Shown piece after piece: positions 1 to 53,276 of a stretch of 53,276 nt of DNA. How positions within the stretch are numbered: the first letter of the stretch is position 1; every line of letters starts with the position of its first letter. The notes beneath the pieces are model-generated. The model did no database searches. It was given only the letters and a program-made list of their open reading frames with translations, and was not told where the DNA came from. The position numbers and the translations under genes were made by a program. Origin of the DNA: a virus; IMG/VR virus record IMGVR_UViG_3300042445_002008, positions 1 to 53,276 of that record; one strand, written 5' to 3'.

Positions 1-269
1 TCTAGGCACGCTAGTGCTAGGAACTCCTGCAGTGAGTGTGGAGCGTCATAGCCAACAATGCGGATGTACTCAGCAATGCGGTCTTCTTCTCCTGCCCAAT
101 CTTCGTAGATCTCACCAAAGAAGTCGTGGAACTGAGTGAACTCAGGCCCCTTGACGTTCCAGTGGTAGCCGTGGGCCATATATTGAGCAACAACCGTGGT
201 GCCAAGAAGCATGGCGAGCTTTTGCGCCAACCCTTCCTTGCTGTAGTTGTCTGGTCCTTCTGGATTCAT
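1..269 (-). CDS. Dps-like ferritin, 3' end cut by window edge
   Basis: The first ~89 residues of a Dps-family ferritin can be read from an ATG at 269. The N-terminal helix is followed by HWNVKG, then FHDFFGEIYEDWAGEEDRIA, the paired ferroxidase-site region of Dps dimers (H, D and E ligands), and an RIVGYDAP turn. Dps proteins oxidise iron and protect DNA. The SD is AAGGAA. The gene directly follows portal on the same strand, so it may be expressed with structural genes. The C-terminal half lies outside the window, so oligomer and DNA-binding features cannot be judged. Confidence 0.8.
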   Translation of the reverse strand, partial: MNPEGPDNYSKEGLAQKLAMLLGTTVVAQYMAHGYHWNVKGPEFTQFHDFFGEIYEDWAGEEDRIAEYIRIVGYDAPHSLQEFLALACL

Positions 270-282
270 AATTTATTTTTCC

Positions 283-2061
283 TTACTGGGGGATTTCGGA
301 TTCGGTGGTAGTTGGTTCAGCTAGCTGGATTGGTGACTCTTCAGCTAGAGGTGCCGGGGCTGGAGCTTCTTCAGCGGGAGCCCCTTCGGCTGCAGGTGCA
401 GTCGGTGTCTGTCCCTGAAGTGCTTGAGACAGGTCATCTGGGATTGGACCTACTGAAGTGCCCTGCTGAGCCTGACGTGCGGCTTCAATAATCTCTGGAG
501 CAACTGCTGCAAGCATTGCTTCGCTGAGTTCAGGCGTAATCATACCCTTCTCAAGCAAAATACGTAGTCCAAGCTCTGTTGGGCTAGGTGCATCTGCCTC
601 CGAGAAGCCGTGAGCACGTCTCCAGGTCTGGAAAGACACTGCCATGCGGTCGAAACCGTTGTCTGCGTCCATCGCACGGTCGTTTCGGGTAGCAACGGCG
701 CTTGGGTCGTACCAAATTACGATTCGGTCAACGTCAGCTTCGCTGTAGCCGTTCGCAATTAGGTAAGGACGGAGGTAAACAACGGTCAAAGCGTCTGCAA
801 TGAGCAACATTAGAGGTTCAATGTGTGCTTTGTAGAGTGCTTCGTCGATTTGGAGGGCGTTTGAGTATTTAACATTGGCCAAACCGGTCACAATGTCCTT
901 CGGAACGTCCAAACCTTGCAAAATTCGCTCCAAAACGCGGTCTGCACGCTGTGCAAGGGCTGGGTCGAAGCTTCTTTCGAACTTAAACTGCTTAATTTTG
1001 TCGCCAAGCTCGGCTGGACCACGAATTACAAGCGGAACAACGGCTGAAGCGCTGTCTTCGTCGCGAATTGGGGTGGTCATAGCGTCAATTAGCTGATCTT
1101 CGAACTCATCGGCCATTTCTTCCGGAGTTGGGTCAGAATATAGGCCATCTTCGTCTTCATAAGGGTAATTTGGGTCCGGAGTGGCCGCTACAGACAGTCC
1201 ATCAGGCAAATATAGGGCTCCAGCGTTCAAACGGGAGCGTGCGGTGGCACGGAAGGTGCGGTTTAGGAGCAAAAGCTCGGCACACATGTCCAAAAGGCCA
1301 CGTAGGCTTGAGTCTGCCTCGTCTGAGTAACGTGGGTGAGCACGCCAAATACGTCCAACGAACGCATTTTTAGGTAGACGGAGAGCTCCGCGAGCATTTC
1401 CGTTCATGGTCGAGGTGCCAGCCTGGTATTCGCGACGTCCGGCAATGATGTAGTTGCCTTTTGCGTCCATGCTTAGCTCGTCAACGGAGCGGATGTCCCA
1501 AGATTCAGGAGTTCCGGTACCTGGAAGTACAGGCATCTGAACTAGGTAGCACTCACCGGTGGTAAGAAGGTTTAGGGCAGCGTCGCGGAGCAAGCCTGCC
1601 TGGCCTCCGTAGGCGCTGTCTAGACGAATCAGGGCGCGTTCTGCAGCCTGAGCTAGGTCTGGGTCAAGGTTCGCAACCTGGCGAACTGGCTTCGGGGCCT
1701 CTGATGGGTCCTGAACAATAGCTGCGTAAAGACGAATACGAGATACAACCGAGGCAACTAGGTTGAAGGCGTACTTGACTTCACCAATCGCGTCGTAGTA
1801 TTCCCACGCTTCGGTCTGCCAGCTAGAAGATTGTGCAATGCGACGGTTTTTGAAGCGGTCTGCTTCGCCCTTGTCGTTTAGGTTTACTTGTACGGCCGCG
1901 GCAACAAGCGGGCGGAGTACGGAGTAGGCGGCGGCGGTTGCGCGGCCCTGCTCGCTCAAGAATACTGAGTTAGGTGGGAGTGCTGCAGCTGGCGTAGGGA
2001 TAGCTGACGCACGCAGCGGTTGAGAGTTAGCGGCTCTCTGGTTACGGCTAAAAACGCCCAA
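283..2061 (-). CDS. Portal protein
   Basis: 592 aa. This matches actinophage portal proteins in length and character: an Ala/Pro-rich N-terminus, a central alpha/beta body with WQTEAWEYYDAIGEVKYAFN and an acidic Pro/Ala-rich C-tail (last ~60 aa). Portal forms the dodecameric DNA gate of the capsid. The chosen start is TTG at 2061, preceded by AGGAG at six bases' spacing. It lies downstream of the terminase on the same strand, the normal packaging order, but about 2.8 kb of other genes and repeats intervene. Confidence 0.85.
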   Translation of the reverse strand: MGVFSRNQRAANSQPLRASAIPTPAAALPPNSVFLSEQGRATAAAYSVLRPLVAAAVQVNLNDKGEADRFKNRRIAQSSSWQTEAWEYYDAIGEVKYAFNLVASVVSRIRLYAAIVQDPSEAPKPVRQVANLDPDLAQAAERALIRLDSAYGGQAGLLRDAALNLLTTGECYLVQMPVLPGTGTPESWDIRSVDELSMDAKGNYIIAGRREYQAGTSTMNGNARGALRLPKNAFVGRIWRAHPRYSDEADSSLRGLLDMCAELLLLNRTFRATARSRLNAGALYLPDGLSVAATPDPNYPYEDEDGLYSDPTPEEMADEFEDQLIDAMTTPIRDEDSASAVVPLVIRGPAELGDKIKQFKFERSFDPALAQRADRVLERILQGLDVPKDIVTGLANVKYSNALQIDEALYKAHIEPLMLLIADALTVVYLRPYLIANGYSEADVDRIVIWYDPSAVATRNDRAMDADNGFDRMAVSFQTWRRAHGFSEADAPSPTELGLRILLEKGMITPELSEAMLAAVAPEIIEAARQAQQGTSVGPIPDDLSQALQGQTPTAPAAEGAPAEEAPAPAPLAEESPIQLAEPTTTESEIPQ

Positions 2062-2096
2062 AATCGGCTCCTGTCATTTATAACGGAACGGTGTTA

Positions 2097-2396
2097 CTAA
2101 TCAACCCGTGCGGTTATTATTCCTGCAACTGCCGAAAGGGCTAGCGGCAAACTGAATATTACCGCTGTTGCTGTATCTATTGTATACCAGATTGTAAGGA
2201 GTGATCCGAACCATATGGACATACACCACACGCATGTAAATAAGTAACCCGTTAGGGTCTCTGGTCCCTTACGTCGCCAAATGGCTTGACGTAGGGAATC
2301 AAAGATTGTGTCTATCGTGAACAGACGTGCCAGGCGGTACGTCGCTAAGGATAGAAGAATAAAGTGGAAAAGGTCGGGGGCGGTTGTATTAAGCAC
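2097..2396 (-). CDS. DUF1360-like small membrane protein
   Basis: 99 aa with about three hydrophobic segments and the motif TGYLFTCVWCMSIWFGS, which resembles the CxxC-W signature of DUF1360 proteins found in actinophages and bacilli. Function is unknown. The start is GTG at 2396, with AAGGA five bases upstream inside the end of the preceding gene, so the two overlap by 8 bases and are probably translationally coupled. Confidence 0.65.
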   Translation of the reverse strand: MLNTTAPDLFHFILLSLATYRLARLFTIDTIFDSLRQAIWRRKGPETLTGYLFTCVWCMSIWFGSLLTIWYTIDTATAVIFSLPLALSAVAGIITARVD

Positions 2397-2757
2397 TCGG
2401 ATCCTTCATGGAGCTGAGGGTGCGGTATGGGTTCCAGCCTCGCAGGGTGGATCCGCAGCCGCAGTTGGTGTCTTTCTTAAAGGCGATGGTTTTGCCGGAC
2501 TTGGCAACAACGTAAGTGTCTAACTCTGGACGTCCAGATTTTACGAAGGACTCGTACGGCTCTTTGAACATAATCTGAGGGCCGCCAGGACCGTCCTGCG
2601 CAACAACAATCTCAACGTCGGTAACAATAACGCGGGTCTTCTGCAGATAGTAGGCGTCGGCGGACGGAGGTGAAGATGACATACTCTGGACGTCGCTATA
2701 GGTGTTGGGAGCGGCAATGACAAAGTGCGCTGGAAATACGTCGTAGAGAATCTGCAT
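2389..2757 (-). CDS. Hypothetical phage protein with NCGCGS motif
   Basis: 122 aa, not recognised. The C-terminal part carries KDTNCGCGSTLRGWNPYRTL, a Cys-containing stretch that I associate with small actinophage head-module proteins. The middle is beta-rich (TRVIVTDVEIVVAQD). It sits between the HTH protein and the DUF1360-like gene. SD is AAGG. No function can be assigned. Confidence 0.6.
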   Translation of the reverse strand: MQILYDVFPAHFVIAAPNTYSDVQSMSSSPPSADAYYLQKTRVIVTDVEIVVAQDGPGGPQIMFKEPYESFVKSGRPELDTYVVAKSGKTIAFKKDTNCGCGSTLRGWNPYRTLSSMKDPSA

Positions 2758-2761
2758 ACGG

Positions 2762-3289
2762 TTAGTCTACCTTACTTTGTTGGAGGGTTTGCAAACGTCG
2801 GGCGATTGCGCGGTGGGTAACGTTGGCAGCGCGGGCAATGTCGGCAATAGAGACGTCGTTGGCGCGGAGTTCGAGCACTAGTTGGTTCATTTCCTCGTTG
2901 GCTTTGGCGTAGGGGTGGCCGGCGGGCATGCGGTGGCGGAAGAGGCGGGCTTGAGGAGCTAGGTCGCGGAGACGTTCTTCGGTGTGGGGCGGGACTCCGG
3001 GGGAGACGGGGGTCAGACGTTGGTATCCACCTTCAGGGGTGCGGAGACGAGGGATAGGGACGTCGACGTCAGTAAGATCTTTAACAGACGGGTTAGGGTA
3101 ACGATCAACCCAGGACTTGATTGTCGAACGGGTGCGGGTAGGGGAGAGGGCGTCACCGATTGAGGCCAACGTCCAGCCAGCGTGATATAGGGCGGAGGAG
3201 CGTTTGTGGAGGTTGGTTCCAGAGAGGGAGTTGATGAAGGCCACCTCTTTTTCGGGGAGGGACTGGAGTCGTGCGTATCTTCTGGACAT
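2762..3289 (-). CDS. Helix-turn-helix protein, possibly on a leaderless mRNA
   Basis: 175 aa. The C-terminus (~140-170) holds a clear HTH, DVSIADIARAANVTHRAIARRL. The N-terminal region has a second HTH-like stretch (WTLASIGDALSPTRTRSTIKSWV). It may bind DNA as a regulator or act in packaging. No SD precedes the ATG at 3289. A TACAAT/TATGAT -10 element ends about six bases before it, so the transcript may be leaderless, which is common in actinobacteria. Its two-HTH build recalls the plus-strand protein at 52352. Confidence 0.65.
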   Translation of the reverse strand: MSRRYARLQSLPEKEVAFINSLSGTNLHKRSSALYHAGWTLASIGDALSPTRTRSTIKSWVDRYPNPSVKDLTDVDVPIPRLRTPEGGYQRLTPVSPGVPPHTEERLRDLAPQARLFRHRMPAGHPYAKANEEMNQLVLELRANDVSIADIARAANVTHRAIARRLQTLQQSKVD

Positions 3290-3562
3290 GGAACTATTGT
3301 ATCATAGTTTCGTGCAATGTTTACGTACTGTACGAAAGAATGATACATTAACTTTTTTAGGCTTTGGCCTGCGAGTTGGAAGTAGTATAATTTCGGGTTC
3401 GCCAAATTCGTTTCCTGATGTTAATTGGTGAATTTCTGTTACCAATTTGTTATCAAAAAAGTCTGCCAATTTGTCCAAATAACCTAGACAAGTTGCCAAT
3501 TTGTTGCTAGGTTTTTAGGTATCGGGTAGGCAACCAGCCAGCCCACAACGAAAGGTAACAAA
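3290..3562. other. Divergent intergenic region with CAATTTGT repeats
   Basis: The gap separates the minus HTH gene from a plus-strand membrane gene. CCAATTTGT recurs three times (around 3440, 3462 and 3498), with AACCTAG and GCTAGG between the copies. A plausible plus promoter is TTGCCA-17-TAGGTA near 3494-3522. The repeats could be operators for the divergent pair; this is inference. Confidence 0.4.
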
Positions 3563-3781
3563 ATGGAAAAACTAATGGTGCGAATTCTAGGTCTAGCAAT
3601 TGCGATTGGTCTAGGTTCTTTTGTTGGTGCTTTACTCACTATCACAACACTAGGCGAGAGCGAATTGGAGAGAACAATTCAGGGTAGTTGGATACTCTTT
3701 GATTTGGTTCTCTCCTTTGTGTGTCTGCTAGTGTCTGGAATTATTTTTGCTATCTATCCCCTAGTAGTCAAAAAAGACTAA
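3563..3781 (+). CDS. Small two-TM membrane protein
   Basis: 72 aa with two hydrophobic helices (about residues 7-27 and 44-68), a short polar loop ESELERTIQGS and a basic C-terminus KKD. SD is AAAGG. It is one of only two plus-strand genes in the otherwise minus-strand packaging region. A terminator hairpin follows directly. Not recognised; holin-like topology is not enough for a call. Confidence 0.6.
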   Translation: MEKLMVRILGLAIAIGLGSFVGALLTITTLGESELERTIQGSWILFDLVLSFVCLLVSGIIFAIYPLVVKKD

Positions 3782-3797
3782 CCAGCCAGCCAGCGAG

Positions 3798-3822
3798 CCC
3801 CCGCCTAATCAGCGGGGGTTTT
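3798..3822 (+). terminator. Rho-independent terminator
   Basis: CCCCCGC / GCGGGGG stem with a 7-base loop followed by TTTTG, 16 bases after the stop of the plus-strand membrane gene. Confidence 0.8.
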
Positions 3823-3829
3823 GCTTTAC

Positions 3830-4310
3830 CCAGCCCAAGCCCAGCCAGCCCAAGCCCAGCCCAGCCAGCCCAAGACACGCCACCGCATACACACACGCCA
3901 CCAGCCCAGCCAGCCCAAGACACGCCACCGCATACACACACGCCCAAGACACGCCACCGCATACACACACGCCACCAGCCAGCCCAGCCCCAGCCAGCCC
4001 CAGCCCAACCAAACTAGACACACAAACACAAACACAAAACATAGACGGATTACATAAACGGATTAGGCACACGCCCAAGACACACCACCGCAAGCCAGCC
4101 AGCCCAAGCCCAGCCCAGCCAAACACGCCACCGCAAGCCAGCCAGCCAGCCAGCCAGCCCAAGCCCAGCCAGCCAGCCAGCCAGCAAGCCCAAGCCCAAG
4201 CCCAAGCCCAAGCCCAAGCCCAAGCCCAAGCCCAAGCCCAAGCCCAAGCCCAAGCCCAAGCCCAAGCCCAAGCCCAAGCCCAAGCCCAAGCCCAAGCCCA
4301 AGCCCAAAGT
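3830..4310. repeat. C-rich tandem-repeat tract with a CAAGCC microsatellite
   Basis: Low-complexity DNA with extreme strand bias (C and A on plus). It contains about 20 uninterrupted copies of CAAGCC (4185-4306), many CCAG units, and three copies of a ~28-base unit with CACGCCACCGCATACACAC (about 3871, 3916, 3944). AGACGGATTA-type units recur near 4041, 4054, 4313 and 4327. Long open frames here (Gly-Leu or Pro-Gln repeats) are artefacts of the repeat. It lies between two plus genes and could be a structural or packaging site, or an expanded repeat. Confidence 0.85.
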
Positions 4311-4367
4311 GTTAGACGGATTAGGTAGACGGATTAGCCAGCGTTATCAAATCGTTACCAAATAGAC

Positions 4368-4397
4368 TTGACTTGATTGTTGAATAGGCATTAGACT
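4368..4397 (+). promoter_or_regulatory. Sigma70-type promoter
   Basis: TTGACT-18-TAGACT upstream of the plus-strand gene at 4445. The same -35/-10 pair is used throughout the cassette region on the minus strand. Confidence 0.6.
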
Positions 4398-4444
4398 TGC
4401 CTTAGGCAAGTCACCCAGACAAGCCACAACCAAAGGAGTAGTAA

Positions 4445-4666
4445 ATGCCAAAGCACCTAACCAACACTGAATTACAGGGTGAGATTGTAGAAATCATCTC
4501 GTTCTTTGAGGCTTCACTTATGTTCCTAGATGGCGTATACACAATGCCAGCAGGGGCAGACTTGGAGAAGTTCCTAAGCAACGCTCAGGGCTACCTAGAC
4601 AAACTCAATTGGAGTGAGATGGCAGTAAAAGCAAGAGAAGAAGCAAACAAGGGCAACGTTCTCTAA
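4445..4666 (+). CDS. Hypothetical 73-aa protein
   Basis: 73 aa, acidic and probably all-helical, with no recognised domain. It has a strong SD (AAAGGAG), a sigma70-type promoter upstream and a terminator directly downstream, so it is a self-contained plus-strand unit. Its position after the repeat tract and against the local gene direction suggests an inserted accessory gene. Confidence 0.65.
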   Translation: MPKHLTNTELQGEIVEIISFFEASLMFLDGVYTMPAGADLEKFLSNAQGYLDKLNWSEMAVKAREEANKGNVL

Positions 4667-4680
4667 CAAGCCACCGAGAA

Positions 4681-4704
4681 GCCCCCGCCAAAAGCGGGGG
4701 CTTT
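4681..4704 (+). terminator. Rho-independent terminator
   Basis: GCCCCCGC / GCGGGGGC stem followed by TTTTCTTTG, just after the gene at 4445. Confidence 0.8.
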
Positions 4705-4906
4705 TCTTTGTATCGGTTTAGGTATCGGCTAGGTTCAACTCCAGTCTTAGTATGTGCGTAGCACAGACAAAGACCTTTCGAGCCTTTGGCGAGAAATAAA
4801 AAGAGCCTGAGCGAAGCGAAGTCTCAGCGAGCGACCAGCGAGCATCAGGCGAAGCCTGATACTGCGTGACTAAAGTTCAACTCCAGTTATATAAGTGTGG
4901 GAGGCT
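4705..4906. other. Non-coding, hairpin-rich segment downstream of terminase
   Basis: No credible gene. It holds two copies of GTTCAACTCCAGT (4733 and 4875) and several short hairpins, e.g. ATCAGGC-TTC-GCCTGAT. TGAGCGAAGCGAAG near 4810 is also found in the GC-rich segment at 10.5 kb. A GGAGGCTT/AAGCCTCC hairpin overlaps the terminase stop codon and may be its terminator. Confidence 0.5.
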
Positions 4907-6307
4907 TTAGCGAACGCGAAAGAAGCCTCCACCACGATTAGGCTTGCCATTATCGATTCTGCGAGCTCCCATGGAGCGAGCAGTAATCTTTCCTCCAGAG
5001 AATCCCATTGGAGGCTTGATAAGTAAGGCAGTCATAGCGTGGACCATAGCATCTACTCTGTCTGGTGACTTACCTTCTCCTGGTACCCAGGAGTACATCT
5101 GACTTTCCAAGTCAGGAAGGTAGCCAACGTGGTGAACACGACCTTGCTCATAAGCAAGGGTCACAGGCTCAGCACGAAGTGCTTTACCATGCTTGCTATG
5201 GACCTCCAACACTTTGATGTTGGGGTCGATAGCATTGATAGCATTGCGAACCAGGGCTCCACCCTGATTCACTTCTGCTACAACAGGACAGCCCCACTTC
5301 CGGGCCATACGAACAACTTCGTTAGCCCACTTCTCTGGAGAGCCAAGGATGGAAGCATCTTCCAGGACCCAGGCCTGCCTCTTGTAGAGGTCCCTGTCTG
5401 ATGTGGCAGCACAGACAACAATGCCACACTCATCACGTGGGTTCTCTGCCACTGATGGGTCCACTCCAATGATACGAAGTGGAGTGCCTTGAGGCATGAA
5501 CGATGCTCGATATTGTTCGATGAGCTCCTCTGTCCAGAGGGCTCCTTCGACATCATCAAGCATCTCACCATAGAGTTCCTGGGCAGCCAGGCGTGTGCCT
5601 GCGTAGACGCCAGTGATGGCGTCGAGGTAGGCACCTGATAGGTTACCTGAGTTGTCGAGAGTAGAACCACGAGTGATAACTACTCGACCTGTCTTAGATT
5701 CCTCGATGAGTTTGTAGAGCAGAGGTACTCTCTTGGGTGTAGTGGTCACCATAATCTTTGGGTGACTACCAAGACGAGTACCAACACGAAGGTTGTCAAA
5801 AGCAGTCATGCCTGCTGCGTCAGGGGTCTGACGCCAGGCAGCAATCTCATCGCCCCAGGCGTGAGTGAACTGAGGACCACGAAGTGAGTCAGGCTCGTCT
5901 GCTGTGAAGCAGGTGGCAGTGTTGCCATTGGGCCAGGTCAACCTTCTCTTGGAAGGTTCATAGAGTGGGCGTTCACTAGGAGGAGTCACATTCATAATGC
6001 CAGACTCACCTTCAACAATAACGTCACGAACATCTGCTGCTGTACGAGCAACAAGGGCGAAGCGACGCTGTCCCTCTGTTGTGTACTTGGCCTGCTCTCT
6101 TACCCACTCAGCAGCAGTCCTGGTCTTGCCAGCACCACGACCAGCGATGTATGCCCATATGGCCCAGTCACCTTCAGGTGCCTGCTGCTCAGGCCTGCCC
6201 CAGACTGACCAGTCCCAGAGCAGGATATCAGGGTCCATGCCTTGTAAGGCAAGAGCCTGCTGCTCTGGGCTCATCAAAGATATCTGTTCCATCAGGCTTT
6301 TAGCCAT
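4907..6307 (-). CDS. terL: Terminase large subunit
   Basis: 466 aa. An N-terminal ATPase domain carries Walker A AGRGAGKTRTAAE (~55-67), the adenine-contact region and THAWGDEIAAW (Walker B-like). The C-terminal nuclease domain has conserved acidic residues in IIGVDPSVAENPRDECGIVV and PDRVDAMVHAMTALL. It packages DNA through portal. The start is ATG at 6307, with GGAG nine bases upstream in a repeated ACTGGAGTTGAACT block. It overlaps the small upstream gene by eight bases. A near-universal packaging gene; the call is secure. Confidence 0.9.
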   Translation of the reverse strand: MAKSLMEQISLMSPEQQALALQGMDPDILLWDWSVWGRPEQQAPEGDWAIWAYIAGRGAGKTRTAAEWVREQAKYTTEGQRRFALVARTAADVRDVIVEGESGIMNVTPPSERPLYEPSKRRLTWPNGNTATCFTADEPDSLRGPQFTHAWGDEIAAWRQTPDAAGMTAFDNLRVGTRLGSHPKIMVTTTPKRVPLLYKLIEESKTGRVVITRGSTLDNSGNLSGAYLDAITGVYAGTRLAAQELYGEMLDDVEGALWTEELIEQYRASFMPQGTPLRIIGVDPSVAENPRDECGIVVCAATSDRDLYKRQAWVLEDASILGSPEKWANEVVRMARKWGCPVVAEVNQGGALVRNAINAIDPNIKVLEVHSKHGKALRAEPVTLAYEQGRVHHVGYLPDLESQMYSWVPGEGKSPDRVDAMVHAMTALLIKPPMGFSGGKITARSMGARRIDNGKPNRGGGFFRVR

Positions 6308-6467
6308 CGAGTTCAACTCCAGTCATGTGTATATTTAGTGATACAGGCTGTGCCTGCAAGGCAGTGATTGCTTTTACGAGAGCGGGACGAATGTCCTCGA
6401 CGATAGTCGAAGCTCGAGTAGGAGCGATAGCTGACTTGAAGTTAGATTCTTTATTGAATAGACACAA
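6300..6467 (-). CDS. Small hypothetical protein upstream of terminase
   Basis: About 55 aa from a TTG at 6467, preceded by the same GGAG-containing repeat block that serves terminase. It contains STIVEDIRPALVKAITALQ, a likely helix, and ends MTGVELDG, overlapping the terminase start. The alternative start is an upstream ATG at 6509 without SD. Position suggests a small-terminase-like or coupled leader role, but no family is recognised. Confidence 0.5.
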   Translation of the reverse strand: MCLFNKESNFKSAIAPTRASTIVEDIRPALVKAITALQAQPVSLNIHMTGVELDG

Positions 6468-6513
6468 AAAGTTCAACTCCAGTCCTGCCGGCTGCGTGCG
6501 TGCGCGCAACGGC

Positions 6514-7008
6514 TTAGAGGATCACCTTGACGTTAGGGTCACCTTTGAAGACGGCTTTGAAGGTCACCGCATCCATGACGCCAGTAACGTCAAGCTTTTT
6601 AGAAGCTTGGAAGTTACGAACAGCGGCTTTGGTAGCTCCTCCATAGTAGCCATCTTTATCAAGACCGGCTTCAGCAAAGCCAAGCTCAATCAGACGACGC
6701 TGAAGGTGGTGCACCGTAAGCGACTTCTGGGAACTGGTGTTCTGGTAGACGCAAGCTGAAAGCTTGACTTCATCTACTTCTCCATTGCCCACAACGGCTG
6801 GGCCAGCCGGCTGAGGCAAAGCATCCTTGACCGCATCGATGTCGACAGCTACAGGAACTGAGACACGGATTGGCAAAGGCTTCGGTGTTGGAGGTGTTGG
6901 AAGTTCTGGAGATTCATCGACCGCATCGATCTTCTCCTCAACGACTTCTGGTTCAGAAGCAGGGACAGGTTCGATAGAGCCTAGTAACGGCTTGAGTTCA
7001 TCAGACAT
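6514..7008 (-). CDS. Peptidoglycan-binding domain protein
   Basis: 164 aa. The N-terminal half is an acidic, Pro-rich linker. The C-terminal half (~90-155) is a PG_binding_1 repeat: LTVHHLQRRLIELGF, then GYYGGATKAAVRNFQ, then GVMDAVTFKAVF. No catalytic domain and no signal peptide are seen. It may be a virion or lysis accessory factor that targets the cell wall. SD is AAGGA. Small membrane genes follow, which suggests a lysis-related cluster. Confidence 0.75.
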   Translation of the reverse strand: MSDELKPLLGSIEPVPASEPEVVEEKIDAVDESPELPTPPTPKPLPIRVSVPVAVDIDAVKDALPQPAGPAVVGNGEVDEVKLSACVYQNTSSQKSLTVHHLQRRLIELGFAEAGLDKDGYYGGATKAAVRNFQASKKLDVTGVMDAVTFKAVFKGDPNVKVIL

Positions 7009-7052
7009 GAGGTTCCTTAGTGTTTAGGGGTGTATATAGATTTTAGCATAAG

Positions 7053-7223
7053 CTATGCTCGCTGGGCGAGAAGAGCTGATGTGATCGAAGCAGAAGCGAA
7101 AGCGATCGTCAGGCCAAGCGAAGCAGGGGCAAAGATTGCGAAAGCGATAGCAAGGCCCGCGAAGGCCACCGCAAGCACAGCGGACCAGACGACCTCTCTG
7201 AGGGCGTAAAGTAGTCGAGACAT
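7053..7223 (-). CDS. Small membrane protein, holin candidate
   Basis: 56 aa beginning MSRLLYALREVVW, then a long hydrophobic stretch to the C-terminus with one to two Ala-rich TM segments. SD AGAAAGG lies inside the end of the gene before; the two genes are one base apart. It lies in a run of three tiny membrane genes between a PG-binding protein and an NlpC/P60 protein, which fits a holin, but no family is recognised. Confidence 0.55.
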   Translation of the reverse strand: MSRLLYALREVVWSAVLAVAFAGLAIAFAIFAPASLGLTIAFASASITSALLAQRA

Positions 7224-7224
7224 A

Positions 7225-7401
7225 CTATTTAACCTTTCTAACGGTTTTAGTCGATTCTGGGGCGTCCTGCGCCTTCTGAGGGGCAACGACCCCAAGGAGC
7301 GGCTGGAGCTTGGTAGTGCGACGAAGTCGACGGATGGAGAGGTATGCGGCACCGCATCCTGCTCCAACGGCAGCAAAGAGTATTGCAATGATGGTTTCCA
7401 T
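7225..7401 (-). CDS. Small one-TM protein
   Basis: 58 aa: METIIAILFAAVGAGCGAAYL forms one N-terminal TM helix, followed by a basic cytosolic tail (SIRRLRRTTKLQ...STKTVRKVK). Its stop lies one base before the ATG of the next gene and carries that gene's SD. Topology is spanin- or holin-partner-like; the function is inference only. Confidence 0.55.
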   Translation of the reverse strand: METIIAILFAAVGAGCGAAYLSIRRLRRTTKLQPLLGVVAPQKAQDAPESTKTVRKVK

Positions 7402-7415
7402 AAGGATAGTCCTAT

Positions 7416-7565
7416 CTACAAGAGGTCGTCATCGGATAGATCAAAGTCATAGTCACCGGATGGTGCGCCAATAAAGGCTGCAAGGAGCATTAACGCTCCG
7501 ATAACCATTGAGGCTATAACTAAGGCCACTAAGGTCAGGCCAGCTATAAAGATGATTAGGTCCAT
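7416..7565 (-). CDS. Small membrane protein with acidic tail
   Basis: 49 aa from the ATG at 7565 (SD GGAAG at seven bases). A single long hydrophobic stretch, MDLIIFIAGLTLVALVIASM, continues to residue ~32, then an acidic tail DYDFDLSDDDLL. Third member of the tiny-membrane-gene run. No family recognised. Confidence 0.5.
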   Translation of the reverse strand: MDLIIFIAGLTLVALVIASMVIGALMLLAAFIGAPSGDYDFDLSDDDLL

Positions 7566-7609
7566 GATATATCTTCCGTACGTTTGTATAAACATCATAC
7601 CATAAAGAA

Positions 7610-7651
7610 GTAGCCCCTGCTAAGGATCAGATGATCTTTAGCAAGGGCTAC
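7610..7651 (-). terminator. Terminator after the NlpC/P60 gene
   Basis: Stem GTAGCCC-TGCTAA / TTAGCA-GGGCTAC, followed on the minus strand by TTCTTT, about 45 bases after the stop of the gene at 7698. Confidence 0.7.
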
Positions 7652-7697
7652 CGTATGTTTAGTTGTTTAGGCTAAGAGCCTATTCAGCTAAGCAGCA

Positions 7698-8369
7698 CTA
7701 TGGCTGTTCCACCTTAGCTAGTTGCCCATGTTTCATTGCAAAGGTCTGCTGATCCTCTGGCAAGGTGTCCAAGATTCGGACGTACTTGACTTTGGCCCAG
7801 TTTGCTTTAGCAACACCGGCTACGGAATCTATACGGGTACGAGTACCTGCGTAGTAGGCGTGGATCATCTTGCCATTGCCGGTATAGATACCGACGTGGA
7901 AAGATCGTTTACCACTTCCGTAGTAGAAGGCAACAATGTCTCCGACCATCGGCTGCTTGACAACTTTGCCTGAGCGCATTTGTCGAGTAGCAGAGTGGTC
8001 GAGTGTTACTCCCACTTGTCCATAGGCCCACCGCACGAGACCAGAGCAGTCCCAGCCTCGAGGAGAAGAACCGGAGAAGACATACCATGTCTTGTTCTTG
8101 TACTTCGTTACCTTCTTGACTAGGGTAGCGATCTTGCCTTTGTTGGCGAATTGCTTTTGGACTGTGCGCTGCTGTTGCTGAAGTTTCTTAGCCTTGACTA
8201 TAGATCCGTGGAGGACCGAAGATAAGGGCGTGCTCTTCGACAGCGCATTTTCGATATTCAGTTGTATTGGTGTTGGTTTAATTGCGGCGCTGGCTGGTTG
8301 GACTGATGTAGCTGTGCTACATGAGGCCAAGAGCAGTACCAGTGCTCCAATCGTTAGTAACCTTTTCAT
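7698..8369 (-). CDS. NlpC/P60-family lipoprotein, cell-wall peptidase
   Basis: 223 aa. A lipoprotein signal ends LLLASC. After a coiled region (~50-75) comes an NlpC/P60 domain with catalytic Cys in GWDCSGLVRWAYGQ (~110), His in RSFHVGIY (~155) and the following HAYY strand. These enzymes cut D-Glu-containing stem-peptide bonds. Lipid anchoring is unusual for a lysin and suggests an enzyme displayed on the infected cell, or one used in release or superinfection control. A sigma70-type promoter lies at 8463-8490 and a terminator follows. Confidence 0.8.
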   Translation of the reverse strand: MKRLLTIGALVLLLASCSTATSVQPASAAIKPTPIQLNIENALSKSTPLSSVLHGSIVKAKKLQQQQRTVQKQFANKGKIATLVKKVTKYKNKTWYVFSGSSPRGWDCSGLVRWAYGQVGVTLDHSATRQMRSGKVVKQPMVGDIVAFYYGSGKRSFHVGIYTGNGKMIHAYYAGTRTRIDSVAGVAKANWAKVKYVRILDTLPEDQQTFAMKHGQLAKVEQP

Positions 8370-8462
8370 CTGGCGACCTACCTTTCCTGGTTTTATGAGT
8401 TAGTACTCGGTCGTTACTTGTTGGGTTCTCCCTGGCCTTGAACGGATTCAAGACGTTTTAAT

Positions 8463-8490
8463 AGTGTACACCAAGACCGTGCTAAGTCAA
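8463..8490 (-). promoter_or_regulatory. Sigma70-type promoter of the NlpC/P60 gene
   Basis: TTGACT-16-TACACT on the minus strand, about 95 bases upstream of the ATG at 8369. Confidence 0.6.
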
Positions 8491-8530
8491 AACGGATTGA
8501 ACGGCGGAAGTATTTGGCGTACCTAGATTG

Positions 8531-8755
8531 TTAGATACTGGTAGCGGCGGACAGGATCAGCTGCCTGAGGTCCGACAGGCCGCGTAAGTCGATGTAGTCC
8601 AAGTGTTTGTCGGCTACCTGGAAATCTCTTTCAAGGTCGATCAGGGCTACCGGACTAAGTGCTTTGAGATTTAGGGTACCGGACAGGTATCGATCGTGCA
8701 GGGCAATGACGTTGTCGATGGACTCTTTGACGTGGGCTGGAAGATTGTTTTTCAT
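8531..8755 (-). CDS. Hypothetical 74-aa helical protein
   Basis: 74 aa from ATG at 8755. Mostly helical, e.g. VKESIDNVIALHDRYLSG and DLERDFQVADKHLDYIDLRG. No recognised domain. There is no SD. A TATCAT element lies about six bases before the ATG, so it may be leaderless, unlike the cassette genes above it. Hairpin element 1 lies about 85 bases upstream. An in-frame ATG 15 bases further upstream is less likely. Confidence 0.5.
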   Translation of the reverse strand: MKNNLPAHVKESIDNVIALHDRYLSGTLNLKALSPVALIDLERDFQVADKHLDYIDLRGLSDLRQLILSAATSI

Positions 8756-8837
8756 GTATATATGATACACCGTGCTTGTGGTTGTGTGTGCTAAGTGAGA
8801 CGGCGCAAGGGTGGGGGAGTCGGAATGTAATAAATTG

Positions 8838-8870
8838 TTATTCTGTCTGCGCGGAGCGCAAATTCAATTT
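8838..8870 (-). repeat. Hairpin element, copy 1 of 23
   Basis: TTATTCTG flank; stem GCGC/GCGC extended by a T-A pair; GGA loop at 8853-8855 on plus. Upstream of the gene at 8531. Confidence 0.75.
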
Positions 8871-8929
8871 CCGGCCGCAAAAGCCTAACCCTGCTACTTG
8901 GGGGATAAGTAGCAGGGCTAGGGGTCTGG

Positions 8930-9265
8930 TTAGCCTAAGTGGGCTAAGTAGGTGTCGTAGTGGCGTTCGGTGATTTGGCTTTGTAGTTGCCAATCCGCCA
9001 TAGCGAGTGCGTTGCGTAGCGATAGTTTGCCATTAGCAACTACGGCGGTGGTGATTTCGTGTAGGTCTGCGTCTTGCTTTACGCCTTTGGCAAAAACAAG
9101 GGCAACTTCTTTCAGCTTCTCAGTGTCGTTCTTCTCAACAAGTTCAACAAAGTAGTCTGCGAAACTCTTGTTGTATTCCAAAACTTCTCGCTCTAAAAGA
9201 GTGAGTAGGTCAAAAACGGCGTTGTTCACCATTTCCTTTTCCTGTTCGGGCGTGTATTTGGACAT
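8930..9265 (-). CDS. Hypothetical cassette protein
   Basis: 111 aa, entirely helical in appearance: PEQEKEMVNNAVFDLLTLLEREV, then FADYFVELVEKNDTEKLKEVALVFAKGV. No family recognised. The start is ATG at 9265 with AAGGAG; a leader hairpin with CGGG/CCCG stem lies just upstream. Own promoter (TTGACT-17-TAAACT) and hairpin element. Typical of the cassette block, so likely an early accessory or host-takeover gene. Confidence 0.6.
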   Translation of the reverse strand: MSKYTPEQEKEMVNNAVFDLLTLLEREVLEYNKSFADYFVELVEKNDTEKLKEVALVFAKGVKQDADLHEITTAVVANGKLSLRNALAMADWQLQSQITERHYDTYLAHLG

Positions 9266-9375
9266 AATCTTCTCCTTACGGGTTGGTCTTACCCGCATTT
9301 TCAGTTTACAGGAACGGGTGAGATAAGTCAAGAACGGGAAACGGCGCGGCTTTTTTCTTTGGGTGAAGGGTTCTT

Positions 9376-9409
9376 TTATTCTGTTTGCGCGGAGCGCGAA
9401 TTCAATTTT
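9376..9409 (-). repeat. Hairpin element, copy 2 of 23
   Basis: Stem GCGC/GCGC, GGA loop at 9391-9393. Upstream of the gene at 8930. Confidence 0.8.
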
Positions 9410-9459
9410 CGGCCGCAGACCGAGAACCTAACCTTTCGGCTAGGCTCTCGGTGGTTCGG

Positions 9460-9789
9460 CTAATCTTCGCTGACTACCCTGTGCTGAACAAGATTGCGTT
9501 GAAGAACGCTGGTCATAAATGGTTTGCCGATTGAGCTGTCGTAGAAGGCAACTAACGACATAAGTTCAACAACTTTTTTCAGGGTCGGTAGTTGGATTTT
9601 TACAATGTCGGCTAACTTCTCGGTGGCAAGTGTCCCGATTTCTAGTTGGTTTACCGCATCCGCTACCGAGCGTTCGACATCTTTGCCGATTAGCCACACT
9701 TGCGTTTGGGCTAGGTCAATGTCGAATTGTGGGTTGTTGTTTAGGTTCTCTCGTAGTTCGTCAAGAGTAACTTCGGGCTTTTCGTTCAT
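9460..9789 (-). CDS. Hypothetical cassette protein
   Basis: 109 aa, helical, acidic N-terminus (EKPEVTLDELRENLNNNP). The core ADAVNQLEIGTLATEKLADI is likely a helical pair. Not recognised. SD is AAGGAG directly after a five-base-pair leader hairpin (GCGGA/TCCGC). It stands alone between two terminators. Confidence 0.6.
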   Translation of the reverse strand: MNEKPEVTLDELRENLNNNPQFDIDLAQTQVWLIGKDVERSVADAVNQLEIGTLATEKLADIVKIQLPTLKKVVELMSLVAFYDSSIGKPFMTSVLQRNLVQHRVVSED

Positions 9790-9901
9790 CTTATTTCTCC
9801 TTGCGGATTGGTTGGCTCCGCACTTTCAGTCTACGGGATTTGGTGAAGTAAGTCAAGAACAGGGAACGGCGCGGCTTTTTTCTTTGGAGAACAAGGTCTT
9901 T

Positions 9902-9935
9902 TTATTCTGTTTGAGCGGAGCTCGAATTCAATTTT
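9902..9935 (-). repeat. Hairpin element, copy 3 of 23
   Basis: Stem GAGC/GCTC, GGA loop at 9917-9919. Upstream of the gene at 9460. Confidence 0.8.
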
Positions 9936-9994
9936 CGGCCACAAAAGCCTAGCCCTGCCTATTGGGGGAATAGACAGGGCTAGGTGGTCGGTGG

Positions 9995-10282
9995 TTAGTT
10001 GTTCCACTCGTAGTGGTTGTTGTCCGCACACTTCTTGTCGCATTCGCTTGAGCAGACTTCCATTGGATAGGCTGACTTTCGGCGTAGGTCGAACACAAGC
10101 ATTAGGGCGAGAGTGGTGAGCATTACTAGACTTGCGAGAGTGAATAGCCACATAGCACCTAGTAGGCGTTCGGCACTTTCTAGGTCGCCAATGACGGAGT
10201 ATCGGGTTACTCCGTTCTGCGTGATAGTCGCTAGCGACCAGCAAACGATAGTAACGAAACTGATTGGTATGTATTTGAGCAT
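9995..10282 (-). CDS. Two-TM membrane protein with Cys-rich tail
   Basis: 95 aa. An N-terminal TM (ISFVTIVCWSLATI) and a second TM (LLGAMWLFTLASLVMLTTLAL) are followed by a short tail with Cys residues (EVCSSECDKKCADNNH) that could bind metal or form disulfides. SD is AAAGGA. One of very few membrane proteins in the cassette block. No family recognised. Confidence 0.6.
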   Translation of the reverse strand: MLKYIPISFVTIVCWSLATITQNGVTRYSVIGDLESAERLLGAMWLFTLASLVMLTTLALMLVFDLRRKSAYPMEVCSSECDKKCADNNHYEWNN

Positions 10283-10439
10283 AAGGATTTTCCTTTGTTC
10301 GTGAACAGATGGGTGGTGCGAGGCTCGCCTTGGGGGGTAGCGAGCCTCGCTATTCAGTTGTAAGTCTAGTCTGCCATAGATGGTGAGATAAGTCAAGAAC
10401 GGCAGGGTCGGCGCTTTTTTCTTCAGAGAACGAAGAAAG

Positions 10440-10474
10440 TTATTCTGTTTGCACGGAGTGCGAATTTCAATTTC
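10440..10474 (-). repeat. Hairpin element, copy 4 of 23
   Basis: Stem GCAC/GTGC, a version seen only here; GGA loop at 10455-10457. Upstream of the gene at 9995. Confidence 0.8.
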
Positions 10475-10723
10475 GGTACGCAGTCCGGCGACAAGCGAGC
10501 CGGCCGCCAGCGTCCGAGCCAGGCAAGGCGCTGCCCTGTCTGAGCGAAGCGAAGCCGGGCAGCTCGCAGCCTGGGAGGATCGCGGCAGCCGGGGAGCCGA
10601 GCGAGAGGTGAGCGCGCTGCCGGCGTCTGCAGCGGCGAGGCTGAAAAGCGACGAAGGAGCGTTCAGCTATCGAGCCGCAAAGATCGCGGCAGCTTGCGAA
10701 CCGAGCGAGAACGGGGTGCAAAG
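10475..10723 (-). ncRNA. GC-rich structured segment in place of a gene, possible ncRNA
   Basis: About 250 bases between hairpin elements 4 and 5 hold no SD-supported gene. They are far more GC-rich than the neighbours. Two imperfect repeats contain GCTGCCGCGATC, each next to CTCGCTCGG. TGAGCGAAGCGAAG also occurs at 4.8 kb. Frames are open on both strands, as expected by chance in GC-rich DNA. If element 5 is a promoter, this would be its transcript. No U-tract terminator of its own is seen. Confidence 0.35.
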
Positions 10724-10758
10724 TTATTCTGCGTGGGCGGAGCCCAAATTGAATTTCC
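10724..10758 (-). repeat. Hairpin element, copy 5 of 23
   Basis: Stem GGGC/GCCC plus a T-A pair, GGA loop at 10739-10741. Its downstream unit is the GC-rich segment, not a gene. Confidence 0.75.
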
Positions 10759-10810
10759 ACCGAGCAAACCAAAACCCTGCCACTCGGGGGAAGTGGCAGG
10801 GCGGTCTTGG

Positions 10811-11083
10811 CTAGAACGGCGGAGTCTCTGGGTCGCTGTTCGGTCGGCGGATAAGAAACAACTCGCGGAGTTTTGCTTGAAGGTTCTCAAAGTTCTGCTC
10901 CGCGTAGTGGACAGGCTCGGTGAGGCACTTGGTCGCAAGTGGGTCAATCTCTGGGTGGTTGAAGCACTTGACGAGAAAGAAGTCGTACTCGTACGAGCGG
11001 AGTTCTCTGCCGAAGACCTCGGCTAGAGCCTCCACAGCAAAGACGGCGTTCCGCTCTGTTTGGGTAGTGTTGTCATCGTTCAT
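10811..11083 (-). CDS. Hypothetical cassette protein
   Basis: 90 aa: NAVFAVEALAEVFGRELRSY, then EQNFENLQAKLRELFLIRR; helical. No family recognised. SD is AAGGAG preceded by a GCGGA/TCCGC leader hairpin. A GC-rich terminator of CCTGCCACTT type follows the stop. Confidence 0.6.
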   Translation of the reverse strand: MNDDNTTQTERNAVFAVEALAEVFGRELRSYEYDFFLVKCFNHPEIDPLATKCLTEPVHYAEQNFENLQAKLRELFLIRRPNSDPETPPF

Positions 11084-11196
11084 CTGGTGTTTTCTCCTTG
11101 CGGATTTGTCGGCTCCGCTCTTTCAGTTTAGCCGAACAGGGTGACATTGGTCAAGGAGGTCACCGCGGGCTTTTTTCTTTGGACAACAAAAGAAAA

Positions 11197-11230
11197 TTAT
11201 TCTGTTTGAGCGGAGCTCAATTTCAATTTT
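11197..11230 (-). repeat. Hairpin element, copy 6 of 23
   Basis: Stem GAGC/GCTC, GGA loop at 11212-11214. Upstream of the gene at 10811. Confidence 0.8.
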
Positions 11231-11286
11231 CGGCCGCACGCCGAGAGCCCTGCCACTTGGGGGAAAGTGGCAGGGCGGTCTTGGGG

Positions 11287-11586
11287 TTACTGCTCGGCGT
11301 TTACAAGTTGCTGGCAGTAGTTCACTACATCTTGCGGGTGGTCGGAAAACTGGACAAGTGCTTCGCCAATTAGTCCTGCCTCAAGAAAGCCAGTAATCTC
11401 GCTGTGAATGGTGGTCTGCGTAGTGCCAAAATACTCTTCGCTGAAACCGATTAGGTCGAGGAACAACATAAACGGCGTTCCTTTTCGTGCGTCGTAGTTG
11501 GTAGACCATTCGGCAAGATAGGCAACCTTGTCGGCGTTCTTCGGTGGGTTTTCAGTTAGGTCTGAAAATGTCGTTTTGGTGGACAT
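11287..11586 (-). CDS. Hypothetical cassette protein
   Basis: 99 aa, mixed alpha/beta; ends HPQDVVNYCQQLVNAEQ. Not recognised. SD is AAGGAG with a GCGG/CCGC leader hairpin whose loop carries ACACAACCAG. Single-gene cassette. Confidence 0.6.
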   Translation of the reverse strand: MSTKTTFSDLTENPPKNADKVAYLAEWSTNYDARKGTPFMLFLDLIGFSEEYFGTTQTTIHSEITGFLEAGLIGEALVQFSDHPQDVVNYCQQLVNAEQ

Positions 11587-11697
11587 TTGTATCTTCTCCT
11601 TGCGGCTGGTTGTGTCCGCTCTTCCAGTCTACGCTGTCGGGTGAGCCGAGTCAAACACCGCAGCGTCGCCGGCTTTTTCTTTGGATTCAGGGGTTTC

Positions 11698-11731
11698 TTA
11701 TTCTGTTTGAGCGGAGCTCAAATTTCAATTT
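11698..11731 (-). repeat. Hairpin element, copy 7 of 23
   Basis: Stem GAGC/GCTC lengthened to seven pairs by TTT/AAA, GGA loop at 11713-11715. Upstream of the gene at 11287. Confidence 0.8.
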
Positions 11732-11788
11732 CCGGCCGCAAGAACCTAGCCCCACTACTTCCTTCAAGTAGCAGGGCTAGGTGGTCTT

Positions 11789-12076
11789 TTACTCGTCTCG
11801 GTGCTCGTCGAGTGTAGTGCCTTCTTCTTTATTGAACACGCGGTCGGTGATGTCGCAAGCAGTCTCAAACTGAGTCTGGCGGTAGTTGGCATCTAGGTCA
11901 TCGTCTAGTGCCATTGACTTGTAGAAGTCGGTAGCAAGAGAAAGTTCACTTTTGACTACGGCGATGATGTGCTCTAGACTATTTCTAGCATCGTTAGCGA
12001 AGATTGCTCCGCAACTACAAGCGGCTCGGTAGTCGTTGGTTGACTCATACCAAGTGTCGATAATTTCGTGGTTCAT
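11789..12076 (-). CDS. Hypothetical cassette protein
   Basis: 95 aa from ATG at 12076. It has CSCGAIF near the N-terminus and a helical acidic body (SELSLATDFYKSMALDDD). Not recognised. Strong SD, leader hairpin and a textbook promoter (12114-12142) precede it. Confidence 0.6.
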   Translation of the reverse strand: MNHEIIDTWYESTNDYRAACSCGAIFANDARNSLEHIIAVVKSELSLATDFYKSMALDDDLDANYRQTQFETACDITDRVFNKEEGTTLDEHRDE

Positions 12077-12113
12077 CTGTTTCTCCTTGCGGATTGGTTG
12101 GCTCCGCTCTTCA

Positions 12114-12142
12114 AGTCTACGGCACATCGCAAGACAAGTCAA
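12114..12142 (-). promoter_or_regulatory. Representative cassette promoter
   Basis: TTGACT-17-TAGACT. The -10 is followed within ~10 bases by the leader hairpin (GCGGA/TCCGC) and then AAGGAG. The same order of parts precedes most genes from 8.9 to 22.1 kb. Confidence 0.75.
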
Positions 12143-12183
12143 GGATGGTCGCGTCGGTTTCTCTTTTTGGATTCCTGGTTTTC

Positions 12184-12218
12184 TTATTCTGTTTGAGCGG
12201 AGCTCAAATTTCAATTTC
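12184..12218 (-). repeat. Hairpin element, copy 8 of 23
   Basis: Seven-pair stem TTTGAGC/GCTCAAA, GGA loop at 12199-12201. It starts right after the terminator of the gene before (CCCCCTAAC/GTTAGGGGG, 12223-12250). Confidence 0.85.
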
Positions 12219-12255
12219 AACGAAAAACCCCCTAACCGAAGTTAGGGGGCAGTGA

Positions 12256-12405
12256 TTACCAATTTTCGTTGATGAACTCTAAGAGTTCTCTGTATGATTT
12301 TCCATCTGAAACCATTTTTACCAACTCGGCGTTTTCAGAAAGCAAGTCCGCCGGAACGGTGGTATCTCCTGAAAGCATAGCGAGAGTATGGATTATCGTT
12401 GCCAT
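12256..12405 (-). CDS. Small protein downstream of a pseudoknot-like element
   Basis: 49 aa: MATIIHTLAMLSGDTTVPADL, then a helical stretch ELVKMVSDGKSYRELLEFINENW. The ATG at 12405 follows AAGAAAAGAGAAA. It has no promoter or terminator of its own and is read from the gene at 12467; the 62-base gap is filled by a pseudoknot-like element. Not recognised. Confidence 0.6.
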   Translation of the reverse strand: MATIIHTLAMLSGDTTVPADLLSENAELVKMVSDGKSYRELLEFINENW

Positions 12406-12431
12406 TTGTTTCTCTTTTCTTCTTGGTTGTG

Positions 12432-12463
12432 GTGAGCCTTTTTACAACTTGCTCGGGTTGTGG
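12432..12463 (-). other. Four-copy 3' element, copy 1 (potential H-type pseudoknot)
   Basis: Minus strand: stem 1 CAAC/GTTG, stem 2 GAGC/GCTC, A-rich third loop AAAAAG. It starts five bases after the TAA of the gene at 12467 and ends ~25 bases before the ATG at 12405. Confidence 0.5.
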
Positions 12464-12466
12464 AAC

Positions 12467-12667
12467 TTAGAGAGCGGTCTGAACTACTTCAAACTTCACT
12501 CCACGCTGACGCAACTCAACTAGAAAGTCGCTGGCGTCGTATTCGTCTAACCAGACGAAATCGTTGTGCTTGGCAAATGCTCGGTAGGCAGTAACGAATT
12601 TGAACTCGTTCTTATCTACTCGGAGAAAACCTTCGCCTTGTGCTTTCGCAAAAACAAACTTGGTCAT
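12467..12667 (-). CDS. Hypothetical 66-aa protein
   Basis: 66 aa from ATG at 12667 (SD GAGGAGGAG, the strongest in the block). Compact alpha/beta: KFVFAKAQGEGFLRVDKN, then DEYDASDFLVELRQRGVKFE. Not recognised. Its TAA is followed after five bases by the four-copy 3' element, and the reading frame stays open for ~40 codons past the stop. Confidence 0.6.
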   Translation of the reverse strand: MTKFVFAKAQGEGFLRVDKNEFKFVTAYRAFAKHNDFVWLDEYDASDFLVELRQRGVKFEVVQTAL

Positions 12668-12796
12668 TTCTCCTCCTCTCGATTTGTTAGAGGCTTCCCC
12701 TTGCGGGCTGGACACTACGAGCCTATCACGATTGGGGCAGCCAAGTCAAATACTAAGCGACCGCGGCGGATTTTCTTTTTTGGATTCCTGGTTTTG

Positions 12797-12831
12797 TTAT
12801 TCTGTTTGAGCGGAGCTCCAATTTCAATTTC
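12797..12831 (-). repeat. Hairpin element, copy 9 of 23
   Basis: Stem GAGC/GCTC, GGA loop at 12812-12814. Upstream of the gene at 12467. Confidence 0.8.
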
Positions 12832-12873
12832 CCGGCACGAAGAAAGAGCCAACCTTTCGGCTGGCTCTCTCGT

Positions 12874-13230
12874 CTACTCGCTTTCACAATAGCCGCACAG
12901 ACCTTCTTGGTGAATAAACCAATCGTGGGGACAAAAGTCGGTTTCTTGTCGGTGAGCGATTGCGTCATCAACAAAAGCAAGAGCCTCGGCGTAGGTGTAT
13001 TCCACTTCATCAACGACAATCGTCTTACCTAAATCCATTGAGGAAGTGTAAATCCTAGATACTTCGCGAAGTGTGTCTAGCGAATACTCAAGATACGGAT
13101 TTGGCTTTGGCTCAAATGACTTCGCGAAGTCGTCAAAGTTTTCAGCGGTGAGCGTTCCGCCATTGGCGATAAACTCACTAACGGCAAGCAACACTTCGTC
13201 AATGCCTTCTTGTTTTTTGGGTGTGGTCAT
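12874..13230 (-). CDS. Hypothetical protein with C-terminal Cys/His cluster
   Basis: 118 aa from ATG at 13230. Acidic helical body. The last 20 residues hold CPHDWFIHQEGLCGYCESE, a possible C-H-C-C zinc site. Not recognised. SD AAGGAG and a GCGGA/TCCGT leader hairpin (G-U closing pair). Confidence 0.6.
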   Translation of the reverse strand: MTTPKKQEGIDEVLLAVSEFIANGGTLTAENFDDFAKSFEPKPNPYLEYSLDTLREVSRIYTSSMDLGKTIVVDEVEYTYAEALAFVDDAIAHRQETDFCPHDWFIHQEGLCGYCESE

Positions 13231-13339
13231 TTTTATCTCCTTACGGATTGGTTGTATCCGCATACCTAGGTTATCACGCCAGCCTGACATAAGTCAAGAA
13301 CCGAGCCGCGGCGGCTTTTTCTTTGGATTCAGGGGTTTC

Positions 13340-13373
13340 TTATTCTGTTTGAGCGGAGCTCAAATTTCAATTT
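13340..13373 (-). repeat. Hairpin element, copy 10 of 23
   Basis: Seven-pair stem TTTGAGC/GCTCAAA, GGA loop at 13355-13357. Upstream of the gene at 12874. Confidence 0.85.
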
Positions 13374-13419
13374 CACGGCACGCCGAAAAGCCTAACCCTT
13401 TCGGGCTAGGCTCTCGGTG

Positions 13420-14007
13420 CTAGGCGAACAAGTCGTATTTGTGCCTGTTCTCGTCTATGCGATTGGTCAGCCAATCCTGCGGAATGGTGTAGGCTCGCTT
13501 GCTGTTGTGCCAAGAGATAGGGGCATCATTGAAAGCAACCTCCACGACGGTTTCGTGAATGAATAGTCGCTCACCATTTCTGTTGAAGTAGTAGGCAAAG
13601 AAGTAATCAGACCAATACTTACTCCAACTAGGCACTCCGCGGTAGTTGTCGCTTGGCAACACAAACCTAGCGTAGTGAAGTCGGTATCTACCTCGCTCGG
13701 CTCTCGGTCTGCGGATAAGTTCTTCCAGACCGAACGGCTGACGAATGAACAAATCGCTATCTATCCAATTCTCAACAGCAACCCTCCACTCGTAGTCGTT
13801 ATCAACAAGAGCGATTTTTAGTGGTTCGGCGGTTTTGCTGTATCCGCCGATTTGTCCGTAATCTCTCGGCTTTGGGTAGTCATACTTGACAAACTGCGAG
13901 GGCATAAGGATTTTGTTATCGGCTGGCGTTTCCAAAACTCTGTGCGTTGGTATGCTATCAACGCTGTCGTCTAGGAAGTGGGTTCGTGCTTTGTAGACAT
14001 CAAACAT
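13420..14007 (-). CDS. Hypothetical 195-aa protein
   Basis: 195 aa, aromatic-rich (SWSKYWSDYFFAYYFNRNGE), with a basic stretch FGLEELIRRPRAERGRYR. Probably a soluble alpha/beta protein. The largest in the cassette block. No family recognised. SD GAGGAG after a GCGG/CCGC leader hairpin. Confidence 0.6.
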   Translation of the reverse strand: MFDVYKARTHFLDDSVDSIPTHRVLETPADNKILMPSQFVKYDYPKPRDYGQIGGYSKTAEPLKIALVDNDYEWRVAVENWIDSDLFIRQPFGLEELIRRPRAERGRYRLHYARFVLPSDNYRGVPSWSKYWSDYFFAYYFNRNGERLFIHETVVEVAFNDAPISWHNSKRAYTIPQDWLTNRIDENRHKYDLFA

Positions 14008-14114
14008 AGGTTCTCCTCTGCGGTTGGTTGTATCCGCTCTCTAAGTCTTTCATAGATAGTGAGGTTAGTCAAGTAGGCTGACCGCGGCGACTTTTTTTTC
14101 TGAGAAGGGTTCTT

Positions 14115-14150
14115 TTATTCTGTTTGAGCGGAGCTCAATTTTCAATTTTC
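14115..14150 (-). repeat. Hairpin element, copy 11 of 23
   Basis: Stem GAGC/GCTC, GGA loop at 14130-14132. Upstream of the gene at 13420. Confidence 0.8.
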
Positions 14151-14191
14151 AAATGCCAAACGACCTACCCTTTCGGGCAGGTCGCTCTTGG

Positions 14192-14566
14192 CTATTCCTT
14201 GTAAAGTTGTTCGAGTGCTTGTCGCTGGACTTCTGCCATTCGCATTACTAGTTCTAGCATTTGGTCATTCAAACCTTCGGTGTATCCCTCTGGGTCTGTT
14301 CCGCCTGTAAAGACGACAGGACCGAGGATACATTGGTTCTCTACGCCAACGGCATCTTCGTAAATGGCAGTTGCCATAAAGTTTTCGGTGAAGTCGTTGC
14401 GGAATAAGCCTTCCTCGTTACACCACATAGTTAGGTTCGGTGGTCGAACATCTACGGGCTGTATCAAACCATCAACGGCTTTCTGTAAAACTGCGAGTGA
14501 GTTGTCGTTGTTGAATTCAACGATTTCCGATTTTCCGTCGGTCTGGACTACTAGTGCTTTCTTCAT
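14192..14566 (-). CDS. DUF3846-like protein
   Basis: 124 aa from ATG at 14566. KALVVQTDGKSEIVEF, then LAVLQKAVDGLIQPVDV, then MWCNEEGL and CILGPVVFTGGTDPEGYT reproduce the layout of DUF3846, a small phage and plasmid family of unknown function. SD AGGAG sits next to a six-pair leader hairpin (GTGTGG/CCACAC), the longest of that family. Confidence 0.75.
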   Translation of the reverse strand: MKKALVVQTDGKSEIVEFNNDNSLAVLQKAVDGLIQPVDVRPPNLTMWCNEEGLFRNDFTENFMATAIYEDAVGVENQCILGPVVFTGGTDPEGYTEGLNDQMLELVMRMAEVQRQALEQLYKE

Positions 14567-14570
14567 TATT

Positions 14571-14598
14571 TCTCCTGTGTGGCTGGTTGTATCCACAC
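14571..14598 (-). promoter_or_regulatory. Leader hairpin, best example of a repeated 5' UTR element
   Basis: GTGTGG / CCACAC with loop ATACAACCAG, ending next to AGGAG. Related hairpins precede genes starting at 9265, 9789, 11083, 11586, 12076, 13230, 14007, 15659, 16245, 16908, 17397, 18664 and 19302. Stems change between GCGGA/TCCGC, GCGG/CCGC, GTGG/CCAC and CGGG/CCCG; the loop core ACAACCA or CCAACCA is kept in most copies. Confidence 0.7.
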
Positions 14599-14674
14599 CT
14601 CAATCCTTTCACAGATGGCTAGGTATGTCAAGAACCCCCGGGGCGCGGTTTTCTTTTTTGGATTCCGGTTTTAA

Positions 14675-14710
14675 TTATTTTGTATGCGCGGAGCGCTAAT
14701 TCAATTTCCG
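14675..14710 (-). repeat. Hairpin element, copy 12 of 23 (variant flank)
   Basis: Stem GCGC/GCGC, GGA loop at 14690-14692. The flank is TTATTTTG rather than TTATTCTG, the one copy with a changed base there. Upstream of the gene at 14192. Confidence 0.75.
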
Positions 14711-14759
14711 GCAGCGAACCAAACCAGCCACCTGCTGAAAGCAGCTGGCTGGTCTTTGG

Positions 14760-14996
14760 TTACTCGGTGAAAGTTGTTGCTTTCTCTAACGCCGAAGAAA
14801 GTTTTGCGATTAGTTCAATCGTTTCTTCTAGCGAAAAAGCGGTGTCGCTTGACGAGATAATCCCGCCTCTCTCAACGTGAGTTGATAGAGTTAGTTGGAC
14901 AACCTTGCCTTCTGGTAGGTAGTCGCTGTCCTCCTGGGTGCGGTCTACGGCAATAGCGGTTACGAGGGTTCTTGCTTTTCTTAGTGTCGTGGTCAT
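14760..14996 (-). CDS. Hypothetical 78-aa protein
   Basis: 78 aa; beta-rich N-terminal half (RTLVTAIAVDRTQ, KVVQLTLSTHVERGG), then a helix (SLEETIELIAKLSSALEKA). Resembles small phage beta-alpha proteins but no family is recognised. SD GAGGTGAG; the leader lacks the ACAACCA hairpin. Confidence 0.6.
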   Translation of the reverse strand: MTTTLRKARTLVTAIAVDRTQEDSDYLPEGKVVQLTLSTHVERGGIISSSDTAFSLEETIELIAKLSSALEKATTFTE

Positions 14997-15108
14997 CTTC
15001 TCACCTCTTTTCCGGGGAAGCCTTCCCCTAAGTCCAGTCTAGCCGGACAGGGTGCGGCGGTCAAGTGTGGCTGCCGGCGCGGTTTTCTTTTTGGATATCT
15101 TGATTTAA

Positions 15109-15142
15109 TTATTCTGTTTGCGCGGAGCGCGAATTTCAATTT
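15109..15142 (-). repeat. Hairpin element, copy 13 of 23
   Basis: Stem GCGC/GCGC, GGA loop at 15124-15126. Upstream of the gene at 14760. Confidence 0.8.
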
Positions 15143-15160
15143 CCGGAACGGCGAATAGCC

Positions 15161-15328
15161 TCACCTTGCGGTGAGGTATTCGTCAAGTAGGACTTCTTTT
15201 ACAAAAAACCCGTCCTTCTTAGGTCGGCTGGGGTGAGCCAGCCACTCATAGGCGTAGTCGGAGTCGGTAACAACTTCAATGATTGCGAAGTTGCGACCGA
15301 GGACATAGACGGTCTTGGGCTTACTCAT
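15161..15328 (-). CDS. Small protein coupled to a zinc-ribbon gene
   Basis: 55 aa from ATG at 15328: KPKTVYVLGRNFAIIEVV, then YEWLAHPSRPKKDGFFVKEVLLDEYL. Not recognised. The start lies inside the end of the upstream gene, whose two terminal Glu codons (GAGGAG) form its SD, so the two are translationally coupled. Confidence 0.6.
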   Translation of the reverse strand: MSKPKTVYVLGRNFAIIEVVTDSDYAYEWLAHPSRPKKDGFFVKEVLLDEYLTAR

Positions 15329-15659
15329 TGTCGCTCTCCTCAATCGGTGGCGAGCAAGTCAGGCAAACCTCGGTGTCGTCATAAGCGTCACGCACATCTT
15401 CGGGAATGAACTCGTTACAGTAGTTACAAAGGTAAAGCAAGTCCTCGGTGAAATACTCCTTGATGAAGAAGTCGGTAGCACCGTTCGGGTAGCCCTCTTT
15501 ACAATCTCGGCACAGCCAGAAGTAAGTCAGTTCGCGAGCCTTCTGTGAGTCTTTGATGCCCTCTGGAATACTTGCGTTGATTTCCACCAGAGCGAATGGG
15601 TCGCCGTCGTGAAAGACCGAACAACTGTCGCATTGGATTTCGCTGTATCTGCTAATCAT
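15321..15659 (-). CDS. Zinc-ribbon protein with four CxxC pairs
   Basis: 112 aa. CxxC-type pairs at QCDSC (~10), LCRDC (~49), LCNYC (~77) and VCLTC (~99) predict two zinc sites. Not assigned to a family. Cassette leader with GTGG/CCAC hairpin. It overlaps the next gene by eight bases. Confidence 0.65.
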   Translation of the reverse strand: MISRYSEIQCDSCSVFHDGDPFALVEINASIPEGIKDSQKARELTYFWLCRDCKEGYPNGATDFFIKEYFTEDLLYLCNYCNEFIPEDVRDAYDDTEVCLTCSPPIEESDNE

Positions 15660-15770
15660 AGATTTCTCCTATTGTGGTTGGTTGTGTCCACACTACAATT
15701 CTTCCACAGACGGTGCGGTATGTCAAACACCGATTTTGTCGCGGTCTTTTTCTTCTGAAAATGGGTTTTG

Positions 15771-15804
15771 TTATTCTGTCTGCGCGGAGCGCTAATTTCA
15801 ATTT
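15771..15804 (-). repeat. Hairpin element, copy 14 of 23
   Basis: Stem GCGC/GCGC, GGA loop at 15786-15788. Upstream of the two-gene unit at 15659-15161. Confidence 0.8.
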
Positions 15805-15852
15805 CAGCGAATGGCCGAAGCCACCTAACCATTTCTGATTAGGTGGCGTTGG

Positions 15853-16245
15853 CTATACTGCGACGGGTTCTATTCCCTCGGCCTTTTCAAGCGATTTAGC
15901 GAAGTTACGCTGGCTGTCCTCAATGGTGCGGTTGCCGATACGCTTTATCCATTGGCCGAACGTTTCGTTGCTGACGTTGGTTCCGTAGCCGATTACGCTT
16001 AGTAGGAAGTCGTAGTCATAGAGCGAAGTCTTGACTTTGGTTTCCTCGTCGTAGCGGTAACGAACGGGGCCGTAAAGGGCGTTCCAGATTTTGATACGGG
16101 TGTAAATGTCGCCTAAGTTTTCCTTAGTAACCTTGTTCACTCCGATTGCCATAAGTGCGTAGCAAAAGTAAGCAACGCTTTCTTTCCACTCCTCAGTGCC
16201 TTCGCTCCAATTAGCGACGCGTTCTGCGTTCCAATCTAGGGACAT
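15853..16245 (-). CDS. Hypothetical 130-aa cassette protein
   Basis: 130 aa, helical: VANWSEGTEEWKESVAYFCYA, LGDIYTRIKIWNALYGP, then WIKRIGNRTIEDSQRNFAKSL. Resembles small phage proteins of unknown role that I cannot name. The leader hairpin (GCGG/CCGC) is followed by a weaker SD (GCAGGA). Confidence 0.6.
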   Translation of the reverse strand: MSLDWNAERVANWSEGTEEWKESVAYFCYALMAIGVNKVTKENLGDIYTRIKIWNALYGPVRYRYDEETKVKTSLYDYDFLLSVIGYGTNVSNETFGQWIKRIGNRTIEDSQRNFAKSLEKAEGIEPVAV

Positions 16246-16361
16246 AGTGTCCTGCTTTCTGCGGTTGGTTGTGTCCGCATAATAATTCTTTCACACTTAC
16301 GCGGTCTTGTCAAACACAAGAGGTCGGCGCGGGCGTTTTTTTCTTCTGAAAAGGTTTTTAG

Positions 16362-16396
16362 TTATTCTGCTTGCGCGGAGCGCGAATTTCAATTTC
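16362..16396 (-). repeat. Hairpin element, copy 15 of 23
   Basis: Stem GCGC/GCGC, GGA loop at 16377-16379. Upstream of the gene at 15853. Confidence 0.8.
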
Positions 16397-16434
16397 AGCG
16401 GTAGGTCACAGGGGCTACCCGAAGATAGCCCCTG

Positions 16435-16599
16435 CTGGCGATAGTTTTTCGTGTCTCAACTTCGGATTGCTCCTAAGCCCTCACTCCGCTTACCAACGGC
16501 TAGTATTGCGGTCTACTAGCAGACGCCAAGTCTCAGCACATTCTAGAAAACTGTCTTGGCTCGTAGTGAGCAGTTTAGCCACTTGCTCAGGTGGGTGGT
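16435..16599 (-). other. Long 3' region after the gene at 16600
   Basis: About 165 bases between a stop codon and the cassette terminator (16405-16430), far longer than in other cassettes. It holds the second copy of the four-copy 3' element. Past it, the -1 frame is open for about 30 codons (SQDSFLECAETWRLLVDR) but has no usual start with SD. Either an untranslated RNA or a decayed or recoded gene. Confidence 0.45.
16566..16596 (-). other. Four-copy 3' element, copy 2
   Basis: Stem 1 CCAC/GTGG, stem 2 TGAGC/GCTCA, loop CTAAACT. It begins five bases after the TAA of the gene at 16600. Confidence 0.5.
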
Positions 16600-16908
16600 T
16601 TATTCAGACGGACTTACGATTTCCTCGAACGCCTTGTTGACTTTGTCGGTTTCGGCTTTCTCGGCTCGTTCGATAATGTTGTGGACTAGTTCGCCAGCCT
16701 TGTCGGCGGCTCTAATGCCATTCATCATCAAGCCTAGCATTCCGCCGTGTTCCACAATGTCTTTTGGAAGTGCGTCTGCTGGAACATCTGGGTCTACTCC
16801 GTAGTGAATGGTCATCGCCATAATTCCACAGAGAGCAACAAGGTTCTTGACTTCTTCTTGAGACAAGTCGAAGTCTGGTAACTCATTTGGGTTTCTTGCT
16901 GAAAGCAT
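16600..16908 (-). CDS. Hypothetical 102-aa cassette protein
   Basis: 102 aa. LSQEEVKNLVALCGIMAMTI suggests a helical N-domain; the middle has an Asp/Pro-rich loop VDPDVPADALPKD; the C-terminus is an amphipathic helix ending in acidic residues. Not recognised. Strong SD and GCGG/CCGC leader hairpin. Confidence 0.6.
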   Translation of the reverse strand: MLSARNPNELPDFDLSQEEVKNLVALCGIMAMTIHYGVDPDVPADALPKDIVEHGGMLGLMMNGIRAADKAGELVHNIIERAEKAETDKVNKAFEEIVSPSE

Positions 16909-17018
16909 AGTTTCTCCTTCGCGGTTGGTTGTGTCCGCATAATCAGTTTAGCGGTTCTGCCTGACATCTGTCAAGAGAGGCGGCGCGTTCTTTTTTTTTT
17001 TTGGATTTCTGGTTTTGA

Positions 17019-17053
17019 TTATTCTGTTTGCGCGGAGCGCAATTTAGAATTTC
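17019..17053 (-). repeat. Hairpin element, copy 16 of 23
   Basis: Stem GCGC/GCGC plus T-A, GGA loop at 17034-17036. The outer flank reads AATTTAGAATTT instead of the usual AATTTCAATTT. Confidence 0.8.
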
Positions 17054-17112
17054 ACGCACCAAAACCTCAAGCCGAGGGATTGGGGGGAGGCTCGGCTTGA
17101 GGCGGTCTTTGG

Positions 17113-17397
17113 TTAGAGGATTAGCAAAGCCTCTTTTGCGTCTTTCAGGGTTGTGTATCCCTGAAACTCGCCAAGAGTTTCTATTCCTTGTTTGGTGGCA
17201 ACTCTGACGGTGTAAAGGTTTTTAGTTCCGTCAAAGTTTTTTTCGCTTGACACAAAACGCCAGCCGTCGTCGTGCTTGGCTAGGGTGTCGAAGTAGACGA
17301 TAGATTGCCAAAACTTCATTGACTCTGGGCTAAACCAAGTAGGATTTGCCTTTTGGATTTGTGTCCAAGTTTTATTGGTTGCGGAAGTGTTCATCAT
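17113..17397 (-). CDS. Hypothetical 94-aa protein
   Basis: 94 aa from the first of two adjacent ATGs (17397). SMKFWQSIVYFDTLAKHDDGW, then NLYTVRVATKQGIETLGEFQGY: helix followed by a beta sheet. Not recognised. SD AAGGAGA after a GTGG/CCAT leader hairpin. Confidence 0.6.
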   Translation of the reverse strand: MMNTSATNKTWTQIQKANPTWFSPESMKFWQSIVYFDTLAKHDDGWRFVSSEKNFDGTKNLYTVRVATKQGIETLGEFQGYTTLKDAKEALLIL

Positions 17398-17503
17398 TTT
17401 TATCTCCTTATGGTTGGTTGTGTCCACACTACAAGGTTACCATTTACGGCAACCTCGGTCAAGTATGGTCGGGCGGACTTTTTTCTTTGGATGTTTGTTT
17501 TTC

Positions 17504-17540
17504 TTATTCTGTTTGAACGGAGTTCAAATTATTCAATTTC
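17504..17540 (-). repeat. Hairpin element, copy 17 of 23 (GAAC/GTTC)
   Basis: Stem TTTGAAC/GTTCAAA, seven pairs; the only copy with this version, both arms changed together. GGA loop at 17519-17521. Confidence 0.85.
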
Positions 17541-17587
17541 CGGCCAGCCAGCCTCACCTCTCCTTTCGGAGAGGTTCGGCTTGAATA

Positions 17588-18091
17588 CTACTCGTATTCC
17601 TTACAGTTGGCACAGATACCGTTCTCGTCTTCGTAGACTTCGGCAGGAATACCTCCGTCACATTGCGAGCAAGACTCGGCTGGCGTGAATGTCCACCTGC
17701 CTGTCCCTGTCGGTTCATCGTGAGAATAACGAACGGCATACAACTCGTTACCCTTGATAGTAAACTTGTTCTTGAAGTCACCGTCGATTTCCATAACCTT
17801 GTGGATTTCAGACACATCAACGAAACCTGCTCCGTTTGTACGATTCCATCGAATACTCTCAGCGATAACCATAACCTTGCCATCGTCTTTCAAGCCTCGG
17901 CGTTCTAGCCAAATAGGTAGGAAGTTGTCGTAAAACTGAAAGACTTCTTCTCGATAACAGTCATAGCACCATTCAGGTCGTTCTGGATAGCCGTACTCGT
18001 CTAACTTTGCCTCGCCTGTTTCTTCGTCATAGATTTCACAGACACAGTCGCTGGTTAGTGTTGCCTTGTATTCTTGTGTTTCCTCTGTCAT
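17588..18091 (-). CDS. Zinc-ribbon protein, 167 aa
   Basis: 167 aa from ATG at 18091. An N-terminal Cys group (DCVCEIY, then EWCYDCYREE) and a C-terminal zinc ribbon (SCSQCDGG, then ICANCKEYE) flank a middle domain with ESIRWNRTNGAGFVDVSE. Not recognised; the zinc ribbons suggest protein or nucleic-acid binding. SD GAGGGA. Confidence 0.65.
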   Translation of the reverse strand: MTEETQEYKATLTSDCVCEIYDEETGEAKLDEYGYPERPEWCYDCYREEVFQFYDNFLPIWLERRGLKDDGKVMVIAESIRWNRTNGAGFVDVSEIHKVMEIDGDFKNKFTIKGNELYAVRYSHDEPTGTGRWTFTPAESCSQCDGGIPAEVYEDENGICANCKEYE

Positions 18092-18199
18092 TTGTTCCCT
18101 CATTCTACGGATTGTCCCGTAAGTCTAGTCTTTCACACTTCGCGACTTGAGTCAAGTCGTGGGTCGGTCGCGAGCTTTTTTCTTTGGAAAATGCTTTTC

Positions 18200-18234
18200 T
18201 TATTCTGTCTGGGCGGAGCCCTAATTTCAATTTT
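18200..18234 (-). repeat. Hairpin element, copy 18 of 23
   Basis: Stem GGGC/GCCC, GGA loop at 18215-18217. Upstream of the gene at 17588. Confidence 0.8.
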
Positions 18235-18274
18235 CCAGCGGAAAAACCCCTAGCCTTTCGGCTAAGGGTCTTGA

Positions 18275-18664
18275 CTACTCTCCGCGAGTTTCTCCGCATA
18301 AGTCGTGAAAACCATTCATCAACTCATCTTCGTTGTCGCTTTCGATTAGTTGCTTACAATAGTGACAATAAACTTCTTCATCATCATCATCATTGTCATA
18401 CTCCATACGCTCACGCCAAGCGTCCGCAACATCACCGGGGTCTGCCTCGGTGTTGTATGGAGTTAGATAGGTGTCGCTGTCGCAAGAGCAACAGGGTCTA
18501 TCCTCACATTGGCAACTGCCTCCGTTTGACGACATTAGGTATGGAAGTTCGGCTTTTGCTCGCTCGGCAAGTTCTCGCCAAGACGAACGGTTGAATGGGT
18601 GAGAGTTACGCTCGGCGTGTCCAAGAGCCTCAATGATTTTGTTGTATTCGTATTCAGATAACAT
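18275..18664 (-). CDS. Cys-rich protein with acidic linker
   Basis: 129 aa from ATG at 18664. A helical N-terminus (EYEYNKIIEALGHAERN) precedes a Cys cluster CQCEDRPCCSC, an acidic linker YDNDDDDEEVYCHYC and a second Cys pair. At least two zinc sites are likely. Not recognised. Leader hairpin GTGG/CCAC. Confidence 0.6.
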   Translation of the reverse strand: MLSEYEYNKIIEALGHAERNSHPFNRSSWRELAERAKAELPYLMSSNGGSCQCEDRPCCSCDSDTYLTPYNTEADPGDVADAWRERMEYDNDDDDEEVYCHYCKQLIESDNEDELMNGFHDLCGETRGE

Positions 18665-18772
18665 AGTGTTCTCCCTTGTGGCTGGTTGTATCCACAGGTC
18701 AAGGTTATCACGATAGCCTGACATTCGTCAAGAGCGGTTCGTCGGACTTTTTTCTTCTGAAAATAGTTTTTC

Positions 18773-18807
18773 TTATTCTGTCTGGGCGGAGCCCTAATTT
18801 CAATTTT
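18773..18807 (-). repeat. Hairpin element, copy 19 of 23
   Basis: Stem GGGC/GCCC, GGA loop at 18788-18790. Upstream of the gene at 18275. Confidence 0.8.
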
Positions 18808-18855
18808 TGGCCAGAAAGCCAGAAACCACACCTTTCGGTGTGGCTCTGGTTCGGT

Positions 18856-19302
18856 TTAGTAGCCTCGGTCTTTGATTTCTACTTCTGTTCCGTAGTCAAG
18901 GTCAAGGTCGTATCCGTCATTTCGGCGGTCATACGACAGCGAGATTTCGGCTTCAATCTCATCTTCCAAGCCTTCAAGCGACTTACCAAGCGGAGTGGTA
19001 ATCGTTCCTGTAACTTCAATGATGATTTTGACAGAGTGTTCTTCGGTTAGTTCCCACTCAAAGATTTCAGCAAGGCTAGTAACAAACTCGCTGTCGCCGT
19101 CAAGCACTTCTTCCTTGACAGCCTCAACGACAAGATTTTCGGCTTGTGTGATTTGGCTTTTGAGTTCGTTGCGGTCTGCGATTGCTCGGTCAAACTGCGA
19201 GGTCTTGTAAGCCAAGTTGCTTTCAAGAGAGGCTACCTTTGCGAGTAGGGTTTCAATAGAAACTTCCTCGGTTGGTGTTTCTGGGTTTTCGTGTTCGGAC
19301 AT
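18856..19302 (-). CDS. Hypothetical protein with N-terminal coiled coil
   Basis: 148 aa from ATG at 19302. Residues ~15-65 form a coiled coil (VSIETLLAKVASLESNLAYK). The C-terminal half is beta-rich and acidic (EHSVKIIIEVTGTITTPLG). Not recognised. Confidence 0.6.
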   Translation of the reverse strand: MSEHENPETPTEEVSIETLLAKVASLESNLAYKTSQFDRAIADRNELKSQITQAENLVVEAVKEEVLDGDSEFVTSLAEIFEWELTEEHSVKIIIEVTGTITTPLGKSLEGLEDEIEAEISLSYDRRNDGYDLDLDYGTEVEIKDRGY

Positions 19303-19414
19303 AATGCCCTCTGCTTTCTGTGGTTGGTTGTATCCACATAATAATTCAACCACAATCCGTATTCCAAGTCAAGTAGGGGTCGGCGGACTTTTTTCTTCTG
19401 AAAATAGTTTTTAA

Positions 19415-19450
19415 TTATTCTGTTTGTGCGGAGCACTAATTTCAATTTCC
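19415..19450 (-). repeat. Hairpin element, copy 20 of 23
   Basis: Stem GTGC/GCAC, GGA loop at 19430-19432. Upstream of the gene at 18856. Confidence 0.8.
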
Positions 19451-19501
19451 GCCGAGCAACGAAAAACCCCCAACTTTCGTTGAGGGTTGTTCGTTGAATG
19501 T

Positions 19502-19876
19502 TTATCCGTAGACTAACTTTCCAAAGAAAGCGTATTGAAGGATTGCGTCTGAACCACAAAAGTCCAAGTCCTCCCAATCTATCTTTGCCCCGCAGTGGTG
19601 GTAGTCGTCTTTGATTGCGAGAGCGTAGCCACGAACAAGGTCATCAATGTTGAGTTCCTTCTTTACGAACTTGTCGTAATCTTCGGGGTCCTCACACCAG
19701 AGCGTAAGTAACCCTGGTTCGTTCCAATCCGAGCCTTCGCTGTATTTCCACTTCTGCCACCAAGAGCCTTCCTCCCAGCCACTACCGAGAACGCAAGACC
19801 AGAACTCTCTTACATCAACAGCGAACGGAATAATGATACTTCCGTAGTTCTTTTTTACTTCTAGTTTTTCACTCAT
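19502..19876 (-). CDS. Hypothetical protein, third gene of a three-gene cassette
   Basis: 124 aa from ATG at 19876. Trp-rich centre (REFWSCVLGSGWEEGSWWQK) and VRGYALAIKDDYHHCGAKID. This resembles small phage proteins of unknown function. It overlaps the preceding gene by eight bases; its SD GAGGAA is supplied by that gene's final codons. Confidence 0.6.
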   Translation of the reverse strand: MSEKLEVKKNYGSIIIPFAVDVREFWSCVLGSGWEEGSWWQKWKYSEGSDWNEPGLLTLWCEDPEDYDKFVKKELNIDDLVRGYALAIKDDYHHCGAKIDWEDLDFCGSDAILQYAFFGKLVYG

Positions 19877-20090
19877 TTTGTTCCTCATTTCCTAGATAGT
19901 GAGTGTTTGTGTTTTCGTCTGTCCAATACATAGCGGTTTGGCAGTTTGGGCAGAACGGGGTTGTGTAGTTATCCATACAGCCATACCAGCCAGAATACCA
20001 AACATCAGATTTGGCACAGGTGTCAGAGCAGTAGAGAACTTCGTCAATGGTGTCGCCATTTATGTCTTGAATAAAAACTACATTAGCCAT
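19869..20090 (-). CDS. Small zinc-ribbon protein
   Basis: 73 aa. CSDTC (~22) and FCPNCQTA (~48) form a predicted zinc site; ends GNEEQNE, whose codons form the SD of the next gene. Not recognised. Start overlaps the preceding gene (AATAATGGCTAA). Confidence 0.6.
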   Translation of the reverse strand: MANVVFIQDINGDTIDEVLYCSDTCAKSDVWYSGWYGCMDNYTTPFCPNCQTAMYWTDENTNTHYLGNEEQNE

Positions 20091-20238
20091 TATTTATCTT
20101 CTTCATTTCCGCACGAAACAACTGCGTTGCCTCACGCTTGGTGTAAAAGAAATACTGACGAGATACTAAGTATCCGTTTTTGTCGGAGGCGTAAAGTTCC
20201 CACGCACCCTGAAAAGTTCTTCGGTAATTGATTGCCAT
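20083..20238 (-). CDS. Small basic protein, first gene of a three-gene cassette
   Basis: 51 aa: MAINYRRTFQGAWELYASDK, then YFFYTKREATQLFRAEMKK. Basic, beta then helix. SD is TAGGAG. Its stop overlaps the ATG of the next gene. Not recognised. Confidence 0.6.
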   Translation of the reverse strand: MAINYRRTFQGAWELYASDKNGYLVSRQYFFYTKREATQLFRAEMKKINNG

Positions 20239-20404
20239 TTTTTCTCCTAGTTGGTTGATAGGTAGAACCGAGTGAGAGAGTGAATGAGGGGGAGGTCTTT
20301 ACTCTATCTCACTCGGTTCTAAGTCAAGTCTAAACGAAAGCCCTGACATTTGTCAATACAAGTTTGAGGTCGGCGGACTTTTTCTTTTTTGAAAAAGGTT
20401 TTAA

Positions 20405-20440
20405 TTATTCTGTTTTGGGCGGAGCCCAATTTTCAATTTC
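20405..20440 (-). repeat. Hairpin element, copy 21 of 23
   Basis: Stem TTGGGC/GCCCAA, GGA loop at 20421-20423. Upstream of the three-gene cassette. Confidence 0.8.
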
Positions 20441-20533
20441 CGCTCAAAGGCGTTAGTCGCCTACCGAGGAGAAAGCATAACGCCTCGGTAGACGACCTCA
20501 ACACACTATTTACAGAAAGGAGATTTCTATGAA

Positions 20534-20566
20534 TAGAGCCTTTTTCTAACTTGCTCAGGTTACTTG
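20534..20566 (-). other. Four-copy 3' element, copy 3
   Basis: Stem 1 TAAC/GTTA, stem 2 GAGC/GCTC, A-rich loop AAAAAG. A TAA overlaps stem 1 in the frame continuing from the upstream gene. Confidence 0.45.
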
Positions 20567-20640
20567 CCAATGTCATCTCTGAATAATGTAGTTTGGGGGG
20601 AAACTACCTCAATGTTGAACTTACAAGGCGAAGTCTTGGT

Positions 20641-20674
20641 GGTAAGCAGTTTTACAACTTGCTTAGGTTGTGGA
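20641..20674 (-). other. Four-copy 3' element, copy 4
   Basis: Stem 1 ACAAC/GTTGT, stem 2 TAAGC/GCTTA (both arms changed compared with copies 1-3), loop AAAACT or similar. Starts ~11 bases after the TAG of the gene at 20683. Confidence 0.5.
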
Positions 20675-20682
20675 GGGTGCGA

Positions 20683-21003
20683 CTACGCAGTTCTGATGTA
20701 GTCGTATTCGGTTGTCCGTAGAGTGGCTTGGAAAGCCTCTGGAAACATAGTTTCCAACATCTCTCGGTCAAACGAAGTGTTCTTGCTAGATACCAACGAG
20801 AACGCTTTGGTCTTGCCAACATAGCCAACCTTTTTGCCAGCCTTGTCAAGAGCCTCGCGAAGTAGTTGCTCGGCTTGTGCCTTGCGTTCCTTTGCTGATT
20901 TTTCGTCTGCCTTTGCCTGAACAAAGTCAGCGATAGCGTCTTTCACCTTTTTTGAAGTGATAGATACTGCGTCGTCTGGCAACTGAAATTCGTTATTGCT
21001 CAT
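20683..21003 (-). CDS. Hypothetical coiled-coil protein
   Basis: 106 aa. Residues ~15-55 are a charged coiled coil (KDAIADFVQAKADEKSAKER); the C-terminus has FSLVSSKNTSFDREMLETMF. Resembles small phage host-nuclease-inhibitor-like coiled-coil proteins only in shape. Ends in a TAG followed by the four-copy element; the frame stays open ~40 codons beyond. Confidence 0.6.
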   Translation of the reverse strand: MSNNEFQLPDDAVSITSKKVKDAIADFVQAKADEKSAKERKAQAEQLLREALDKAGKKVGYVGKTKAFSLVSSKNTSFDREMLETMFPEAFQATLRTTEYDYIRTA

Positions 21004-21125
21004 TTGTATTTCTCCTTGTGAGATTGTCTATTTGCCTCACATAACAATCTAACCACACAGCACCGACATTTGTCAATACCAACTTTGGAGGGTCGCGACT
21101 TTTTTCTTTTGAAAAAGGTTTTTAA

Positions 21126-21162
21126 TTATTCTGTTTTGAGCGGAGCTCAATTATTCAATTTC
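21126..21162 (-). repeat. Hairpin element, copy 22 of 23
   Basis: Stem TTGAGC/GCTCAA, GGA loop at 21142-21144. Upstream of the gene at 20683. Confidence 0.8.
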
Positions 21163-21209
21163 CGCTGGCAAACCAAAGCCCGAACGGATTTCTCCATTCG
21201 GGCTATCGG

Positions 21210-21605
21210 TTAGGAAACTTTGACCCAACGACTAGCGGTTTGTAGCAAGTGGTCGTAGTCGCCACTTGTGCTTTCCTTGTAGTATTCGTCAAGTTCCGTC
21301 TGTGGAACGCCAGCCTTACGGAGTGCCTTTTGAACAGCACCCATAATCGCAAAGGCGTTTCCGTCTGTGCCTGTGAGTTTTACTTTTACATCTGGGTATT
21401 TGATGTTTGACATTTTTTCACTTTCGGTTAGTTTGATTTTTGTTGCTAGGGCATCAACGCCACCTTGTCGGTATGCGTCAAGTATGTCCTCGATAATCCT
21501 GTCATTTATGACTTCAAGGAAGTTTCCGTCATTGACTTCTTCTCCCATCATAAAGGACAAGTCCTCGGTGTCGTATTCCATTACGATTGTGATTTTGGCT
21601 TTCAC
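21210..21605 (-). CDS. Fusion of two small phage domains
   Basis: 131 aa from GTG at 21605 (SD GAAAGG). The C-terminal ~67 residues, from MSNIKYPDVKVKLTG through GNAFAIMGAVQKALRKAG to SGDYDHLLQTASRWV, match a stand-alone small protein that I know from many actinobacteria and their phages. The N-terminal half (KAKITIVMEYDTEDLSFMMG) resembles a separate small protein. No stop separates them. An internal ATG could also give the C-terminal part alone. Confidence 0.65.
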   Translation of the reverse strand: MKAKITIVMEYDTEDLSFMMGEEVNDGNFLEVINDRIIEDILDAYRQGGVDALATKIKLTESEKMSNIKYPDVKVKLTGTDGNAFAIMGAVQKALRKAGVPQTELDEYYKESTSGDYDHLLQTASRWVKVS

Positions 21606-21609
21606 TTTG

Positions 21610-21858
21610 TTACCTTTCGTCATTCGGGTCATAGTCCGCGAAGTAATCATCTCGGTCTTGGTCGAGGCTACTCTCTCGGTTGGTTACTCCGCAGAACTCA
21701 CATTCCACAGAGTAGTTGCCCCAATCGTCAGTTGTTGCTTGACTTGCCTCGTTGGTTTTTTCGCACTCCTCGTTCTCGCAATCGAACTCGTCATACGAAA
21801 CTTCCTGTGCGTAGATACCAGACCCACGCATAGAACCCTCTGGGTAGTTGCTACTCAT
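21610..21858 (-). CDS. Zinc-ribbon protein, 82 aa
   Basis: 82 aa, acidic. FDCENEECEKTN (~26) and VECEFCGVTN (~51) form a predicted zinc ribbon; the tail is DQDRDDYFADYDPNDER. Stop lies four bases before the GTG of the next gene and carries its SD. Not recognised. Confidence 0.6.
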   Translation of the reverse strand: MSSNYPEGSMRGSGIYAQEVSYDEFDCENEECEKTNEASQATTDDWGNYSVECEFCGVTNRESSLDQDRDDYFADYDPNDER

Positions 21859-22103
21859 TAGTCCTCCTTTGGTCTTAGAATAATGATTGGTGTGTTCTCG
21901 TCATAGTCATACGAGTTCGTTAGTAGTTCTTCTAGCGTGTCTACCCACAAGCAACCTACTCCGTCTGGTGAGTAGAAGTAGTCGGTTTGGCGACCCATTT
22001 CATCTTGGTAGATTACATCTGTTCGCCAGCCCTCCTCCATACCACGCCATTCGTAGTCTGCGTGGGTTAGATACATAACTGATTTTTTGGTTGGTTTAGT
22101 CAT
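21858..22103 (-). CDS. Hypothetical 81-aa protein
   Basis: 81 aa from ATG at 22103 (SD AAGGAAC). Aromatic and acidic: HADYEWRGMEEGWRTDVIYQ, then CLWVDTLEELLTNS. Not recognised. First gene of a three-gene cassette and the most upstream gene of the hairpin-element block. Confidence 0.6.
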   Translation of the reverse strand: MTKPTKKSVMYLTHADYEWRGMEEGWRTDVIYQDEMGRQTDYFYSPDGVGCLWVDTLEELLTNSYDYDENTPIIILRPKED

Positions 22104-22198
22104 TGTGTTCCTTTCCATAATACAAGTCTAGCGGTTTGGGCTGACAAGTCAAGCGTGGGTCGAGGTCGGCGTTCTTTTTCTTTTGAAAAAGGTTTTAG

Positions 22199-22235
22199 TT
22201 ATTCTGGCTGTGCGGAGCACGAATTATTCAATTTC
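22199..22235 (-). repeat. Hairpin element, copy 23 of 23
   Basis: Stem GTGC/GCAC, GGA loop at 22214-22216; flank TTATTCTGGCTG. The most upstream copy; none is found upstream of the SSB gene. Confidence 0.75.
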
Positions 22236-22239
22236 CGGC

Positions 22240-22358
22240 CAGAAAGGGTGAACCCCCCTAGCAACCAATCTAGGGGGGTTCGGCAGAGGTGAAAGTAAAC
22301 AAAGCCCTCTGCGGTTATCGGTAGGGGAAATGAGAATAAAAAACCTACCGATAAGTTG
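22240..22358 (-). terminator. Triple hairpin after the SSB gene
   Basis: Three hairpins in a row on the minus strand: TATCGGTAGG/CCTACCGATA with a U-rich loop, GCAGAGG/CCTCTGC, then the strong terminator CCCCCCTAG/CTAGGGGGG. The first two have no clear role and could be a processed 3' end. Confidence 0.6.
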
Positions 22359-22757
22359 TTACACGATTTCTGGTTCTGGCTCTAACGCACTTGGCTTTTC
22401 ACGAACCAAGACATTACGAGTGAATGAGGAGTTTCCCCACGCTAGGTCGTGTGAAATGCTGTCTGCCTCAATCTCGACAGAAGTTCCTGCTCGCTCTCCG
22501 TTATCCCAATCTCGGATAACGATACTTCCTGTTAGAGATACACGCTCGCCTTTGTGGATAGAACCTGCGGTGTTGATAGCCAACTGACGGAACGAAGTGA
22601 TTGTATACCAATTCGTGTGTTCCTTGTATTTTCCGTCAGCGTTGCTGGTGTAGCCCTCGGTTTCCGCTACTCGGAATGAAGTTATTGGTAATCCCTCTGC
22701 GGTTACTATGTGTCGTGGTGTGGTCGCTACTAGACCTGTGATTGTGATTTTTGCCAT
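22359..22757 (-). CDS. ssb: Single-stranded DNA-binding protein
   Basis: 132 aa OB-fold SSB: ITITGLVATTPRHIVTAEGL, TSFRVAETE, WYTITSFRQLAINTAGSIHKGERVSLTGSI. These are the usual strands of bacterial-type SSB. It coats ssDNA in replication. The C-terminal tip is EPEPEIV rather than the usual DDDIPF-type tip; it is acidic with a hydrophobic end and resembles the tag of the small genes upstream. Strong hairpins terminate transcription after it. Confidence 0.85.
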   Translation of the reverse strand: MAKITITGLVATTPRHIVTAEGLPITSFRVAETEGYTSNADGKYKEHTNWYTITSFRQLAINTAGSIHKGERVSLTGSIVIRDWDNGERAGTSVEIEADSISHDLAWGNSSFTRNVLVREKPSALEPEPEIV

Positions 22758-22763
22758 TTTGTC

Positions 22764-23033
22764 CTACTTTCCGTATCGGCGTTGGTGCTTGGTTAGTTTG
22801 GTTTCTGAAATCATTTGGACTACTTCTTGGCGTTCGCTACGGAATTTGGTTTCCACAGCCACAGCCTCGGAGTAGCATAGTGATTTGATTTGTGTTTCTG
22901 TGATTGCTCGGAACACTCGTAGTTCTGCGGAGGTCTGCTCGTTTAGAAGTTCGAGTGCTTTTTTGAGGCTTGGTAGAACCTCAATGAGCGTGATGTTATC
23001 GGTGTTGGTGTCGTAGATTGCGTAGTTGGTCAT
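22764..23033 (-). CDS. Hypothetical 89-aa protein next to SSB
   Basis: 89 aa; TNYAIYDTNTDNITLIEV, then SLKKALELLNEQTSAELRVF, ending in a basic stretch KLTKHQRRYGK. Not recognised. Six bases upstream of ssb, so probably co-expressed. Confidence 0.6.
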   Translation of the reverse strand: MTNYAIYDTNTDNITLIEVLPSLKKALELLNEQTSAELRVFRAITETQIKSLCYSEAVAVETKFRSERQEVVQMISETKLTKHQRRYGK

Positions 23034-23054
23034 TTTTACCTTTCTACTGAAAGT

Positions 23055-23339
23055 CTACTTGTTTTGGAGTTCCAAGTCAAGAAGGAACTTTTTGTCGAAT
23101 TCTGTCGCTCGCATTTTCATTCTCCAGCCCGCCAAAATAACTAAGTCGCATAGGTCGTAATCTAACGCTTTTGCTAGGCACTCCAAGATTTCTGACGAAC
23201 CTTCTTTCTGCCCTCGCTCGACTTCCGAGATGTAACCAAGAGCCACAGACGACTTCGTTGAAAGTTGGCGTAGCGTTAGCATTTTCTCCTCGGTGCGGAT
23301 TTCTTTTATGATTTCTCCGATTGCGTGGTTGAATTTCAT
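23055..23339 (-). CDS. ClgR-like XRE-family regulator
   Basis: 94 aa from ATG at 23339 (SD TAGGAG). HTH_3/XRE domain: MLTLRQLSTKSSVALGYISE, then VERGQKEGSSEILECLAKAL, very close to actinobacterial ClgR, which activates clp protease genes. The phage version is nearly only the HTH, with a short tail. It may mimic or block host ClgR, or act as a phage regulator; the binding site is unknown. Confidence 0.75.
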   Translation of the reverse strand: MKFNHAIGEIIKEIRTEEKMLTLRQLSTKSSVALGYISEVERGQKEGSSEILECLAKALDYDLCDLVILAGWRMKMRATEFDKKFLLDLELQNK

Positions 23340-23347
23340 TTTCACTC

Positions 23348-23770
23348 CTAGTAAATAAGGTTTGGTTCTTCTGGGTTGAGGTCTGGCTTATTGCGTTCCT
23401 CTTGTTGAGCATACGCAAAAGCAACTGCCTCGTCTAGTTCAAAGATTGGCTCGGAGTAATAATCGAGGTCGGTGTCCGAGTAAACCTCGAACCAAGGATT
23501 GTTATACCAAGTTATTAGGTCTTTGTCGGCTAGTCGTTTGAGGTCGGTGTCGCTTTTGATACCTGCCTCCTCTAAGTCGGCTGGTTGCCTAATGTCGTGT
23601 TCTTTGCCCTCCTCGTCTACGAGAAGTATTCGAGTATCGCCACAGGCGACAACATAGAAGTCGCAATCGTCAGATTTCCAGACAACCTCTACATCACCGC
23701 TTGTGTAAAAAATAGCGTCTTGCTGGTCGAGGTCTGTGCCATAGGCACTAAGGTTCTCAATGAGAGCCAC
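23348..23770 (-). CDS. Hypothetical protein with EEPNLIY C-terminus
   Basis: 140 aa. Beta-rich first half (DVEVVWKSDDCDFYVVACGD, TRILLVDEEGKEHDI), then acidic and aromatic, ending PEEPNLIY. The shared C-terminal tag appears here with no role as SD, because a separate TAGGAG follows the stop. Not recognised. Confidence 0.6.
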   Translation of the reverse strand: MALIENLSAYGTDLDQQDAIFYTSGDVEVVWKSDDCDFYVVACGDTRILLVDEEGKEHDIRQPADLEEAGIKSDTDLKRLADKDLITWYNNPWFEVYSDTDLDYYSEPIFELDEAVAFAYAQQEERNKPDLNPEEPNLIY

Positions 23771-24081
23771 TACTCGACCTCCCTCGGCTCATACTCAATC
23801 GCACCGGTATCGGCATTGACAATGACAGGTGGGTTGTCGTCAGCGTAGTCAATGTCGCTGGCAACGCTAATCCCGAAACCGAGGTTGCCTGTGTAGTTGC
23901 CGAGTTCAGCGAACTTGTGGAAAATCTGTGCTGTCAAGTAAGAGGGGTCGCCAACTCGGTCTGTGTGAGTTAGCACTTCCTCAACTGCCTTGATGTTATC
24001 TTCGCCTGACCAATGCCCGTAGAGGTGGATTGGTTTTTCGAATTGTTCCGAAGTGATGTAGATACTTGCTCTGTCGCCCAT
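23770..24081 (-). CDS. Hypothetical protein, GDRASIYI type
   Basis: 103 aa: MGDRASIYITSEQFEKPIHL, YGHWSGEDNIKAVEEVL, YLTAQIFHKFAEL. It looks like small phage proteins of unknown function that begin GDR(A/C)xIYI. Promoter TTGACA-16-TAGACT at 24112-24139; SD AAAGGAC. Confidence 0.65.
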   Translation of the reverse strand: MGDRASIYITSEQFEKPIHLYGHWSGEDNIKAVEEVLTHTDRVGDPSYLTAQIFHKFAELGNYTGNLGFGISVASDIDYADDNPPVIVNADTGAIEYEPREVE

Positions 24082-24111
24082 TTTGTTTGTCCTTTCTCTG
24101 GGTCTAATCCA

Positions 24112-24139
24112 AGTCTAGTCTTTTGGTGGTGCTTGTCAA
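24112..24139 (-). promoter_or_regulatory. Sigma70-type promoter
   Basis: TTGACA-16-TAGACT for the genes at 24081 and below. The -35 begins two bases after the stop of the gene at 24142. Confidence 0.6.
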
Positions 24140-24141
24140 GT

Positions 24142-24489
24142 TTAGTAAACGATTTCTTTTTCTTCGCCTGAACAAGACACGCAGACTTTCTCTCCCTTGT
24201 CTTTTTCTTTGGCATTGTAGTCATAACCAAAGCAATCTTGACATTTGAACTTTACGAGAGTGTCGTGTAGCGAACTTCTGAAAGTGTCCTGCGTAATGTC
24301 GGCCAGATAGTCGGTGTCCATTCCGTCAATAACTTTCAACCAATCTTCGTCTTTTATCTCGAAGTCCTCCACATCTCCGTTGTGGAGTTCAGCAACCTCG
24401 TCTTTGTCGTAGATGATTGCGAAAACCTGCTCGTCAGGGTCTTTCCTTGCGAAATAGTCCGCGAGCCACTTATTCGTGTAAACAGCCAT
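24142..24489 (-). CDS. Zinc-ribbon family A, member 1 (EEKEIVY end)
   Basis: 115 aa. Related to the genes at 24489 and 25310: acidic N-domain (DPDEQVFAIIYDKDEVAEL), a FEIKDEDWLKVI helix, then a zinc ribbon FKCQDCFGYDY to VCVSCSGEEKEIVY. The shared plan indicates recent duplication. The N-domain resembles a small degenerate fold; function unknown. ATG overlaps the stop of the gene before. Confidence 0.65.
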   Translation of the reverse strand: MAVYTNKWLADYFARKDPDEQVFAIIYDKDEVAELHNGDVEDFEIKDEDWLKVIDGMDTDYLADITQDTFRSSLHDTLVKFKCQDCFGYDYNAKEKDKGEKVCVSCSGEEKEIVY

Positions 24490-24836
24490 TAGTAGACCTC
24501 ATCTTCTTCTTCGCCACAGCCCTTACAGATGTTCTCGCCTGTGTCGCCAGCGTTTTTGAGTTCGTAGTCGAGAGTGTCGCATTGTTCGCACTTATAGCCC
24601 GACATTACATCATAAACGCTGTCCGAGAAGTCCTCGTAATAGCCCTCGTAAATCCTACTTCGATTTTCGACAGCAGTAGCGATTGTCGCCCAATGCTCGT
24701 CTTTGATTTTGAAACGAGCGTCAAACCCGCCTCCGTAGAAACTGCTCTCCACATCTCGGCGGTCAAACCAAGTGATGATGATTTCATCTTCTGGGTCTAA
24801 CCCAGAGAGTGCCTCTAAAACTTTGCTAACTTTCAT
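24489..24836 (-). CDS. Zinc-ribbon family A, member 2 (EEEDEVY end)
   Basis: 115 aa. LEALSGLDPEDEIIITWFDR, FKIKDEHWATI, then YKCEQCDTLDYELKN and ICKGCGEEEDEVY. Homologous to its two neighbours. SD AGAGGAC. Its final codons contain GAGG, which can act as SD for the gene at 24489 downstream. Confidence 0.65.
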   Translation of the reverse strand: MKVSKVLEALSGLDPEDEIIITWFDRRDVESSFYGGGFDARFKIKDEHWATIATAVENRSRIYEGYYEDFSDSVYDVMSGYKCEQCDTLDYELKNAGDTGENICKGCGEEEDEVY

Positions 24837-24846
24837 TTTGTCCTCT

Positions 24847-25272
24847 CTAAATCAAGTTTGGTTCATAAGCAGGGAGGCTGTCAAGCCATTCGACTAACTT
24901 TCTTGGGGCAATCCCACCGCTTTTGTTCACTAGGTCGTTCACATAGTCGGAGGTGTTGCCCAAGTAGGTAGTCCACTCGTCTAGGTCGCCTATTGCTAAC
25001 CAATCTGGCATACCGAGTTTGTAGCAGAGCAGGTAGTCAATCATTTTGTAGTCTGCCTCTTTATCGGGGTAAAAGTTCTCTGTGAAATACTCTGCGCTGT
25101 AATCTGTGCCGAGGACTTCCTCTGGGTCGTCTTTATCAACCGATAGTTGATACGCTGTGATGTTCAGCACTCCGCTTTCGAGCGACCAGATGTTTATGTC
25201 ATAGTTGCGATAGCCCGAATACATTATTGGGGGCGTAACCAAGTCTGGTTCTTCGTAGATTTTTCTGTCCAT
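24847..25272 (-). CDS. Hypothetical protein, leaderless
   Basis: 141 aa. Starts MDRKIYEEPDLV and ends LPAYEPNLI, so tag-like peptides occur at both ends. The middle has KMIDYLLCYKLGMPDWLAIG. Not recognised. The promoter (25279-25307) ends six bases before the ATG, so the mRNA should begin at or next to the start codon. Confidence 0.6.
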   Translation of the reverse strand: MDRKIYEEPDLVTPPIMYSGYRNYDINIWSLESGVLNITAYQLSVDKDDPEEVLGTDYSAEYFTENFYPDKEADYKMIDYLLCYKLGMPDWLAIGDLDEWTTYLGNTSDYVNDLVNKSGGIAPRKLVEWLDSLPAYEPNLI

Positions 25273-25278
25273 ACCTAA

Positions 25279-25307
25279 ATCCTAAGTTCTAACGAACTTC
25301 GTGTCAA
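25279..25307 (-). promoter_or_regulatory. Leaderless promoter with palindromic spacer
   Basis: TTGACA-17-TAGGAT. The spacer contains ACGAAGTTCGT, a perfect palindrome around a G, which may be an operator. Confidence 0.7.
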
Positions 25308-25309
25308 GT

Positions 25310-25627
25310 TTAGTAAACGATTTCTTTTTCTTCTCCGCACTTCGAGCAAATAAACCCTCGTTTGTCTAGGTCTTGGGCTTTGTAGTCATACAGCCCACAC
25401 TTGTCGCATAGGAACTCTCCGTCCACGCAATCCGCCAGCGTTTCGACTACATACTCCCAATCGCCACTAAATTCATTTATGAACTTCGTGAAATCATCAT
25501 CAGAGATTTCACAGCCCTCAACGAAGTATTCGCTAACATCATCTTTGCCAGCGTAAGCCCACCAGAGCAGAGTGTCTGGTGGCATTTTTGATAGCCTGTC
25601 AATCAGGTCTTTTGCTGTGTAACTCAT
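25310..25627 (-). CDS. Zinc-ribbon family A, member 3 (EEKEIVY end)
   Basis: 105 aa from ATG at 25627. SYTAKDLIDRLSKMPPDTLLWW, then an EISDDDFTKFINEF helix, then FLCDKCGLYDYKAQ and ICSKCGEEKEIVY. Third copy of the family, with the most diverged N-domain. A promoter -35 lies two bases after the stop, so the EEKEIVY codons here are not an SD. Confidence 0.65.
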   Translation of the reverse strand: MSYTAKDLIDRLSKMPPDTLLWWAYAGKDDVSEYFVEGCEISDDDFTKFINEFSGDWEYVVETLADCVDGEFLCDKCGLYDYKAQDLDKRGFICSKCGEEKEIVY

Positions 25628-26367
25628 TAGTAGACCACATCTGGTTCTTCGACAGCACCCTCGCACTCACAGCCGTCATAGCCGTATTCGAGGTGGTGTC
25701 GCTTGATTTCGAGTGCCTTGTCTGGGCAATCGTCATACCAATCGTGAGGTTCATCTTCTGACCACTCGCATTGGCAAGTTCTATCACGCTTGGCGTTATC
25801 TTCGTGGCTGTCTGGTATGTCCCAAGTTTCCGTAATAGTGAACTCACCCTCGACACCAGAGTAGGTAGCCCCCCAGCCCTGTTCTTCTTCGCCCTCGAAG
25901 TCGAATGACAACTCTGGGTGCTGTTCAGTAATAGCCCTAAATCCCTGCTCTGGGATAGACCACTTGCTCTCGAACGAGTAGTTCACGCTGGCAGTTTTTC
26001 CGTCATCAGAAATCTCAATCTCGGCTGGGTTGGTCAGTTCCCAAATGTCGTGGCTAATGCCCCAATTGCGATAGTTCCAATCGGAGGCGTTCTTGCCAGA
26101 GAAAGACATTCGCCAAGCCAACTGCTTTTCGTCTGACCACTTCTCATAGCCCTTTGGCTTTTCCTCTTGCTTGCGACCATAGTAGTAGTCCAAGTCCTCC
26201 TCTGGTGGTCGCACGAAGTTCCAGAAAGCAAATCCGCAATCCATAACTTCTTCTTTGTCGCTGTTCGACCATTTCTGGGAGTAAGGCTTTCCAGCCTTAG
26301 CCATAAAAGCCTGAATGTCCTCGGTGCTACCGCTGACACCAAACCAATTGCTTACATAGTTTGCCAT
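25627..26367 (-). CDS. Api92-like protein with EEPDVVY end
   Basis: 246 aa. MANYVSNWFGVSGSTEDIQAF, FAFWNFVRPPEEDLDYYYGR, WNYRNWGISHDIW and GFRAITEQHPELSFDFE match the Api92/YubB-type ferredoxin-fold protein of phages and plasmids (unknown function, often near anti-restriction genes). A Cys/His-rich tail (CQCEWSEDEPHDWYDDC) is added, then the tag AVEEPDVVY. Promoter at 26399-26427, SD AAAGGAC. Confidence 0.75.
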   Translation of the reverse strand: MANYVSNWFGVSGSTEDIQAFMAKAGKPYSQKWSNSDKEEVMDCGFAFWNFVRPPEEDLDYYYGRKQEEKPKGYEKWSDEKQLAWRMSFSGKNASDWNYRNWGISHDIWELTNPAEIEISDDGKTASVNYSFESKWSIPEQGFRAITEQHPELSFDFEGEEEQGWGATYSGVEGEFTITETWDIPDSHEDNAKRDRTCQCEWSEDEPHDWYDDCPDKALEIKRHHLEYGYDGCECEGAVEEPDVVY

Positions 26368-26398
26368 TTCGTTTGTCCTTTCGTTTGGCTATACCTCA

Positions 26399-26427
26399 AT
26401 GTTAGTTCCAACGAAACTTCGTGTCAA
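26399..26427 (-). promoter_or_regulatory. Sigma70-type promoter
   Basis: TTGACA-17-TAACAT; the spacer holds ACGAAGTTTCGT, near-identical to that at 25279 and likely the same operator. Confidence 0.7.
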
Positions 26428-26440
26428 GTTGGATTTTGGA

Positions 26441-26466
26441 GGAGGGCAGAGAGGAATTTGCCCTCC
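26441..26466 (-). terminator. Terminator after the VWA gene
   Basis: GGAGGGCA/TGCCCTCC stem on the minus strand, directly after the stop at 26478. Confidence 0.65.
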
Positions 26467-26477
26467 CCCAAGTTTGG

Positions 26478-28289
26478 TCAGTAAGCGTTTCGCTTACCAA
26501 TGCTTTCGAGAGCCTTTGCCCCAGCCTCACCAATCAGGATTGCCGATTGCTCAACCGACTTGCCAGATAGCGAAACAGCGTGAGCCGAACTGCCAGCCCC
26601 GAAGTAGTTTTCGACCTGTGAGGTGCTGTTGTCGAAAGTCAGCCAGAGAACCGCCACGCCAAGTCTGTCGCACTCGGCAATCCACTTCTTAGCGTGGCTT
26701 GGCTCTGACCCTGCGTAGTGTCCGTCAGAAACGATTACCAGCAACCTCGCACCTTTTCCGTCTAGCAAGTTGAGGTGTCCGTCAATGGCTCGGAACGCTT
26801 GGTCGAACTTCTCTGTTCCGTCTGGGGCTGTGTAGACCCTGACTTCATCAAGTGGCTCACCTTTTCTAAGCGTTGGGAATACGCCAGAGCCGAAGTAGAC
26901 CATAGCAGTTGAGGCTTGGATACGCCGACCAGCGTTTGCCAGCACCCACGCTGTAATCGCCATTGGTGTCATAGCCCCACCCATTGAGCCTGAAATGTCT
27001 ACCATTACTCCAATGGACAAGGTTGGCTCGTCTGTGTGCTTGCGAGTTTTGTGTTCCCACGCCTCGACCTGCGTGTGGATACCTTTTGATTTGAGAGCCT
27101 GTGCCTGAACCAATGCCCTCGACTTCAAGCGACCCTGTGGCAAGACCGAGCGAACGATAGTTACATCACGCTCGCGATACTTTGCCTTTTCTAACATCTG
27201 GGCGACCTTGACCGAGGCTACTCGCTCAACCGAGGTTGGCTTGCGAACTTCGGAAAGTTTTGAGGAGGAGGAGGTTTCACCAGCACCAGAGTTCTTGGCA
27301 AAGGTCTTGTTAGCCTCTTTCTTGTTTTCATCTCGGCGTTTGCTGTCGTTGGACTTTTCCTTGACTTCGTTCTCCCAGCGTTCGTCTTGTTGCTGGTCGC
27401 CAATCTCAACGACAACTTGGAAACCTGTTTCCTCCGCACCATTTTCGAGAGCCTCTTTGATTTTGTCAATCATCTCTTGGGGCATTGGGAAACCACAGCC
27501 ACCCTCGCCACCCTCGCCCTCGCCCTCGCCCTCGCCATTCTCTTTGGCTTTGTCCTCGACCAACTTATCCCACTCGATAGCAAGTTGGTAAAGAGGTTCA
27601 GCGTTGTTGTGGATTGTGTAGTTTTGAGCCTTACGCCAGATAGTGCGTAGTTGCCCATAAAGTTCTTCACCGAGGTTGAACTTCACTAGGTCAATCACAT
27701 CTGCTACATCAGAAAGTTCCAAAACGCCAGCATCAATTCTTGCCCCGACCAGCCCTGCGATTTTGGCACAGGCTCGCGTGGTGCTGTGTAGTCCGAGGTC
27801 GTCTGGGTTGAGGTCAGCGATAACGATTTCCATAGCACAGGCTCGGAGGAACACTCTGTTCTTCGGGAAAGTCAAAACGCCCATAGCCTCAATGCGACCC
27901 TCCTCTAACAAGTGGAGTGCCTCATTCTGCCCTCTGGTCAAATCTTCGTTGGACTTCATCAAATCCCATTGAGTGAACCGAGCGTGTAAGGCTTCGTGGA
28001 GGATAGCACCTGTGGCTCTTGGGAACTCGAACATCATTTCCCTATCGTTCAGGTCGCCAATGATTTCTGGTTCAGTAACCCCGAAAGCCACTTTGGTATT
28101 GACTTCGATTTCTGCTGTGCGTGGGTCGAATAGGGCTGGGGCTGGGGCAGACATAACCTCACCAACATAAACCACTAGGTCGTTTCGTTCAGCCCACTTG
28201 TTTACAAGTTGCCCAACCTGTGAGCCAACTTTGAGCCACTCGCTAGGAGTGTTCTTTACTGCTGTTTTGCTAGTTCCGAAGTGCGACAT
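26478..28289 (-). CDS. VWA-domain protein with HExxH motif, partner of MoxR ATPase
   Basis: 603 aa. The N-domain has HEALH (98-102), an HExxH metal-site motif as in the metallopeptidase-like part of some VWA proteins. A Gly/Glu repeat lies near 262-275. The C-terminal von Willebrand A domain (~425-600) has the MIDAS motif DISGSMG and the later Thr/Asp positions. It resembles CobT-like partners of MoxR/CobS ATPases, which remodel or load metal into client proteins. The ATPase gene lies directly upstream. Own promoter, and strong terminators at both ends. Confidence 0.8.
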   Translation of the reverse strand: MSHFGTSKTAVKNTPSEWLKVGSQVGQLVNKWAERNDLVVYVGEVMSAPAPALFDPRTAEIEVNTKVAFGVTEPEIIGDLNDREMMFEFPRATGAILHEALHARFTQWDLMKSNEDLTRGQNEALHLLEEGRIEAMGVLTFPKNRVFLRACAMEIVIADLNPDDLGLHSTTRACAKIAGLVGARIDAGVLELSDVADVIDLVKFNLGEELYGQLRTIWRKAQNYTIHNNAEPLYQLAIEWDKLVEDKAKENGEGEGEGEGGEGGCGFPMPQEMIDKIKEALENGAEETGFQVVVEIGDQQQDERWENEVKEKSNDSKRRDENKKEANKTFAKNSGAGETSSSSKLSEVRKPTSVERVASVKVAQMLEKAKYRERDVTIVRSVLPQGRLKSRALVQAQALKSKGIHTQVEAWEHKTRKHTDEPTLSIGVMVDISGSMGGAMTPMAITAWVLANAGRRIQASTAMVYFGSGVFPTLRKGEPLDEVRVYTAPDGTEKFDQAFRAIDGHLNLLDGKGARLLVIVSDGHYAGSEPSHAKKWIAECDRLGVAVLWLTFDNSTSQVENYFGAGSSAHAVSLSGKSVEQSAILIGEAGAKALESIGKRNAY

Positions 28290-28319
28290 TTGTTTTCCTC
28301 TCGTTTGTCGTCTAAGTCC

Positions 28320-28347
28320 AAGTTACCAGATTTGATTTGTTTGTCAA
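28320..28347 (-). promoter_or_regulatory. Sigma70-type promoter of the VWA gene
   Basis: TTGACA-16-TAACTT on the minus strand, just below the terminator of the MoxR gene. Confidence 0.55.
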
Positions 28348-28360
28348 GTCTGATAAAAAA

Positions 28361-28392
28361 CGAGGGAGGGTAGTGGGGGAACTACCCTCCCT
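28361..28392 (-). terminator. Strong terminator after the MoxR gene
   Basis: GAGGGAGGGTAG/CTACCCTCCCTC, 12 pairs, followed by GTTTTTTATC on the minus strand. Confidence 0.85.
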
Positions 28393-28419
28393 CTCAACAA
28401 AATCTAGTTGGACAAATAA

Positions 28420-29460
28420 CTAGATTTTGGCTGGTCGGCACTCCTCGCCAAACACTCTGGTAAATGTTTCAGCGACTACTGCCCTGTCATTTTCAGGTGA
28501 GGAGGCGAGCAAGTTCTCGATTGCGAACTTAGTGCCAAAGGTGTTTGCGTTATCTCGGAAACCCTCCAACTCTCGCATTTGAGGCGACCAAGAGATTTGA
28601 CCCTCTTGTTGCTTTTTTGCGAGGTTGAGCGAGGCTGTGATAGCCATAGCAGGGATACCAAGTTTTTTGGCTAGTCCATAGTCTGTCGTCATTTCAGCCT
28701 GAATGATGAAACGAGATAGCAGAGCCTCGGACAAGCGAACGCCAGGTGCGTTTGGATTGGTAGCACCAATCACGAAGAAACCCTCTTGGGCTTTGACCAG
28801 CCCTCGCTCTGGGTTTTGCGTGATTGTGATTTCGCCACGACCATCTATCAAGCCATAGAGAGCCGAGAGAACCTTAGTGTCAATCAGACCAATCTCGTCA
28901 ATCAGTAGTGGGCGACCCTGTTCAGCCGCTTTTACCAAATCTCCGTCTACCCACTCGAAACCGCCACTTGGTGTCTGAACATAGCCACCAATGAAGTCTG
29001 CTAATTCTGTGTCGCCAGAGCCGAGGATAGTGAACAAGTCCTCACCAAAAGCCGCCTCGACCAGAGCAGTTTTGCCACAGCCCGGACTACCATAAAGCAA
29101 GGTGTAAAGTTTCTTCGAGCGAGCCATTCGCAACACCTCAACATCAGCGTTGTCAGTAGACCCCCACTTGCGAGCGTGATACGCCACTCCATTCGGGCGA
29201 ATGTAAGTTCCCTCGCCAACGAGTGCCTCTGTTTCCACAGCAGTTTCCTCTTTCGTTCCTGCCCCACGCTTGGTCAGTTTGCCAGCGTTGGGAAAGTAGG
29301 TGTCAAGGGCTGGGTTGGTAGCGAACTTTTCGCTAAGACCCTGACCAGCGATAGATACAATCAGGTCGCCTAGACCCTCAAACATTCTATCAGAGGTCGA
29401 AATTCTGTCTTTGGTGTTGAGTTCCTCGAACTCGATTTCTGTGTAATTCGCAGTAGTCAT
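28420..29460 (-). CDS. MoxR/CobS-like AAA+ ATPase
   Basis: 346 aa. Walker A YGSPGCGKTALVE (~130), Walker B PLLIDEIGLID (~190), sensor 1 FFVIGATNPNAPG and an arginine-finger/sensor 2 region LLSRFIIQ. MoxR-type ATPases work with VWA proteins in protein maturation. An N-terminal ~90-residue extension contains linker DTYFPNAGKLTKRGAGTKEE. It follows the gene at 29473 by 12 bases in one operon. Confidence 0.85.
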   Translation of the reverse strand: MTTANYTEIEFEELNTKDRISTSDRMFEGLGDLIVSIAGQGLSEKFATNPALDTYFPNAGKLTKRGAGTKEETAVETEALVGEGTYIRPNGVAYHARKWGSTDNADVEVLRMARSKKLYTLLYGSPGCGKTALVEAAFGEDLFTILGSGDTELADFIGGYVQTPSGGFEWVDGDLVKAAEQGRPLLIDEIGLIDTKVLSALYGLIDGRGEITITQNPERGLVKAQEGFFVIGATNPNAPGVRLSEALLSRFIIQAEMTTDYGLAKKLGIPAMAITASLNLAKKQQEGQISWSPQMRELEGFRDNANTFGTKFAIENLLASSPENDRAVVAETFTRVFGEECRPAKI

Positions 29461-29472
29461 TGTTTGTCCTCT

Positions 29473-29961
29473 CTACTCTGCGTTTTCGTTTAGTAGTTCA
29501 TCTGGGAAACCTAGTTCTTTTCTTGCTCGCATTATTCTACGAACCAGAGCCGAGGGAGTTTCCCATTCCTTAGTGTTCAGCAAGTCCTCCATAGAGAATT
29601 CCAGAACGATTGGGGCTTTGTAAAGTTCCCACTTGTTATTGTGGAGGTTGTTCAGGGTCTTTGTCAATTCGACAATCATTTCCTGTGCCATTGGCTCTGG
29701 GTCAATACCCTCTGGTAGTGGAACTACCTTGCCGACATTCTGTTCCTTGCGTTCCGAGAGCGTAGCCTCGTTTGGTGCTGTGTAGCATTTCCAAGGCTTT
29801 TTAGGCGACCAAGTAGAAATCTGCCTACGCCAAGTTGATACAGGAACATAGTTCCCCTCGCTGTCAAAGCCCTCTGGCGTGATAACGATTTGTGCTGTGT
29901 TTACACCTTTGCGGAATTCAAGGTAGAGTGCCTTGCCGATTAGGTTTGCGTGGTCTGACAT
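29473..29961 (-). CDS. Hypothetical protein upstream of MoxR
   Basis: 162 aa from ATG at 29961 (SD AAAGGAC). KALYLEFRKGVNTAQIVIT, STWRRQISTWSPKKPWKCY and a helical C-terminus WETPSALVRRIMRARKELGF. Not recognised. As first gene of the MoxR operon it is a candidate client or adaptor of the AAA+/VWA machine; this is inference from position. Confidence 0.6.
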   Translation of the reverse strand: MSDHANLIGKALYLEFRKGVNTAQIVITPEGFDSEGNYVPVSTWRRQISTWSPKKPWKCYTAPNEATLSERKEQNVGKVVPLPEGIDPEPMAQEMIVELTKTLNNLHNNKWELYKAPIVLEFSMEDLLNTKEWETPSALVRRIMRARKELGFPDELLNENAE

Positions 29962-29992
29962 TGTTTGTCCTTTCGTTTGTCTGACATTACTG

Positions 29993-30021
29993 ACATTACT
30001 CTCGTTGAAAGTTCGTGTCAA
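29993..30021 (-). promoter_or_regulatory. Promoter containing the AACTTTCAACGAG motif
   Basis: TTGACA-17-TAATGT; the spacer contains AACTTTCAACGAG, the dispersed motif of 31.3-33.4 kb (reverse complement CTCGTTGAAAGTT, 30001-30013). Confidence 0.65.
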
Positions 30022-30041
30022 GTTTATTTTGATTTATTTTT

Positions 30042-30605
30042 TTAGTGGTGGAAATCAACAGGGATTAGGTATTGCTTTTGTGGGTTCTTCGCACAGCGTT
30101 CGTGGTAGTCGCGAAGTGAGGCTGTCCAAGAAGATAAGTCATAGATAGCACTCTCATAGTTCCAATCATCACCGAGCAGTTCGATTAGTTTTCCTAGTTT
30201 CCAGAAATCGTGAGCAAGGAATGGAACACCTGCTGGGTTGTATTCATCAACCAAAGTTGATAGGTCTGGAATACCTACTGCTGGAACGCACTCACGCATA
30301 GCCTGTTTGCGATAGCCGAGAAACCTGTCCATTACATAGTCAGCAAGTTCGGGATTGTCTGCGTAGCAGAGGTAGTTAGGAATGGTGTCCTTGTCCAGAG
30401 TGCCAGCCTCAATAAGAGCCTCTTGCTCTGGTGTGATGAAAACCTGACCAGACCAACGCCCAGCGAAGTTCATACTTGCGTAGTCGCTGGCATTGTGCCA
30501 ATCAGACCAAGCGGGGGTGTGGTCGTTTTCTAAGGTCATCTCGATTTCTCGAAACGCCTCCTCTGGGCTGTCTGCCTCGACCAGAATTATTTGGATTGTG
30601 TGAAT
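30042..30605 (-). CDS. Hypothetical protein with probable ATT start
   Basis: 187 aa if read from ATT at 30605. That codon lies five bases after AGAGGAC, the same SD and spacing used by the neighbours with ATG. The alternative, GTG at 30647, lies upstream of this SD in the -10 region (TTGCCA-18-TTTACT). Protein: IQIILVEADSPEEAFREIEM, FAGRWSGQVFITPEQE, YVMDRFLGYRKQAM. Resembles small phage proteins of unknown role. Confidence 0.6.
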   Translation of the reverse strand: MHTIQIILVEADSPEEAFREIEMTLENDHTPAWSDWHNASDYASMNFAGRWSGQVFITPEQEALIEAGTLDKDTIPNYLCYADNPELADYVMDRFLGYRKQAMRECVPAVGIPDLSTLVDEYNPAGVPFLAHDFWKLGKLIELLGDDWNYESAIYDLSSWTASLRDYHERCAKNPQKQYLIPVDFHH

Positions 30606-30719
30606 GGTGTGTCCTCTCGTAAAAGTGCCATAAGAGAAGTAAAGCACACGCCACCGACATTTGGCAAGTTATTACGAAAGTTCGTGAAAAGTGTTTATAA
30701 CGAAATGGTAACGATACGC

Positions 30720-30947
30720 CTAAAAGCCTTGTGGGTCTATGACAGGCGTGTAACACTCATCACATACAAACCAAACTTCATCAGCAGATAGGACAACAGC
30801 AAATGGATAGAACTCGTCAAGGTCAGAGCCGACCACCTCTTCGCAGTTCTCGCACTGAAGTTTCTCTTCAGGTTCAAGGAGACCAGCAGTGATGGCGTGG
30901 GTAATGTCAATGTCGCTCGTGAGCAGATGTACTTCGAAGTGTTCCAT
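30720..30947 (-). CDS. Zinc-ribbon protein, 75 aa
   Basis: 75 aa from ATG at 30947 (or 78 from 30956). EKLQCENCEEVVG and WFVCDECYTPVIDP form one zinc site. AAGATG is a weak SD. Not recognised. Confidence 0.55.
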   Translation of the reverse strand: MEHFEVHLLTSDIDITHAITAGLLEPEEKLQCENCEEVVGSDLDEFYPFAVVLSADEVWFVCDECYTPVIDPQGF

Positions 30948-30992
30948 ACGTAACATCTTAAAACATCTAGCGGTTGCCTATTTTAGGCGCGG

Positions 30993-31244
30993 TTACAGGC
31001 CTGTGTCTCCCAAAGACAAGCCACGGTTCGTGGCACGCCATACACTGGCCGAGTGGTTAGCTTCGATACTCGCCTTGGCTTCAGGGTCCTCATACAGACG
31101 TAGGATGTGGACGCATGGGTCCTCGCCATCTTCGAACGCGGTTTCCTCATCCTGGGTCATAGGCATGCCGTCATGCGTTTCACATACTGGCGGGCCAGCC
31201 CATCCGTTATCAATACCAATCTGTAGCCATGCCTCGAAGTCCAT
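30993..31244 (-). CDS. Hypothetical 83-aa protein
   Basis: 83 aa: MDFEAWLQIGIDNGWAGPPV, CETHDGMPMTQDEETAFEDG, CVHILRLYEDPEAKASIE, SVWRATNRGLS. It resembles a common small actinophage protein (start FxxWLxxGIxxGWxGPPVC) of unknown function. SD AGGAAAGG. Confidence 0.65.
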   Translation of the reverse strand: MDFEAWLQIGIDNGWAGPPVCETHDGMPMTQDEETAFEDGEDPCVHILRLYEDPEAKASIEANHSASVWRATNRGLSLGDTGL

Positions 31245-31518
31245 CGGTTAACCTTTCCTGGCCCTATAGCAGGCCGCTGTCTCGATTCTATCATCTCGAG
31301 CGGTTCAAATATTAGCAACGGTTGCACGCCTGCAAGTTTTTGCATGCCGTGACTCGTCAGTCAAGCTGCGAGCTTCGCACGAATCTTCGTTAAAAGTTTC
31401 CGCCGGATCCGCCTTCACCCGTCGGCGGGACATCGTTCGTTAAAAGTTGATGTCGCCTTCCGGATCCGGGCCCGGCGGCGGGACATCGAATGAGGTTCGT
31501 TAAAAGTTTTACCTGGAG
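31245..31518 (-). repeat. Repeat region with three TTCGTTAAAAGTT copies
   Basis: No SD-supported gene. Two ~57-base direct repeats each have TTCGTTAAAAGTT, then GGATCCG, then CGGCGGGACATCG (31386-31435 and 31436-31489). A third 13-mer is at 31496. Short minus frames starting MSRRR exist in each repeat but lack an SD. A possible promoter for the gene at 31244 is TTGCAG-15-TAATAT with an extended -10. Confidence 0.55.
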
Positions 31519-32304
31519 TTACTCAACTACGCGGAACACGCCAGTCAACTTTGCAAGTACTCGCAATGAGTTGACGTCGGGTACACCGGAAGCTGCGTCT
31601 CCGATATAACCAAGGCTTCGTTGAAAGTTTGCGAAGGCGGCCCTGGTCTTGTGATCAAACTCTCCCCGCGGCGCAGACTTCAAACCAACAGTCATCGAAA
31701 GTGCTACCTGGATGAGCGCGACGTACGGGTGCTTCATGCCAAGTTTGATCGAGGGCCCCTGGATGACTGGAATCTCTTTCGTTAAAAGTTCTCCTGGATC
31801 CGACATCCGGGAAGCTTCAAGCTCAGCTCGTTGAAAGTTTGGGCGGGCGAAGGCGAGCACGTCGTATGCATAGCGGTTACGTCGATACACACCGTTGCGT
31901 GCTGCGAGTCCCTTTGGCGTGCCGCTGTCTGTTTGACCTTCGATGCACTGGAACATCCCATGCTTACTGTAGTGAGAGACGTCGGTTACTATTCCCACGT
32001 GTGGCTGGCCGAGATTCGAATCACTGGCCGTTTGAAAAAAGACGATGTCTCCAGGTTCTGGCCGCGGGAAGATCCGGTTAGTTTTAATGAAGCTCGCCAA
32101 AGCGCTCGCGGTTGATATAAACGACGGCAGATGCAGGCCGGCCTTCTTTGCACAGACGTCAATGAATGGACCTGCCCATGGAATGCCTGGCCGTCCAACT
32201 GCAGAACTAAACATATCGGCTACAGATTGATTCGCCGTGTATCCAACATGGGACTCGGCTTCCTGGATGAGTCGGCTAGCTGCCGTGGATTTCTTTTTGA
32301 ACAT
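31519..32304 (-). CDS. CHAP-like and PG-binding protein lacking the usual Cys
   Basis: 261 aa. N-domain (~15-155) looks like CHAP/NlpC-type amidases: HVGYTANQSVADMFSSAVGR, GIPWAGPFIDVCAKKAGLHL, PGDIVFFQ, GQPHVGIVTDV. In active members the motif is PWC; here it is PWA, with a Cys seven residues later. C-domain (~185-258) is PG_binding_1. It may be inactive and only bind cell wall, or use a shifted Cys. It carries three copies of the AACTTT(T/C)AACGA motif inside the coding sequence. Confidence 0.65.
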   Translation of the reverse strand: MFKKKSTAASRLIQEAESHVGYTANQSVADMFSSAVGRPGIPWAGPFIDVCAKKAGLHLPSFISTASALASFIKTNRIFPRPEPGDIVFFQTASDSNLGQPHVGIVTDVSHYSKHGMFQCIEGQTDSGTPKGLAARNGVYRRNRYAYDVLAFARPNFQRAELEASRMSDPGELLTKEIPVIQGPSIKLGMKHPYVALIQVALSMTVGLKSAPRGEFDHKTRAAFANFQRSLGYIGDAASGVPDVNSLRVLAKLTGVFRVVE

Positions 32305-32455
32305 TTAACGTCTCTTCGATCTGCTGCACAAGCAGCGCGGCCTCGTTGGCCCTTGTAGTTAATCTTACATGCTCGATGCGCGTCGATGCCAACTTTACGT
32401 CATCGGCAAGTTGCCGGGCCAAAGCCTTCGCAAGTTCTAACGTAGTTTCGTTCAT
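32276..32455 (-). CDS. Small helical protein in an overlap chain
   Basis: 59 aa: MNETTLELAKALARQLADDV, then EHVRLTTRANEAALLVQQIE; likely one long helix or coiled coil. SD GGAG lies in the end of the upstream gene (ATGA overlap), and its 3' end overlaps the CHAP-like gene by 29 bases. Not recognised. Confidence 0.6.
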   Translation of the reverse strand: MNETTLELAKALARQLADDVKLASTRIEHVRLTTRANEAALLVQQIEETLNVQKEIHGS

Positions 32456-33471
32456 TCTTTTTCTCCGGCTTCCGGTGACTCGTCAGTCACAATCTCAGCG
32501 TCGACGATCTTTGGATCCGCCGCTTCAACGTCGTTAGAAGTTATCGCGATCCCGGCGTCGTGCAATCTTGCAGCTGCGTCAGCTGCGTTGACCGCGAGTC
32601 TGTTCAAACGTTCAGCAATGATGCTGGCCGCGGGGCGGACATCGATATTGACGTTCGTGTCAAGTTCTACTCCACCCCGGATGCCGGCGCGATCCAAAAT
32701 CTCCGTGGCAGCTTTTAGCTTTACGGGCTCGGACTCCGCGAACTCCATCATAGTCTCGAGGACGTCGACTGCGTAAGGGGCCGCCTGGGTCAACTTTGCA
32801 CGAGCTCGTTCAATGTCATCTCCCGGACGATGTTTGATCGAACGTAGGTGCACGCGACATAGCGAGTCATCCTGTAGACGTCCCGATGACCACAACTGGC
32901 ATCTGATCCCGTCGTCCTTGACGGCGGCACATCTCGTTGGAAGTGTAGCTGGTTGACGTTTACCAGACTTAGGCGGTTCATTCTGTTCTTTAGTCCAAGC
33001 ACGTGTAGCACCTACAACCCAAGGCGGTACGAGATAGTCAGAGGCTTCTTCGGCTAGGAGGTCGTATCCGGTTATGTAATCGCTGTTACGGTTATTAGGG
33101 TCTACAAGGAGAGGCCGCTTCTCTCCCAAAGAGATGATGCGCTTCTGCGTGGCCATCTCCTGGGAGACTGCTTGGATCAATCCGGTTGGCACGCCGTTCG
33201 TTGCATATACCGGGATCCAGTTCATACGAGCTCGACGTAAGATGTGACGGTTCTCATATGTATCTTCGCAGATGCCGCGATCTGTTTCGTCGATGCCGAG
33301 TTCCGATAGGTCTGGACGTAGATTGACAGCGGTGTCAATTTCTATAATAGGTTTCTCTTCAATCGGCTTGCCGAATGGGTCGGTATCGTCGAGCGCTTCG
33401 TTATCCAATGAACGTCCTTCGTTTAAAGTTAGCCGGGCCAGCTGGGGAGAGACTTGTGGCCCGACTAACAT
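32452..33471 (-). CDS. Possible small-terminase-like phage protein
   Basis: 339 aa. Middle: a Cys/His motif CAAVKDDGIRCQLWSSGRL to CRVHLRSIKHRPG (zinc finger). C-terminus: YAVDVLETMMEFAESEPVKL, then KAATEILDRAGIRGGVELDT, a pattern I associate with actinophage small-terminase-like proteins that assess DNA. It lies 26 kb from the large subunit, which weakens the call. No clear SD. Confidence 0.5.
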   Translation of the reverse strand: MLVGPQVSPQLARLTLNEGRSLDNEALDDTDPFGKPIEEKPIIEIDTAVNLRPDLSELGIDETDRGICEDTYENRHILRRARMNWIPVYATNGVPTGLIQAVSQEMATQKRIISLGEKRPLLVDPNNRNSDYITGYDLLAEEASDYLVPPWVVGATRAWTKEQNEPPKSGKRQPATLPTRCAAVKDDGIRCQLWSSGRLQDDSLCRVHLRSIKHRPGDDIERARAKLTQAAPYAVDVLETMMEFAESEPVKLKAATEILDRAGIRGGVELDTNVNIDVRPAASIIAERLNRLAVNAADAAARLHDAGIAITSNDVEAADPKIVDAEIVTDESPEAGEKE

Positions 33472-33641
33472 TTTTTGAGGTTTTATTATCTAAGTTTCAA
33501 CGTCGATAAGAACTTCAGTAGAGGTAGTCTCTTCCGTCGAACTAAGTTTTGACGAAGTTCGATAGTTACATTGTTACATGGAGTTCAAAAAGTTTTTTTC
33601 GCTCGTGGAGAGAGATAGCAGCATTTTCTCTTTACAAACAA

Positions 33642-33695
33642 AAGAAAAACCCTGTAAAATCAAGGGGTCTGATTTTGACAGGGTCTCTTTTTAAA
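33642..33695 (-). terminator. Terminator after the HTH gene
   Basis: ACCCTGT..TGATTTT arms around a short loop, followed on the minus strand by GGTTTTTCTTTTG. Confidence 0.7.
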
Positions 33696-33707
33696 ATGCT
33701 TTGAGAA

Positions 33708-33938
33708 TTAGACGAAAGTTCCGTCTTTCTTTCTCTTGCGATATGCCTTTGAAGTTCTGTTACCTCGGCGTTGTTGTCCTAACTCAAGTTGCTCTTGGAC
33801 TTCGATTGGGTCGACTTGGTAGTTCCATTTGTTGCCAAGGGTGAAGTGTTTCTTCACATAGCCACGCTTGGTGAGATAGGTAATCATCTCTGGGCTGACT
33901 CCGCAGAGTGTCGCAGCGACTTTCCTATCAACCAGCAT
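33708..33938 (-). CDS. MerR/excisionase-like DNA-binding protein
   Basis: 76 aa. DRKVAATLCGVSPEMITYLTKR is a winged-HTH start as in MerR/Xis-type proteins; the C-terminus is strongly basic (RRGNRTSKAYRKRKKDG). Probably binds DNA. It overlaps the small gene upstream by 11 bases. A terminator follows. Confidence 0.65.
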   Translation of the reverse strand: MLVDRKVAATLCGVSPEMITYLTKRGYVKKHFTLGNKWNYQVDPIEVQEQLELGQQRRGNRTSKAYRKRKKDGTFV

Positions 33939-34050
33939 GATTGCACATCCGTTCTAATCTAGCCATCAACTTTTCTTGGGACTCGAATGGTCGCTGGGTC
34001 AGTTGGACTTTGTGGATGGGGCAAAAAGCACTGGCTCTACTTTTTAGCAT
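33928..34050 (-). CDS. 40-aa protein with Cys/His pairs
   Basis: MLKSRASAFCPIHKVQLTQR, then ESQEKLMARLERMCNHAG. CPIH and CNH could bind one zinc. ATG at 34050 has GAGGG upstream, supplied by the overlapping gene before it. Very short, but it fills a gap with correct SD and overlaps both neighbours. Confidence 0.5.
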   Translation of the reverse strand: MLKSRASAFCPIHKVQLTQRPFESQEKLMARLERMCNHAG

Positions 34051-34159
34051 TAGCCCTCTTTTGAGATACTGGGTGACGTTTCTTTGAAGCCTGTAACTTC
34101 TCGAGTTCAGCTTGCTTTTGTTTCTTCGTCTTGAATAGGTTCTTCAACCACTTCTTCAT
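34037..34159 (-). CDS. 40-aa basic protein, overlapping
   Basis: MKKWLKNLFKTKKQKQAELE, then KLQASKKRHPVSQKRANAKK: almost entirely Lys/Arg-rich helix. ATG at 34159 has AAGGA at seven bases. Its first 53 bases lie within the end of the gene at 34107 in another frame. Small basic proteins of this type occur in phages; role unknown. Confidence 0.5.
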   Translation of the reverse strand: MKKWLKNLFKTKKQKQAELEKLQASKKRHPVSQKRANAKK

Positions 34160-34337
34160 TCGTCATTCCTTCTTCCTGCTCGTCTTGAGCATTCTTTGAG
34201 TCTACCCTCTGGGGGTGACATTTTTCACAACTACAATCCCAGACCTTATCGAAATAGGTAATACTAGTTTTACAGTCTTCATGGTTTCCTGTCAAGCACC
34301 ACCCACATCTGGTGCTACCTGTTGCTCCTCGACTCAC
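34107..34337 (-). CDS. Zinc-ribbon protein with acidic tail
   Basis: 76 aa. TRCGWCLTGNHEDCK and WDCSCEKCHPQR give a C4-plus-His metal site; the tail is very acidic (QDEQEEG...DEETKAS). It resembles small actinophage proteins with this Cys layout. GTG start overlaps the preceding stop by four bases (GTGA). Confidence 0.6.
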   Translation of the reverse strand: MSRGATGSTRCGWCLTGNHEDCKTSITYFDKVWDCSCEKCHPQRVDSKNAQDEQEEGMTNEEVVEEPIQDEETKAS

Positions 34338-35002
34338 GCTGGTGGCAACTCGTAGATTACAGATTTGTGATGCTTGACTCGAACGGTTGGCTCGACATAG
34401 GTTTTGAATCCATTGCGATAGGCGTTCATACAGAACGAGTAGTCTTCACCAACATTGGTGTCGAAGTCTAGTTCGAACCATCGAATGTGTTCAATCTTGA
34501 ACCAAGGTCTATCGCACTTCTCAAAGACACCTTGCTTGATTGCCACAAATCCAAATCCGACTCCGAACACTTCGACAGGTTCATCTGCCATAAAGAAATC
34601 TGTCTCATGGACTTTTTCAGGTAGGCCTAGCGCATCTCGGAATGAGCAGGCGACAGTTCCATTTGGATGACTCTGATACAAACCTCCGATGATATCTAGT
34701 TCGTGTTCGTATAACTTTTGGAAGTCCGAGACTTCCCATTCGATATCTGAATCAATCCAGAAGATTTTGTCGTAGGTGTATTGACCTGCTCCAACCTCTC
34801 GGGTATCCCAGTCATTCTGATACAAATCTAAAGCGGTTAGCTCTCGACCTGATGGAATGAATGAACTTGCTTTGGTTAGGAACTTGTAAGTCAGTCCTTG
34901 CGAACTTAGCCAAGCACAAGTCTTGACCAAACTCTCGACAAAGGCTGGCTCCATACTTTTGCCAGGCGTTGCAATGAGAACGTTATAGTGTGGTTTGGAC
35001 AT
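34334..35002 (-). CDS. GT-A-like glycosyltransferase
   Basis: 222 aa from ATG at 35002 (SD GGAAG). NVLIATPGKSMEPAFVESLV starts the fold. The DxD-type motif is in YDKIFWIDSDIEW (~95-107). IIGGLYQSHPNGT, FGVGFGFVAIKQGVFEKC and VGEDYSFCMNAYRNGFKTYV follow the pattern of small GT-A family proteins. It may modify DNA, a virion protein or a cell-wall sugar; the substrate cannot be told. Confidence 0.7.
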   Translation of the reverse strand: MSKPHYNVLIATPGKSMEPAFVESLVKTCAWLSSQGLTYKFLTKASSFIPSGRELTALDLYQNDWDTREVGAGQYTYDKIFWIDSDIEWEVSDFQKLYEHELDIIGGLYQSHPNGTVACSFRDALGLPEKVHETDFFMADEPVEVFGVGFGFVAIKQGVFEKCDRPWFKIEHIRWFELDFDTNVGEDYSFCMNAYRNGFKTYVEPTVRVKHHKSVIYELPPA

Positions 35003-35216
35003 TCTCATCTTCCGGGTAGCACTGACCATTCAGTTCGCAAGTAGTTGGGGTGCTGTCGCAGAGTCCGCAGATTGTTCCCTCTTCGCAGTGGGCGCATTCT
35101 TTCCAAAGGTCTTGGATTGCGTAGCCATCTTCGTCAAACCCAATCTTTGGTATCTGACCTTGGCCCTCGCATTGAGGGCAGGTGTCGTAAACAAAGTTTT
35201 CTTCAAACGCTGACAT
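34983..35216 (-). CDS. DnaJ-type zinc-finger protein
   Basis: 77 aa. DTCPQCEGQGQIP is a CxxCxGxG repeat as in DnaJ; ECAHCEEGTICGLC adds two more pairs. Two zinc sites, no J domain. It overlaps the next gene by 20 bases and donates its SD. Possible chaperone-like or RNA-binding role; function unknown. Confidence 0.6.
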   Translation of the reverse strand: MSAFEENFVYDTCPQCEGQGQIPKIGFDEDGYAIQDLWKECAHCEEGTICGLCDSTPTTCELNGQCYPEDENVQTTL

Positions 35217-35566
35217 TAGAACTCTCCACTCTTAGCATCATCTTCAGGACCTCCAATGCTGGAGAGTCTGTTACTTGTTACCATCCACTGTTGCATGATA
35301 CGGTTCAGTTCTTTCATCGACATAGATGAGAACTTTCTATCCCAGTCTTCTGGATCAACTAGACAAAGTTGGAAGGCCTCGACCATCAACAGCATCCGAC
35401 CCTCTCCAGAGTTTTCCATAATCTCTTGCATCTGCAATAGTGGAATCTCCTCAAGTGAGATTAACTGAACTGCACCCATTGTAGTTTGAATCTCCATCAG
35501 ATCTACAACATCCTTGAATGCCTCGTTAATCATTTTTACTCTGCGATTATCGTCGCGTTTTCCCAT
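35216..35566 (-). CDS. Hypothetical helical protein, tail-chaperone-like
   Basis: 116 aa, all helical: LEEIPLLQMQEIMENSGEG, DPEDWDRKFSSMSMKELNRI, MQQWMVTS. The layout recalls phage tail assembly chaperones (gpG-like), which often end with eL..i...W. No second frame for programmed frameshifting was found, and no tail genes lie nearby, so this stays a weak suggestion. Confidence 0.55.
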   Translation of the reverse strand: MGKRDDNRRVKMINEAFKDVVDLMEIQTTMGAVQLISLEEIPLLQMQEIMENSGEGRMLLMVEAFQLCLVDPEDWDRKFSSMSMKELNRIMQQWMVTSNRLSSIGGPEDDAKSGEF

Positions 35567-35603
35567 CTGTTAATTTCCTTTCTGTTTATTTACTGTAACA
35601 CAC

Positions 35604-36071
35604 TTAGTTCCCTGAACGGCAGTTTCTGCACAATAATGCATCATAGCCTGTTGCTTCAAATTGTACAATACCTTCGCGAGTTGTTGGTACAGGACTAACA
35701 TTACCCTCTGCACCGCACTTATCGCAAATCATATCAATCAGCCACTCAACATCTTTGCCATCGTCATACGATGCCAAGATACCTCGAGCCAATGCATGCT
35801 CTGGTCCAGGTCCCATAGTCTTACGCAAAAACTTGCGAGCATCTCCAGCTAACAACACTGGTCGAACATTCTTACAAGGGCACACCATTCTTGATGGCGT
35901 ACAAAGAACAATCCCACTCGAACTTACAGTGTGACTATTCATCGGATGACCACAGGTGCAGATTCTCTTATCCCTATCCGGGCGAGACATACCTTTGATC
36001 TTTTCTTCAGCGGTTCGAACTTCTTCAACATCGAAGTCAAAGAACTCGAACGGGTTTTCTTTATTTTCCAT
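35604..36071 (-). CDS. Zinc-ribbon protein, 155 aa
   Basis: 155 aa from ATG at 36071 (SD AGGA). CTCGHPMNSHTV to MVCPCKN (~38-68) and ICDKCGAEGNV to LLCRNCRSGN (~115-153) form two zinc sites. Basic link KFLRKTMGPGPEHALARG. Not recognised. Read divergently from the plus-strand block. Confidence 0.6.
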   Translation of the reverse strand: MENKENPFEFFDFDVEEVRTAEEKIKGMSRPDRDKRICTCGHPMNSHTVSSSGIVLCTPSRMVCPCKNVRPVLLAGDARKFLRKTMGPGPEHALARGILASYDDGKDVEWLIDMICDKCGAEGNVSPVPTTREGIVQFEATGYDALLCRNCRSGN

Positions 36072-36387
36072 ATTCACATCCTAGCACAACTTACCAACCT
36101 TTTGTCAACCAAACTTCACAAGTTACCTCGAGTCTACGAGTTCCGATTAAATATTCTGCCACCCTATACACACGCGCACACGCGTATAGTAAATTAAGTT
36201 GACAATCGTAAATAGGTTGACATAGGTTGACATACTATACGTTTTTACCAATTTATTTTTCCTCTTTTCTTATAGTATCTCCAACACCCTTTTTCAGAGA
36301 TACTATACGTTTCGACTTGACATATTTTCCAAAAGCTCATAGTATCCAATACAGAACTAAAAACTAATACTTTAAGGAGTAAGCAAC
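36072..36387. promoter_or_regulatory. Divergent regulatory region with repeated GATACTAT-like sites
   Basis: No gene. ATAGTAT or its complement recurs at least four times (about 36228, 36271, 36299 and 36339) beside CGTATAGTAA near 36182. Three TTGACA hexamers lie between 36198 and 36230. Tandem sites around an excellent promoter at 36317-36345 suggest a repressor- or activator-controlled switch for the plus-strand block. Confidence 0.6.
36317..36345 (+). promoter_or_regulatory. Near-consensus sigma70 promoter
   Basis: TTGACA-17-TAGTAT; the -10 overlaps a CATAGTATCC repeat. It drives the plus-strand block starting at 36388. Confidence 0.8.
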
Positions 36388-36642
36388 ATGCTAACCATGT
36401 CACTCATGCCAATCGCAATTTGGATCGTTTTATTATCTATTTTTTGGCCTCTGACTCTCGGATATGCCATCCAACACCTAACCAAAAATACCAAAGCAAC
36501 CACAATACTGACGTCCATTATTACAGTCACCACTCTTTATTTTGCCCTCACCACCCCATACACATACAACATCTTCTTCTATGCATCTCTGATTTCTGTC
36601 TGCGCAGCTCTCTTTACATGGATGTACGACATGGCTTCATAG
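36388..36642 (+). CDS. Three-TM membrane protein
   Basis: 84 aa with about three hydrophobic helices (WIVLLSIFWPLTLGYAIQ; ILTSIITVTTLYFAL; FFYASLISVCAALFTWMY). SD AAGGAG. First gene behind the regulated promoter. Holin-like topology is possible. Not recognised. Confidence 0.6.
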   Translation: MLTMSLMPIAIWIVLLSIFWPLTLGYAIQHLTKNTKATTILTSIITVTTLYFALTTPYTYNIFFYASLISVCAALFTWMYDMAS

Positions 36643-36690
36643 CCCAAAATAAAGTCAGCCCGCCCCGAATTTGCTACAATTGAAGGGCTT

Positions 36691-36717
36691 GGGAGAGCAT
36701 ACAGAAGGCACTCTCCC
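36691..36717 (+). promoter_or_regulatory. Hairpin holding the ribosome-binding site
   Basis: GGGAGAG / CTCTCCC, seven pairs, 13-base loop. The only SD (GAAGG) is in the loop and the stem ends two bases before the ATG at 36720. An extended -10, TTGCTACAAT, lies at 36671-36680. The fold would bring the SD close to the start codon or could modulate access. Confidence 0.55.
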
Positions 36718-36719
36718 CA

Positions 36720-39392
36720 ATGAAAAAGTCCCCCAAAGGAAGAGGACCACTGTTTATTACAGTGGCCCTCATTTTTGCTGCACCAATCTGCATAGCAGAA
36801 TCAGCGCACGCTACTTCTTTCCAGGGGTCTTCTTTTCAGCGACCTTCTGCAACTGCGCCTGTTCCAACTTCTTTGTATTACGGACAGTCACTATGGTTGC
36901 AATCACAAGCAGGCTCAACACACCTACTACAAAACCAACCCAGAACGAATCCAAGTTCACGGTTACTAGCATCTTCACTCCCTTCTTTAGAGGATATCAA
37001 CAACCTCGAGTTTACACTAAGTAACCTAAAAACTCAACTAAATACGCTAAAAAGCAAAAAAGTTAATCCCACAACCATTTCCAGCATCCAGGGTCAAATC
37101 TCCGACCTCGAAACAGCAATCCAAGATGCAAAAGATGCTAGAACCTCATACGAACGTGCTCAAGCAACCCTCAAGACTCTTCTAAGCGACCTTGAGAAGC
37201 AAAAAAGCACTAACGAGACACTTCTAACTCAAAAAACTACTGCCCAAGCAGAGCTAGAGGCAAAGAAGCTCACTCTTACAGAGATTCAAGCAATCCAGAC
37301 TGCTGCACAGGCTTCCCTAGCAGAGACCCGGACTCTTCTAAGCCAAGCACAGACAGAACTTGATGCCTACAACACGTCAATGATTGCTCAGACAGAAGTC
37401 AAGAACCAAGCACAGGAAAATCTAACTGCACGTCAAGAGGCTTTCGTCTTAGCAACAGCAGACTTGGAAACTGCAAGTCAGCAACTCGCAATCGCCACGC
37501 AAGAACTTCAGCAAGCACAGCACAACTACGACAACAACCTCATTCCAGACCCAGACTGGACAGCACCTACTTATCAAAAAGAAAACATCCGCACAGTCGA
37601 GAACACCAGAACGGTAGAAGTTCGTACTCTTGTTCCACACACAACCACCACACTTCAGGAACAAGTAATCCCAAACCTACTCTTCAACTCAGACTTCTCA
37701 CGAGGCACAGAGGGTTGGTCTGGTGTAAACCCAGGGTGGCAAGGCTCCAACCCAGCACTTATAAATGGGGAGGTTGTATTCTCTTACCAAACTCAAACAG
37801 TAAGTCAAGGTCTGTTCTCTGGTCCTTTCCAGAACGCTACCCTCACCCTATCTGCCGACTGGTTTAACAATGATTCCAACACGGGCAGGGTAGACAACTA
37901 CTCGATGACTGTCGAAGCTAAGGACATCAATCAAAACACAGTAGGTTCAGCGACCTACACATCAACCGGAGCACACGACTGGGATAGAAAGTCTGTCTCA
38001 CTCACAGCAACAGGTCCTGTTTCCTACATCACAGTCTCATTTACGGGTGTTGACTCTGGTTTTTGGTACGGAGTTTATGGACCTCACGTTAAGAACCCAG
38101 TTCTTCAAGTTTCTCACGGGCAGATGGTGACTGAAACAACCTATGAAGAAGTCATCACTTACGAGCAGGAAACCTACTACACCTACGAGACCTACTACAC
38201 CACCGAACTAGTTACCACCGAGGGAACTCTCAATGTAAAGATTAATGAAGGCGGTCAAGCAACTTTCAACGCACCAGCAGGTGCAACCTTTACCTCATCT
38301 AACCTACGCTACGAATCAATCAACAACCCAACTTGCGGGCGTAACATTGCACCAAACATCAACGGACTTTCTAGCATCACAATCCAAGCACTCAACTCTG
38401 TTTGGGGTGACCCTTGTGGCGGACAATACAAGCACATCACAGGGACTATCTCGTACCTAGGCGCTCCTACTGCACCACTCATCAAAGACCCAGCACTTCT
38501 ACCAATTCTTCAACAGAAGCAAGCAGCGTTTACTGAAGCACAAACTAGCTACGACGCAAAACTTTCAACGAAGAACTCGTTGCAAGAACTTAAGACATCG
38601 GCAGAAGCAACACTTCTAACGGAGATGCAGGAGCTCGACGCTATCACAACTTCTTACGAAGCAAAACAAGCAACGGTTCAGGACATCCAGGTTCAGGAAC
38701 AACAAGCAGTTTCTCAAGTTACAGAAGCTACAACGAACGTCGAAGTTGCTTCATCAAATGTTGTCGCCGCCGAACAAACCTTCCAGGCGGCGTCTACTTT
38801 GCACGAAGAATCTAACACTCAGCTCAGCGAAACAGAAGCTCAGGTTACTCAAGCTAAAACAACAGAAGCGACTTCATTAAATGTTGCTGCACAAACATAC
38901 ACACAAGCATCACAAAAAGCAAGCACAACATCTAACGAAATCGAATCCATTCCGGAGGAAGGTTCACAAGAACTTCCCGCAGAGATCACAGCCGACTCCC
39001 TACTTGAAACCGACCTAACCCAAGTTGACCCAACAGAGATGACACCAGAGCAGGCTGAAGAACTAAAGGAAGCAGCCCTCGAAGTATTCCTCACAGCCGA
39101 AGAAGGCTCCGCCGAATATGAGCAAGCCCTTGACGCCCTCTATCTAGCCGCGGAGCAAGATGACATTGTGCTTGACCCATCTTTAGCCGCGATTCCGGGT
39201 CTAGCAGCCGCTACAGAGCTTGTTAACTTCTTTGGCAACGCAGGCTCAGATATGTCTCCAAAGACTCGTGAAGAGTCCGAGAAGGTGGTTGTTACAGCGG
39301 TTGTTGCCGCTGGAGCAGCCATTCAAAGTGCAGCAGCCGCTGCCTCAACAGCTTCCGTTTCATCAAGCGGATCTAGAAAGATAGGAAAATAA
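36720..39392 (+). CDS. Secreted 890-aa coiled-coil protein
   Basis: A signal peptide (LFITVALIFAAPICIAESAHA) is followed by a Ser/Pro linker, a long coiled coil (~95-270), a repeat of Thr/Tyr/Glu-rich strands, a beta domain like carbohydrate-binding modules (NLLFNSDFSRGTEGWSGVN onward, ~325-470), a second coiled coil (~600-740) and an acidic C-terminus ending in a Ser/Ala tail. A Sec-exported fibre with a sugar-binding-like domain is unusual for a phage and could alter the host surface or be a tail fibre. No LPxTG anchor. Confidence 0.65.
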   Translation: MKKSPKGRGPLFITVALIFAAPICIAESAHATSFQGSSFQRPSATAPVPTSLYYGQSLWLQSQAGSTHLLQNQPRTNPSSRLLASSLPSLEDINNLEFTLSNLKTQLNTLKSKKVNPTTISSIQGQISDLETAIQDAKDARTSYERAQATLKTLLSDLEKQKSTNETLLTQKTTAQAELEAKKLTLTEIQAIQTAAQASLAETRTLLSQAQTELDAYNTSMIAQTEVKNQAQENLTARQEAFVLATADLETASQQLAIATQELQQAQHNYDNNLIPDPDWTAPTYQKENIRTVENTRTVEVRTLVPHTTTTLQEQVIPNLLFNSDFSRGTEGWSGVNPGWQGSNPALINGEVVFSYQTQTVSQGLFSGPFQNATLTLSADWFNNDSNTGRVDNYSMTVEAKDINQNTVGSATYTSTGAHDWDRKSVSLTATGPVSYITVSFTGVDSGFWYGVYGPHVKNPVLQVSHGQMVTETTYEEVITYEQETYYTYETYYTTELVTTEGTLNVKINEGGQATFNAPAGATFTSSNLRYESINNPTCGRNIAPNINGLSSITIQALNSVWGDPCGGQYKHITGTISYLGAPTAPLIKDPALLPILQQKQAAFTEAQTSYDAKLSTKNSLQELKTSAEATLLTEMQELDAITTSYEAKQATVQDIQVQEQQAVSQVTEATTNVEVASSNVVAAEQTFQAASTLHEESNTQLSETEAQVTQAKTTEATSLNVAAQTYTQASQKASTTSNEIESIPEEGSQELPAEITADSLLETDLTQVDPTEMTPEQAEELKEAALEVFLTAEEGSAEYEQALDALYLAAEQDDIVLDPSLAAIPGLAAATELVNFFGNAGSDMSPKTREESEKVVVTAVVAAGAAIQSAAAAASTASVSSSGSRKIGK

Positions 39393-39393
39393 T

Positions 39394-39579
39394 ATGAAGA
39401 AGTTTCTACTGGGACTATTTAAAGACATAATCGAACAGGCTTGGACCCTTTTAGGTATGGCAGTCGCATGGCTCGTACTTGAAGGCTCTGCTAAAGATTT
39501 AACAGGAAACCTCATCCTGATAACTCTTTGCGTCTGGGTTCTTACGTTCCCTCTACGTCGCGACAAGGATGAAGACTAA
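39394..39579 (+). CDS. Small two-TM protein, holin candidate
   Basis: 61 aa: FKDIIEQAWTLLGMAVAWLV, then NLILITLCVWVLTFPL, with a charged C-terminus RRDKDED. Two TM helices and a short charged tail fit a class II holin, and the M23 endolysin gene is two genes downstream. Next ATG overlaps the stop. Confidence 0.6.
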   Translation: MKKFLLGLFKDIIEQAWTLLGMAVAWLVLEGSAKDLTGNLILITLCVWVLTFPLRRDKDED

Positions 39580-39809
39580 TGAAACGCTTCTTTCTTTATC
39601 TAAAGTTCTACAGCGAACCAAACAAGTACGATGTCCAGAAACTTGCAACGAAGAGCTGGCGCGACTATGTGGGTACCAACAAAGACAAGCGTTATGATAT
39701 GACGTTCTGCCAAAACTACCTAGCAGGCTATGAAAAGCACTACAGAACTGCCTATGCAACCACTGCAATCGAATCACTAAACCCAAGCAAGAGTAAAATT
39801 AGTAAGTAG
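39579..39809 (+). CDS. Hypothetical 76-aa protein in the lysis block
   Basis: 76 aa, basic, soluble: FFLYLKFYSEPNKYDVQKLA, SWRDYVGTNKDKRYDMTFCQ, NYLAGYEKHYRTAY. Not recognised. Lies between the holin candidate and the endolysin. Confidence 0.6.
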   Translation: MKRFFLYLKFYSEPNKYDVQKLATKSWRDYVGTNKDKRYDMTFCQNYLAGYEKHYRTAYATTAIESLNPSKSKISK

Positions 39810-39845
39810 AGAACCTCTCTCATATTCACTTCGAAGGAATAAGTA

Positions 39846-40676
39846 ATGGCAAAATCACAGTGGCCGGTAGACGGCAAACCTGGTAAGGCGTGGAAGGTAA
39901 CCAGCCCGTTCGGTTGGCGCGTCCACCCTATCAAGAAAACAAAGAAGCACCACAACGGTGTTGACATCTGGAAGGGTGGAGAACCCACCTACCTAGAGGC
40001 ATGGGCTGACGGAAAAGTAATTGCAGTTAAGCCTAACGACTCACCAACATCAGGCGGACATTCAGTTATTGTCCAGTCAACAGTCATGGGCAAGAAGGTC
40101 ACATGGACCTACTTCCACATGGTCAAGGGTTCAATCAAAGTCAAGAAGGGTCAGCGCGTCGAAGCTGGCACAATCATCGGCAAGATGGGTATGACCGGTT
40201 TCGCAACTGGTAAGCACCTCCACTGGGAAATCTGGGCAGGACACATCAAGGGTCAGCCAATGGCAGGCTTCCACAATGGTAAGGGCTACTACAACCCAAT
40301 GACTTTCTGCAAGGCTGTCATTGAGTTTGAGAGAGCTCACGTCGAAGCAGGCAAGGAAACCCCTGAAGATGCCCCAGTAACTCTCGCTCCAACTCACTCT
40401 GTACCAGAGATCCCAACAGTTGCAGTTCCAAAGGAAGCCCCTATTGTGAAGCCAGAGGCTGTAGTTGCTGCACCAGTTGCCGCCCCTACTGCTAAGCAAA
40501 TACTAAAGGTAGGCTCAAAGGGAACTGCTGTAAAGGTAGTCCAGAAGAAGATTGGTGTTGCCCCTGACGGAGCATTTGGTCCAAAGACTCAGGCTGCTTT
40601 AAAGGCATACCAAACCAAGCACGGAATCCCAGCGACAGGCGTTGTTGACGCTGCAACCTGGGCCAAACTAGGCTAA
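39846..40676 (+). CDS. M23 zinc endopeptidase with PG-binding domain, endolysin
   Basis: 276 aa. M23 domain (~15-150): VTSPFGWRVHPIKKTKKHHN with GVDIW supplies His and Asp zinc ligands, and TGKHLHWEIW the HxH. An Ala/Pro/Val linker joins a C-terminal PG_binding_1 repeat (~220-275). The enzyme cuts peptide bridges in peptidoglycan. No signal peptide, consistent with release through a holin. SD AAGGAAT; strong terminator downstream. Confidence 0.9.
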   Translation: MAKSQWPVDGKPGKAWKVTSPFGWRVHPIKKTKKHHNGVDIWKGGEPTYLEAWADGKVIAVKPNDSPTSGGHSVIVQSTVMGKKVTWTYFHMVKGSIKVKKGQRVEAGTIIGKMGMTGFATGKHLHWEIWAGHIKGQPMAGFHNGKGYYNPMTFCKAVIEFERAHVEAGKETPEDAPVTLAPTHSVPEIPTVAVPKEAPIVKPEAVVAAPVAAPTAKQILKVGSKGTAVKVVQKKIGVAPDGAFGPKTQAALKAYQTKHGIPATGVVDAATWAKLG

Positions 40677-40723
40677 CCGGAAATAAAAGTAATTATTACA
40701 TAATACAATACGCCGGTAGAGAG

Positions 40724-40750
40724 AACCCCCCACCTTTCGAGGTAGGGGGG
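40724..40750. terminator. Bidirectional terminator
   Basis: CCCCCCACC..GGTAGGGGGG hairpin between convergent genes, T-rich on both sides. Confidence 0.8.
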
Positions 40751-40756
40751 CTTCTT

Positions 40757-41263
40757 TTACCCGCGTTGGCGGGCTTGATAGATCCAGTCGTGGACAGTTC
40801 TCACGTTTACATTAAGAATGTCAGAGAGTAGTTGAGCGATTTCCTTGACTCGGAACTGCTGAGCAAGGCTGTAAGCAGCCACAAAACGATCTTTAGCACC
40901 GACAAACACCCCAGAATCCACATAGTAAGTGATATGACGTCTGGCAATCTCGAACTTTAGGCTCTTTGTAGGCGTTGAATGCACCTTTGCACCCCCGTCA
41001 TACACGCTTAGAATCAGGTCTAAAACGGTCTTCCGTAAGTGTACGACCTTCTTACTGGCATCTTCCAGTGTCTCACCCCACACAGGCACACACAGGGAGC
41101 CGACAACCAGTAACTCCCCCTCAAAGTTACCGGACACCCACCACTCAGTACTATAGCCACCATCCGTCTTGATGATTTCAACAGTTGCAAAGAACGAATC
41201 TCCACCCAGATTTATAATCTCAGGGACGTCGACAGCAACAACTTCAGTAGTTTTGTTTCTCAT
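40757..41263 (-). CDS. Protein with C-terminal HTH-like motif
   Basis: 168 aa. An N-terminal beta-rich domain (SFFATVEIIKTDGGYSTEWW, GELLVVGSLCVPVWGETLED) is followed by a C-terminal HTH: RVKEIAQLLSDILNVNVRTV then HDWIYQARQRG. Likely DNA binding; resembles small actinophage proteins ending in this HTH. The N-terminal codons contain GACGTC. Confidence 0.6.
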   Translation of the reverse strand: MRNKTTEVVAVDVPEIINLGGDSFFATVEIIKTDGGYSTEWWVSGNFEGELLVVGSLCVPVWGETLEDASKKVVHLRKTVLDLILSVYDGGAKVHSTPTKSLKFEIARRHITYYVDSGVFVGAKDRFVAAYSLAQQFRVKEIAQLLSDILNVNVRTVHDWIYQARQRG

Positions 41264-41282
41264 AGCGCCATCCTACCATATC

Positions 41283-41762
41283 TTAGGCAGGAACGTGCGT
41301 CACCCAGTAGTAGTTGCACTTCTCGCAGCATGGCTCATTCCACGCGTCCTCCACAGCATTACAGAAGTCCACATAGAAGTAAGGGTCTTTCTTATAGAGG
41401 TTGGCTCTGTGCGTCATAACGACACGATTGAGAGCCTCTGCATTGCTAAACAACTCAGGAAGACCATAGCCCCACATGTGACCAGCACGATCACGCAAGG
41501 CTCGCAGGTTCTCTACGTTCTTGTCTGTCTTGATGCCTCGGCGGTCAGCCTCTTCAACACACTCGAAGATATAGTTCCATAGAGCCACCTCGTGACCTCT
41601 CCACATCTTTACTGCAGGGTGATTGCGCCATCCAGCGCGAGGGTCGTCATTACTAAGGACGTTGAGGATCTGGTATCCCTCAAGGATTTGCTTGTTTAGT
41701 CGCTTGCTGTCCAGGGCCTTAGCTGACTCACTGAACTCAATAAAAGGTAGAAATGTTTGCAT
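41283..41762 (-). CDS. Pyrimidine-dimer DNA glycosylase family (MSMEG_6728-like)
   Basis: 159 aa. MQTFLPFIEFSESAKALDSK with RLNKQILEGYQILNVL, then WRNHPAVKMWRGHEVALWNY: this is the pattern of the small actinobacterial MSMEG_6728/pyrimidine-dimer glycosylase family, common in actinophages. It would repair UV damage in phage DNA. C-terminal CCEKCNYYW adds a possible zinc pair. Family call good; enzyme activity inferred. Confidence 0.75.
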   Translation of the reverse strand: MQTFLPFIEFSESAKALDSKRLNKQILEGYQILNVLSNDDPRAGWRNHPAVKMWRGHEVALWNYIFECVEEADRRGIKTDKNVENLRALRDRAGHMWGYGLPELFSNAEALNRVVMTHRANLYKKDPYFYVDFCNAVEDAWNEPCCEKCNYYWVTHVPA

Positions 41763-41801
41763 AGTTAGAAATTAGCACTACACAAATAGTTTGTCAAGTC
41801 G

Positions 41802-41832
41802 AAAAAACCCCCCGATTTCTCGAGGGGCTTTT
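41802..41832. terminator. Terminator-like hairpin
   Basis: CCCC..GGGG stem with CTCGAGAAAT core and T/A tracts on both sides; mainly plus-direction TTTTC. Confidence 0.55.
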
Positions 41833-41851
41833 CTTGACAGAAAGGAGAAAC

Positions 41852-41902
41852 ATGGCTGATAACGTCCATGCTAGTGCTGGCAACAACTCCCGCACTAACT
41901 AA
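41852..41902 (+). CDS. 16-codon micro-ORF with strong SD
   Basis: ATG at 41852 with ACAGAAAGGAGAAAC upstream; encodes MADNVHASAGNNSRTN. It is plus strand among minus genes. The same upstream string ACAGAAAGGAGA occurs at 20.5 kb before another micro-ORF (MNRAFF). It may be a short peptide, a leader, or chance. Confidence 0.35.
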   Translation: MADNVHASAGNNSRTN

Positions 41903-41934
41903 ATTGTATCACAATGTTTGCTAAATATGTCGTT

Positions 41935-42126
41935 TTATGCACGAACAACAAAAGCGAATCCAAGCAAGTTCCAGAGAACGTTGAACATAATAGTGGAGAT
42001 AACGAACTCCCAAAGAGCACGGTCACGCGACCAGAACAAGATGATGAAGATCCCTAGAAGATAAACAAGAAGTCCCGGAATCGAGAACAACCACGGCCCC
42101 ATAGTAACTACGCCATAAGAATCCAT
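41935..42126 (-). CDS. Small two-TM membrane protein
   Basis: 63 aa with two hydrophobic helices (LFSIPGLLVYLLGIFIILFW; EFVISTIMFNVLWNLLGFAF). Start overlaps the thyX stop. Not recognised. Confidence 0.55.
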   Translation of the reverse strand: MDSYGVVTMGPWLFSIPGLLVYLLGIFIILFWSRDRALWEFVISTIMFNVLWNLLGFAFVVRA

Positions 42127-42821
42127 TATGGTGCCACGCGTCCGTTCTTGTTGAAGGCTTCATAGGTAAGAGGCATCTTCTCTGCGAAGTGGCACTCCAT
42201 CTGCTCAGCAACCATTTCGATTTCACGCTGAGGGAAACTAGGGAAGTGCGTTCCCTCACGGGTAGTACGTAACGACAGGAAGTTCATCAAAGCACGAGCA
42301 TTCATAGTTACATACATAGAAGAATACAAACCAACAGGAAGAACTCCACGAGCAATCTCTCGGGCTACACCAGCGTGCAACATCTTCTGATACTCCTCAT
42401 AGGCAGCCTTGTTCGCATTGTAACTTGAGCGATAAACAGTAGCCAACTGACTAATGTCTCCAAGCTCAAACTCGTAAGCACCTGGCTTACCTTTTTGAAC
42501 CAACTTACGTTCTAGGTTAGGGACGTAGAACACAGGCTCCAGCTCCTTGTAACGTCCACTCTCCTCATTGTAAGAAGCCATGCGGTGACGCATAAACTCA
42601 CGGAACACGAAGATAGGAGCTTCAATGTAGAACGTAAAAGCGTTGTGTTCAAACGGAGAACCATGACGATCTCGCATCAGGTAGTTGATTAGTCCGGCTT
42701 CTTTTTCCGGAGTGCTCTCCACAGCACCAGTTGATACGCGGGCAGCCAGTGTTACTGCCGAGTCCGAAGCCATGCTCTGCACAAGCTTAACGGTCATGTC
42801 ACTGCGGTATTTGATTTCCAT
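42126..42821 (-). CDS. thyX: FAD-dependent thymidylate synthase
   Basis: 231 aa. The ThyX signature RHR..S.NE.S.RY is present as RHRMASYNEESGRY (~95-108). Other conserved stretches are HGSPFEHNAFTFYIEAP and ARGVLPVGLYSSMYVTMNAR. Makes dTMP from dUMP with methylene-THF, FAD and NADPH for phage DNA synthesis. Common in actinophages. Isolated from other nucleotide genes in this window. Confidence 0.93.
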   Translation of the reverse strand: MEIKYRSDMTVKLVQSMASDSAVTLAARVSTGAVESTPEKEAGLINYLMRDRHGSPFEHNAFTFYIEAPIFVFREFMRHRMASYNEESGRYKELEPVFYVPNLERKLVQKGKPGAYEFELGDISQLATVYRSSYNANKAAYEEYQKMLHAGVAREIARGVLPVGLYSSMYVTMNARALMNFLSLRTTREGTHFPSFPQREIEMVAEQMECHFAEKMPLTYEAFNKNGRVAP

Positions 42822-42846
42822 AACGCAATACTAGCACAGCGTTTTG

Positions 42847-43026
42847 TTATTCGTCAATACGAAGATACACAATGGACGTCCACGGGTAGAACACAGTATT
42901 ACGTTTTACCTGAACAAGAACCCCTATTGAACTCTCCTCAATAACTACACCCTCAGCTGCACCCATCTCGATTACATATCGAAGTCCGATGGAAACCTTT
43001 TTTCCGACAAAGGAGTTAGTAGACAA
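42847..43026 (-). CDS. Last gene of the TTG-start chain
   Basis: 59 aa from TTG at 43026 (MSTNSFVGKKVSIGLRYVIE). Beta-rich, SH3/KOW-like size. Ends IVYLRIDE, without the full tag. TTG and its SD GAGGA lie in the last codons of the gene before. Not recognised. Confidence 0.6.
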   Translation of the reverse strand: MSTNSFVGKKVSIGLRYVIEMGAAEGVVIEESSIGVLVQVKRNTVFYPWTSIVYLRIDE

Positions 43027-43354
43027 TATCAGGTTCCTCAACATTCATAAGACAAACACGTTCATGTCTAATCTTACACCCTTCGCTGCAGTACCAAGTC
43101 TTACCCTCCCCCACCACAAACCTCTGATCAGACAAATCAAACTCAGACTCGCAGCACTCACAGGTCCTAAAGAACGACATTGCAGGAGGCTCAAGGCAAT
43201 CCTCATTATGTAGGAGGATAGGCTCACCAGTATCTACTGCAGCCCACTCACTATAAGTCTCTTCATCTTCATCCGAAAGATCTTCACCACATCTAAAGCA
43301 GCGGTAGTCCGGCTCAGGGTAATCCTCTATGCCAAACTCAGGCTCAGTAGACAA
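43016..43354 (-). CDS. Zinc-ribbon protein, TTG-start chain (EEPDIVY end)
   Basis: 112 aa from TTG at 43354. Cys pairs YRCFRCGEDLS, RTCECCESEF and YCSEGCKIRHE give two or more zinc sites. Ends NVEEPDIVY. The codons for EEPDI contain the SD and TTG of the next gene. An in-frame ATG 15 bases upstream lies before the SD, so TTG is preferred. Confidence 0.65.
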   Translation of the reverse strand: MSTEPEFGIEDYPEPDYRCFRCGEDLSDEDEETYSEWAAVDTGEPILLHNEDCLEPPAMSFFRTCECCESEFDLSDQRFVVGEGKTWYCSEGCKIRHERVCLMNVEEPDIVY

Positions 43355-43631
43355 TGTCCGGTTCCTCATATTTACCAGGAATCAGAGATTCATCTAACCA
43401 GCGCTCCACGATACCCCTACGTTCATGCGGCTCAAGGTCCACAAACATTTGATAGGTATATTCAGTGGACTTAACGAGAGCGTATCTAGCAAACGTATCC
43501 TCAGCTATATTCATAGCGCGGTATTTGATTATGTAAGGAACATACTCTCCACCAGTTTCCCCCTGCAGTTCGAGCAGAGGCTTAGCAAAGAGAACCATAC
43601 CCTTGTGATTGATTCTAATGTCAGTAGACAA
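43344..43631 (-). CDS. TTG-start chain protein (EEPDIVY end)
   Basis: 95 aa from TTG at 43631. Beta-rich: MVLFAKPLLELQGETGGEYV, YIIKYRAMNIAED, then a helical end ERRGIVERWLDESLIPGKY. Not recognised. Ends KYEEPDIVY, providing SD and start for the next gene. Confidence 0.6.
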   Translation of the reverse strand: MSTDIRINHKGMVLFAKPLLELQGETGGEYVPYIIKYRAMNIAEDTFARYALVKSTEYTYQMFVDLEPHERRGIVERWLDESLIPGKYEEPDIVY

Positions 43632-43866
43632 TATTTGGCTCCTCACCAAGATTAAGATGACTCACCACTGGTCCAGCAACTCGAATAAGTTGATTATCAG
43701 TCACAGGGTACTCTTTTCCATCTTCCGAAGCAACCATAACTACACGCTCAATATTAAAGCCATAACCACTCGTAACGATACGAACAACCTTATAGACGTC
43801 AGCGGTGTGTATGTCAGGGCTGTTTTTAAAGACAGCGTAATCCCCAAGCTGTAAATCAGTAGACAA
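43621..43866 (-). CDS. TTG-start chain protein (EEPNIVY end)
   Basis: 81 aa from TTG at 43866. A small beta barrel is likely (LQLGDYAVFKNSP, VYKVVRIVTSGYG, ERVVMVASEDGKEYPV). Not recognised. Ends LGEEPNIVY. Overlaps both neighbours by 11 bases. Confidence 0.6.
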   Translation of the reverse strand: MSTDLQLGDYAVFKNSPDIHTADVYKVVRIVTSGYGFNIERVVMVASEDGKEYPVTDNQLIRVAGPVVSHLNLGEEPNIVY

Positions 43867-44152
43867 TGTCAGGCTCTTCTCCATTATTTAGGGACGTCGA
43901 CAAACCTACACCATTACAGGCGTCATACCAAACTTTGATTACGCGAAGCTTCACAGGATTCGCTAACGAGTTAAAAACATCTTTGTCACGCTTAGTCTTC
44001 AAAGCCGAAAGCATGTAAGGCAGAAAAGAAAACGTAATCTCCCCACCACTCATAGCTAGCGAACGCGTCATACCAAAGTTCAGCTCAATGTCCTCTTTGT
44101 AGTTCTTAGCCACAAAAGGAAACCCACCAACTCGAAACTCAAGATCTGCCAT
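43856..44152 (-). CDS. TTG-chain member with uncertain start (EEPDIVY end)
   Basis: 98 aa from ATG at 44152 (GGAAG at six bases). Alternatives are ATG at 44158 or 44185, or TTG near 44174 by analogy with its neighbours. ADLEFRVGGFPFVAKNYKED, ITFSFLPYMLSALKTKRDKD, VKLRVIKVWYDACNG. Not recognised. Ends NGEEPDIVY. Confidence 0.6.
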   Translation of the reverse strand: MADLEFRVGGFPFVAKNYKEDIELNFGMTRSLAMSGGEITFSFLPYMLSALKTKRDKDVFNSLANPVKLRVIKVWYDACNGVGLSTSLNNGEEPDIVY

Positions 44153-44474
44153 AGTCATCTTCCAATCTTTCAATGTCTTCTTCATGGTACACACCTTTTA
44201 TGATTTCCGCAACATATCCAACATCACTCCCATCATTGATTAGTCTATGAACCATACCGACGTCGACGATATAGGTTTTGCCAACCACCAAATCATACAT
44301 ACCAGCGCCTATGCGAGCTGACAGCCCGCCAGTAATCGGACGCCACTCTTCCGAACGAAGAGCGTGAGTTTGCAGCGACAGGCGCTTTCCAGGAAGCACC
44401 TTGAGAATCTTCATGGTAACTTCAGGGCTACTGTAAACAATCATGTAGCCGCCCCAAGGTCTCTCAATAAACAA
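44139..44474 (-). CDS. Cupin, mannose-6-phosphate isomerase type II-like
   Basis: 111 aa from TTG at 44474. RPWGGYMIVYSSPEVTMKIL, LPGKRLSLQTHALRSEEWRP, TYIVDVGMVHRLIND are the core motifs of type II phosphomannose isomerase (ManC/AlgA C-domain), with His/Gln metal ligands. The enzyme links fructose-6-P and mannose-6-P. A HAD phosphatase at 51372 might act in sugar-phosphate metabolism too. Could alternatively be a sensor or epimerase-like cupin. It lacks the EEPDIVY end. Confidence 0.75.
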   Translation of the reverse strand: MFIERPWGGYMIVYSSPEVTMKILKVLPGKRLSLQTHALRSEEWRPITGGLSARIGAGMYDLVVGKTYIVDVGMVHRLINDGSDVGYVAEIIKGVYHEEDIERLEDDYGRS

Positions 44475-44688
44475 TGTCCGGCTCCTCTTTGTTAAAAACT
44501 CTAGGACTCAGCATACAGTCAATCGCGAAGATGTGGTAGAGCTTTCCATCATCATCTGTAGCGACATTACGAACGCGGTCCTCGTTGAACCCCTTATAGA
44601 TAGCTCCATCGCAAACCTTGCACCTAGGCCAAGGGATAGTCTCTATACCGATACTAGAACCAATAGCGTGCTCAGCAATCCTAGACAA
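44464..44688 (-). CDS. TTG-start chain protein (EEPDIVY end)
   Basis: 74 aa from TTG at 44688. WPRCKVCDGAIYKGF forms one Cys pair; FAIDCMLSPRVFNKEEPDIVY ends the protein. Not recognised. Supplies SD and TTG to the cupin gene. Confidence 0.6.
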   Translation of the reverse strand: MSRIAEHAIGSSIGIETIPWPRCKVCDGAIYKGFNEDRVRNVATDDDGKLYHIFAIDCMLSPRVFNKEEPDIVY

Positions 44689-44956
44689 TCTCTGGCTCCT
44701 CTCCATCACGCTCCGTTGACTTGCTCATCCACTCAGTAACCAAAGCAACCGCCTCACTAGCAGACATACCGTCAATCACGTCCACGTCCTCCTCCTCCAG
44801 TTGCTCGCACAGAGCCTCCAAAGACAACATGAACTGTTGGTTAGGATCCTTTTCCTTAAGGATTACCATCATAGTTTTTACAGGAAGATCTAGATACTTA
44901 GGGACGTCGACGATTCGATCCCCAATCTTCAACGACACTGTTTCTTTAGTAGACAA
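44681..44956 (-). CDS. TTG-start chain protein (EEPEIV end)
   Basis: 91 aa from TTG at 44956. LKIGDRIVDVPKYLDLPVKT, then helices FMLSLEALCEQLEEEDVDVI and SEAVALVTEWMSKSTE. It resembles small tail-module-like actinophage proteins, but no family is recognised. Ends GEEPEIV, one residue shorter than the others. Coding sequence contains GGACGTCGAC. Confidence 0.6.
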   Translation of the reverse strand: MSTKETVSLKIGDRIVDVPKYLDLPVKTMMVILKEKDPNQQFMLSLEALCEQLEEEDVDVIDGMSASEAVALVTEWMSKSTERDGEEPEIV

Positions 44957-45164
44957 CGTCTGGCTCCTCACCATTGTTTTCCGGAATATAAAAGGTGTTC
45001 ACTACAACAGGACCACCTATGTATTTATCGTAGCACTCATCCGAGCAAATTGCATCTTCAGCCCCGCCCTCCACGACACTATCTGCAGCACTGAACTCAC
45101 GCGCACACTCTCCGCAATACGCGATTCCGTTGTCCCAGTCCGCCTCCATACTTCTCCAGCCCAT
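44946..45164 (-). CDS. Zinc-ribbon protein (EEPDVVY end)
   Basis: 72 aa. AYCGECAREFSAA and AICSDECYDKYIGG form a zinc site; ends NGEEPDVVY. ATG at 45164 overlaps the upstream stop (TAATGG). Not recognised. Confidence 0.6.
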   Translation of the reverse strand: MGWRSMEADWDNGIAYCGECAREFSAADSVVEGGAEDAICSDECYDKYIGGPVVVNTFYIPENNGEEPDVVY

Positions 45165-45319
45165 TAGTAAATCACTTCCTCTTCTTCACGGTTGAAGCAC
45201 TCAGGGCTAGAGAAAGTATTCTCAGCAGAGTATCGGCCACAACCACACACACAGCGCGGAGTATTTACAGCCTCGCGGAGGATCTCCTCTAGAGACTTCT
45301 TACTATACGTTGCGCTCAC
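45164..45319 (-). CDS. Small Cys-rich protein (EEEEVIY end)
   Basis: 51 aa from GTG at 45319: MSATYSKKSLEEILREAVNT, PRCVCGCGRYSAENTFSS, PECFNREEEEVIY. CxCxC and a later Cys suggest a zinc knuckle similar to 'CGCGR..S..FCS..C' type mini-proteins. Carries a version of the shared tag. Confidence 0.6.
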   Translation of the reverse strand: MSATYSKKSLEEILREAVNTPRCVCGCGRYSAENTFSSPECFNREEEEVIY

Positions 45320-45443
45320 AGCGACTCAACCTTTCTTCCTTACGTTGACGTTTTGCTTGTTCATACAGGCGCTTTTGCTGCATCAAACGCTCAAGCTTTA
45401 TTTGCTTAGCGACGCGCTCACACTCTTTTTGAAAGTCGTTCAT
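45303..45443 (-). CDS. 46-aa basic helical protein, leaderless
   Basis: MNDFQKECERVAKQIKLERL, MQQKRLYEQAKRQRKEERLS: one long charged helix. The promoter at 45450-45479 ends seven bases before ATG, so the mRNA is probably leaderless. First gene of the chain down to 42847. Confidence 0.6.
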   Translation of the reverse strand: MNDFQKECERVAKQIKLERLMQQKRLYEQAKRQRKEERLSRCERNV

Positions 45444-45449
45444 ATATAC

Positions 45450-45479
45450 ATCTTAGGGACGTCGACGACATTTTGTCAA
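45450..45479 (-). promoter_or_regulatory. Leaderless promoter with GACGTCGAC in its spacer
   Basis: TTGACA-18-TAAGAT. The spacer contains GTCGTCGACGTCC. A near-identical promoter shape without the motif is at 48003-48032. The motif may be an operator for the TTG-start chain. Confidence 0.7.
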
Positions 45480-45480
45480 G

Positions 45481-45711
45481 TCAGAGTTCAGAAAGTTTTT
45501 CGTAGACCCAAGAGAGAACTTCTACCGCCACCGAATCTCCGGCAGCATCCTTCTCCCCAATCAGATCTCGGAGCTTCTCAAAGAACTCAACGCGCTGACG
45601 GTCTTCACCGAGTTGCTCGGCTCTTCTAACTTGGTCCACAGCGTAGGCTTCTAGTTTTTCTAGTTCGAAGTCAATGTCTTCTAGCCCCGCGGGAGAGTGC
45701 GGATCTTTCAT
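45481..45711 (-). CDS. Hypothetical helical protein
   Basis: 76 aa, acidic coiled-coil-like: DIDFELEKLEAYAVDQVRRA, VEFFEKLRDLIGEKDA. Not recognised. Sits between the tRNA and the chain promoter. Confidence 0.6.
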   Translation of the reverse strand: MKDPHSPAGLEDIDFELEKLEAYAVDQVRRAEQLGEDRQRVEFFEKLRDLIGEKDAAGDSVAVEVLSWVYEKLSEL

Positions 45712-45730
45712 ACTTCTATTGTAACTTATC

Positions 45731-45805
45731 TGGAGCCCCCAGTGAATTCCGAGATCACAACCTCCGCTTTACAAGAGCGGCGCTCTACCGTTGAGCTATA
45801 AGGGC
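45731..45805 (-). tRNA. tRNA-Thr(UGU)
   Basis: 75-nt tRNA with encoded CCA. Acceptor GCCCTTA/TGGGGGC (two G-U pairs), D-arm AGCTC/GAGC, anticodon stem CCGCT/AGCGG with loop CTTGTAA (anticodon TGT). The T-arm is weak (GTGAT/TTCAC with one mismatch and an unusual CTCGGAA loop). Preceded by its own promoter at 45890-45918. Confidence 0.85.
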
Positions 45806-45889
45806 AGTTTGCCAGATGAATCCTTACTGGCGTGTCCGGAACCGTTCCGGCAAGGCGCATAGAAGAACCACCAAATAGCGCCTGATTCG

Positions 45890-45918
45890 AGATTATTCTA
45901 GCACACCTAGTCAGTCAA
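45890..45918 (-). promoter_or_regulatory. Promoter upstream of tRNA-Thr
   Basis: TTGACT-17-TAATCT, with the -35 inside the stop region of the gene at 45907. A short leader with CCGGAAC/GTTCCGG and GCCAG/CTGGC hairpins precedes the tRNA and may guide processing. Confidence 0.6.
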
Positions 45919-46050
45919 CCTTTGCAGAACATCAAGCTGTGCTTCAATAAGATCTAGTTTCTCACGGAGCACTTTCAAAGTAATCTCCACAATCTCAATC
46001 TTCTCTCCAAGGATTTCCCTCTGGACGTCGACGTTTTCGTTTTCTGACAT
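45907..46050 (-). CDS. 47-aa coiled-coil protein
   Basis: MSENENVDVQREILGEKIEI, VEITLKVLREKLDLIEAQLD: one heptad-patterned helix. ATG at 46050; GGACGTCGACG lies in its codons. It follows whiB by five bases. Possible partner of the regulator; inference. Confidence 0.6.
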   Translation of the reverse strand: MSENENVDVQREILGEKIEIVEITLKVLREKLDLIEAQLDVLQRLTD

Positions 46051-46055
46051 AAGCC

Positions 46056-46586
46056 CTAGATTCCTTGCCTTCCTTGAGTCCAGTCAATCTTTCTACCAGA
46101 GGCTACAGCCTCTTTCACTCTACGCAACCTACCAGAGATTATGTCTTTAGATGTACCAAGCAGCTTTCCGATCTCGCTCAATGAGAGGTCTGGATTATTG
46201 ATTCGCGCCTGAAGTATGTCAAAGGTCTCCAGAGGCATACCTTCCCGTTGCTCTTCTAGGGCCTGCTTGTATAGGTGAATGCTTGCCTCCAAAGCCATTC
46301 TTGGCCGGTCAGCGTTTACGGCCCTGGCCACTACCAATGCATGACCTTTCGGCTTGTCAGTGCCCCTGGCAACTCGGCGTCTCTCCCTCTCCGTTAGACC
46401 ACCCCAGACTCCAACTTCATCAAGCATTGTCAGCCCCATGTCTCGACACTCCTTTTGAACAGGGCATCTCATGCAAATAGACTTTGCATAACGCAGGGTC
46501 TCGCGGTCATAGGCACCATCATCATCTGGAAAGAAGACGTCCAAATCTTTTTCGTCTTTGCAGACTCCTTGAGTCATATCAAACAT
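46056..46586 (-). CDS. whiB: WhiB-family regulator fused to a WhiA-like HTH
   Basis: 176 aa. WhiB domain (1-75): Cys9, then ICMRCPVQKEC with Cys38, 41 and 47, and GVWGGLTERERR. It should bind a 4Fe-4S cluster and contact sigma factor. The C-terminal part (~115-165), TFDILQARINNPDLSLSEIG with KLLGTSKDIISGRLRRV, matches the DNA-binding HTH at the end of WhiA. In hosts these are two separate proteins that act together; joining them in one chain is notable. Typical phage WhiBs are ~80-100 aa. Confidence 0.85.
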   Translation of the reverse strand: MFDMTQGVCKDEKDLDVFFPDDDGAYDRETLRYAKSICMRCPVQKECRDMGLTMLDEVGVWGGLTERERRRVARGTDKPKGHALVVARAVNADRPRMALEASIHLYKQALEEQREGMPLETFDILQARINNPDLSLSEIGKLLGTSKDIISGRLRRVKEAVASGRKIDWTQGRQGI

Positions 46587-46832
46587 TTATTTCTTAACCT
46601 TCTTTTTCTCCGCGATGCGAACTTTCTCGATATAGCGATCTGCCCACTTAGTGAAACTAACGACTAGGGTAATAACTATCCCAGCCGCCACAAAAAGCAG
46701 GAAGATCTGAATCTCAAGGACCTGGGTAGCTGCATAAACAAATAGCCCAAGCAGCCCAAAAAGAGCAGCGCCAAGCACAACGTAAACAGTTGTCATCCAC
46801 GAACGTGCGACATAGTATTTCCAGTCTCTCAC
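46587..46832 (-). CDS. Small two-TM protein
   Basis: 81 aa: TVYVVLGAALFGLLGLFVYA and IFLLFVAAGIVITLVVSF are TM helices; basic tail EKKKVKK. One base before whiB, probably co-expressed. Not recognised. Confidence 0.6.
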   Translation of the reverse strand: MRDWKYYVARSWMTTVYVVLGAALFGLLGLFVYAATQVLEIQIFLLFVAAGIVITLVVSFTKWADRYIEKVRIAEKKKVKK

Positions 46833-47074
46833 TCGTTCTCTCCGTCTCTATCAAACTCAACCTTGTCCGAAAACGCAATCTCGTCAATCAAGTCATTTAG
46901 GTCGTTGACCGACATTGACCCCTTAAGGACGTCGGCCATCTCAGACAGCTTACGCTCTAGGATAGTCAGCGTGCGCTCGCGCTCAACCTTAGTCGCGTGA
47001 CAGATGGGGCAACCCATGTCGTCAGCAGGGTCCCAGCTCCAACCATGTACTTCACACTCACTACTTAGTGCCAT
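46829..47074 (-). CDS. Cys/His protein with coiled coil
   Basis: 81 aa. SSECEVHGWSWDPADDMGCP, ICHA gives C-H-C-C zinc ligands; then a coiled coil KVERERTLTILERKLSEMAD. Stop overlaps the next start by four bases. Coding sequence holds GACGTC. Confidence 0.6.
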   Translation of the reverse strand: MALSSECEVHGWSWDPADDMGCPICHATKVERERTLTILERKLSEMADVLKGSMSVNDLNDLIDEIAFSDKVEFDRDGENE

Positions 47075-47510
47075 TAACTCTCTCCTTATAGTCTTTCAGA
47101 ATCCAGCTCGAGCTGTTCTTCTTGTCTTCCCCACCTACGCCAAAAACGAAGTGAAGTCTTTCCGACTCTACCACCATCTCAGGTATGTTGTCAAGCGTCC
47201 TGTCCCCGCCATTGGCAAAGATAACCTCGTCCTCAGGGTAAAGCTCGAGAACCTGCTTAATCGCGTCTATTGCTGTACCATCCGCGTCATCAAACTCAAT
47301 AACGACGTCGACAGACTTGAACTCCTCAATGATGCCGCCACGCTCGTCAAAGGGCATGAAAGGCTCACCTTTCTTGCGAGCCAACCAAGCGTCCGAGTTG
47401 ACTCCAACAATAAGGACGTCGCCCAACCCACGCGCGGCTCGGATGTACGAGATGTGACCGGAGTGCACAGGGTCGAACCCTCCGGTCACCAGAACAATCT
47501 TTTTAGGCAA
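47061..47510 (-). CDS. Cytidylyltransferase-like nucleotidyltransferase
   Basis: 149 aa from TTG at 47510 (SD AAGGAA). KIVLVTGGFDPVHSGHISYI carries the HxGH-type nucleotide-binding motif; IVGVNSDAWLARKKGEPFMP and PEDEVIFANGGDR follow the RfaE/HldE C-domain and glycerol-3-P cytidylyltransferase pattern. Likely activates a sugar or polyol phosphate with CTP/ATP. Substrate unknown. An upstream in-frame ATG run is read by another gene instead. Confidence 0.75.
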   Translation of the reverse strand: MPKKIVLVTGGFDPVHSGHISYIRAARGLGDVLIVGVNSDAWLARKKGEPFMPFDERGGIIEEFKSVDVVIEFDDADGTAIDAIKQVLELYPEDEVIFANGGDRTLDNIPEMVVESERLHFVFGVGGEDKKNSSSWILKDYKERVNGTK

Positions 47511-47673
47511 TGTTAAGTTCCTTCTTAACGAACTGCCAGAAGTCCTCCATGTCCTCGATATAGATTTCATCGCTGACTTCCTGGACGTCGCCACTTCGCT
47601 TTTCGCGGAAGTAGTGCATTGAGCACATCCCCCGCCCAAAAACCTTTTTCTCGCAACTGTCAATCTTGCACAC
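47503..47673 (-). CDS. Small zinc-finger protein
   Basis: 56 aa from GTG at 47673: MCKIDSCEKKVFGRGMCSMH, YFREKRSGDVQEV, then an acidic helix. C-x4-C-x9-C-x2-H is the small zinc finger often joined to phage HNH proteins. Overlaps both neighbours. Contains GGACGTCGC. Confidence 0.6.
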   Translation of the reverse strand: MCKIDSCEKKVFGRGMCSMHYFREKRSGDVQEVSDEIYIEDMEDFWQFVKKELNIA

Positions 47674-47996
47674 TACTTCTGCTCTCCTAGCATCTCTAGT
47701 ATCTGTCTTTTCAGGTCCGATAGCGCAATGTCTCCACGCATCGGAGGGTTTTTCATCATCTTGTCAATCAGGTCCAGAATCTCTTCTGTTTCCGATAGTT
47801 TCCTTATGGACGTCGACAAATCGGTCTCGAAGACCTCATCATTCGACATGGACTTACCACAGTTGCATACATACTTGGCTCCACCTTGCGGAGTCTTGTA
47901 GAAGGTGTGAATGTGCTCATCCAGAGAATACTCTTCAGTATCCTTAGCTTTCAGCGGATTGTACTTGCTGAACAGTTCAAAGAAATCTTTACTCAT
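47673..47996 (-). CDS. Hypothetical 107-aa protein, leaderless
   Basis: 107 aa. HIHTFYKTPQGGAKYVCNCG, KSMSNDEVFETDLSTSIRKL, then helices. CNCG plus His may bind metal. Promoter TTGACA-18-TAAGAT (48003-48032) ends seven bases before ATG. Coding sequence holds GGACGTCGAC. Confidence 0.6.
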   Translation of the reverse strand: MSKDFFELFSKYNPLKAKDTEEYSLDEHIHTFYKTPQGGAKYVCNCGKSMSNDEVFETDLSTSIRKLSETEEILDLIDKMMKNPPMRGDIALSDLKRQILEMLGEQK

Positions 47997-48002
47997 ATCT
48001 AC

Positions 48003-48032
48003 ATCTTACATCCCCCCAAAGAAATATGTCAA
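48003..48032 (-). promoter_or_regulatory. Leaderless promoter
   Basis: TTGACA-18-TAAGAT followed by GTAGATATG, the same arrangement as at 45450. Confidence 0.65.
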
Positions 48033-48142
48033 ATCAGCACGAACGCGCGGATCTAGCTCCGACACAACTTATCACGAAGCTTCGTTCAAACTTCTACCGG
48101 ACGTCGAGATTTTATTATATAAAGTATCATATTGTACAGAAA

Positions 48143-48162
48143 AGGCCCCCCGAAGGGAGCCT
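48143..48162 (-). terminator. Terminator before the 48003 promoter
   Basis: GGCTCCC/GGGGGGCC stem with TTCG loop and T-tract, after the GIY-YIG gene. Confidence 0.7.
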
Positions 48163-48215
48163 CTTTTGTGCGTGTAAACTTAAACCTAAACTATTTATAA
48201 TCTTATACGGTTTTA

Positions 48216-48905
48216 CTAGCTGAGCCTGTCATATATGTTTTTTACACTAGTTGGATACCACTTACCACCATTAGATGTAGGTACGCTATCCTTATTTAAA
48301 CCCGCGGCTATTTTACCAAAACTAGTACCAGACCTACGCTCCGCTAAAATCCTATCCTTTACCTCTTTAGGCGTTTTATCCTTGGGGCCAACATCCATCC
48401 CCCACACCAACCCGCTATCCCTAAGGCTTTGATGTCTACCTTTAGCTTTTTCACTCATTAACTTGATCTGCTCTTCAGTGAAGACATGCTTAGGCCTGCT
48501 CATAGTCCTATCCCTCTGAGCCGCCCTCTTTTCCGGAGTCCAGTAGGCCCTAATCTTTTCTATAGACTCACTAGTGTGAGACCCGCCAACAAAACCATCT
48601 CCGCCATCAGTGACATTAAGTAGACTAGAATCTTTTACTCGATAGTCGCTAATATGAGAAGCCTCTAAGACGCAGGCTTCATCCCAGGATAGGCCAGACT
48701 CTAGTATCACATACCCAATAGAGAATCCATCTGACTCATGTCTGTTTATCCATTTGTAGACCGGAAGATGTTTTACCTTATTGCCGTTTCTAGCCGAGCT
48801 AAGGTGGGCAGCAAATCTTTTATCAGCATTCTCATATTTACTAATCCCAATGTAACGAATCCTATCAGGCTCTTTAGTTGAGAATAAACCATATACGCAG
48901 CTCAT
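48216..48905 (-). CDS. GIY-YIG homing endonuclease-like protein
   Basis: 229 aa. GIY-YIG domain (1-95): CVYGLFSTKEPDRIRYIGIS and a Glu in LEASHISDY. Middle has NUMOD-like DGFVGGSHTSESIEKIRAYW. C-terminus: RILAERRSGTSFGKIAAGLN, DSVPTSNGGKWYPTSVKNIY, as in the recombinase/resolvase DNA-binding domain. Nicks or cuts DNA. Likely a free-standing homing nuclease; its codon use looks more A/T-rich than neighbours. Confidence 0.8.
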   Translation of the reverse strand: MSCVYGLFSTKEPDRIRYIGISKYENADKRFAAHLSSARNGNKVKHLPVYKWINRHESDGFSIGYVILESGLSWDEACVLEASHISDYRVKDSSLLNVTDGGDGFVGGSHTSESIEKIRAYWTPEKRAAQRDRTMSRPKHVFTEEQIKLMSEKAKGRHQSLRDSGLVWGMDVGPKDKTPKEVKDRILAERRSGTSFGKIAAGLNKDSVPTSNGGKWYPTSVKNIYDRLS

Positions 48906-48942
48906 AACTCTAGTATATCTTAACTTTATATGACTGACTTAT

Positions 48943-49212
48943 TTAGCCTAATACAGCGAAGACATCTTCTTCTGCAAGGACTAGGTATTCCTTAGATCCA
49001 AGGGTCAGGGTAGTGCCAGCGTACTTCGAGTAGATTACGGTGTCGCCTACAGCGATGTCCTCTACCTTACTGCCGATGGCAACTACTTCACCCTGCTGCG
49101 GCTTCTCCTGCGCTACGTCTGGAATGATTAGTCCAGAGGCAGTTGTCTGCTCTGCATCTTTCTGCAGGATGGCAACTCGGTTGCCGATTGGCTTAATCTT
49201 GATCTGACTCAT
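48943..49212 (-). CDS. groES: GroES-like co-chaperonin
   Basis: 89 aa: KIKPIGNRVAILQKDAEQTT, ASGLIIPDVAQEKPQQGEVV, AIGSKVEDIAVGDTVIYSKY. All strands and the mobile loop (QTTASGLIIP) are present. It caps host GroEL, as T4 gp31 does, to fold a phage protein. Located before hypothetical and methylase genes; no phage GroEL here. Confidence 0.9.
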   Translation of the reverse strand: MSQIKIKPIGNRVAILQKDAEQTTASGLIIPDVAQEKPQQGEVVAIGSKVEDIAVGDTVIYSKYAGTTLTLGSKEYLVLAEEDVFAVLG

Positions 49213-49537
49213 TGAGTTCTTCTTTCTTATCTTTTAACTTCTGCTTGTATTCAGCAGCAAGGTTCTGTACGGTTTGGTTCTTGTAGTGGACTGTCTTTAC
49301 TCGGTCCAGCTTGAAGCTTCGCATCTGCTCAGCCCCCTTCTTTCCGCCCCACACATCTAACCACTCGGTTGTCGGAGTGACAATGTATTGGACAAATCTA
49401 TAACGCCCACGCTCCCCGCGTATCTTCAGCTCGGTTCCCTTGCTGACGTTCCTCCCGTTGATCTGCATCTCCAGGATGTACTTCCAGCTGTCGTTAGGGC
49501 GAGGTCCTTCAGGACCCTTGCTCTTTTTCCTACCCAC
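49193..49537 (-). CDS. Hypothetical protein upstream of groES
   Basis: 114 aa. SWKYILEMQINGRNVSKGTE, LKIRGERGRYRFVQYIVTPT, WLDVWGGKKGAEQMRSF: beta-rich, RNA/DNA-binding-like, with a coiled tail AAEYKQKLKDKKEEL. I know similar small actinophage proteins, function unknown. Overlaps groES by 20 bases. Confidence 0.6.
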   Translation of the reverse strand: MGRKKSKGPEGPRPNDSWKYILEMQINGRNVSKGTELKIRGERGRYRFVQYIVTPTTEWLDVWGGKKGAEQMRSFKLDRVKTVHYKNQTVQNLAAEYKQKLKDKKEELNESDQD

Positions 49538-50091
49538 TATACCTCATTCCCCCAAACGCTCCAACCTTCCATTGGACGTCTGGCAAACATCTCCAGCTTT
49601 GTAGCGTCTGGGTATAGACGCTCAATCCTGCGGTGGACCTCGTCCGGCTTCCGCGAATGCTCCATCTTAGCAGCAAGAATAGTATGAGGCACACCCTCAT
49701 CTGAAATAGGCAGCGGTCTGCCTTTAGGAATGTTCGAAGCAACCAGCACGTACTCGGCTGTTGGCTTCACTACGCTTGGGCGAACACCCTGCGCCCCGAT
49801 TGGAGTAACTCCATCCGCCCTGGTCTTAATCCAGGTGAACGCTACCCCACGATAAGTTAGCCCCCAATGCCGGAGAAGATCGATGGCAAAGTCCAAGCGA
49901 GGAGAGGTAACCCACATAAAAACCACTCCAGGCTTTTCCAAAATGCCCTTGATGTCCATTGCCATCAGATCTTCGTCCGACATAGTCGGATAGAACTTCG
50001 CAGCTGCACCCATCTTATCCTGGGCACCATAATAAGACCAGGGTGGATCCATAAGGATAACCTGGTACTTAGAGTCTGGAAGTTCGGTCAC
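49537..50091 (-). CDS. MT-A70-family adenine methyltransferase
   Basis: 184 aa from GTG at 50091 (an ATG at 50145 would add 18 aa but overlaps the previous gene by 52 bases). DPPW motif in YQVILMDPPWSYYGAQDKMG; GVVFMWVTSPRLDFAIDLLR, GVAFTWIKTR, and EHSRKPDEVHRRIERLYPDA match MT-A70 proteins, which methylate adenine N6 in DNA or RNA using SAM. In phages they may protect DNA from restriction. Confidence 0.85.
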   Translation of the reverse strand: MTELPDSKYQVILMDPPWSYYGAQDKMGAAAKFYPTMSDEDLMAMDIKGILEKPGVVFMWVTSPRLDFAIDLLRHWGLTYRGVAFTWIKTRADGVTPIGAQGVRPSVVKPTAEYVLVASNIPKGRPLPISDEGVPHTILAAKMEHSRKPDEVHRRIERLYPDATKLEMFARRPMEGWSVWGNEV

Positions 50092-50093
50092 GA

Positions 50094-50465
50094 CTACTTC
50101 TGGTGAATCATTAGGTCTAGGCCATTGTCTGGGTGGTATGACCACTCAGCCTCAAAGCCGTCCCAGTCACCAGTCTGCTTACCGTCAAGAGCACGAGTAG
50201 TCTCGATACTGTTGATGATAAACTCAGGCATCTTGATACGCTGCGACTGAACTACGCAGACGATATCATCGATGTTGGCACCAGTGTATTCGTCTTCACC
50301 CATCATGTCTAGGGACAGGGTCTTACCTTCGTCACCAATCCGAAAACCGTCAGACAGGTTGCACTCTTCAGAAACCTTCTGAAGTGTGGTAGGCCCTGCA
50401 GCGCATCCGGAAAGTGTTGCTGCCAATAGGCCAGCGATGCCAAAAATGGCAAGTGTCTTTTTCAT
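50094..50465 (-). CDS. Lipoprotein
   Basis: 123 aa. MKKTLAIFGIAGLLAATLSG then Cys: lipobox LSGC. The mature part (EECNLSDGFRIGDEGKTLSL) has a small beta fold with two Cys that may bond. Surface-anchored in the host, so possibly superinfection exclusion as with other phage lipoproteins; inference. Confidence 0.75.
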   Translation of the reverse strand: MKKTLAIFGIAGLLAATLSGCAAGPTTLQKVSEECNLSDGFRIGDEGKTLSLDMMGEDEYTGANIDDIVCVVQSQRIKMPEFIINSIETTRALDGKQTGDWDGFEAEWSYHPDNGLDLMIHQK

Positions 50466-50514
50466 ACGTCTTCTATCATTGAGGGGACATGCTTATCATA
50501 GCACACAAAATAAA

Positions 50515-50536
50515 AACCTCATCCGAAGATGAGGCT
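50515..50536 (-). terminator. Terminator of tmRNA
   Basis: GCCTCATC/GATGAGGT hairpin with TTCG loop followed by TTTTTATTTT on the minus strand. Confidence 0.8.
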
Positions 50537-50605
50537 TTATCCCCAGGCATCGAGCCGACCGTCCGGACGGCCATTACCTGTTCGACCGCCTAACGGTCTG
50601 GTTAG

Positions 50606-50945
50606 TGGAGATGGGGGCATCCGAGAGCCCCGTCCGCTAAATATTTAATTGTTCTTCTACAAGCTTAGGCAGTTTATATTTCCAGGACCGAACTGCCACA
50701 TCCTGTGGTGCTGGGGTTTAACGTCCACAGCATCGACGTACTACAGGTTGTTCTACTTATTTAGAACCTGACTGCCCAGCTAGAACTACTGCTTTGTCAG
50801 GGGCCTTAGCGGAGTAGCGAGGCTACGCTGCTAGTGCGAATGCGGAACGTGAGTTTGCATTTAGGGGTTTGCCACACTTAAGAGTGCGTGGCCGTCTCTG
50901 CTTGCTTCACCGACTTCAGATTTAACGTCGAAACCTGTCATCCCC
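50606..50945 (-). ncRNA. ssrA: tmRNA
   Basis: 340-nt transfer-messenger RNA. 5' GGGGATG pairs with 3' CATCTCC (one G-U). The 5' region GACAGGTTTCGACG and the TΨC-like arm near 50625 are standard. The tag frame at 50823-50858 encodes ANSRSAFALAA, ending in TAG. The 3' CCA is not encoded (CTA follows the discriminator), so host CCA-adding enzyme is needed. tmRNA rescues stalled ribosomes and marks peptides for Clp proteolysis. Confidence 0.93.
50823..50858 (-). CDS. tmRNA tag reading frame (ANSRSAFALAA)
   Basis: Eleven codons plus TAG inside tmRNA; the end ALAA is the usual ClpXP degron. The resume codon is GCA. Confidence 0.88.
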   Translation of the reverse strand, partial: ANSRSAFALAA

Positions 50946-50966
50946 GTGAACACTATTCAGTTGTAA

Positions 50967-51362
50967 TTAAAGTGTAGCAGATTTTTGCGCATCGCGCCAG
51001 CTGAGGATGTGTTCTTCTTTACATGTAAAGCAGCGGCAACCATTCTCAAACTTTTCTGCTGTACCACAAGCGAGAAGGGCAGCTTCGCCATTCTTGCTGT
51101 TCTGGAGAGCAGTCTTGTCTTCGTGACACGACTCACACAGAACTTGGCAGTCCTTAAGCTCTTTCTTACGAACCTCTTCGCTACGAGACCAGATGTCTCG
51201 AGGATTGAAGGTCTTGTTGTCTTGGTCCTTGTGATCAACTTCAAGGTTCCGAGTAGAGCCACACTTGACGCACTTACCGCCCTTGGACTCAATCCACTCG
51301 CGTTTGCGTTTAGTTACAAAGGCGAGCTGGTAGTCGCGTTTCTTTTTTCCTGTATAGCCCAT
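50967..51362 (-). CDS. HNH endonuclease
   Basis: 131 aa. RKREWIESKGGKCVKCGSTR, NLEVDHKDQDNKTFNPRDIW, CQVLCESCHEDKT: the H-N-H core with two CxxC pairs. C-terminal FENGCRCFTCKEEH is a further zinc motif. Could be a homing nuclease near tmRNA or assist packaging. Free-standing, no group I intron seen. Confidence 0.85.
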   Translation of the reverse strand: MGYTGKKKRDYQLAFVTKRKREWIESKGGKCVKCGSTRNLEVDHKDQDNKTFNPRDIWSRSEEVRKKELKDCQVLCESCHEDKTALQNSKNGEAALLACGTAEKFENGCRCFTCKEEHILSWRDAQKSATL

Positions 51363-51371
51363 GCTTCTATT

Positions 51372-52109
51372 TTACAGCAGATTACGAATTAGGACTAGCG
51401 TCTCTTCCGGGCTAAACACATGCTGAAAGTCTACTCCAGTACCTATAACAGGGAAGTCGTTGCCGCCAGGCTCAAGCCGATCTCCAACAAACAGAATACT
51501 GTCTGGGGATATGTGAGTACGCTTGCAGAGCTCATAGATTCCATAGCTTTTATCGATACCAAGCCTAGTAATGTCTATGCTAGTAGACCCACCTGACCGC
51601 ACATCGAACTCAGGCAGCATTGAAGCTACGGTTCTCCTCAGCTGATCACGCCTAGATTTATCAGGATCCCAGGCTTCTTTCTCTTCCAACGGGGCATCTT
51701 GCCCTAGAGCGGAGAATGTTATCTGAGAGCCGCGATTGTCGATTACCTCGCCATATGGATTGTCCGGCCACACCCCAAGCAATGCAGCAGACACGTGCAA
51801 CACACTAATAATTCTCTCAGCCTGAGCTGGAGTAAAGTCTTCCGAGTATACAGTACGCCAACGACCAAAGTGGCGCTTGAGGTAACGAGCACCGCTTGTC
51901 GGCATTAGGTGTAGGTTTCGGAGGTTAGCACCGGCAGGAAGCTTACTAACTACCTGAGACATAATCTGCTGCTCGGTACCGCCGCTAATGATGCACACCT
52001 GCGTGATATCTAGAAGACTCTTAAGAGCCTTAGCCATCTCGCACGAAATAGGACCCTTGCTAGGTGCAAGGGTCCCATCGAGATCGAAAGCAATGAGCTT
52101 AAGACCCAT
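51372..52109 (-). CDS. HAD-IIB phosphatase/phosphomannomutase-like
   Basis: 245 aa. Motif I FDLDGTLAPSKGP, motif II VCIISGGTE, motif IV FVGDRLEPGGNDFPV; cap domain SQITFSALGQDAPLEEKEAW and GGSTSIDITRLGIDKSYGI, as in the eukaryotic-type phosphomannomutase/HAD-IIB group. Probably acts on a sugar phosphate. With the PMI-like cupin at 44139 and the cytidylyltransferase at 47061 it hints at sugar-nucleotide metabolism. Confidence 0.8.
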   Translation of the reverse strand: MGLKLIAFDLDGTLAPSKGPISCEMAKALKSLLDITQVCIISGGTEQQIMSQVVSKLPAGANLRNLHLMPTSGARYLKRHFGRWRTVYSEDFTPAQAERIISVLHVSAALLGVWPDNPYGEVIDNRGSQITFSALGQDAPLEEKEAWDPDKSRRDQLRRTVASMLPEFDVRSGGSTSIDITRLGIDKSYGIYELCKRTHISPDSILFVGDRLEPGGNDFPVIGTGVDFQHVFSPEETLVLIRNLL

Positions 52110-52243
52110 TAGTCGCGAGTAACCAGTCGGCGCTTGATTGCGTCAAAAATCTTTGGACGCTTCTTAGCAGCCTTACCGTTCGTGCGTGAGTCGTTACGAG
52201 CTGGACCGGACTTCTGTCCGCCTCCGCCTTTACCTTTTGCCAT
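52109..52243 (-). CDS. 44-aa basic protein
   Basis: MAKGKGGGGQKSGPARNDSR, TNGKAAKKRPKIFDAIKRRL: Gly/Lys-rich, likely nucleic-acid binding. SD AGGAG, next gene's ATG overlaps its stop. Not recognised. Confidence 0.6.
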   Translation of the reverse strand: MAKGKGGGGQKSGPARNDSRTNGKAAKKRPKIFDAIKRRLVTRD

Positions 52244-52297
52244 TTGGGCTCCTGTCTTCAGAACTACATTCTAACACAAAGATTAGCAAAAATTAGT

Positions 52298-52326
52298 TTG
52301 CAATTTATCATTACACCTATTATTAT
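52298..52326 (+). promoter_or_regulatory. Promoter of the plus-strand HTH gene
   Basis: TTGCAA-17-TATTAT. Confidence 0.65.
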
Positions 52327-52351
52327 GTAAGTACCAGATAAAAGGAGCAAC

Positions 52352-52828
52352 ATGAACGAAGAGATCTTCGAATACTACGCGATACAGATGGAGCCACTGC
52401 TTCCGCTAGCTAGAAAAGCCTACGGCTCTAGAACAACCAAGTCGCCGCAGCATGACGCTTCCCGCGAGTACACTCGACTCCTAGTCGAGTTCTACCGCAA
52501 GGGCGGGAGCCTAATACAGATGGCAAAGCGTCTGGACGTAACCTACCCTGGCATCCGCAGAAGAATTTTGACCGATGAAATTCCAGCAGAGCCAAAAGGT
52601 AAGAACAGCAAGTCCTCACCGCATGAAGTGGTAGAAGCCGCAGTACGAGTTAAGTTGGCTCACCTAGAGGATGGGTCAGCCGCATACCACGACCAGATCC
52701 GCCATGAGTACGAGGTCAACAAGATATCCCTAGCGAAGCTTGCTAAGGAGCTCGGGCTTAGCTCAGCCAACCCACTCTACTATGCAGTGACTCGATCAAG
52801 ACTCAATAGTCGACAAGACGCCCTGTAA
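52352..52828 (+). CDS. DNA-binding protein with two HTH motifs
   Basis: 158 aa. GSLIQMAKRLDVTYPGIRRR (~52-72) and VNKISLAKLAKELGLSSANP (~125-145) are two HTHs. Divergent from the minus genes, with own promoter, SD AAAGGAG and terminator, as for a regulator. Resembles the HTH protein at 2762 in general build. Confidence 0.65.
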   Translation: MNEEIFEYYAIQMEPLLPLARKAYGSRTTKSPQHDASREYTRLLVEFYRKGGSLIQMAKRLDVTYPGIRRRILTDEIPAEPKGKNSKSSPHEVVEAAVRVKLAHLEDGSAAYHDQIRHEYEVNKISLAKLAKELGLSSANPLYYAVTRSRLNSRQDAL

Positions 52829-52832
52829 AAGA

Positions 52833-52856
52833 ATACCCCCTCGAAAGAGGGGGTAT
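52833..52856 (+). terminator. Bidirectional terminator
   Basis: ATACCCCCTC/GAGGGGGTAT hairpin followed by CTTTTT, between convergent genes. Confidence 0.8.
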
Positions 52857-52869
52857 CTTTTTACTCAGT

Positions 52870-53136
52870 TTAGAGTTCTGATGCAGCCTTGTTCTTAGCA
52901 ACCTCTGCTTCAGCAGACGATGCAAAAGCAACGTTGATTTCGTCTTCGTCAAGAACACCGTCTACAACGTAGGCACGTGCTAGAGACTCAGCAACTTCCA
53001 TGACACCAACAAATGCGGCGACAAGGGCTGACTGCCAGAGTTCGACTCCGGCGATTGAACCAGCGGCTAGAACACCGCTAACTTTTAGGATCACAAGAGC
53101 AATAGTTCTCTTGAAAATCTTCTTTGCAATTTCCAT
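52870..53136 (-). CDS. Small membrane protein, holin-like
   Basis: 88 aa. TIALVILKVSGVLAAGSIAG and WQSALVAAFVGVMEVAESLA are two TM segments; the soluble tail ends DEINVAFASSAEAEVAKNKA. It resembles small actinophage membrane proteins called holins in some genomes. SD GGGAGA. Confidence 0.6.
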   Translation of the reverse strand: MEIAKKIFKRTIALVILKVSGVLAAGSIAGVELWQSALVAAFVGVMEVAESLARAYVVDGVLDEDEINVAFASSAEAEVAKNKAASEL

Positions 53137-53201
53137 TTGGATCTCCCAGGGGTAGGTTAATGAATAACCCTCTCCCAGGTCTAATCCAATTATACATCAG
53201 A

Positions 53202-53276
53202 TTATGTATGACGACGAGACGGTATGATTGGCGTGATACGAAGACCGCGACGAATCTTTGAGCGATCAATCTCAGT
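53202..53276 (-). CDS. C-terminal end of a cut gene
   Basis: The last 24 codons (TEIDRSKIRRGLRITPIIPS then RRHT) of a minus-strand gene entering from the right edge. Basic C-terminus. Nothing further can be said. Confidence 0.5.
   Translation of the reverse strand, partial: TEIDRSKIRRGLRITPIIPSRRHT

Follow-up and report, generated by a model that had tools for sequence, protein, structure and literature searches.

The window analysed here is a stretch of 53,276 nucleotides of viral DNA (IMG/VR record IMGVR_UViG_3300042445_002008) that probably comes from an uncultured phage of freshwater actinobacteria. Its 8.8-22.2 kb block holds an array of short hairpins that precede genes (Table 1), and the array is restricted to this block. 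A search for GGA loops between pairing arms returned 23 hairpins on the plus strand, with loop starts from 8853 to 22214, and no GGA hairpins of the same kind on the minus strand. On the plus strand the stems read GAGC (8 copies), GCGC (7), GGGC (4), GTGC (2), GCAC (1) and GAAC (1). All 23 copies have a triloop, always GGA, and the contiguous stem spans 4 bp in 12 copies and 5-7 bp in 11. These counts confirm the 23 copies, fixed loop and list of stems given in a sequence-only reading of the same DNA. That reading also placed each copy upstream of the next unit, which holds generally but not for the copy at 10739, where a GC-rich stretch without a clear gene follows and no ATG or GTG ORF of at least 50 aa starts within 260 bases downstream. 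This stretch is probably non-coding; it can accommodate a 101-aa ORF starting at TTG, which has a blastp match in the related record G003.

Table 1. Hairpin elements and neighbouring features of the array; loop positions refer to the plus (template) strand.
Feature	Position	Strand	GGA loop	Stem	Remark
Hairpin element 1	8838..8873	-	8853-8855	TGCGC	
Hairpin element 2	9376..9411	-	9391-9393	GCGC	
Hairpin element 3	9902..9937	-	9917-9919	GAGC	
Hairpin element 4	10440..10475	-	10455-10457	GCAC	
GC-rich, palindrome-rich stretch	10470..10724	-			between hairpins 5 and 4; blocks common to relatives
Hairpin element 5	10724..10759	-	10739-10741	TGGGC	then GC-rich stretch, no clear gene
Hairpin element 6	11197..11232	-	11212-11214	TTGAGC	
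Sigma70-like promoter downstream of hairpin (example)	11626..11654	-			TTGACT-17-TAGACT
Hairpin element 7	11698..11733	-	11713-11715	TTTGAGC	
Sigma70-like match enclosing hairpin (example)	11700..11728	-			TTGAAA-17-CAGAAT
Hairpin element 8	12184..12219	-	12199-12201	TTTGAGC	
Hairpin element 9	12797..12832	-	12812-12814	GAGC	
Hairpin element 10	13340..13375	-	13355-13357	TTTGAGC	
Hairpin element 11	14115..14150	-	14130-14132	TTGAGC	
Hairpin element 12	14675..14710	-	14690-14692	GCGC	
Hairpin element 13	15109..15144	-	15124-15126	GCGC	
Hairpin element 14	15771..15806	-	15786-15788	GCGC	
Hairpin element 15	16362..16397	-	16377-16379	GCGC	
Hairpin element 16	17019..17054	-	17034-17036	TTGCGC	
Hairpin element 17	17504..17539	-	17519-17521	TTTGAAC	
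Hairpin element 18	18200..18235	-	18215-18217	GGGC	
Hairpin element 19	18773..18808	-	18788-18790	GGGC	
Hairpin element 20	19415..19450	-	19430-19432	GTGC	
Hairpin element 21	20406..20441	-	20421-20423	TTGGGC	
Hairpin element 22	21127..21162	-	21142-21144	TTGAGC	
Hairpin element 23	22199..22236	-	22214-22216	GTGC	leads the array in the direction of transcription
SSB-like gene (phrog_44)	22359..22757	-			directly upstream of array

Across the 23 window copies, stem pairs 1 to 4 are Watson-Crick in all 92 cells. Pair 3 takes all four types (C-G 8, A-T 9, G-C 4, T-A 2), pair 2 is G-C in 21 copies and A-T in 2, and pairs 1 and 4 are constant. Among the outer pairs, pair 5 is Watson-Crick in 11 of the 23 copies, pair 6 in 16 and pair 7 in 15; together they include 7 coding-strand G-U cells, 6 template-strand G-T cells and 14 other mismatches. 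For the 22 distinct rows the covariation score was 0.294; shuffles averaged 0.099, 0/500 of them reached the observed value, and sliding gave a maximum of 0.080. Covariation, as proposed from the sequence, is therefore upheld by the score but not by simpler counts: just two pairs vary on both sides, and neither the number of such pairs nor of pair types is higher than in shuffles. Copies inside one phage are not independent of each other, and the hairpin flanks are conserved in sequence besides the structure. G-U pairs are absent from the inner four pairs in the window (0/92) and in its sister phage L023 (0/52), compared with 30/260 (11.5%) in terminator stems of window units and 21/143 in those of L023 units, the terminator stems having been chosen with G-U permitted. 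This absence, together with the loop rule described below, speaks for a structure at the DNA rather than the RNA level. Computed DNA folding energies of the two strands are near equal (-5.4/-5.5, -4.1/-4.2 and -4.2/-4.0 kcal/mol), and the strand argument therefore rests on published loop motifs.

Analogous hairpins, whose stems and loops differ, occupy the same position in relatives identified through their terminase. The template strand reads C-G(N or NN)A-G in 94/98 elements of five phage records, and the remaining four are flipped copies in G003 with GAA on the coding strand. The rule covers 23/23 window copies (all GGA), L023 (9 GATA and 4 GAA), and 10/14, 19/19 and 29/29 elements in G003, G008 and G010, three sets that were selected by paired stems, so that their pairing is no test. 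G008 and G010, which are close sisters, use all four central bases in their loops. When no loop sequence was prescribed, triloop hairpins with A/T flanks were of the C-G..A-G class in 14/14 (G008) and 22/22 (G010) cases. Both d(cGNAg) and d(cGNNAg) are established stable DNA loop motifs. In the literature d(cGNNAg) is described as a stable tetraloop obtained by selection, the stability of DNA triloops is attributed mainly to loop bases 1 and 3 (excerpt of PMC5090098), and extrusion in phage N4 is said to require a G:C closing pair plus a 5'G and 3'A in the loop (excerpt of PMC4496689). The last rule is followed by every window copy and by the same 94/98 elements over the five phages.

Hairpin presence is patchy, and a terminase tree with 39 rows requires three changes, of which well supported branches force two or more. 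Stems often differ between orthologous units of the window, L023 and G003. The close relative G004 (96% terminase identity) and G006 have spacers of the same architecture that lack these hairpins, and the hairpin is thus dispensable in these two phages.

Phage N4 has three early promoters that are read by its virion RNA polymerase. Each is a template-strand hairpin with a 3-base loop and a stem of about 5-7 bp, extrusion depends on supercoiling and activation on SSB, and the enzyme reads a purine at -11, G at -8 and C at +1. Our scan, applied to the first 10 kb of N4, found three hairpins, all C-GNA-G with -8G and a coding G at +11, consistent with these three promoters. Window copies share with them the template-strand hairpin, the C-G closing pair, the GNA triloop and -8G (21/23), while their contiguous stems sit at the lower limit of the N4 range or beneath it. 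Position -11 is a purine in 23/23 window copies; in L023 the four triloops have A at -11, and -8G is found in 10/13 copies. The coding G that N4 has at a distance of 11 bases from the centre of the loop recurs in most window copies and in all of those in L023 (13/13). The resemblance to N4 early promoters proposed in the sequence-only reading is thus stronger than its author could tell, and the template C expected at this distance is present in 20/23 copies and missing from three. Additionally, the 13-base core GCTGCTCCGCAGC of N4's third hairpin also occurs in one element of G008 (L030) and three of G010 (L032). In contrast to N4, with three hairpins, the window has 23 in one block, the phages are unrelated, no vRNAP was found here, and a TTGAC promoter lies downstream of the hairpins. 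The window's relatives also carry GATA tetraloops or any central base, and G003, G008 and G010 have any base at -11 and a +11 G in just 1/14, 1/19 and 1/29 elements.

The suggestion that the hairpins stand in tandem with host promoters fits the data, as TTGAC lies about 60 bases (58-67) downstream of the loop centre in 21/23 window units, 19 of which have a -10 element matching TAGACT at 4 or more of 6 positions. In G003 this distance is 60-66 bases in the 10/13 units with a match. A further promoter-like sequence, TTGAAA-17-CAGAAT, surrounds the hairpin in 12/23 copies; a simple scan gave 14 TTGAAA...CAGAAT matches over the 23 hairpins, and 123/20,000 flank shuffles reached the consensus score of the enclosing match. 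Because the median promoter-like score at the hairpin drops from 10 (window) and 9.5 (L023) to 7, 8 and 8 in G003, G008 and G010, the enclosed promoter is not general. According to the excerpt of PMC4496689, placing the N4 P1 hairpin between the -35 and -10 elements of an rrnB promoter abolished its activity, which a gyrase inhibitor restored. The hairpin likewise fills the 17-base spacer in the 12 window copies, whereas here the arrangement is natural and multi-copy, its promoter is predicted, and the geometry is not retained in the more distant hairpin-bearing relatives.

Two contigs and the window appear to close a genome of ~135 kb. Models for N4-vRNAP, T7-type and multisubunit RNA polymerases (phrog_2206, phrog_414, PF00940, PF00623) found nothing in G002 and G020, and the N4 mini-vRNAP had no match in G002; N4, T7 and cellular controls were all detected, although a strongly diverged enzyme could escape. 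The phage-encoded hairpin-dependent polymerase of the sequence-only reading, for which a large T7-like enzyme was to be sought in the remaining genome, thus did not appear with the models used in records that seem to close it. The idea is further weakened by the breaking of the N4 -11 purine and +1 rules in G003, G008 and G010 and by the hairpin-free G004. The second gene after that for portal encodes 3163 aa with DnaG-type primase, UvrD helicase and exonuclease domains, and can speculatively be named as an alternative reader of the hairpins. Its primase model matches G020, which is part of the window's genome, and G021, from the same metagenome as L023, with which we infer it forms one genome. 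The model matches 0/5 long array-free relatives (G012, G014, G015, G017, DSL-LC01), and the G008 and G010 records stop short of this region.

We tentatively prefer the possibility that supercoil-extruded DNA mini-hairpins control host-type (sigma70) transcription. The element would be a DNA mini-hairpin with template C-GGA-G, a stem of 4-7 bp and flanks rich in A/T, retained in the gap that separates a unit's terminator from the host-type promoter of the unit that follows. Like the hairpins of the N4 early promoters, it would be extruded by negative supercoiling. Once extruded, it would alter initiation by a sigma70-type RNA polymerase. In the window and in part of the L023 copies the hairpin fills the spacer of the upstream promoter-like sequence, a position that makes a supercoil switch its likeliest action. 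Upon extrusion the upstream start would be off and the downstream promoter (TTGACT...TAGACT) would work alone, while both starts could work when the hairpin is not extruded. Apart from those of N4-like phages, we know of hardly any natural DNA hairpins that act in transcription. In several related lineages of phages that probably infect freshwater actinobacteria, each record has 13 to 29 hairpins that follow one DNA-loop rule, and no N4-type polymerase was found in the single genome that could be closed. If extruded, they would be natural elements under the control of supercoiling, with 23 of them in a single block, and would make regulation of ordinary sigma70 transcription by GNA hairpins testable. 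The gene list supplies the giant primase-helicase as a candidate alternative reader.

An N4-like mechanism, in which a phage RNA-making enzyme reads the folded template hairpin and starts at the G of GAAUAAG, is unlikely. The GGA loop, the -8G and the +11 G argue for it, as in the three N4 hairpins, and its reader could be a polymerase diverged beyond detection or the giant primase-helicase near the portal gene, whose primase model matches G020 and G021. The negative RNA polymerase models speak against it, as do the relatives that lack the -11 rule and almost always the +11 G, and TTGAC promoters already serve 21/23 units. The primase link comes from two sister phages and possibly reflects one event. 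A narrower version, in which a giant, perhaps virion-borne primase-helicase of DnaG type, the product of the second gene past the portal, uses the hairpins for priming or as promoters, is the least probable reading we considered. The N4 strategy of reading extruded template-strand hairpins would then have arisen independently, with a primase in place of an RNA polymerase. Neutral or recombinational palindromes, kept perfect by template switching during replication that changes both sides together, would travel with their spacers and mark cassette boundaries without regulation. Other palindromes in the spacers (the 10470-10724 stretch), the flipped loop in G003, the patchy presence on the terminase tree and the differing stems of orthologous units are in line with such an origin, which we nevertheless regard as distinctly unlikely given the nearly constant distance to TTGAC, the orientation kept in 94/98 elements and the 75.6-kb second contig, in which no A/T-flanked hairpin of the class was found.

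Two further alternatives were considered. At the RNA level, read-through transcripts could contain a UNC-loop hairpin that serves in processing, stability or antitermination, which would suit a covarying element on the transcribed strand after terminators, with some G-U among its outer pairs. We consider this very unlikely, as inner pairs have no G-U and the hairpin, lying upstream of the unit's own promoter, is absent from transcripts that start there. The loop in RNA would be UCC, UAUC, UUC, another UNC or flipped GAA; we know of no matching RNA loop family, and Rfam gave no family at threshold in 8300-23000. Slightly more doubtful still is a weak intrinsic terminator for antisense transcription behind each promoter. 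A terminator d-score, for a GC stem with a T tract behind it, is positive in the antisense direction in 16/19 G008 and 25/29 G010 elements, and a simple scan flags 13/23 window hairpins on the plus strand. The same score, however, passes 0/23 in the window, 1/12 in L023 and 1/14 in G003, to be read with the caution that it passes only 3/23 of the window's sense terminators (median -21.2 kcal/mol). The median window hairpin reaches only -5.4 kcal/mol, and an antisense terminator would leave the GNA loop rule unexplained.

The nearest named relative of the window's phage is Actinomycetia phage DSL-LC01 (terminase 77%), which differs in having no hairpin array and just two scattered hairpins of the class. 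Its small-gene block nevertheless occupies an equal gene-order position and likewise lies behind repeated promoter-like boxes, in this case a 33-copy box around TTCTAAAGATGTTATAAT.

In the window, a single virus record of 53,276 bases, the 23-copy array of GGA hairpins described in the sequence-only reading was recovered in full: searching for GGA loops whose flanks pair gave 23 copies of this kind on the plus strand and none on the minus strand. On the transcribed (minus) strand, a typical unit runs from a gene through a terminator stem-loop, AAATTGAAATT, the hairpin as stem-TCC-stem, ACAGAATAA, an A-rich box, TTGACT...TAGACT, a 5'-UTR stem-loop and a Shine-Dalgarno sequence to a gene. Each element is located upstream of the promoter of its own unit, and the loop centre lies 58-67 bases upstream of TTGAC in 21 of the 23 units. 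The distance is 60-66 bases in 10 of 13 units of the related record G003, these 10 being the ones with a match, and a TTGAC match is missing in 8 of 19 elements of G008 and 18 of 29 of G010, two further relatives. The hairpins are restricted to the array block. G002, an IMG/VR contig that seems to belong to the same genome as the window, carries 24 class triloops (template strand C-G(N or NN)A-G) with A/T-rich flanks, 23 of which are the array, and none was found in G020, another such contig, or in G021, from the metagenome of the closest sister, L023.

Other features of the window are listed in the Table. The 5'-UTR stem-loop, GCGGA..ACAACCA..TCCGC, has a similar site in many units, and its arms, judged by eye, seem to covary among them. 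A stretch between two hairpins is rich in GC and palindromes and lacks a TTGAC promoter; blocks such as GCTGAACGCTCCTTCGTCGCTTTTCAGC occur there and also in L023 and G010, other blocks occur in G003, and no Rfam family reached threshold for the stretch, within which a TTG-start open reading frame can be drawn.

Table. Positions of the hairpin array and of other features in the window, related contigs and phage N4
Feature	Record	Position	Remarks
GGA hairpin array	window	8853-22214	plus strand; loop starts
GC- and palindrome-rich stretch	window	10470-10724	between two hairpins
5'-UTR stem-loop	window	11594-11620	directly upstream of Shine-Dalgarno
WhiB-like protein	window	46056-46586	includes WhiA-type helix-turn-helix part
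Giant gene, 3163 aa	G020	C1:6023-15514	after portal; exonuclease, UvrD helicase and DnaG-type primase domains
Giant gene, 4294 aa	G020	C1:16069-28953	after portal; exonuclease and Dda/PIF1 helicase domains
Control hairpins	N4, first 10 kb	95, 564, 4553	same scan
Promoter-like box, 33 copies	L018 (DSL-LC01)	22600-43300	around TTCTAAAGATGTTATAAT
T-rich palindrome, repeated	L052	12620-13840	TTTCTGAAGTCTTCAGATTT
CTTCG-loop palindrome cluster	L026	10127-11066	array hairpins not found
CTTCG-loop palindrome cluster	L029	9853-11522	array hairpins not found

The inner four pairs of the window stems are Watson-Crick in all 92 cells, with all four pair types at pair 3 and no variation at pairs 1 and 4. 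Outer pairs 5, 6 and 7 are Watson-Crick in 11, 16 and 15 of the 23 copies respectively, and the remainder includes seven coding-strand G-U and six template-strand G-T cells. The covariation claimed for the stem holds in that its score exceeded all 500 shuffles, but both sides change in only two pairs. No G-U occurs in the inner four pairs of the window (0/92) or of L023 (0/52, with one A-C). The terminator stems of these units, a set selected with G-U permitted, have it in 30/260 (window) and 21/143 (L023). The contrast supports a DNA over an RNA structure but does not prove it, since half of the 92 cells are invariant, the copies are related to one another and G-U is present in the outer pairs. 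Folding energies with DNA parameters showed no difference between the strands, so the strand argument depends on published motifs.

Across the five records, the template strand has C-G...A-G flanking a three- or four-base loop in 94 of 98 elements. The loop is GGA in all 23 window copies, GATA (9) or GAA (4) in L023, and GTA, GAA, GGA or GCA in 10 of 14 G003 elements, the other four being flipped; all four GNA loops occur in G008 (n = 19) and G010 (n = 29). Elements from G003, G008 and G010 were selected for paired stems and class loops, and those of the latter two include only perfect stems of five or more pairs with A/T-rich flanks, so in these three records the rule rests on a freer search. 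Among A/T-flanked hairpins with any three-base loop, the class made up 14 of 14 in G008 and 22 of 22 in G010, and 14 of 17 flank-defined G003 spacers had a class or flipped hairpin, the three without a class hairpin being excluded from the 14 counted. GCGNAGC mini-hairpins are exceptionally stable. The title of a cited study describes d(cGNNAg) as a selected stable DNA tetraloop motif, and the stability of DNA triloops is reported to be dominated by the first and third loop base (PMC5090098). On balance, the element is probably a structure of DNA rather than of RNA and belongs with the hairpins of N4. A CsrA-type GGA loop was rejected because transcripts of the array genes would carry UCC, not GGA, and a UNCG or GNRA RNA tetraloop does not fit the UAUC/GATA loop of the sister and has no closing pair in the tetraloop register.

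According to PMC4496689, N4 hairpin extrusion requires the closing pair and the loop ends, and the N4 enzyme recognises -11 A/G, -10G, -8G and +1C. As a control, our scan found exactly three hairpins in the first 10 kb of N4, consistent with its three early promoters. G020 (75,583 bases, from the same metagenome as G002) shares 127 identical bases with G002 at one end and 4,216 with the window at the other, and G002 covers window positions 4173-53276 at 99.94%. Joined in this way, the three appear to form a complete circular genome of about 135 kb. The RNA polymerase models phrog_2206, phrog_414, PF00940 and PF00623 had no match in G002 or G020, and their positive controls were all detected (N4 with both PHROG models, T7 with PF00940 and 14 of 14 cellular sequences with PF00623). 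The phage-encoded, hairpin-dependent polymerase proposed earlier therefore found no support in these contigs, in which a very diverged polymerase could still be present. The array is not assigned to the N4 virion RNA polymerase promoter family, because the polymerase was looked for and not found.

G020 also encodes two giant proteins. Both G020 and G021 gave a primase match, whereas five long relatives that lack a hairpin array gave none, a co-occurrence that counts as one observation because G020 and G021 are sisters; for the primase relatives L341 and L342, no link to hairpins was established. The 4294-aa protein was rejected as a reader special to hairpin-bearing phages, as it has partial matches in G012, G014 and G015, all of which lack the array, and as its domains are of exonuclease and PIF1/Dda-type helicase. 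Its gene has no match in DSL-LC01, the nearest named phage, whose own 3289-aa giant protein had no PDB match and no Pfam family above the cut-off.

Most likely, although we favour this only tentatively, the hairpins are supercoil-extruded control elements of host-type transcription. A plain sigma70 scan of 8700-22400 returned 34 matches versus 10.6 expected, 14 of them TTGAAA...CAGAAT enclosing a hairpin, with a spacer of exactly 17 in 12 of 23 copies; shuffles of the consensus flanks scored as well in 123 of 20,000 cases. An N4 P1 hairpin in such a geometry is reported to have silenced the rrnB promoter in a gyrase-dependent manner (PMC4496689), and that engineered construct has the same geometry as the window hairpins inside TTGAAA...CAGAAT. 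The promoter-like score around the hairpin is lower in G003, G008 and G010, which counts against an enclosed promoter as a general mechanism; this scoring reports the five commonest matches per phage and does not include an L023 copy that lies close to the start of its contig. Scored instead as antisense terminators, most elements of G008 and G010 pass, but the reading fails in the window, L023 and G003, by a score that also rejects most of the window's own sense terminators. Maintenance of the palindromes by template switching is possible, given the flipped loops in G003 and the further palindromes present in the spacers.

By terminase, the phage falls near Actinomycetia phage DSL-LC01 (77%), described from a lake metagenome with a predicted Actinomycetia host (PMC10611076), and Microbacterium phages. 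Among the best 80 of 431 terminase relatives, at least three class hairpins with A/T-rich flanks were found in L021 and L022 (near-copies of the window), L023, L024 (the same as G003), L030 (G008) and L032 (G010). The other 74 had fewer than three, a number that is no count of absences, as many are short or without the block. L031 has 12 class triloops in GC-rich surroundings, outside the A/T-flank filter. In G004, whose terminase is 96% identical, the spacers are the same but carry no such hairpins. On a terminase tree of 39 rows the hairpin label requires three changes. No terminase relative was confirmed among genome contigs, named phages had no match to part of the window array or to 8 kb of the G010 array, and no description of these elements was found in the open-licence literature. 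With a looser pattern, the matches listed were one per contig, except in the two near-copies of the window; a separate, stricter pattern gave single matches in the viral contigs L010, L011 and L017, where no paired stem was found, and these were regarded as chance. Palindromes of other kinds cluster in L026 and L029 and recur in L052, and the equivalent block of DSL-LC01 carries a promoter-like box instead of hairpins (Table).
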